Virus record (IMG/VR): IMGVR_UViG_3300046535_001472
Location: 1 to 21,270 of that record
Source: a virus
Strand: one strand, 5' to 3'
DNA length: 21,270 nt
Below are positions 1 to 21,270 of the stretch, one piece after another. The translations under genes and the position numbers were made by a program. Each line of letters begins with the position of its first letter. Within the stretch, counting starts at the first letter, position 1. The notes under the pieces are model-generated. The model was given only the letters and a program-made list of their open reading frames with translations, searched no databases and had not been told where the DNA came from.

Positions 1-350
1 GTCGCGCGGTCCCCCCGTGCCGCTCCTTGCTCAGAGGACCCCGTTCCTTGGTCATCAAGGATAGCTCCTTGATTGCTCCTTGCTCCAGCGCTCATCGCCT
101 TGGTCCTTGCTCCCGATCCTTGATCCTTGGTCCCTCGCCTTGGTCGCGCGTGCCGCTCCTTGGTCCTTGCTCCCGTCGCCGTAGCACATAGAGGCGAGCA
201 AGCAAGGAGATTGCGTCGATGTACCCGCCCCACCAAGGAGTGGGACGATCAAGGAGAGTGGTGATGCCGTGATGATCAAGGAGATGGTGACCACCATCGC
301 AGATGGTCGAGCAAGGAGTAGTGGGCACCGCTCCTTGATGCACGTTCTTG
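1..350. repeat. CCTTG-rich noncoding repeat array
   Basis: No convincing gene lies in this stretch. It is built from closely spaced copies of CCTTG or its complement CAAGG, about 19 in the first 362 bases, mostly as TCCTTG followed by A, G or C. Longer direct repeats are embedded: CCTTGGTCCTTGCTCCCG occurs at 98-115 and exactly at 158-175 (60-bp offset), and GTGCCGCTCCTTG at 17-29 and 150-162. CCTTG dominates to about 180, then the orientation flips to CAAGGAG from about 200 to 320. Open frames across it translate into repetitive low-complexity peptides, which argues against coding. The array sits just downstream of the leftward tail gene. It could be a cluster of protein-binding sites, an origin-type iteron region or a recombination hot spot; the sequence does not decide between these. 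Confidence 0.75.
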
Positions 351-941
351 CTATCTCCTTGTTCGCATCGCCCGCTCTATGGCGAGCGGCATTGTCCTTG
401 CTAACTCGCGCAACATTGATGTGGCGAAGTCATCATGAAATGGGACGCGCTTCGGGATGTTGGTCTTCGGCTTCAACACATAGAGCAAGGTCAATCGGCC
501 CTTCCGGTCACGGCTGTAGAGCACGTCGCCCTTGCGCACCGCAGTCGGCATGTTCTTCGGACGGAACCTTGCTGGTACGCCGCTCTGTGTCCTTGATATC
601 GTGGACGCAGGCACAGCAAGGTTAGAGCCGCCCATCGGGGCGCGCGTGCCGCCCATCGCCTGCTTTAGGAGATTGCCGCGATCAAGTTTATCGTAGATTT
701 CGACGGCGAGGGATTGCTTGCTGGCGCGGCTCTCCTTGGTGGTGAGCGATGCCATAATGAAGGAACCGTTCCTTGCATTGACGTGCTGCGGCCATGTGGC
801 CTTGGCGAGGAAGTTCCTTGTTACATCGGCGGCGCGGTTCAAGGCTATAGCCATCGCAAACGGAACCTGATCGGCCGCCGCACCAAGTGCCAGCGCCGTC
901 GCCTCGACTTCCGAGTAGTCCATTCGGACGCGCAGGACCAT
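351..941 (-). CDS. gpZ-like minor tail protein
   Basis: Encodes 196 aa. The pattern resembles the lambda gpZ-type minor tail or tail-completion family: an N-terminal helix with VPFAMAIALNRAADVT (about residues 26-41), a central variable region with MGGTRAPMGGSNLAVP, and a basic C-terminal helix ending IERAMRTRR. Length fits gpZ (about 190 aa). In lambda this protein acts late in tail assembly, so a virion role is inferred here. The start at 941 is supported by an AAGGA Shine-Dalgarno 7 nt upstream, itself part of a CAAGGA motif; an in-frame Met at residue 7 is an alternative. The gene is odd in context: its neighbours to the right are a surface protein and early-type genes, not tail genes, and the upstream gap carries two hairpins. 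Family assignment is by pattern only. Confidence 0.55.
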   Translation of the reverse strand: MVLRVRMDYSEVEATALALGAAADQVPFAMAIALNRAADVTRNFLAKATWPQHVNARNGSFIMASLTTKESRASKQSLAVEIYDKLDRGNLLKQAMGGTRAPMGGSNLAVPASTISRTQSGVPARFRPKNMPTAVRKGDVLYSRDRKGRLTLLYVLKPKTNIPKRVPFHDDFATSMLRELARTMPLAIERAMRTRR

Positions 942-966
942 GCGGCATTCCTTGATCAGGAAATCA

Positions 967-1006
967 GCGCACCGGAGACATGGGGTCTGGCTTGCCCCCG
1001 GTGCGC
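967..1006. terminator. Inverted repeat, possible terminator or attenuator
   Basis: Perfect 9-bp arms (967-975 GCGCACCGG and 998-1006 CCGGTGCGC) around a 22-nt loop, upstream of the gpZ-like gene and downstream of the leftward operon. There is no U-run, so it would be a weak intrinsic terminator at best; an attenuator, mRNA structure or binding site are alternatives. Confidence 0.35.
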
Positions 1007-1141
1007 CTTACTGGCAAACGTAGGTACTGAACTGATCCCCCGTTTAGCCAATCCTTGAATAGCGGCACGTTCCGATCCCGCTAAGTCCGTGCACTACAAG
1101 GATCACGCTCGCCGCGTGCGGGAACCTCTCTCGGTGTTCTT

Positions 1142-1180
1142 GCCCCACTGGCTGATCGAATGAGAAAAAGCCAGTGGGGC
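1142..1180. terminator. Inverted repeat at the end of the leftward operon
   Basis: Perfect 11-bp arms (1142-1152 GCCCCACTGGC and 1170-1180 GCCAGTGGGGC) flank a 17-nt loop containing AAAAA. It follows the last leftward ORF of the early operon, the expected position for a terminator. The loop is long and no T-run follows either arm, so a regulatory palindrome is also possible. Apart from this and the hairpin at 967-1006, nothing else is recognised between 942 and 1209. Confidence 0.4.
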
Positions 1181-1209
1181 GTCGGTGATGGCGGGAGTGT
1201 CTTACGCCA

Positions 1210-1302
1210 TCAACGGACTACTATGACGGCGACCAAGAAAACAATCGCCGCCGCCAGTATCAAGGCAACTACGATATCGGATCGCGACCACGCCCTATGC
1301 AC
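1210..1302 (-). CDS. Possible 30-aa single-pass membrane peptide
   Basis: A short GTG-initiated frame starts one base after the stop of the PEP-CTERM-type gene. It encodes 30 aa: a short basic N-terminus (VHRAWSRSD), about 19 hydrophobic residues rich in Ala, Val, Ile and Leu, then a terminal Arg. That is the layout of a small inner-membrane protein with its N-terminus in the cytoplasm. The tight spacing fits the rest of the operon, but I see no clear Shine-Dalgarno and the length is marginal, so it may be chance. If real it might partner the surface protein encoded just upstream; that is inference. Confidence 0.3.
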   Translation of the reverse strand: MHRAWSRSDIVVALILAAAIVFLVAVIVVR

Positions 1303-1303
1303 G

Positions 1304-2068
1304 TCAAGCAAGGCGTCTGCTACGCTTCTTGCGAACCAACGCCACCAACCCAACAAGGCCCGCACCAAACAACGGCAGGCTCGCGGGCAATGGGGTCACG
1401 ACTGCTGCCGGTGCCGCCTCGATGAAGAAACTATCTGGCCCATCGTTCAGCCCGGACATCAAGGCAACAAATCCAATCGTATCGCCGACATGCACATCAT
1501 TCAGGTTCAGCAACGCTCCGGTGATGGAGTAGTCGGGGAACCCGGTCCCGTTGTTCTTCGATGGCACGTTGCCGGTGGTGCCGCCGGTGAAGGACGCCAG
1601 CACGGTATGCGTGGTGAAGTCGAGGAAGAAAAACGAGTTCAAGGTCTGCGCCTGATTGGTGTCGTTGACATCGACGCCGATGCTAAAGCCCAAGCTCGTA
1701 TCATTGTGGGCGAGCAGGAAGGTCAGGAACGGACTGCCCGCGCCAATCGTGTAGCCGGTGGCGAATGTGTTGTCCGCCAGCGTGTTCCGTCCGCCGTTGC
1801 CTTGATCGGAGAACGCGGTGATCGAGGACACGTTGCCGTTGTTGCTGTAATCATTGTAGCCGAAGTTCGCCGGTTGGTTCGGCTGGTTCGCACCGCAGAT
1901 GACGCACGGCGCGTTCTGCGGCTGGTTCCCGGCGGGCACCACGGCTCCAAGGCTCAAGCTACCAGAGTTGGTCGTGTCCCAAGTCGCGCCACCAAGCGTG
2001 ATGGTGCTCGCGGATGCCGGGATCGATAGCGCCGCCAGGACAGCGGTCGTAGCCAGAAATCGCTTCAC
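1304..2068 (-). CDS. VPLPA/PEP-CTERM-type sorted surface protein
   Basis: Encodes about 254 aa, exported and probably cell-surface associated. The preferred start is a GTG at 2068, giving an N-terminus MKRFLATTAVLAAL then SIPASAST, a textbook signal peptide cleaved after ASA. An AAGGAG lies 9 nt upstream. An in-frame ATG at 2089 would put that Shine-Dalgarno inside the gene, so it is less likely. The middle is low in charge and rich in Gly, Asn, Thr and Ser, including a CVIC pair, as in many PEP-CTERM substrates. The C-terminus has the sorting tripartite: TPLPASLPLF (VPLPA-type motif), a hydrophobic helix (GAGLVGLVALV), then a basic tail (RKKRSRR). Such proteins are processed by exosortases of the host. 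No exosortase is present here. It is the last sizeable gene of the leftward operon, so likely a moron that changes the host surface. Confidence 0.8.
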   Translation of the reverse strand: MKRFLATTAVLAALSIPASASTITLGGATWDTTNSGSLSLGAVVPAGNQPQNAPCVICGANQPNQPANFGYNDYSNNGNVSSITAFSDQGNGGRNTLADNTFATGYTIGAGSPFLTFLLAHNDTSLGFSIGVDVNDTNQAQTLNSFFFLDFTTHTVLASFTGGTTGNVPSKNNGTGFPDYSITGALLNLNDVHVGDTIGFVALMSGLNDGPDSFFIEAAPAAVVTPLPASLPLFGAGLVGLVALVRKKRSRRLA

Positions 2069-2103
2069 TGCTTCACACTCCTTGTTCAAAATCCATCCGC
2101 TAC

Positions 2104-2445
2104 CTACTTACCTTGCTGCGGAGGAAATGTCACGCCTTGTCCCGCCTTCCATTCGAAAACCGTGAAGTCGCCGCCGTCCGTGATGATGACCCGCTCGACA
2201 ATACCCATCCTCACGGCAACGCTGTTGGTGTAATGCGCCGCCGCCTCGACCGCTTCCTTGGCGCCCACGTATCTACGAACGTATTCGTACGTGCCGTTGA
2301 TAAAGAACTGGCAAACGGAAAACTCCTGCCTTTCATGAATTAGCGCCTCTTGTAAGTGACCGCATACTGCGCAATCGCCCATGTGCGCCGCGCTCGGCAC
2401 ATAAGCGTGCGTCAGCGTCCAAGGCTTATCTTCATCTTTTGCCAT
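2104..2445 (-). CDS. Small phage protein with CxxC pair, unknown function
   Basis: Encodes 113 aa. The N-terminal half carries GDCAVCGHLQEALIH, a CxxC with a nearby His that could bind a metal or be redox active. The C-terminal half (FFINGTYEYVRRYVGAKEA then EAAAHYTNSVAVRMGIVERV) ends in FTVFEWKAGQGVTFPPQ. From memory this tail resembles hypothetical proteins of rhizobial phages; no function is known to me. The start at 2445 overlaps the end of the HTH gene by 14 nt and has an AGGT-type Shine-Dalgarno about 6 nt upstream. It belongs to the long leftward operon. The coding call is solid from operon packing and balanced composition; the function is open. Confidence 0.65.
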   Translation of the reverse strand: MAKDEDKPWTLTHAYVPSAAHMGDCAVCGHLQEALIHERQEFSVCQFFINGTYEYVRRYVGAKEAVEAAAHYTNSVAVRMGIVERVIITDGGDFTVFEWKAGQGVTFPPQQGK

Positions 2446-2725
2446 TTAGAACCTCGCTCACTCTGCCGCCGTTGCGCACGCCGACGCGCATCCCAATGTC
2501 GTGCATCGTCAGCCCGCGGTCCTTGGAAAGCTCCACGATCTGTTGGCGCATTTTGTTGGTGATGTGCACGCCTATCTTTTTCGCGTGCCGCACCGCAGGC
2601 TTGCGTGTCATCAACATCAAGGCATTGATGACCAGATTACTTGCTTCCTCGTCCAACTCGCGCGCCTGCGCGATCTTCTGTTTCGCCAGTTTTAGAAACT
2701 CACGTGCTGTACCGATGTCGCTCAT
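2432..2725 (-). CDS. Small HTH-type DNA-binding protein
   Basis: Encodes 97 aa from the ATG at 2725, one base after the helicase stop, with AGGAG 9 nt upstream. The C-terminal half reads MRQQIVELSKDRGLTMHD then IGMRVGVRNGGRVSEVLNGKR: a helix, a Gly-containing turn and a recognition helix ending SEVLNGK, typical of phage helix-turn-helix proteins. The N-terminal half is a Lys/Glu/Ala-rich helix with several basic residues (KPAVRHAKKIG). It is probably a DNA-binding accessory factor; target and role are unknown. A longer in-frame start at 2791 lies inside the helicase gene and is not preferred. Confidence 0.65.
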   Translation of the reverse strand: MSDIGTAREFLKLAKQKIAQARELDEEASNLVINALMLMTRKPAVRHAKKIGVHITNKMRQQIVELSKDRGLTMHDIGMRVGVRNGGRVSEVLNGKR

Positions 2726-2726
2726 T

Positions 2727-4310
2727 TCACTCCGCTCCTGGCCCATTGAATAAATCCCGTTCCTTGAACCGCCCCTGCTTGGACTTCGCAAATGCGATCA
2801 TGCGGCTCTTGACCCATTGATGCGTCTCGGCCGAGATGCTGCCCGCTGGCACAATGTCCTTGATCTCGTTCGCGGGCCAAACGCCCATCTTCTCGCGGTA
2901 CTGGTTCGCGGCCCATCCCGGCTTGTAGCCCTTGGTGCGCGCGTACGCCTTCAACTCAGCAAGAAACCGTGCCTTGTCGGCGATGGTGAAGTCCCGCGCC
3001 GGTCGCGCTTTCACTTTCGGCTGCGGCCTCAACTCGCGTAGCTCTCCTTCATCCGGCTTCACCTTGTTCTGCACTTGAGCAAGAAACCCGCACGATGGGC
3101 ACAGCGCCATCTTCGGCGGCTTCAGGTACGCGCACTGCGGGCACTCCTTGGGAAGGCGAATGCCCTCCGTCCTGTTTTCGTGCTGCGGTGTTTTTCCGTC
3201 GTGCAGGCCGATGTAGCTCGCGTCGATGTCGGTCACGAAACCAAGACGCTGATGATTGTCGCTGTGATCGAGGATCAAACAATGGTCCTTGCCCTCCGCA
3301 TTGCGCAAACCGCGCCCGATGATCTGCACGAACAGCATATCGGATTTCGTCGGGCGGCACATTGAAATGCAGCGTACGTCCCAATCAATACCCACGGTCA
3401 AGGTTCCCACGCTGCATACGACCTTGTATTCTCCTGAATGAAACTTCCTCTTGATCTGTTCCCGGCCCTCGATCCATTCGCCGGTCTTACGGCTGCGCTT
3501 CGTCGCCTTGTCCGTAAACGCATCGATGTAGCCGCATGGAATGCCCGCTGCTTGAAAATTAAGTTGTAGATGCTTCGCATGGGCACGATCAACCGCATAG
3601 CAGAGTGTCGCTCGACCTTCACCAAGCCTGATCCACGTATCCACGGCATCGGCAACCAATCTGCCATCGCTCATTTTCGCCGACAACTCTCCTTCGTGAT
3701 AGTCGCCCGCGATAATGCGAATTCCCGATAGATCGGGATGCGTCGGCGCAAAGACCTTGAACGGCGATAAATGCCCGCCGTCAATCATCTCTTGCGTAGT
3801 CGATGCCCGATGGAAGTGATCAAACCAACTGCCAAGACCCTTCGTCCAAGGCGTCGCGCTCAGACCTATGAACGGAACATCTCCCCATTCCGGCATCTTG
3901 TCCTTGGACAACCATCGCTCATAAAAGCGGAACCATCTGTGACACTCGTCCACCAGTACGACATCAGCCTGCGGGATGTTGTGCTTCATCAGGGTCTGCA
4001 CCGATGCGATCTGTACCGGCTGCGACCAATTCGTCATATGATGATCCGCCTGGATCACGCCGACATCATCGATGCCTTGTGTGTGAAACATCTCCACTGT
4101 TTGATCAACAAGACTGATCGTCGGCACCGTGTAGAGCACGCGTTTGTTGCGCTGCAAGGCATTCGTAACCAACACAGACGCCAACACAGTCTTGCCAAAA
4201 CCTGTCGGCGCTTGCATACAAATGCGGCGCTTTCCCTCTGCGACGGCATCGCGTAGGCTCTGTAATGCCGTTGCTTGATCGTAGCGTAGTTCCTTGATGA
4301 CCATACCCAT
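2727..4310 (-). CDS. SF2 DEAD/DEAH-box-like helicase with C-terminal zinc ribbon
   Basis: Encodes 527 aa, an ATP-dependent DNA or RNA helicase of superfamily 2, probably for phage replication or recombination. Visible motifs in order: a Q-motif-like RYDQ (residues 9-12), motif I APTGFGKT (34-41), motif II DECH (121-124), motif III SAT (151-153), and motif VI QIIGRGLRNAEGKD near residue 365. Two CxxC pairs (CPQC and CPSC, around 420-440) form a probable zinc ribbon, followed by a Lys/Pro-rich linker and a helical tail. The chosen ATG at 4310 shares one base with the upstream stop (TGATG) and has GGAG 8 nt upstream; ATG at 4304 is a close alternative. An extension to 4484 lies inside the upstream gene and is unlikely. 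It is the largest gene of the leftward operon. The family call is firm; substrate and polarity are not shown. Confidence 0.92.
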   Translation of the reverse strand: MGMVIKELRYDQATALQSLRDAVAEGKRRICMQAPTGFGKTVLASVLVTNALQRNKRVLYTVPTISLVDQTVEMFHTQGIDDVGVIQADHHMTNWSQPVQIASVQTLMKHNIPQADVVLVDECHRWFRFYERWLSKDKMPEWGDVPFIGLSATPWTKGLGSWFDHFHRASTTQEMIDGGHLSPFKVFAPTHPDLSGIRIIAGDYHEGELSAKMSDGRLVADAVDTWIRLGEGRATLCYAVDRAHAKHLQLNFQAAGIPCGYIDAFTDKATKRSRKTGEWIEGREQIKRKFHSGEYKVVCSVGTLTVGIDWDVRCISMCRPTKSDMLFVQIIGRGLRNAEGKDHCLILDHSDNHQRLGFVTDIDASYIGLHDGKTPQHENRTEGIRLPKECPQCAYLKPPKMALCPSCGFLAQVQNKVKPDEGELRELRPQPKVKARPARDFTIADKARFLAELKAYARTKGYKPGWAANQYREKMGVWPANEIKDIVPAGSISAETHQWVKSRMIAFAKSKQGRFKERDLFNGPGAE

Positions 4311-4588
4311 CAGCCCATCTCCATCGTTGGATCGGCGGCATCTAGTTTCTTCACCTTCATCGAGCTTGGCACCGGCTCGATCAAGAACATCAACCCCATG
4401 TCGTTGACCCACTTTATTGCTTGGTCTGGTTCGATTAGATTGCCGCGCAATGCGACGCCTACACACGTGATCTCCGCGTCCCACGCCTTGCAGCGCAGCG
4501 AACCAACTCGCAACGATGCGAGCACAAATTCTTTTTCGTCAGCCATCAGCAAACCGTCCTTGATTGCTGCATCGGTAAGTGCGGACAT
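4310..4588 (-). CDS. Small conserved-looking phage protein, unknown
   Basis: Encodes 92 aa from the ATG at 4588 (MSALTDAAIKDGLLMADE), then a balanced sequence of helix and strand segments ending TMEMG. The stop overlaps the helicase start by one base, so the two are probably translationally coupled. The frame stays open to 4813, but that extension is Arg-rich shadow sequence of the neighbouring Cys-rich gene, so the shorter form is chosen. No domain is recognised. Its position directly before the helicase hints at a role in DNA metabolism, but this is only inference. Confidence 0.6.
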   Translation of the reverse strand: MSALTDAAIKDGLLMADEKEFVLASLRVGSLRCKAWDAEITCVGVALRGNLIEPDQAIKWVNDMGLMFLIEPVPSSMKVKKLDAADPTMEMG

Positions 4589-4797
4589 GGCCCTTGATCC
4601 TCTTCGCACCAAAGATCGCGGCAGTGCTGCTCCATACATTGGCGGCACCGATATTCGAACTTCACTTGAACCGCGCCACCGCCTAGATGCCACGTCACCT
4701 TGGATTTTTGCATTTCCTCGCCAGCCATCAACATTCCGTGGCAATCGACGCAGACATTCGGCGGCCAATCTTGATTGGTTCGGGCTTCGATGGTCAT
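4546..4797 (-). CDS. Cys-rich, probable zinc-binding small protein
   Basis: Encodes 83 aa. The N-terminal CVDC (after NQDWPPNV) and a downstream CRQCMEQHC cluster, with further Cys at CRDLWC and CPH, suggest one or two zinc-binding knuckles. The start codon overlaps the stop of the preceding coiled-coil gene as ATGA, and no independent strong Shine-Dalgarno is visible, so reinitiation is likely. The 3' end overlaps the next gene by 43 nt, which is long for this operon, so one of the two starts could be misjudged. It might be a small DNA- or protein-binding adaptor; no family is recognised. Confidence 0.55.
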   Translation of the reverse strand: MTIEARTNQDWPPNVCVDCHGMLMAGEEMQKSKVTWHLGGGAVQVKFEYRCRQCMEQHCRDLWCEEDQGPCPHLPMQQSRTVC

Positions 4798-4985
4798 GGG
4801 GATTTCTGCTCAAGGGCGGCCACTAACTGCGCCTGTAGGATTACCAAAGTAGGATGGTAGGCGTTGACGTTAAATAGCGCCAATGTTGCCCATCCGTCCT
4901 TGAGCGCCGCCCGCAGCCGCTCAATCTCGGCTTCTTGCTGCTCAATCTTGGCTTTCAATGGCTCAATGAGGCTGGCGTAGCTCAT
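4794..4985 (-). CDS. Small coiled-coil protein, EIERLRAAL family (copy 1)
   Basis: Encodes 63 aa. It starts MSYASLIEPLKAKIEQQ, passes through the AEIERLRAAL heptad core and ends VAALEQKSP. The same core, the same ending and the same start recur in the genes at 7443-8300, so this is one member of an expanded family. Both ends overlap neighbours as ATGA. The Glu/Arg/Leu heptads predict a short parallel or antiparallel coiled coil, so oligomerisation or partner binding is likely. The function is unknown. Confidence 0.7.
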   Translation of the reverse strand: MSYASLIEPLKAKIEQQEAEIERLRAALKDGWATLALFNVNAYHPTLVILQAQLVAALEQKSP

Positions 4986-5320
4986 GGGGACGCCTTTCTC
5001 AGCGCGGTGTCGATGACTTCGATGCGGCGTTTGAACGCGCCGTACTGCCGCGCCATCTCCTTGCGCTCGTTCCTCGTCTTGCCCCACTTCACCGCGATAT
5101 CAAGCAACCGATCAAACGACCGCTTGCGCGCCACTCGCTGCGAGATGTCATAGACGTTGCCGACGTACGTGCTTGCTATCTCGCTCTTGGCCGCCTTCTC
5201 GATCTCGATTATCGGAGCAAGTATCTCCGCGAGCTTGTTCAACCTCCCCAACAATCCCTGCATCCCCTCTAATAATTCGCTGCGTTCCTGCCTCAGCGCG
5301 GCTTCCTCTTCCTTGGTCAT
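4982..5320 (-). CDS. Helical, charged phage protein, unknown
   Basis: Encodes 112 aa, starting MTKEEEAALRQERSELLEGM. It is almost entirely predicted helix, rich in Glu, Lys and Arg, with hydrophobic heptads around LLGRLNKLAEILAPIIEI, and ends TALRKASP. GAGG lies 8 nt before the ATG at 5320; the ORF continues upstream to 5395 but that part overlaps the preceding gene and lacks a better start. The stop overlaps the next MSYAS start as ATGA. The ASP ending resembles the QKSP ending of other genes at the same type of junction. No domain is recognised. Confidence 0.6.
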   Translation of the reverse strand: MTKEEEAALRQERSELLEGMQGLLGRLNKLAEILAPIIEIEKAAKSEIASTYVGNVYDISQRVARKRSFDRLLDIAVKWGKTRNERKEMARQYGAFKRRIEVIDTALRKASP

Positions 5321-5330
5321 TGCCGCCGCC

Positions 5331-5579
5331 TCATAGCCAAGCCTCCACGATACAAGGATCGTCGGAGGGATCACGCGCCAGCGAAACCAACCCAAGCTCC
5401 AGCATTTTCGCCCGCAGCGTATCGAGTTTCTGCGCGATCAATATTATCGATGAAGGTTTGTACGTGTTATCAGCCGCGCCCTTGCCAACTTCAAACACCC
5501 ATTGCAGCGCCACCCACGCATCAGGAAAGTCGGCTGGATGATCGTAGATCACCCACATTGTCATCGGCTCGCCACTCAT
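5331..5579 (-). CDS. Small phage protein, unknown
   Basis: Encodes 82 aa, starting MSGEPMTMWVIYDHPADFPD. The ATG overlaps the previous stop as ATGA; an internal ATG (MTMWVIYD, 5564) is an alternative. The sequence has a strand-rich N-terminus (WVIYDHP and WVALQWVFEVG) and a helical C-terminus with an acidic DPSDDP stretch. It resembles short hypothetical proteins of phages from Bradyrhizobium-like hosts in general style only. A 10-nt gap separates it from the next gene. Confidence 0.6.
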   Translation of the reverse strand: MSGEPMTMWVIYDHPADFPDAWVALQWVFEVGKGAADNTYKPSSIILIAQKLDTLRAKMLELGLVSLARDPSDDPCIVEAWL

Positions 5580-5704
5580 TGCCCACCGAATGAAATCACA
5601 ATACCGATGCACGGTACTGGCAAGACATAGAGCCTGCGGCTCTTGCGATCCCAAAATAGACCGACCCAAAAATCGTACCAAGCAAAGATTGGTTTGATAC
5701 TCAT
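5576..5704 (-). CDS. Very short conserved-type phage protein (42 aa)
   Basis: Encodes 42 aa, starting MSIKPIFAWYDFWVGLFWDR and continuing with a basic KSRRLYVLPVPCIG segment. It is rich in Trp, Phe and Tyr. Short proteins of this form (IKPIFAWYDxWVGLFWDR) recur in many proteobacterial phages and I recognise the pattern, although I know no function. Both ends overlap neighbouring genes as ATGA, which strongly supports that it is translated. The aromatic, partly hydrophobic N-terminus could associate with membrane or with a protein partner. Confidence 0.75.
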   Translation of the reverse strand: MSIKPIFAWYDFWVGLFWDRKSRRLYVLPVPCIGIVISFGGQ

Positions 5705-5937
5705 TGCAATGCCTCGCCGCGCTTTATCGCCACATCCTTCTCGAAGGCTTTGACGATCCACTGCAAGACTTCGCTTGGATTATCTCCGATATGCGCTGAC
5801 GCAAAGTACGAACCGTCTTCCGCCTCAAGTAATATGATGACCCCACCGCAGTGACCACACTTCGCCAACTGAACAGAGGATGCCTCAAGCACTGGAACAT
5901 TTTTGCCCCATGTCTCTGGCTTTGTTAATTTTGTCAT
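5701..5937 (-). CDS. Small protein with CGHCG metal-binding-like motif
   Basis: Encodes 78 aa. A KCGHCGG motif near residue 27 could be half of a zinc ribbon, followed by a strand-rich segment (GVIILLEAEDGSYFASAHIG) and a C-terminal helix (PSEVLQWIVKAFEKDVAIKR). It starts MTKLTKPETWGKNV, with ATGA overlap at both ends. No known domain is recognised. Its position inside the tightly packed leftward operon is the main evidence that it is real. Confidence 0.65.
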   Translation of the reverse strand: MTKLTKPETWGKNVPVLEASSVQLAKCGHCGGVIILLEAEDGSYFASAHIGDNPSEVLQWIVKAFEKDVAIKRGEALQ

Positions 5938-6206
5938 CCAAGCAACTTCTCATTTTTGGCATCAGGTTTCTTGAGTAGATGTTGATTTTGCTCACGCCAT
6001 TTTTCGAGACGCGAGAGCGTGCGAGCGACAGCATCGATATGCTCATGATCGCAATTCATAGTGCGACAAATCTCCAGATAGATCGGCAACACCAAGGCGA
6101 AGGCGTTATCTTTCGCGAGAAAAACCATGTACTGATCTTCTGGAACAACACTGTCATCCTTCGCCTTCCTGATCTCGCCGTAGAATTTTGCGTCCAATTT
6201 CGTCAT
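5934..6206 (-). CDS. Helical phage protein, unknown
   Basis: Encodes 90 aa, starting MTKLDAKFYGEIRKAKDDS. A full AGGAGG lies 5 nt before the ATG, one of the strongest Shine-Dalgarno sites in the window, suggesting that a new translational unit starts here; the upstream gap of 28 nt fits that. The protein is mostly helical, with a CDHEHIDAVARTLSRLEKW stretch in its second half. The stop overlaps the next gene as ATGA. No function is assigned. Confidence 0.7.
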   Translation of the reverse strand: MTKLDAKFYGEIRKAKDDSVVPEDQYMVFLAKDNAFALVLPIYLEICRTMNCDHEHIDAVARTLSRLEKWREQNQHLLKKPDAKNEKLLG

Positions 6207-6234
6207 GATATCCTCCTAGTGCCTCAATCTCCGC

Positions 6235-6408
6235 TCAGTCATCGCGCTCCAACTCCTTCCGCCGAAGATCGAGATCGGAATTCGCTTCATCGCGGAGCAC
6301 TTCCTTGATCAAGCTCACTAACATGCCCTCACGCAAATAGGCGTCCACGACCGCGCCAATCGCGTCTTGGAATTTACACGACTGTATCCGTTCGTCCTTG
6401 GTCAACAT
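6235..6408 (-). CDS. Small phage protein, unknown (57 aa)
   Basis: Encodes 57 aa from the ATG at 6408: MLTKDERIQSCKFQDAIGAV followed by helical sequence ending RKELERDD. The frame stays open to an ATG at 6516, which would add 36 basic, low-complexity residues. I prefer the short form because the extension coincides with a second frame (6402-6563) that has a better ribosome binding site and whose stop overlaps this ATG. If the long form is correct, the protein has 93 aa. No domain is recognised. Confidence 0.6.
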   Translation of the reverse strand: MLTKDERIQSCKFQDAIGAVVDAYLREGMLVSLIKEVLRDEANSDLDLRRKELERDD

Positions 6409-6563
6409 TTGCTTGCTCGCTTCGCTCTTGGATTGGTGCCCAACGCCCGTGGATTTGTGCCCGCCGCTCTTTTTGGCCCCGGTGGCAATTTTTCGCCGCC
6501 CCAATCCTTGACCCATGTTTTACGCCCGTTCACAAATCTCACTCTCAGCCTTGGTTTTTTCAT
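6402..6563 (-). CDS. Short basic protein (53 aa), leftward operon
   Basis: Encodes 53 aa: MKKPRLRVRFVNGRKTWVKD, then WGGEKLPPGPKRA and a GTNPRALGTNPRAK repeat. AGGA sits 5 nt before the ATG at 6563, and the TGA overlaps the next ATG as ATGTTGA. The N-terminal part has the alternating basic/hydrophobic/Trp pattern of a small beta-rich fold. It is very basic, so nucleic-acid binding is possible. The same stretch is open in the next gene's frame, so only one of the two readings is likely to be used. Confidence 0.5.
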   Translation of the reverse strand: MKKPRLRVRFVNGRKTWVKDWGGEKLPPGPKRAAGTNPRALGTNPRAKRASKC

Positions 6564-7017
6564 CTCGGTCCTACTCTCTGTAGTGCCTTCCTTACTTTCT
6601 TTTCCCTTACTTCCTTGTTGGTAGCCTCTTTCTTTCTTACTCCCTGGCCACTCCCCCTCCCCTCTCCACGCTACTCGCCTGCATCAAGGCAGCGGTCCAC
6701 GTTCGCCTAAGTGGGCGTGACGTGCGGTGGAACAAGAAGTAGAGGGAATGGCCCGCGATTGCGCCTTGTTCGCGTGCCTGTCTGGCAAGTTGTTTGCTGC
6801 CGTGCGGTCCAGACGGGGCAAGCCCCTACTCTCCGCGCGTCTCACCAAAAACACTTGAAGGAGCAAGGGGAAGGTGCTATTTGATGCACCAAGATCGGCC
6901 TTGATCGCACAAGGTTTGGATCGAGAGGGGCGGTTCCGCGATCAACGGGCCGCCCTTCGCTATTTGGTAGCCTGCACCCGCGCCCGGTGATTTGGCAAGA
7001 CCTTTGTCGCGGGATCG
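6564..7017. other. Noncoding gap with purine/pyrimidine-skewed tract
   Basis: This 454-bp interval splits the leftward operon. No convincing gene is seen; one Arg-rich frame at 6684-6866 has no ribosome binding site or recognisable motif. From about 6575 to 6668 the plus strand is dominated by C and T, so the leftward transcript would be a long run of A and G (GGAGAGGGGAGGGGGAG and AAGAAAGAAAGAGG). Such a tract could be an unstructured leader, a ribosome standby site or a protein-binding RNA. Around 6931-6954 a GGGCGG/CCGCCC pairing gives a weak hairpin. An internal promoter may lie here but none stands out. Confidence 0.5.
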
Positions 7018-7224
7018 TCATAAATTTTTCCCTTGACCGATATTTCGGCGGAAAAATAGGTCAGCATCGCTGTCCTCTTGATGGCGGGACCAATCTGTTC
7101 GATTGTACGCGGGCCAAGCCCCGACCATGCTGTCGCGCCACGTGCCATTCCATAGCGTCTGGAAGCTCCCGCACGCGAGGCACCAACGCCGCGCCCCGAC
7201 TTCAATCCATTCGTGTTTGCTTAT
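7018..7224 (-). pseudogene. CxxC small protein without a recognisable start codon
   Basis: The frame reads SKHEWIEVGARRWCLACG, then SFQTLWNGTWRD, and ends GQGKNL. A CxxC in a WCLACGSFQ context is typical of short phage zinc-knuckle-like proteins. At the expected start, where sibling genes have ATCCCCATGAGC, this locus reads ATCCCCACAATAAGC, so the ATG appears changed to ATA. The preceding 17 bases match the repeated gene-junction sequence seen at four other starts, supporting a lost start rather than a chance frame. It may be a decayed gene or use a rare AUA or a coupled start. Another minus-strand frame at 6960-7205 overlaps it and is less protein-like. Confidence 0.4.
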
Positions 7225-7245
7225 TGTGGGGATTTCTGCTCCACG

Positions 7246-7446
7246 TCATTTGTTCAACTCAGCCTCTTCCTTGTCACTTGCCGTGCTGCCATAGTCTCCC
7301 CGCTCGACCTGGGCCTTGATGAGGTCACCGCGAAATTCCTCACAGATAGCATTCAGAACGCGTAGCTTTATGCGCGGCGACAGTTCCACATAGAGACGCA
7401 GAATGTCGCGCATAGCATTCTCAAAGCCACCCATGGCGTAGCTCAT
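7246..7446 (-). CDS. Small helical phage protein, unknown (66 aa)
   Basis: Encodes 66 aa, starting MSYAMGGFENAMRDILRLYV and ending in a charged tail (SDKEEAELNK). The start MSYA and its DNA context match the start of the coiled-coil family, but the body lacks the EIERLR heptads; it is a compact helical protein with ELSPRIKLRVLNAICEEF. The ATG overlaps the previous stop as ATGA. It may have acquired the junction sequence by recombination with the neighbouring family. Function unknown. Confidence 0.6.
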   Translation of the reverse strand: MSYAMGGFENAMRDILRLYVELSPRIKLRVLNAICEEFRGDLIKAQVERGDYGSTASDKEEAELNK

Positions 7447-7613
7447 GGGGATTTCTGCTCCAGGGCGGCGTCTATTTTGTCTAGGGCGTGGACTTTTCCG
7501 TAGACGCTAGTTCCGGCCACATACGGACGCAGCCATTTGAGCGCCGCCCGCAGCCGTTCGATCTCGGCCAGTGCGGCTTCCAAAGCCTCCAGTGTTATTT
7601 GTTCTCTATTCAT
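7443..7613 (-). CDS. Small coiled-coil protein, EIERLRAAL family (copy 2)
   Basis: Encodes 56 aa, read MNREQITLEALEAALAEIER, then LRAALKWLRPYVAGTSV, and ending DAALEQKSP. It is short but carries the family core and the family C-terminus, followed by the conserved ATGA junction. The start overlaps the end of copy 3 by 8 nt. GGAGGGCAATTGGTG precedes the ATG, giving a GGAGG about 10 nt upstream. It could pair with its sibling proteins in a mixed coiled coil; that is inference. Confidence 0.65.
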   Translation of the reverse strand: MNREQITLEALEAALAEIERLRAALKWLRPYVAGTSVYGKVHALDKIDAALEQKSP

Positions 7614-7803
7614 CACCAATTGCCCTCCAGCGCCTCTCTTTCTGCTCTAGGGCGGCTCCTGCAATCATGTGGACCTTCGCAACTACGCGACCCTCTTGGA
7701 ATTCCCATTCATCGATAGAGGTCTTTCTAATCTCTTTGAGCGCCGCCCGCAGCCGCTCGATCTCGGCCGCCGCTTCCTTCTGGGTAAGCTCGCGAAGGGT
7801 CAT
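7606..7803 (-). CDS. Small coiled-coil protein, EIERLRAAL family (copy 3)
   Basis: Encodes 65 aa. It starts MTLRELTQKEAAAEIERLRA, has a central KEIRKTSIDEWEFQEGRVV segment and ends AALEQKERRWRAIGDE. The family ending ALEQKSP has been altered: after ALEQK the frame runs on for 10 further residues, so this copy has a diverged C-terminus. RELTQKEAAAEIERLR is nearly identical to a block inside the next gene upstream, showing a duplication. The start overlaps the preceding stop as ATGA. Confidence 0.65.
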   Translation of the reverse strand: MTLRELTQKEAAAEIERLRAALKEIRKTSIDEWEFQEGRVVAKVHMIAGAALEQKERRWRAIGDE

Positions 7804-8300
7804 GGGGATTTCTGCTCCAGGGCGGTTTTTGCTACCGCATGGCATAAAGCGGCGCGATAGCCATTATCCCGGATTTCCATGAGCGCCGCCCGTAGCCGCT
7901 CGATCTCGGCGTCTCGCAGGTCAATGCCAATTTCCAGTATATCAAAAGCAGCATTATGGGAGAGGATCACGTCCTTGTCGGTTCGCAGCCGCTCGATCTC
8001 GGCCGCCGCTTCCTTCTTGGTAAGCTCGCGAGGGGTTGTCGGTGGAGATGAGAGGCACGTCTTAGTGAGGCTGGCAAGAGCTTCAACAAACGGGTGTTCT
8101 CGACCTTCGCCGGCCGCAGCCGCGAGGGTTTGTATCCATGCGGGCACCGCCGGATCATCACGAAGCGCCTGAAATATCGCTCGCAGTTGCTCAATCTCGG
8201 CCTCGCGGTTGCTGATAAGCGCGCGCAACAGCGCGTTGGCCTTCATCAGGTCATCGCGTTCGGCCCGCAGCCGCTCGATCTCGAAACTGGCGTAGCTCAT
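7800..8300 (-). CDS. Long multi-copy coiled-coil protein, EIERLRAAL family (copy 4)
   Basis: Encodes 166 aa. It starts MSYASFEIERLRAERDDLMK and contains four heptad cores: FEIERLRAE near residue 6, REAEIEQLRAIF near 33, AAAEIERLRTDK near 99 and DAEIERLRAAL near 129; it ends TALEQKSP. It looks like several single-core siblings fused by in-frame recombination; the block RELTKKEAAAEIERLR almost repeats the start of copy 3. Predicted structure is an elongated coiled coil with a short Pro-rich break (LSSPPTTPREL). Both ends show ATGA overlaps. Role unknown; a scaffold or accessory to the adjacent resolvase is possible but unsupported. Confidence 0.7.
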   Translation of the reverse strand: MSYASFEIERLRAERDDLMKANALLRALISNREAEIEQLRAIFQALRDDPAVPAWIQTLAAAAGEGREHPFVEALASLTKTCLSSPPTTPRELTKKEAAAEIERLRTDKDVILSHNAAFDILEIGIDLRDAEIERLRAALMEIRDNGYRAALCHAVAKTALEQKSP

Positions 8301-8845
8301 GGGGATTTCTGGCGTCCTTGGAACAGCGGCGTTGTTCGCATCGCGAGATCAGGCCGCAGGAAACAGCACTGATAATCCCACAAGGCGCACGCGTCGGCCT
8401 CGTCATAGGTCACGACATCCCATCCGAGTTCCTTGCATCGCGCCATCGTTTTCGGCTTGGCGAGTATCGCCTTTTTGTTGCTGCCGATGAAGTGGGATCG
8501 CACTTGTGACACGCTCGCCTCGCGCAATTCGAATTTGCCGTAACACCATTCCTCCAGATGCTCTGAAAGACCAAGCAATAGTTTGATGGTGTCGATGTTG
8601 GTTTTGCCTGACATGATCGAGGGCACCGCAGGGCTTTCGAACACGATCAGATCAGGTTGCTTGTCGCGAACATTCCAGATGTCTTCCAGCCAGATGCGAA
8701 AGTTTCGATAGGTCAAGGCGCGCGAGGTTCCGGGCTTACTCAAACGGATACTGCCAAACTTCGGAACAGCACCGGGCTTCCCCCACGCGAAGCCGGTGAC
8801 GGTGGCAAGATCGAGAGCAAGGACGGTGCCGGTGAATTTCGACAC
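8297..8845 (-). CDS. RuvC-like Holliday-junction resolvase / RNase H-fold nuclease
   Basis: Encodes 182 aa with the acidic constellation of RuvC-type nucleases: D12 in VLALDLATVTGFAWG, E70 in LIVFESP, and D148 and D151 in TYDEADACALW. Length fits RuvC (about 170-190 aa). Such enzymes cut branched DNA during phage recombination or before packaging. The start is a GTG at 8845 sharing one base with the upstream TAG, with GAGGGG 8 nt upstream. The protein ends QGRQKSP, the same QKSP ending and ATGA junction as the coiled-coil family that follows, suggesting that the junction DNA has been exchanged. It acts in the cytoplasm. Confidence in the fold is high; substrate specificity is inferred. Confidence 0.85.
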   Translation of the reverse strand: MSKFTGTVLALDLATVTGFAWGKPGAVPKFGSIRLSKPGTSRALTYRNFRIWLEDIWNVRDKQPDLIVFESPAVPSIMSGKTNIDTIKLLLGLSEHLEEWCYGKFELREASVSQVRSHFIGSNKKAILAKPKTMARCKELGWDVVTYDEADACALWDYQCCFLRPDLAMRTTPLFQGRQKSP

Positions 8846-9369
8846 TAAACCAACCCCTCACGATCACATTCCTTGAGCCAATCAAGCAACTCTGACATCG
8901 GACGCAATAGCTGCGCTCGTCTCGGCACAAAGAAGTTCGGTCTGTTCTTGCCGCTTGGATCGGACCAGTATTCTTCCTTCTTGCCATCACTAGCGAACAT
9001 CCAGCCCCACAAGGTAAAATCCGGCGAATGGCTCCATACATGCACAAATGGCACATCATCAGGATCGTCACGATAAAGGATCAGATCGTAATCCTCTCGC
9101 GATCTTGACCGGACATCAACCAAGCCGCCGACATCGCGCGCCTTAAAATTATTGAACGTGCCGCACCAAAATCGATTGGTGTAACGCGCAACGGCAAGTT
9201 CGGCACAACAGGAATTGATATTCATCTCCCATGAGCCTTCAGCATTCGAAGCGCCGTGCTTTGGTGCTATCTCCTTCAATATGTTCGACGCATTCCGCAT
9301 CACCGCAACATGAGCGGCCATTGATAGCTGGCCGTAAGTGAGCCGCACTCCCACAGGTTCAATCATCAC
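8845..9369 (-). CDS. Possible PD-(D/E)XK-like nuclease-fold phage protein
   Basis: Encodes 174 aa. The central part (SCCAELAVARYTNRFWC, then KARDVGGLVDVRSRSREDYD) has the order Glu, then Asp-Val-x2-Leu-Val-Asp-Val-Arg in a beta hairpin, followed by strand-rich sequence (VPFVHVWSHS and FTLWGWMFA). Many phage hypothetical proteins share this layout and have been compared with restriction-endonuclease folds; the usual catalytic Lys is replaced by Arg here, so activity is doubtful. A GTG start at 9369 overlaps the preceding stop as GTGA; an ATG follows one codon later. It lies directly upstream of the RuvC-like gene, which fits DNA processing. The assignment is tentative. Confidence 0.6.
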   Translation of the reverse strand: MMIEPVGVRLTYGQLSMAAHVAVMRNASNILKEIAPKHGASNAEGSWEMNINSCCAELAVARYTNRFWCGTFNNFKARDVGGLVDVRSRSREDYDLILYRDDPDDVPFVHVWSHSPDFTLWGWMFASDGKKEEYWSDPSGKNRPNFFVPRRAQLLRPMSELLDWLKECDREGLV

Positions 9370-9539
9370 CGCCCGCGCCCCCGCTTCTTCGCCTTGATGT
9401 TGACGACTTTGCCGATTGCCTTGACGCGCAGTTTTGGTTTCGGCGCGCAGCCGTGCATCTTACCGGCGAGAGCCTTTAACTCAGTCTCACGCATCTCGCG
9501 CAGTTGTTGTTCGCGCGGTCCCGGTTTCTTGTCGCTCAT
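9366..9539 (-). CDS. Short basic protein (57 aa)
   Basis: Encodes 57 aa, starting MSDKKPGPREQQLREMRETE and ending in a strongly basic tail (KLRVKAIGKVV, then NIKAKKRGRGR). A full AGGAGG lies 4 nt before the ATG at 9539, so this is an efficiently initiated gene. The tail resembles nucleic-acid-binding extensions, although no domain is recognised. The stop overlaps the next GTG as GTGA. It overlaps the previous gene's 3' end by 53 nt. Confidence 0.6.
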   Translation of the reverse strand: MSDKKPGPREQQLREMRETELKALAGKMHGCAPKPKLRVKAIGKVVNIKAKKRGRGR

Positions 9540-9705
9540 TCTCCCTCCTATGATACTCGTCGCACCATCTATCAATGTCTTCCTGCGTGAAGCGCTGCGC
9601 GTCCATATCGCTCCAAAACCGTTTCAGGTCGATCAGACCCAAACCAAGATTGCGCAGAAGCTCGTTGATGTACTCGTATTTGCTTGGTTTCTTTTCCCTC
9701 TTCAT
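9487..9705 (-). CDS. First gene of the leftward operon, unknown (72 aa)
   Basis: Encodes about 72 aa from the ATG at 9705 (MKREKKPSKYEYINELLRNL) or 75 aa from a GTG at 9714. It is helical and contains DLKRFWSDMDAQRFTQEDID then RWCDEYHRREN; the last 17 or so residues are low-complexity Thr/Arg and overlap the next gene. It lies closest to the divergent promoter region at 9706-9947, so it is probably the first gene of the leftward transcript. No Shine-Dalgarno stands out beyond GGAAG just before the ATG. Function unknown. Confidence 0.5.
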   Translation of the reverse strand: MKREKKPSKYEYINELLRNLGLGLIDLKRFWSDMDAQRFTQEDIDRWCDEYHRRENERQETGTARTTTARDA

Positions 9706-9846
9706 AGCTTCCACAAAATAGGTGCGGCGAATGGCGTCCTTGGGCGGCTACTATGGCGACAAGGTCTGAGGGCCGCAGGACGCCTTTCTGAGAGCAACCG
9801 ACTTCGCCGCAAGCCGATTGGAGTAACCCTCGACCTTGATCGTTCC

Positions 9847-9875
9847 TTAATAATCGATTTCCGATCCAAATGCAA
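9847..9875 (-). promoter_or_regulatory. Candidate leftward promoter
   Basis: On the minus strand TTGCAT (9875-9870) is separated by exactly 17 nt from TATTAA (9852-9847). The -10 box matches 4 of 6 and the -35 box 3 of 6 of the sigma-70 consensus. It points into the long leftward operon, whose first gene starts at 9705. CCTTG motifs lie close by on both sides (9834 and 9882). Confidence 0.4.
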
Positions 9876-9883
9876 AGATATCC

Positions 9884-9948
9884 TTGACATTGCCCAATGG
9901 GGCAGCGATCCTGCGTTCCCTCTATTTTTCAAAGGAGTAAGCCCACTA
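9884..9948 (+). promoter_or_regulatory. Candidate rightward promoter and ribosome binding site
   Basis: A perfect -35 box TTGACA at 9884-9889 lies inside TATCCTTGACA, overlapping a CCTTG motif. No good -10 box is seen 16-18 nt downstream, so activation or an alternative sigma factor may be needed. The transcript would start near 9920 and lead to a GGAG (9935-9938) 9-10 nt before the ATG at 9948. This completes the divergent control region 9706-9947; the rest of it shows no gene. Confidence 0.35.
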
Positions 9949-11000
9949 TGGCCAAAAAAGCGAACGTCATGGCGTTTCCGAAGCCCAAGGAGGAACCGTC
10001 GCGGGAGGCGCAGCCTGCGCCGGAAGCGCCGCAGTCCTTGGTCGCGGCGTCACGCGTCTTCGAAAAGAACCAGATGGAAACCACGCTCCTGACGCTAGAG
10101 ACTATGGACGCGTGGGTACTACCGACATTCCAGCGCGAGGAACGGCAGACCAAGAAGGTCATCGAATTCGCTGAAGAGCTAACGAGGAACGGCGGCTGCA
10201 TCAGCGGCATGATCCTTCTCGGCAGAATTCGCGACGACGCCAGCGGAACTCTCTATCTTGTTGACGGGCAACAGCGCCGCAATGCTTGCCACATTTCCGG
10301 CCTGTCTGAATTCATCGGCGATGTCTGCATCAAGACCTACAACTCGATGATCGAGATGGTCGAGGATTTTAAGAAATTACAAGGTCGTCTCGTTCCGTTC
10401 AAGCCGGACGATCTGTTGCGCGCCTTCGAAGTAACAAACGATAATCTCCGACTGTTGCGAGAGAGTTGTGAATTCATCGGGTACGGGAACATTCGTCGCG
10501 CGGAAGATCGCGGACCAATTCTCAGCATGTCGGCTGCGCTACGAAGTTGGTTTGGTTCTGGAATGACGACGCCGGGACTTCAAGGACAGGCGCAAATCCT
10601 TGTTGAACGGCTTGACGAGCATCAACGCGGTCTGATGATCGCATTCTTCAACATTGCGTACAGCGCATGGGGGCGCGACAGACAATACAGTCGCATGTGG
10701 GGAAACCTCAATCTCACAATGTGCATGTATCTCTATCGCAGGCTCGTCCTTGATGACAGCAAGCGACGTATCCCGCCGCTGCCAAAGGATATGTATCGCA
10801 AGGCGCTGATGTCTGTTTCGGCGGACAACAAATACAATGATTGGCTGCAAGGTCGCCACATGACTGAGCGCGACCGCGCGCCGTGCTACAAGCGCCTCAA
10901 GGAGATTTTCATTGACCGCCTGACGAAGGAGTACAACGGCAAACTCTACAAGGGAATTCCGAAGCCTGATTGGTTGACTGATAATCCGGGGCGTCAATGA
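9948..11000 (+). CDS. ParB/DUF262-like DGQQR-motif protein
   Basis: Encodes 350 aa from the ATG at 9948. After a Pro/Glu-rich N-terminal tail (residues 10-30) comes a ParB/Srx-DUF262-like core: LPTFQREERQ (about 58-67), helical EFAEELTRNGG, GMILLGRI, and LYLVDGQQRRNA with D106-G-Q-Q-R110, the signature of DUF262 and related nucleotide-binding ParB-fold proteins. The remaining 220 residues are mainly helical and not recognised. In this family the DGQQR segment forms a nucleotide-binding pocket; known relatives act as nucleases or NTPases in modification-dependent restriction and DNA-modification systems. The stop overlaps the TcmP-like start as ATGA, so the two are coupled. The biochemical role here is inferred; the family call is moderately firm. 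Confidence 0.7.
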   Translation: MAKKANVMAFPKPKEEPSREAQPAPEAPQSLVAASRVFEKNQMETTLLTLETMDAWVLPTFQREERQTKKVIEFAEELTRNGGCISGMILLGRIRDDASGTLYLVDGQQRRNACHISGLSEFIGDVCIKTYNSMIEMVEDFKKLQGRLVPFKPDDLLRAFEVTNDNLRLLRESCEFIGYGNIRRAEDRGPILSMSAALRSWFGSGMTTPGLQGQAQILVERLDEHQRGLMIAFFNIAYSAWGRDRQYSRMWGNLNLTMCMYLYRRLVLDDSKRRIPPLPKDMYRKALMSVSADNKYNDWLQGRHMTERDRAPCYKRLKEIFIDRLTKEYNGKLYKGIPKPDWLTDNPGRQ

Positions 11001-11734
11001 GCACACCAAAATCCAGACAGCGCGAAGGCGCAGGGAAAAGCGATACCTCGTGGATCAAGCATGGTCTTGCCGGGAAAGCGGTCAGCGCCCAAGTCGCGGC
11101 GTTCCGTCGCCGCTTTCCCACCGCGCGAATGATCCTTGTAGACGGCAACGCTGGCGACGGCGAAGGCGTCGATGTCGCGCAGGGCGATCTATTTGTAGGC
11201 TCCCACAAATCACGCCCGACACCGCATCTGTTGTCGGACTTGGCGAAGGAGCACGGCTGCACGCTTATGCTGTGCGAGCAAGAATTGAGAAAGCGGCGCT
11301 TGCTGGTTCAGGCTTTTCCCGACGCCCTCATAGTGTCAGACCACGCCGCCGCTGCGAGTTATGTCATCAAGGAGGGGTTCAATTACGCGCTGTGGCTGTC
11401 TGATCCGTGCGGGCCAAAGGGTCAAGGTGTCGAGCACATGCGACAAGTCGCGCTGCGCATCCTGCGAAGCGACTTCGTTATCATCTTCAACGAAGTCGGT
11501 CCCCATCGGTTCATCGGCGTGAAGCATTCGCCGTACTGGCAGAAGCATCAGAAGTACGTTCCGATGTTGCAATCGGAATGGTGGCTGGAACAAATCCCGA
11601 AGCGCAACATGGCGCGGACGCAAGTGATCAAACAATCGTCCGGGTTTCATTTTCGCCTGATCGTCATCAGCGACTTCCTTACTGACGGCGTGAAGCGGAT
11701 GCGCGGCATCGAAATCACAACAAGGAGTGCATAA
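10997..11734 (+). CDS. TcmP-like (three-Cys-motif partner) Rossmann-fold protein
   Basis: Encodes 245 aa with a class I methyltransferase-like order of motifs: WIKHGLAGKA near the N-terminus, MILVDGNAGDGEG as motif I, LMLCEQE as the acidic strand-2 end, ALIVSDHAAA, and LWLSDPCGPKG as a motif-IV-like DPxG. This matches three-Cys-motif partner proteins (TcmP), which are named for occurring beside Gp37/Gp68-type three-Cys proteins; exactly such a gene follows here. Both junctions are overlapping (ATGA at the start, TAATG at the end), and the start of the next gene has AAGGAG 7 nt upstream inside this gene. Whether it binds SAM or methylates anything is not known. Identification relies on motif order plus gene pairing. 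Confidence 0.7.
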   Translation: MSTPKSRQREGAGKSDTSWIKHGLAGKAVSAQVAAFRRRFPTARMILVDGNAGDGEGVDVAQGDLFVGSHKSRPTPHLLSDLAKEHGCTLMLCEQELRKRRLLVQAFPDALIVSDHAAAASYVIKEGFNYALWLSDPCGPKGQGVEHMRQVALRILRSDFVIIFNEVGPHRFIGVKHSPYWQKHQKYVPMLQSEWWLEQIPKRNMARTQVIKQSSGFHFRLIVISDFLTDGVKRMRGIEITTRSA

Positions 11735-13221
11735 TGAGCTACAAAATCCATCCCGTCGCCGCGCTATTCCCTGCCATCGAGGGCGAGGAATTTCAGGCGC
11801 TGGTCGCCGACATTAAGGCGAACAAACAACACGTTCCTATCATGCTCACGCCAGACGGCAAAGCCATTGCTGACGGCATCAATCGTCATCGCGCGTGCAT
11901 TGAAGCAGGCGTAAAGCCGCGAACCGCGAAACTTCCGAAAGGCTACAAAGAGGAACAGATCATCAACTACATCATCAGCGCCAACATGCGCCGCCGCGAT
12001 CTGTCGGCGGGGCAACGAAGCATGATTGGGTTGGACCTTTCGCCGTTTCTTGAGGCGGCGGCAAGGGAGCGGCAGATCAAGGGAAAGGGCGCGGACGGAA
12101 GCGGTGGACGCGGCAAGCGGAAAAACCACGGCCTTCAAGGAGGCCAAGGGAAAGATGCGTCAGGTCGCGTCAATCGTCAGATCGCCAAGATGGTTAAGAC
12201 CGGCCACAACAGTGTGACCAAGGCGAAGAAGGTCAAGAACGCCTCACCCAAACTTGCCGCCGATGTCGCCGCTGGTAAGATCAGCCTGAACGACGCGCAC
12301 AAGCAAGTCCGCAGGGCGGAAGCGATGTCTCAGGTGACGCGCGAGAAAGAGAACCCCACGGCGAAAACGACCATCGTTCGCACGCACGATGCGCTGGAGA
12401 CGAACTACAAACTGCCGAAAGGCAAGGCGAAGTTCAATCAAACCAACGATCAGGTATCGTGGGCGGGCTGGACGTGGAACCCTGTCACCGGATGTCTGCA
12501 CAATTGCAGATACTGCTACGCGCGCGAGGGTGCGGTGATGAACCGGAACCTTGCACCGTTCTATCCGTTCGGTTTTGAGCCGACGTTCTACGAATATCGC
12601 CTTGAAGCACCTGCCAACAGTCGCGTGCCCGACAGCGTGATCAGCGATCCAAGGCAAGGTCGCGTGTTTGTTTCATCGATGGGCGATCTATTCGGCAAAT
12701 GGGTTCCTAACGAGTGGATCGAGAAAGTGTTCGCCGCCGCGCACGCCAGCCCGGAATGGGAGTATTTGTTTCTGACGAAGTTCCCGCAACGCTATGTCGG
12801 GCTGAAACTCCCGTCCACGGCATGGATTGGCACCACGGTCGATGATCAGCCGCGCGTCAAGATCGCGGAGGAAGCGTTCCGCAAGATCAAGGGCGTGCGG
12901 GTGAAATGGCTGTCGCTAGAGCCCTTGCTTGCTCCGCTCAAGTTCACCGATCTGTCGATGTTTGATTTCGTGGTGATCGGCTCGCAGAGTTCAACCGATC
13001 AGCCCGCACTCGGGCACGTGGCTGAGTACGCGCCACCGTTTGAATGGGTGGCGCGTCTCACGGAGCAAGCACATAAGGCGGGATGCAAAGTCTATCAGAA
13101 GCCGAATTTGATGGGCGTGACGGACCCGCAACATGCTGGCATGACGCTCGTACAAGAAATCCCCGACTTGCCGCCGCTGCCGCGCAAACAAGGCGAGTTG
13201 CTTCTAAGCGCGGCAGAATGA
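11734..13221 (+). CDS. ParB-domain fused to Gp37/Gp68 (DUF5131) radical-SAM-like protein
   Basis: Encodes 495 aa with two parts. Residues 1 to about 100 are ParB-like: IHPVAALFPAIEGEEFQ, KAIADGINRHRACIEAG with G48-x2-R51-x-R53-A54 (the ParB GxxRxRA box), then NMRRRDLSAGQRS. A basic linker (about 115-145) and an HTH-like NRQIAKMVKTGHNSVTKAKK follow. From about residue 225 the Gp37/Gp68 family domain begins: VSWAGWTWNPVTGC, with C254-x3-C258-x2-C261 (the radical-SAM-type CxxxCxxC with an aromatic residue before the last Cys), then SSMGDLFGKWV, FLTKFPQRY and WLSLEPLL. Typical family members lack the ParB part and are 250-350 aa, so this is a fusion. Start chosen at the TAATG overlap with AAGGAG upstream. 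Reaction unknown; a DNA-guided radical modification is an inference. Confidence 0.8.
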   Translation: MSYKIHPVAALFPAIEGEEFQALVADIKANKQHVPIMLTPDGKAIADGINRHRACIEAGVKPRTAKLPKGYKEEQIINYIISANMRRRDLSAGQRSMIGLDLSPFLEAAARERQIKGKGADGSGGRGKRKNHGLQGGQGKDASGRVNRQIAKMVKTGHNSVTKAKKVKNASPKLAADVAAGKISLNDAHKQVRRAEAMSQVTREKENPTAKTTIVRTHDALETNYKLPKGKAKFNQTNDQVSWAGWTWNPVTGCLHNCRYCYAREGAVMNRNLAPFYPFGFEPTFYEYRLEAPANSRVPDSVISDPRQGRVFVSSMGDLFGKWVPNEWIEKVFAAAHASPEWEYLFLTKFPQRYVGLKLPSTAWIGTTVDDQPRVKIAEEAFRKIKGVRVKWLSLEPLLAPLKFTDLSMFDFVVIGSQSSTDQPALGHVAEYAPPFEWVARLTEQAHKAGCKVYQKPNLMGVTDPQHAGMTLVQEIPDLPPLPRKQGELLLSAAE

Positions 13222-13228
13222 ACGCGAA

Positions 13229-13250
13229 CGGGGCGGGTCACGCCGCCCCG
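13229..13250. terminator. Hairpin between convergent genes
   Basis: CGGGGCGG (13229-13236) pairs with CCGCCCCG (13243-13250) around a 6-nt loop. It lies between the 3' end of the ParB fusion (13221) and the last codons of the leftward GapR-like gene (stop 13238-13240), so it may act on both transcripts. No T-run follows on either side, so its efficiency is uncertain. Confidence 0.45.
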
Positions 13251-13690
13251 ATAGTCTCGACGGTCCCAAGGTCCGGCGCGGGCGACTTCTCGGCCTTCTC
13301 CTTTTTGGCTTTCGGCTCTTTCGGCTCCTTGGGCGGCTTGGGGATAGGCGGCAACTCACCAAACAACAACAATTGCCGCTTATCGCCCTGCGCCTTGGCC
13401 AATTTCTCGACCATCTTGCGCTCGTCGGCTTCGAGATCAGCAACCCATCCCTTGATCTTCTCCAAGGCAAGGATGATTTTGATCTCGGTCTTCGCCGACT
13501 TCTGCGACACGCCGCGCACCGCCATGTCTTCGTAGATCGCGGTCATACCCTCCTTCTCGCGCCGCGCCTTGTTCATGTAGACGCCGCGCGCACTCTCGAT
13601 GTTGGCGAAGTGAGCAAGGATGTCCTTGACGAACTTGCTTGTCATTCGCTCCGTCACTTCAACGTCAACCGACTTCGCTTCCTTAGCCAT
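13238..13690 (-). CDS. GapR-like (DUF2312-like) helical DNA-binding protein candidate
   Basis: Encodes 150 aa from the ATG at 13690 with AGGAG 5 nt upstream. Residues about 28-110 form a charged antiparallel helical bundle: FANIESARGVYMNKARREKE, then GMTAIYEDMAVRGVSQKSAK and ALEKIKGWVADLEAD. The order of a basic helix, an AIYEDMAxxG turn and a second Lys-rich helix recalls GapR/DUF2312 proteins, which clamp overtwisted DNA in Alphaproteobacteria. GapR itself is about 90 aa; here a Pro/Lys/Glu-rich tail of about 40 residues follows (PPIPKPPKEPKEPKAKKEKA). It overlaps the GcrA-like gene by 8 nt and is the last gene of the Cro-GcrA-GapR-like operon. The assignment is by pattern and could be wrong; a generic phage DNA-binding protein is the alternative. 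Confidence 0.5.
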   Translation of the reverse strand: MAKEAKSVDVEVTERMTSKFVKDILAHFANIESARGVYMNKARREKEGMTAIYEDMAVRGVSQKSAKTEIKIILALEKIKGWVADLEADERKMVEKLAKAQGDKRQLLLFGELPPIPKPPKEPKEPKAKKEKAEKSPAPDLGTVETIGAA

Positions 13691-14162
13691 ATGATCTCCT
13701 GACAACTGCCGTTGGTGAAATGTAAATCCGCAAGTGGGCACGGCAGTATGGCGACTTGCAGCCTCCGATGTATTCCTCCGCACGCGGCAAACCACAGACC
13801 ATCTGAAGTCTGTGTTTGTCGTCGCTGCGCTTATCAAGGATCGCCTTGCATCCGTTCTCCGTGTTGTCGAGGTACGCGACACCTTCTAACCAACAAAGCC
13901 CCTCCATGCTGATTGGTTCTGTAGCCATAACGATCCCCCGTTTGATGCCCCTTTGTCTTATCCTACCCCGCTGCAAGTGCGGACGCTTGCAGACAACTCC
14001 CGACGCCCTGATCCGATGAAGGCGACCAGCAACCATACTCGGCGTAATGTTGTTGTGGCCCCGCCGCTGCATCTCCTTGGACGCCGCTTGCTGCGAGTAC
14101 CCCGACAGCCACAACGAAGTCATTAGCGCATCCATCTCGCTGGTCCAGGGCGGCGCTCTCAT
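13683..14162 (-). CDS. GcrA-family cell-cycle regulator homologue
   Basis: Encodes 159 aa from the ATG at 14162, which overlaps the previous stop as ATGA; AGGGGG lies 4 nt upstream. The N-terminus (PPWTSEMDALMTSLWLSGYS, then QQAASKEMQ and TPSMVAGRLHRIRASG) is the GcrA helix-turn-helix: Trp-Thr followed by an LWxxGxSxxxIAxxL-like pattern and GKVHRL-like GRLHRI. The C-terminal part has the expected Cys cluster (CKAILDKRSDDKH, VCGLP, KSPYCRAHLRIY). In Caulobacter and relatives GcrA binds sigma-70-bound RNA polymerase and acts at promoters carrying CcrM-methylated GANTC sites. A phage copy could redirect host transcription or regulate phage genes. The window itself contains no GANTC that I could find. 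Confidence 0.8.
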   Translation of the reverse strand: MRAPPWTSEMDALMTSLWLSGYSQQAASKEMQRRGHNNITPSMVAGRLHRIRASGVVCKRPHLQRGRIRQRGIKRGIVMATEPISMEGLCWLEGVAYLDNTENGCKAILDKRSDDKHRLQMVCGLPRAEEYIGGCKSPYCRAHLRIYISPTAVVRRSYG

Positions 14163-14398
14163 TTTTCCCCCTCGAAGAGATTGGGATGCTCCAAGAAGAT
14201 GTCTGGCCGGATCGCTTTCGGCGGCAGTCCCATGATGCGCGCCACAACATTGACCCGTAGCGCCGGGACCTTGGTCCACTGCCCAACCGCCTGCCGCTGG
14301 ATGCCGCAGGCGGCGGCGATCTTAGCCTTCAACCCGCGCGTCGCGCCGATCTGGACGCAAACCTTGTCCTTCTTGGTCACTGGCTCCCTCGAATTCAT
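14159..14398 (-). CDS. Cro/YdaS-like HTH regulator
   Basis: Encodes 79 aa from the ATG at 14398: MNSREPVTKKDKVCVQIGA, then LKAKIAAACGIQRQAVGQWTK and VPALRVNVVARIMGLPPKA. This is the Cro/YdaS pattern, a short HTH with QRQAVGQW as recognition helix followed by RV..VARIMGLPP. The frame extends upstream to 14617, but that part has no Shine-Dalgarno and overlaps the promoter region. Upstream TTTACA and TATCCT boxes fit a short leader of about 22 nt. It is the first gene of a leftward operon with the GcrA-like and GapR-like genes, divergent from the recombination operon, the usual position for a lytic/lysogenic switch protein. Confidence 0.75.
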   Translation of the reverse strand: MNSREPVTKKDKVCVQIGATRGLKAKIAAACGIQRQAVGQWTKVPALRVNVVARIMGLPPKAIRPDIFLEHPNLFEGEK

Positions 14399-14426
14399 CC
14401 AGAAAATGTTTCCACGACAACGGGCA

Positions 14427-14454
14427 AGGATATCGAAGTCCGGGCCAATGTAAA
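14427..14454 (-). promoter_or_regulatory. Candidate promoter of the Cro-GcrA-GapR-like operon
   Basis: On the minus strand TTTACA (14454-14449, 5 of 6 to the -35 consensus) and TATCCT (14432-14427, 4 of 6 to the -10 consensus) are 16 nt apart. The -10 box is part of TATCCTTG, so a CCTTG motif overlaps it. The transcript would begin near 14420, giving a leader of about 22 nt. Confidence 0.5.
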
Positions 14455-14478
14455 GAAGTGCTTGCACGGCGAAGCGAA

Positions 14479-14535
14479 CAAGGCTACAACCTTGGAGTTG
14501 AGTTCCTTGACACACTAAAGCGCGGTCGAAAATGG
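14479..14535. promoter_or_regulatory. CCTTG palindrome and candidate rightward promoter (operator region)
   Basis: CAAGGCTACAACCTTG at 14479-14494 is an inverted repeat of the enriched CCTTG motif (5-bp arms, 6-nt centre). Seventeen bases downstream of its first half a perfect -35 box TTGACA (14507-14512) follows inside TTCCTTGACA, with a weak -10 candidate near 14530. This would drive the operon starting at 14616. A repressor recognising CCTTG would cover this -35 box and the -10 box of the leftward promoter. The rest of 14399-14615 shows no gene. Confidence 0.4.
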
Positions 14536-14615
14536 CAAAAGTCAGCGATGTATTCACCAAGGGACTAGGGCATCGCACTTGATTGTGATCCCTGACCAAA
14601 CAAAAGGGAGTAATC

Positions 14616-14885
14616 ATGACCGACGAAGAGCGACAGGATTACGTTGTTAACCTTGCTGACAGGATCAACAAGGTACTTGCTGGCGAGCGTTCGGACGATG
14701 CGCAAACCGCGCTGACGCTGGCTGTTGCCTGTCAGATAGTTGCCGCTGCGGCAAGCACCGATCAGATACCGCAGATATCCAAGGTGTTCGCCAGTCAACT
14801 GGATGGCTTCGTGCGACGCGATGACATGGTTGAGTGGATCAAGGCACATACCACGTTTGCCCCGGCAGCAAGAAGGGATCAGTGA
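14616..14885 (+). CDS. Small phage protein, first gene of the recombination operon
   Basis: Encodes 89 aa: MTDEERQDYVVNLADRINKV, then an acidic and Ala-rich helical middle (QTALTLAVACQIVAAAAST), then SKVFASQLDGFVRRDDMVEW. GGGAG lies 5 nt before the ATG. The stop shares a base with the next start (TGATG), so it is coupled to the RecE-like gene. No domain is recognised; small helical proteins in this position sometimes modulate recombination, but there is no direct evidence here. Confidence 0.7.
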   Translation: MTDEERQDYVVNLADRINKVLAGERSDDAQTALTLAVACQIVAAAASTDQIPQISKVFASQLDGFVRRDDMVEWIKAHTTFAPAARRDQ

Positions 14886-15817
14886 TGAAAGTCATTCCCT
14901 GGAACGGCAGACGGATCACCAAGCCGGGTTGGTACAGCGGCATTCCGATTGAAACATATCACAGTGCAGAACTATGCCTTGGCAAGGCGGTTTCGTCATC
15001 CGATCTGCGGACGTGCTGGAGCAAATCTCCTGCGCATATGTTTGTCAGATGGGCAGAGAACCCGAAACGCGAAGAGCGTAAGGTGACGGATCAGATGTTG
15101 CTTGGTGCGGTCGCGCACCATCTTCTGCTTGGCGAAGGAAGTTTCCGCACAAAGTACATTCCGTTCCCGGAGACGTATCGCGACAAGAAAACCGCCGTCG
15201 AAAAGCCGTGGCACAACGGTGCGGATGCCTGCAAGGCGTGGGTTACGAAGCAAACACTCGCTGGCAGGGTTCCAGTGCCGGTCAAGGACTTGCTCAAGAT
15301 GGTGGAGATGGCGAAGTCGCTCGCGCTGGAACCATTGGTGCGCGATGGCTTGTTAGTTGGCCACATCGAATGTTCCGGCTTCGTCAAAGACAAGGACACG
15401 GGCCTGTGGATCAAGACCCGCCCCGACGTGGTCCCGATGGTGAGCGACTTCGTTGATCTGAAGACCGCGAGCGAAGTGACGACGCCAGCGTTGCAATCAT
15501 CGATCCGCACCTACGGCTATCATCAGCAAGGAGCCTTGGTTTGGGAAGTCTGCGAGCAACTAGGATTGCCCTTCGAGAGCTTCACCTTGCTCTTCATCGA
15601 GACTGACATCCCCTATTGCGCCCGCACCGTCCCACTTCCTGATGACGATCTCGCACGCGGGCGACTTCAGAACCGCGCCATGCTGCGCCGGATCAAGCAG
15701 TGCATCGACACCGAGCACTGGCCCGGACCCGGCGAGGGCGACATCCGCCCGCTGCCCTTGTCCAAGGACGAGCGTGAGCGCATTGATGCAAGATTGAAAC
15801 TGGAGAACGTGACATGA
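14885..15817 (+). CDS. RecE-like exonuclease (PD-(D/E)XK, exodeoxyribonuclease VIII type)
   Basis: Encodes 310 aa, a putative 5'-3' dsDNA exonuclease for phage recombination. Visible features: SSSDLRTCWSKSPAHMF near residues 37-53; LLGAVAHHLLLGE (72-84), the H-x-LLLG helix; IECSGFVKDKDTGLWIKTRP (161-180) leading to D181 and DFVDLKTA with D191-L-K193, the PD-(D/E)XK core; and YGYHQQGALVWE (210-221) with the conserved Gln. These match the RecE C-terminal nuclease domain as seen in short phage versions. The start overlaps the preceding stop. The RecT-like gene lies 0.6 kb downstream in the same operon. Acts on DNA ends to give single strands for the annealase. Confidence 0.85.
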   Translation: MKVIPWNGRRITKPGWYSGIPIETYHSAELCLGKAVSSSDLRTCWSKSPAHMFVRWAENPKREERKVTDQMLLGAVAHHLLLGEGSFRTKYIPFPETYRDKKTAVEKPWHNGADACKAWVTKQTLAGRVPVPVKDLLKMVEMAKSLALEPLVRDGLLVGHIECSGFVKDKDTGLWIKTRPDVVPMVSDFVDLKTASEVTTPALQSSIRTYGYHQQGALVWEVCEQLGLPFESFTLLFIETDIPYCARTVPLPDDDLARGRLQNRAMLRRIKQCIDTEHWPGPGEGDIRPLPLSKDERERIDARLKLENVT

Positions 15818-16044
15818 GCAAGAGCATCCTGACACGACTACCGGAGAAAATGCGCAAACTACTAACAACAAGTCGCGAGCCGTGGCACATCGAGATAGGC
15901 GGGCGGCACTTCAAATTAAAGATAGGAAATCGCCTCGTTGCTATCCTACCGAGGGGCGGCAATTTGTCTGGCTTCCACGGACGCGCGGACAAGAACGCGA
16001 TGGCGAACATCAAGCGCGCGATCAGAGAGCAAGGGGAGGGCTGA
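15814..16044 (+). CDS. Small protein, possibly HicA-like fold, unknown
   Basis: Encodes 76 aa: MSKSILTRLPEKMRKLLTTS, then WHIEIGGRHFKLKIGNRLVA, ILPRGG and ANIKRAIREQGEG. The order strand-strand-loop-helix with a basic surface resembles HicA-like or double-stranded RNA-binding folds, but the conserved catalytic His of HicA toxins is not evident and no HicB partner follows, so a toxin role is unlikely. ATGA overlap at the start and TGATG overlap at the end tie it to the recombination operon. Unknown function. Confidence 0.6.
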   Translation: MSKSILTRLPEKMRKLLTTSREPWHIEIGGRHFKLKIGNRLVAILPRGGNLSGFHGRADKNAMANIKRAIREQGEG

Positions 16045-16421
16045 TGCCGAAGAACAAGGTATCGAGGTTCGATAAGAACGTCGGAGAGCGCATCCGCGAA
16101 GCACGCATAGCGAAGCGGATGTCGCAGACCAATCTCGGCGATCTCCTTGGTGTATCGTTCCAGCAAGTGCAAAAGTACGAGACAGGCCGAAACCGCGTGA
16201 GCGGCGAGCGGCTTGAATTGTTGGTCACGGCATTGAGCCGTCCGCTTGGCTTCTTCTTGCAGAGCGTCACCGACGTGCGTGCCGCCCCGGACCCGTTCGC
16301 CGCCATGCGGGCGAGCAAGGACGGGCATGAGTTGGCGGCGATGTGGACGAAGATGGAACAGCAAGACCATCACTGGCTGGTAGTCTCCGCGAGGCGTCTA
16401 ACAAGGAACGGGAGTGTCTGA
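16044..16421 (+). CDS. XRE-family HTH transcriptional regulator
   Basis: Encodes 125 aa. Residues about 13-68 form a classic XRE helix-turn-helix: NVGERIREARIAKRMSQTNL, GDLLGVSFQQVQKYETGRNR, VSGERLELLVTALSRPLGFF. The remainder is not recognised. A strong GGGGAGGG precedes the TGATG overlap start at 16044; the frame runs upstream to 15882 as a shadow of the neighbour. Being inside the recombination operon, between RecE-like and RecT-like genes, it may repress this or another phage promoter. With the Cro-like protein at 14159 it is the second candidate for a master regulator. Confidence 0.85.
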   Translation: MPKNKVSRFDKNVGERIREARIAKRMSQTNLGDLLGVSFQQVQKYETGRNRVSGERLELLVTALSRPLGFFLQSVTDVRAAPDPFAAMRASKDGHELAAMWTKMEQQDHHWLVVSARRLTRNGSV

Positions 16422-17436
16422 AATGGTGGACGTAAGCGAAGTCGAGAAGCGGGTTGATCGCGCAGTGACGGCAACGATCCCCGTCAGCGCGCACCTTGGT
16501 GGCATCGATCCCGAGAACTACGGACAAGTCATGGAGTTCGCCAAGACGATGGCGACGTGCCGCGCGGGCATTCCGAAATGGCTGCGCGGATCGGTTGGTG
16601 ATTGCTTGATGATCTGCACGCGCGCACTGCGTTGGGGTATGGACCCGTTCTTCGTCGCGGAGAAATCCTACTTGATGATCAGCCCGAAGAGCGGCGAAGA
16701 GCGGATCAGCTACGAGAGCCAATTGGTCCACGCCGTGATCGAGGCGCTTGCTCCTATCAAGGGCAGGCTACGCCATGAGATCAAAGGCGAGGGCGACGAA
16801 CGCTACTGCGTGGTATGGGCGACGTTCAAAGGAGAGGACACGCCGCACACTCACACCAGCGAAACGCTTGGCAAGCGCATCAAGGATATCGGCAAAAGCG
16901 AGAAGGGAAACTTTCGTGGCTCGCCGCTGTGGCTGACGAAACCAGCGGTGCAATTGTTCTACGATGCTTCACGTGATTGGTGCCGCGTGAACTGCCCGGA
17001 AGTCCTTGCTGGCGTCTATACGCGTGACGAGCTTGCGGACCATGAGATGGTCGATGTCACGCCGCCGAAGAGCAAGGTTGAGGAACTTGCGCAGCGATTG
17101 CGTGATCGGAAGATGGAGCACGCGCAACAAGGCTTCGATGCGGGGCACGTCAAACATGAGGCAGCGGCGCGTAGCTCGATCATCGAGGAAACCGCTCAAC
17201 AGGAGAAGACCGATGAACCTACCAAAGACCGCAGTGATGCAGATGACGATAAAGAACGGGGAGACGGTGTTCACGATAGAACAGATGATCCTGCACACCA
17301 GAGCGGAGATGCTGGCGGTGTCAGCGGAGATGCGGCGACTGTCGCGGAACATGCCGGATCATCGAGCGCGGGCGAGAAAGATCAAAGCGAAATCTTCCCG
17401 CCAGACCGCAAGCCGTCGAAAGGGAAGCGCAAGTGA
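16414..17436 (+). CDS. RecT-family single-strand annealing protein
   Basis: Encodes 340 aa from a GTG at 16414 (AAGGA 6 nt upstream); ATG at 16423 with GGGAG is an equally good alternative. The core (about residues 25-215) has the RecT pattern: MEFAKTMATCRAGIPKWLRG, SVGDCLMICTRALRWGMDPF, SYLMISPKSGEERISYESQL, AVIEALAPIKGRLRHEIKG, and LWLTKPAVQLFYDASRDWCR. RecT annealases pair complementary single strands made by RecE-type nucleases; the RecE-like gene is upstream in the same operon. From about residue 265 the sequence becomes an acidic, Asp/Gly/Ser-rich low-complexity tail, exactly where a second frame opens at 17213. The tail may be an overprinted extension rather than a functional domain. 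Core assignment is firm. Confidence 0.88.
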   Translation: MSEMVDVSEVEKRVDRAVTATIPVSAHLGGIDPENYGQVMEFAKTMATCRAGIPKWLRGSVGDCLMICTRALRWGMDPFFVAEKSYLMISPKSGEERISYESQLVHAVIEALAPIKGRLRHEIKGEGDERYCVVWATFKGEDTPHTHTSETLGKRIKDIGKSEKGNFRGSPLWLTKPAVQLFYDASRDWCRVNCPEVLAGVYTRDELADHEMVDVTPPKSKVEELAQRLRDRKMEHAQQGFDAGHVKHEAAARSSIIEETAQQEKTDEPTKDRSDADDDKERGDGVHDRTDDPAHQSGDAGGVSGDAATVAEHAGSSSAGEKDQSEIFPPDRKPSKGKRK

Positions 17437-17470
17437 TACTGCTACGACAGAGACGACCGCGCGTCAGTGA
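17213..17470 (+). CDS. Possible overprinted gene inside the recT 3' end (85 aa)
   Basis: In the +1 frame relative to the RecT-like gene, an ATG at 17213 follows AGGAG by 7 nt. The product begins MNLPKTAVMQMTIKNGETVF and continues TIEQMILHTRAEMLAVSAEM, a balanced alternation of strand and helix that looks like a real small protein up to about residue 50; the last 30 residues are basic and low in complexity. Before 17213 the same frame is Arg-rich junk, so the change in character coincides with the start. It overlaps RecT's tail over its first 224 nt and the HNH-like gene by 38 nt. No family recognised. Confidence 0.45.
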   Translation: MNLPKTAVMQMTIKNGETVFTIEQMILHTRAEMLAVSAEMRRLSRNMPDHRARARKIKAKSSRQTASRRKGSASDTATTETTARQ

Positions 17471-17768
17471 CGTAAAATACCTTGCTTGGCTCCGTACGCA
17501 GCCGTGCGCGTGCTGCGGACAATCCGGCCCGTGCGATGCCGCGCATCTTCGTGCGTCCTCGATCAAACATTCCAAAGACCAAGCAATAGGGCGTAAGCCT
17601 GATGACAAGTGGGCACTGCCGCTGAAACACGACCACCATATGGACCAGCACAATTTCGGCGACGAGATTGGTTGGTGGAGGGCGCATGGCGTAGCTGATC
17701 CGTTTGCGCTGTGCCGGGCGCACTATCGTCGCTATCTGCAACACTTCAAACAAGGAGATCATCTATGA
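17433..17768 (+). CDS. HNH-like nuclease (DUF968/Ref-type pattern)
   Basis: Encodes 111 aa. It starts with a GTG that overlaps the RecT stop as GTGA. Motifs: QPCACCGQSGPCDAAHLRAS (a CxxC followed by a His), then DDKWALPLKHDHHMDQHNFG with a HDHH cluster, and GDEIGWW. This order is typical of short phage HNH nucleases of the DUF968/Ref type, which bind zinc through the Cys pair and cut DNA through the His pairs. In P1, Ref is a RecA-dependent nuclease; such genes often sit with recombination genes, as here. The specific reaction is inferred. It overlaps the next start as ATGA. Confidence 0.75.
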   Translation: MILLRQRRPRVSDVKYLAWLRTQPCACCGQSGPCDAAHLRASSIKHSKDQAIGRKPDDKWALPLKHDHHMDQHNFGDEIGWWRAHGVADPFALCRAHYRRYLQHFKQGDHL

Positions 17769-18181
17769 CCGACATCGCCATGCGACTTCCAGCTAACCGC
17801 CAGCATCCGCGTCCCACCATTGATGCGGAGATGTCGCACACGCTCGCGATGCTCAATCAACCATTTGATCACGAAGGACTGCGCCCGACTGTCGAGCACG
17901 TTGATGAAGACGATATCGGACGCTTGTCGGCGGAAGCCGTGCAGGCGCAGTACGAGGCAACGGCGAAGTGCGTCGAACAGATGGGCGAGATGATCTTGGA
18001 CAACATGGCGAAGGTCCAAGCGCTGACGAAGGAGGCCGACGCAGCCCTGAAGTTGATAGCTGAAGCGGCGAAGGTCGTGCGCGACAAGGGTAATCTGTTC
18101 AGCGCTCAGATCGACCAAGCAAGCGCCGCGCTCAAAGCGGCGTGCGACACGTGCAAGGCGGTGATGGAGCGCAACGGCTAA
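17765..18181 (+). CDS. Helical protein, last gene of the recombination operon
   Basis: Encodes 138 aa. AAGGAG lies 7 nt before the ATG. The N-terminal third is Pro-containing (MRLPANRQHPRPTIDAEM); the rest is long helix rich in Ala, Lys and Glu (AEAVQAQYEATAKCVEQMGE, then ALTKEADAALKLIAEAAKVV), probably a coiled-coil hairpin, with two Cys near the C-terminus (CDTCKAVMERNG). Proteins of this style are frequent in alphaproteobacterial phages and I know no function for them. The stop is followed directly by the hairpin at 18186-18221. Confidence 0.7.
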   Translation: MTDIAMRLPANRQHPRPTIDAEMSHTLAMLNQPFDHEGLRPTVEHVDEDDIGRLSAEAVQAQYEATAKCVEQMGEMILDNMAKVQALTKEADAALKLIAEAAKVVRDKGNLFSAQIDQASAALKAACDTCKAVMERNG

Positions 18182-18221
18182 AAAAGGCCCCGCGCGAGTG
18201 TCATCAGTCTCGCGCGGGGCC
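18180..18221 (-). terminator. Strong intrinsic terminator for leftward transcription
   Basis: A perfect 13-bp stem (18186-18198 GGCCCCGCGCGAG, 18209-18221 CTCGCGCGGGGCC) with a 10-nt loop. The minus strand continues from the stem into six T residues (18185-18180), the layout of a Rho-independent terminator for the leftward tail/lysis transcript. On the plus strand the hairpin follows the recombination operon directly but is followed by AAGGAAGG, so it can only be a weaker terminator there. Confidence 0.8.
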
Positions 18222-18261
18222 AAGGAAGGCTGTACCCTACAACTCCTTGATAGGTGAAACT

Positions 18262-18603
18262 ATGACGCCGATCAAGATCGTTCTGTTCTCGGCCGTGCTG
18301 ACGCTCACGCTGGCGTTCACTCTGCATCGCATGTCCTTGATGCGGCCAAGCCGCGCTGCGGAAGACAATCCCTTGAACTACTCGTACTGGCCCGCGCTCC
18401 CGAAGACAGACCGGGAGCCGCTGCGGATCACGCCGCCGCCGCCGGTGCCGATACCGGAGCCGCTCGTGCACGAAGTCCTTGTGTCGCGGCCGAATGCCGT
18501 CACCAAGAAGCCGCCGCCATCCGACGATGGTATCTGCGCGCGGTATAATCTGCACAAGGTCTGGACGCCGAATGGCAAGTCGTGGCACTGCCGCCCGCAC
18601 TAA
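18262..18603 (+). CDS. Membrane-anchored Pro-rich envelope protein
   Basis: Encodes 113 aa from the ATG at 18262 with GGTG upstream. An N-terminal hydrophobic segment (IKIVLFSAVLTLTLAFTL, residues 4-21) acts as a signal anchor or signal peptide. Then follow a Pro-rich stretch (ITPPPPVPIPEPL) and a C-terminal module with two Cys (DDGICARYNLHKVWT, then GKSWHCRPH). I recognise the last pattern (CxRxxLxKVxTxxGxSWxCR) from many small exported proteins of Bradyrhizobium and Rhodopseudomonas, which supports the host guess. It stands alone between the leftward terminator and parS, so it is probably a moron with its own control. The two Cys may form a periplasmic disulfide. Function unknown. Confidence 0.65.
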   Translation: MTPIKIVLFSAVLTLTLAFTLHRMSLMRPSRAAEDNPLNYSYWPALPKTDREPLRITPPPPVPIPEPLVHEVLVSRPNAVTKKPPPSDDGICARYNLHKVWTPNGKSWHCRPH

Positions 18604-18665
18604 GCTCTTGCGGCGGCAGTGATTTCCTTGTAGAACCGATTTTGGGAGCATCGAGAAGTGGCCAG

Positions 18666-18681
18666 TGTTTCACGTGAAACA
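18666..18681. promoter_or_regulatory. parS: Consensus parS site
   Basis: TGTTTCACGTGAAACA at 18666-18681 is a perfect 16-bp palindrome identical to the parS sequence recognised by chromosomal ParB of Caulobacter and many Alphaproteobacteria. It lies in the noncoding gap 18604-18772 that otherwise shows no gene. By composition alone a perfect match is not expected in 21 kb. No other convincing copy was found. Chromosomal ParB of the host, or the ParB-domain protein at 11734-13221, are the candidate ligands. Confidence 0.85.
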
Positions 18682-18772
18682 AGGAAAACGGCCAGCGCGG
18701 CCCGCTGAGTGCCCTTCCTTGATCCCGCCATCCCCCTAGCGCTCGACCCCCAAAAGCCTACAGACGGCCGGT

Positions 18773-18961
18773 CTATCCAAGGATTTGTCCCTGTTTGCGG
18801 GGAGGGCGGGCGCTTACAGTCGCCCCTACAGTTTGAAGCACGTTGGTTCGTGCTGCCGTCCCCGGCTCCTTGTACCGCGCCTTGAGCCGGATCGCGAGCG
18901 CAGCCTTCCGATAGATCGCCAGAAGCGCCGCGCGTCTGCGCTCGCGATCCTTGCACGTCAC
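18773..18961 (-). CDS. Small basic protein (62 aa), end of the lysis cassette
   Basis: Begins with a GTG at 18961 that overlaps the preceding stop as GTGA. It reads VTCKDRERRRAALLAIYRKA, then ALAIRLKARYKEPGTAARTN and a basic C-terminus (SARPPRKQGQILG). The N-terminal half is a basic amphipathic helix. No Shine-Dalgarno is seen, so translation would rely on coupling. The frame extends to 19105 as a shadow of the neighbours. It might assist lysis or be a spurious downstream frame; the GTGA overlap favours a real gene. Confidence 0.45.
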   Translation of the reverse strand: MTCKDRERRRAALLAIYRKAALAIRLKARYKEPGTAARTNVLQTVGATVSARPPRKQGQILG

Positions 18962-19068
18962 GGCGTCAGGTCCGCTGGCGGCACGTCCACGAACAGGTAG
19001 AGCGCCAGCACAACAAGGATAATCGCGATGAAAATCGCTGCGACGAAATAGATCGTGCGATCCTTCAT
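18958..19068 (-). CDS. Tiny single-TM protein of the lysis cassette (36 aa)
   Basis: Encodes 36 aa: MKDRTIYFVAAIFIAIILVV followed by LALYLFVDVPPADLTP. A short charged N-terminus precedes one transmembrane helix and a short acidic periplasmic tail. ATGA overlap with the holin-like gene upstream and GTGA overlap with the next gene. Its size and location suggest an antiholin, holin partner or small lysis accessory, but no family is recognised. The frame extends to 19221 only as a shadow of the neighbour. Confidence 0.6.
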   Translation of the reverse strand: MKDRTIYFVAAIFIAIILVVLALYLFVDVPPADLTP

Positions 19069-19295
19069 CGGAAAACCGGACGGGGCAGACCCGGTCCCAT
19101 GCCAATGACGCCGGAAATCCAGATGACGATGGCGATCAAGCAAAGCAATCCGACGATTACTCTGCCCCACTTCTCGATGTTGGCATCGAGGCTCCAACCC
19201 ATGAAGGAGACGATCAACCATCGGATCGCGAACGCAACGAAGATCACGATTGCGATGTAGAGCAGCAAGTACAGAAAGCTAATCAGTATGGCCAT
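19065..19295 (-). CDS. Holin-like two-TM protein
   Basis: Encodes 76 aa from the ATG at 19295, chosen because AAGGAG lies 8 nt upstream; a GTG at 19304 would overlap that Shine-Dalgarno. Two hydrophobic helices are clear: AILISFLYLLLYIAIVIFVA (about 2-21, continuing FAIRWLIV) and VIVGLLCLIAIVIWISGVIG (about 46-65), joined by a loop with SLDANIEKWGR. Small size, two membrane spans and position directly downstream of an endolysin point to a holin, which releases the endolysin through the inner membrane. The family is not identified, so this is inferred from layout. Confidence 0.55.
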   Translation of the reverse strand: MAILISFLYLLLYIAIVIFVAFAIRWLIVSFMGWSLDANIEKWGRVIVGLLCLIAIVIWISGVIGMGPGLPRPVFR

Positions 19296-19300
19296 GCTCG

Positions 19301-20257
19301 TCACTCCTTGTAGGGGAAGATCACCGTAACCTCGTCATCGGTGGTGAGATCGAGATCGTCCATCAATCCCGGCGAGATATCGGCGACGCGTCCAGTGTCT
19401 TCGTGCGGTCCCCAATCCGCAGGAAACGCGGTCAAGGAAATGCCGCTCTCCACCGCAGTGACCAAGGCGACGTGATCGAGCATTTCGCTTTTCGGAACCT
19501 TGTCGTAGTTCCAGCGGCACGCGATGTAGTGCACGTACGGGTTCAGGCGGCGCGCAAGCCCCGTGCAGCCTCCCGGCGCGTACGGCAGGAACAGTTGCGG
19601 CGCTTGATTGATGTCGTTGATGAATGCCAAACCTTCTTCCGGCGACACGCCGGTATCGTCCGGCCCTCCGAAACTCGAAACCTTGCCCGTAACGGTGAAC
19701 GTCTCATCATCCTCGTCGGGCGGCGCAACGATGAAGTCCGTTCCGGCGATGACAGATGCAATCGCCTTGCAGATCGCATCAAACTGCATTGCGTAAACCT
19801 CCGCATCCGCTTCGCTGTCAACGAAGCAAGTCTCGATCAGTATTGATGGCATCGTGGTGCCATTGAGGAACGCTAGATCAGTGCGCTTCTTCGCGCCGCG
19901 ATCTTTGAAGCCGACACTGGCGATTGCCTTGGATACATCGGCCGCAAGCGCGCCCTGCGTGACGTACAAGACTTCGACGCCCATCGGGCCGCTCACTTGC
20001 TCGTAGGCATTGAAATGCACCGAGATATCAAGATCGCGCTGACGGTCGTTGTGATAGTCCACAATGCGATCAAGGTTCTCGCTCTGCGTCGTGCTCTCGT
20101 TGTCGTGGAACGTGATCACCGACACGCCGCTCTTTTCAAGCATGGTCGCCACGTGATCAACCACGCGGCGGGCTTCGTCCACTTCATCAAGGATGCCGCT
20201 TGCGCCGCGCACGTACTTGCCGTGGCCGGATGAAATCACAACGCGTTGGTAGGTCAT
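19301..20257 (-). CDS. N-acetylmuramoyl-L-alanine amidase endolysin with C-terminal DPBB-like domain
   Basis: Encodes 318 aa. Residues 1 to about 175 are an Amidase_3-type zinc amidase: ISSGHGKY with H12, LDEVDEAR supplying E25 or E28, DISVHFNAY with H81, and ILIETCFVD with E142. It cleaves the amide bond between N-acetylmuramic acid and L-alanine in peptidoglycan. After an acidic linker (PPDEDDETF) the C-terminal domain reads YVHYIACRWNYDKVP, TAFPADWGPHEDTGRVADIS and LDLTTDDEVTVIFPY. The ADWGPH...GRVADISPGL pattern resembles double-psi beta-barrel (RlpA-like) domains, so it may bind or also cut glycan strands. No signal peptide is seen, fitting holin-dependent export. AGGGGG precedes the ATG by 4 nt. 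It follows the spanin-like gene with a 9-nt gap. Confidence 0.85.
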   Translation of the reverse strand: MTYQRVVISSGHGKYVRGASGILDEVDEARRVVDHVATMLEKSGVSVITFHDNESTTQSENLDRIVDYHNDRQRDLDISVHFNAYEQVSGPMGVEVLYVTQGALAADVSKAIASVGFKDRGAKKRTDLAFLNGTTMPSILIETCFVDSEADAEVYAMQFDAICKAIASVIAGTDFIVAPPDEDDETFTVTGKVSSFGGPDDTGVSPEEGLAFINDINQAPQLFLPYAPGGCTGLARRLNPYVHYIACRWNYDKVPKSEMLDHVALVTAVESGISLTAFPADWGPHEDTGRVADISPGLMDDLDLTTDDEVTVIFPYKE

Positions 20258-20266
20258 GCTGCCCCC

Positions 20267-20542
20267 TCACGGATTGATGTTCAACTTGCGCGTCATCACG
20301 TCAACGATGCGGTCGATGCTTTGCTTGTTGTCCTTCGTCTGCGCTTCCAGCACGGTCAAACGACCGTCGATCACAACAACATGTGGTGAACCACGCACTT
20401 CAAGAGTGCTCACGCGCGTTTCCAGCCGCACCATGTACGCCGTGATACTCAACGTCGCAGCACCAAGCGCCACCGCCTGCGCGATCAAGAATATGACCAG
20501 CGCGTGGTTGTCCTGAAACCATGATCGTACTTTGTTGATCAC
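20267..20542 (-). CDS. Single-TM coiled-coil protein, spanin-like candidate
   Basis: Encodes 91 aa from a GTG at 20542 that overlaps the tail-fibre stop as GTGA. A short basic N-terminus (MINKVRSWFQDN) is followed by one transmembrane helix (ALVIFLIAQAVALGAATLSI) and a periplasmic coiled coil (LETRVSTLEVRG, then RLTVLEAQTKDNKQSIDRIV). This is the layout of an inner-membrane spanin, or of small proteins that precede amidases in alphaproteobacterial phages. No lipoprotein partner (outer spanin) is visible in the window, so the name is provisional. Confidence 0.6.
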   Translation of the reverse strand: MINKVRSWFQDNHALVIFLIAQAVALGAATLSITAYMVRLETRVSTLEVRGSPHVVVIDGRLTVLEAQTKDNKQSIDRIVDVMTRKLNINP

Positions 20543-21270
20543 TTTGCTTCCAGCGTTTCGATACGCGCCTTCAATTCCTTCACCGCATTCACCAGCGCGA
20601 AGATCAGTGGCGTAGTGTCGAGCACACGCATATCATCGACCGACAAACCGTCAATGTAGGCATTGGTCAGCGTAACCATTTCCGGGAACACGGCCTCGAC
20701 TTCTTGCGCGATCAAGCCAGCAAATTTTCGTTCATCAGATGCCGATTGAGAATGACTGCTAGTTGGATAAGGTGCCGTCTTCGTGGCATCCGGTGCGTCC
20801 TGTGTGTCATTGCCCTTGTATGCGTAGACAACAGGCCGCAATTTGGCAATGTCGTCGAGGCCACGCTTGTACTCGCCTTGCACGTTCTTGATACGAATGT
20901 CGGAACTGTCAGCCCACGCGCCGCCACCCGGCTTGTAGCCGTTGAAGTTCGCCGTGATGTTGCCGCAAGTGAAGTTGTTGGACGAGAGATTACCTGTGCA
21001 TGTTACCAGTCCGGATGCACGTGTGATAGTGAGCGCCGCACCAAGATTTGCACCAGCGTCACTATACCGACTGACAGTCCAGTCACTCCCAGCATTGCTG
21101 CCAGTCTCCGACGTGCTCTCACCCATCTGCAAGACCCAACGAGCATAGCTACCAGTTTGTGACATCAGCACGCATGCCTGACCCGATGCGTTCTTAATCA
21201 TATTTATTGTAGGCGATGTTCCCTGGATAATAATTGCCGTGCCATTGCCCATGTTTAGATTGCCAGTCAT
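20539..21270 (-). CDS. Tail fibre C-terminus with S74 intramolecular chaperone (partial)
   Basis: The 5' end lies beyond the window: the frame is open to the last base and the visible Met is not a convincing start. The visible 243 residues begin with repeated beta-type sequence (TGNLNMGNGTAIIIQGTS, then TGNLSSNNFTCGNITANFNG) typical of triple-stranded fibre shafts. From about residue 115 the Peptidase_S74 chaperone domain appears: WADSSDIRIKNVQGEYKRGL with the Ser-Asp catalytic dyad, IAKLRPVVYAYKGND, and FAGLIAQEVEAVFPEMVTL. It ends in a coiled coil (VKELKARIETLEAK). In this family the domain assists trimerisation and then cleaves itself at the Ser. The fibre probably binds the host surface. 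It overlaps the spanin-like gene as GTGA. Confidence 0.9.
   Translation of the reverse strand: MTGNLNMGNGTAIIIQGTSPTINMIKNASGQACVLMSQTGSYARWVLQMGESTSETGSNAGSDWTVSRYSDAGANLGAALTITRASGLVTCTGNLSSNNFTCGNITANFNGYKPGGGAWADSSDIRIKNVQGEYKRGLDDIAKLRPVVYAYKGNDTQDAPDATKTAPYPTSSHSQSASDERKFAGLIAQEVEAVFPEMVTLTNAYIDGLSVDDMRVLDTTPLIFALVNAVKELKARIETLEAK

Follow-up and report, generated by a model that had tools for sequence, protein, structure and literature searches.

The window analysed here, an entire IMG/VR virus record of 21,270 bp, is classed as linear and is probably a fragment. Its features are listed below, each with its coordinates and, where assigned, its strand.

1..21270: whole fragment, without GANTC (0 of ~87 expected), RGATCY, CGATCG or MAGCTK, by counts against expectation
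2727..4310, minus strand: DEAD/ResIII phage helicase, used as marker for finding relatives and for the tree; 0 GANTC, against up to 5 in the copy of GANTC-containing sister phages
6517..7245: stretch taken as non-coding, 0 GANTC against ~2.6 expected, too short to inform alone
8297..8845, minus strand: RuvC-like resolvase, second tree marker, common to relatives
9897..13221, plus strand: three-gene cassette encoding a DUF262/GmrSD_N-like protein, an uncharacterised 245-aa protein and a ParB + DUF5131 radical SAM protein
13683..14279, minus strand: GcrA-like protein, weak Pfam match
14834..15817, plus strand: RecE-like exonuclease (DUF3799), common to relatives
16414..17436, plus strand: RecT-like annealing protein, first marker used in the search for relatives

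The three-gene cassette was essentially not detected in sister phages and contains no GANTC (~15 expected); a search with its ParB/radical-SAM protein returned no viral relatives, and among isolated phages there was no near DNA match to positions 9897-21270. A further gene, at 17433-17768, reads as HNH-like from its sequence, and no NCBIfam profile matched it. An earlier note on this DNA had also reported a GcrA-like protein, for which there is indeed a Pfam match (E 8.7e-5), but below the curated cut-off, so that the assignment is weak.

The same note, from a scan by eye, had claimed that GANTC is completely absent, and had itself named many sites found by a program as what would overturn the claim. 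No such sites were found, a program count over all 21,270 bp giving 0 matches each for GAATC, GACTC, GAGTC and GATTC. Its estimate of about 80 expected sites was sound as well: order-1, order-2 and order-3 Markov models predict 107, 87 and ~53 sites, the last figure being a cautious one, since the 4-mers on which it rests are depleted too, and 1000 order-2 simulations gave 87.5 ± 8.8 (mean and sd), with a minimum of 57. Synonymous codon shuffles of the 35 ORFs (n=300) yielded 43.1 sites on average (sd 5.3, minimum 26), where 0 are observed. Composition, codon use and by-eye error are thus ruled out as sources of the zero by program counts, shuffles and simulations, and strong selection is backed by the Markov simulations and the codon shuffles. 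GATC is frequent, as had been stated (187 occurrences against 198 expected), and GAATTC occurs 9 times. Among the 484 reverse-complement pairs of 5-mers with an expectation of at least 10, two are at zero, GAATC/GATTC and GACTC/GAGTC, which jointly make up GANTC.

What has not stood is the idea that selection acts on this one word alone. When the other palindromes were counted against a Markov model, GANTC was the most depleted in the window, but some others were equally absent: RGATCY (0 of 34 expected), MAGCTK (0/25) and CGATCG (0/22), with CCWGG reduced to 10/37. In sister phages whose genes are 60-65% identical, GANTC is kept and it is CCWGG that is as fully purged (e.g. 0/221 in 80 kb), as it also is in the outgroups G014 (0/178) and G015 (0/242). 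Across these phage genomes the zero 5-mers are parts of GANTC or CCWGG, the exceptions being CCCCC in G007 and CAAAA and CCTAG in G009. Among the 6-mers at zero are many restriction palindromes (CGATCG, CGGCCG, GCCGGC and CCGCGG), and most of the non-palindromic ones shown are pieces of degenerate palindromes. As in restriction-site avoidance, then, the window has lost a palindromic word to an extent that neither composition nor codon use accounts for, and it is mainly palindromes of the type II kind, several in number, that are missing. Isolated alphaproteobacterial phages have likewise purged other restriction palindromes in an all-or-none fashion.

The earlier note had called for a comparison with relatives and host chromosomes. 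The absence of GANTC is common to relatives of the window phage. Over five non-redundant GANTC-free contigs, 0 sites are found against ~383 expected (95% upper bound 0.8% of expectation), and the fact that none remains suggests near-lethality per GANTC site. GANTC-containing sisters presumed to infect the same hosts hold 43-135 sites per record, and the observed/expected ratio within the window's own clade is either 0 or 0.4-0.7. In the helicase, identical amino acids were retained in 25 of the 49 lost-site comparisons. The helicase tree has two or more changes of GANTC status, and a topology that unites the GANTC-free phages in one clade is rejected, if weakly (p-AU 0.03). The set of purged words turns over between sister lineages within one phage clade.

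We infer the hosts to be Hyphomicrobiales. CcrM was detected in 119 of the 121 genomes of this order that were searched, and the CcrM-type RAMA domain in all eight alphaproteobacterial genomes searched that have a helicase relative, but not in the betaproteobacterial one. Of the methylase or HinfI-like system that the earlier note had proposed to look for in the host, the search covered the methylase side: a second CcrM/HinfI-type methylase, which would be a mark of GANTC restriction-modification, was not found beyond CcrM at E<=1e-40 in the 121 Hyphomicrobiales genomes, one of which has two partial matches. Chromosomes of the presumed hosts retain GANTC at 0.40 of expectation (351/874), CCWGG at 0.93 and RGATCY at 0.79, which indicates that the zeros are phage-specific, GANTC and CCWGG not being equally lost from these chromosomes, although their status as hosts is itself presumed. 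Since GANTC is under-represented in alphaproteobacterial chromosomes to begin with (PMC3973325), restriction may account for only part of the pressure.

The absence of GANTC recurs in a distantly related element within a bacterial chromosome. The prophage of Aureimonas AU22 comprises 35.2 kb without GANTC, where ~134 sites would be expected, and this stretch has sharp edges, the next longest gap being 3.7 kb. Its purge is limited to GANTC, other restriction words not being purged, and there could therefore be something special about GANTC.

Taken together, it is probable that a tailed-phage lineage of CcrM-bearing Hyphomicrobiales purged GANTC to escape a putative type II endonuclease of the host community. 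A single site would expose incoming or replicating phage DNA to such a GANTC-cutting enzyme. The host chromosome would be shielded by CcrM methylation of GANTC, and phage DNA that comes from outside, or outpaces the cell-cycle-limited CcrM by its speed of replication, would not. GANTC would then be one among several words purged alike (RGATCY and CGATCG here, CCWGG in relatives), eliminated, most likely, since each site would be open to cutting by the putative restriction enzyme, and its purge is most likely an unusually clean and fast-changing case of a known phage defence. To our knowledge, CcrM is generally regarded as a regulator of the cell cycle that has no restriction partner. A broader proposal, in which CcrM supplies the modification side of an immune system common to the whole class and phages either purge GANTC (the window's clade, the Aureimonas prophage and some pelagiphages) or carry a methylase, strikes us as unlikely; it would follow from nearly every alphaproteobacterium methylating GANTC that GANTC-cutting nucleases could spread without a methylase of their own. 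With zero GANTC in a phage clade and in a prophage whose hosts are protected there, for some phages an unprotected GANTC is probably fatal, and the question whether CcrM also serves immunity becomes directly testable. The rapid turnover of purged words among sisters would be a readable record of the restriction specificities that each lineage met.

The other option in the earlier note was that phages avoid GANTC to stay outside the CcrM/GcrA circuit, (hemi)methylated sites recruiting host GcrA or the methylase and disturbing phage transcription or replication timing. The near-universal presence of CcrM in the presumed host order, the under-use of GANTC by hosts in coding DNA (PMC3973325; 0.40 here), the GANTC-only loss in the Aureimonas prophage and the GcrA-like protein encoded by relatives would all be consistent with it. 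However, the GcrA-like gene is present both in GANTC-free records (the window and G013) and in GANTC-containing ones (G002, G003, G004 and G009), so it is not the cause of the absence, which does not track it. Furthermore, a regulatory cost should spare intragenic sites, of which none is left over the ~383 expected; sisters with the same presumed hosts keep their sites; and the loss is just as all-or-none for CCWGG and RGATCY, which have no connection with CcrM. We regard circuit avoidance as rather unlikely, and HinfI-like restriction fits better. That the phage simply shares a general alphaproteobacterial under-use of GANTC, brought about by biased mutation or weak selection, is very improbable: in most of the alphaproteobacterial loci retrieved no palindrome is more depleted than GANTC, which also shows a deficit in chromosomes, but this background lies mostly at 0.25-0.7 and not at 0, whereas the window's clade is at either 0 or 0.4-0.7, and the Aureimonas stretch is sharply bounded.

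We give hardly any credence to a phage-encoded GANTC nuclease, directed at the DNA of the host or of competitors, that would oblige the phage's own genome to be site-free. The DUF262/GmrSD_N-like and HNH-like genes of the window would be candidates, but the match of the former covers the N-terminal domain incompletely and no homologue of it was detected in the other GANTC-free relatives, while the latter is shared by GANTC-containing sisters. Equally improbable is a 'methylate or delete' scheme, which would refine the restriction reading and not compete with it, and in which sisters would keep GANTC by means of their own MT-A70 adenine methylase. This enzyme is encoded in GANTC-containing G002, G003, G004, G014 and G015, whereas no GANTC-free record has it, and GANTC methylases are known from alphaproteobacterial phages (PMC5537653, PMC7139368). 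Nevertheless, G009 has GANTC and no detected MT-A70 (the records are incomplete), and G007 is GANTC-free yet encodes a different (N6/N4-type) methylase. Moreover, no similarity was detected between the sister MT-A70 proteins and phiLM21_p027, a proven GANTC methylase, and the scheme therefore stays a lead.

The loss of GANTC has precedents. Its depletion in SAR11 phages and a SAR11 prophage is already known (PMC9516812, Microbiome 2022), about half of Pelagibacter phages being depleted; what is new here is the completeness, recurrence and turnover of the loss. In both cases the hosts are GANTC-methylating alphaproteobacteria (presumed ones here), depletion clusters by phage clade, a GANTC-poor prophage lies within a methylated chromosome, and a restriction enzyme has been identified in neither. 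Unlike pelagiphages, these presumed Hyphomicrobiales phages have exactly no sites where ~383 are expected, have lost further restriction words as well and switched GANTC status two or more times within one clade. The loss of palindromic words, synonymous replacement and lineage-specific word sets resemble phage avoidance of type II restriction sites in general, although here the main word is recognised by a regulatory methylase that nearly all hosts possess, and not by a strain-specific one. In alphaproteobacterial chromosomes the same word is under-used in the same bacteria, but about two-fold and mainly in genes (PMC3973325), whereas here the loss is total and everywhere. Phages encoding the GANTC methylases phiLM21_p027, phi3LM21_p21 and PhiOC_p213 (PMC5537653, PMC7139368) likewise respond to a GANTC system of the same host class. 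They methylate their sites, unlike the window, itself probably a fragment, which has none to methylate and gave no match to PF01555, PF05063 or PF05869 and no phiLM21_p027 homologue; phiLM21 retains 53 of 209 expected GANTC sites.

GANTC is entirely missing from the window: GAATC, GACTC, GAGTC and GATTC have 0 matches each in 21,270 bp, against expectations of 107, 87 and ~53 under order-1, order-2 and order-3 models. Order-2 simulations (n=1000) gave 87.5 +/- 8.8 sites with a minimum of 57, and synonymous codon shuffles of 35 ORFs, which keep every protein sequence unchanged, gave 43.1 +/- 5.3 with a minimum of 26. Both the complete absence asserted in the earlier note and its independence of composition are thus borne out. 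No palindrome in the window is more strongly depleted than GANTC and, among 484 reverse-complement pairs of 5-mers with an expectation of at least 10, the two that are zero are both GANTC constituents. Sites are missing evenly, from the left part with the helicase, from the recombination genes, from the right end and from a three-gene cassette:

9897-13221, + strand: DUF262/GmrSD_N-like protein; uncharacterised 245-aa protein; ParB + DUF5131 radical SAM protein

The cassette is GANTC-free although it is essentially absent from sister phages, the sole match being to the radical SAM protein (27%, in the outgroup phage G014). By eye the 245-aa protein is TcmP-like, and the radical SAM protein is related to 'radical SAM mobile pair protein A'.

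The idea that selection acted on this one word fails, since RGATCY (0/34, observed/expected), MAGCTK (0/25) and CGATCG (0/22) are likewise zero. CCWGG, CCKMGG and GGCC are below expectation without being among the zero words, and CCWGG (10 vs 37 expected) seems to have been regained in part. GATC itself is frequent, as the earlier note says; it is close to its expected count because it persists in other flanking contexts.

Searches with the helicase, RecT and RecE yielded ~90 viral loci. For the relatives compared below, gene order and ~55-71% protein identity in the core genes that they share establish a true kinship. GANTC is absent from the nearest phages (G007 0/54, G012 0/74, G013 0/131, L055 0/36); pooled with the window, this makes 0 vs ~383 expected, a true ratio below ~0.8%. 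An equally similar group keeps GANTC (G003 104/142, G009 56/130, G002 43/76, G004 135/259) and has no CCWGG (0/70, 0/73, 0/63 and 0/221, respectively), while the more distant G014 and G015 have CCWGG at 0/178 and 0/242 and GANTC at ~0.4. RGATCY is zero or almost so in most of the window's clade, except in G007 (7/16). The helicase tree requires at least two changes of GANTC status, and a grouping of all GANTC-free phages into a single clade is rejected, though weakly (p-AU 0.03); RuvC agrees with this tree and RecE conflicts, as expected with recombination. At helicase sites where sisters carry GANTC, amino acids are unchanged and codons swapped (e.g. CGA ATC to CGC ATT) in 25 of 49 aligned GANTC-free comparisons. 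Another helicase relative, L084, has completely purged a different word (GATC 0/47 in 14 kb). Repetitive reading frames in one sister phage are probably a non-coding repeat array:

G004 57959-59515: long, proline/cysteine/alanine-rich

The same purge is seen in a chromosome. On an Aureimonas sp. AU22 contig, 227,247-262,490 has 0 internal GANTC vs ~134 expected, the longest other gap nearby being 3.7 kb, in a genome that encodes CcrM. This stretch is a prophage, since it encodes a terminase, portal, capsid, tape measure, primase, helicase (46% identical) and repressor-like protein, and its purge is limited to GANTC, with CCWGG and RGATCY near normal. It resembles the GANTC-poor prophage region reported for Candidatus Pelagibacter giovannonii NP1 by a study in which roughly one pelagiphage in two was GANTC-depleted (PMC9516812). 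Isolated alphaproteobacterial phages show the all-or-none loss of the window's clade, but of other restriction words: CCWGG in SIO1 (1/79), RCCGGY (0/126) and CCWGG (0/91) in RcOceanus, GATC in HTVC019P (0/95) and CTNAG in the Pelagibacter phage Baldr (L251, 0/90). CTNAG is also strongly avoided in the pelagiphage HTVC019P (L181, 13/143).

The host is probably a member of the Hyphomicrobiales, judging from the taxonomy of helicase relatives: bacterial genomes carrying them are mostly alphaproteobacterial, chiefly of this order (Bradyrhizobium, Methylobacterium, Microvirga, Bosea, Mesorhizobium, Devosia), with further matches, including the top hit, in a small number of MAGs that carry the labels of other phyla. 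CcrM was found in 119 of 121 sampled Hyphomicrobiales genomes, essentially always in one copy. Twelve 20-kb pieces of their chromosomes hold GANTC at 0.40 of expectation (351/874), in agreement with the two-fold under-representation published for alphaproteobacteria (PMC3973325), CCWGG at 0.93 and RGATCY at 0.79. The zeros are therefore specific to phages. Many unrelated alphaproteobacterial phages have no RGATCY at all (G004 0/91, SIO1 0/54, RcOceanus 0/42, Baldr 0/37; the observation rests on the window and L003-L007, L061, L062, L072, L076, L181, L182, L248 and L251), suggesting, since chromosomes hold 0.79, that RGATCY-directed restriction pressure is widespread.

The absence of GANTC is thus real, strong and general. 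Of the two causes put forward in the earlier note, HinfI-like restriction is the most likely: a putative type II endonuclease cutting GANTC would select against sites in phage DNA, while host DNA would be shielded by CcrM methylation. Four observations argue for this: the loss is complete (a mild cost would leave sites), it centres on palindromes, words unrelated to CcrM have likewise disappeared entirely, and which words are purged changes from sister to sister. Avoidance of the CcrM/GcrA circuit, the chief alternative, would fit the Aureimonas prophage, where GANTC is the sole purged word, but is weakened by the absence of sites within genes everywhere and by the GcrA-like gene, which is common to GANTC-free and GANTC-containing phages. 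The GcrA-like protein noted in the window does have a match, albeit a weak one. Restriction-site avoidance is of a known kind, and GANTC depletion is already published for SAR11 phages; what is unusual here is how complete the loss is, that it recurs and how quickly the purged words turn over. If an endonuclease is the cause, CcrM might also serve as the protective partner in a GANTC-based immunity.

MT-A70 methylases are encoded by the GANTC-containing G002, G003, G004, G014 and G015 and by 0 GANTC-free records, which suggests that phages either methylate GANTC or lose the sites; G009, GANTC-containing and outside this set, is an exception among incomplete records. These MT-A70 proteins vary in architecture, and none resembles the phiLM21 enzyme that is proven to methylate GANTC. 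Phages with the phiLM21-type enzyme hold GANTC at 0.25-0.36 (phiLM21 53/209, RHph_Y25 64/185, RHph_I1_23 67/185). GANTC-free relatives encode methylases of other types:

L098 8956-10374 (phage G007): N6/N4-type methylase, 472 aa
G012 2937-3311: Dam-type methylase

The window is an entire, linear IMG/VR virus record, probably a fragment, and encodes a phage helicase, RuvC-like resolvase, RecE, RecT, amidase endolysin and tail-fibre end; no close isolated phage was found for it. It also encodes a protein without a family match:

1304-2089, - strand: protein with a PEP-CTERM-like C-terminal sorting tail and a signal-peptide-like start, both by reading of the sequence

A relative of this protein (45%) is encoded in phage G003.
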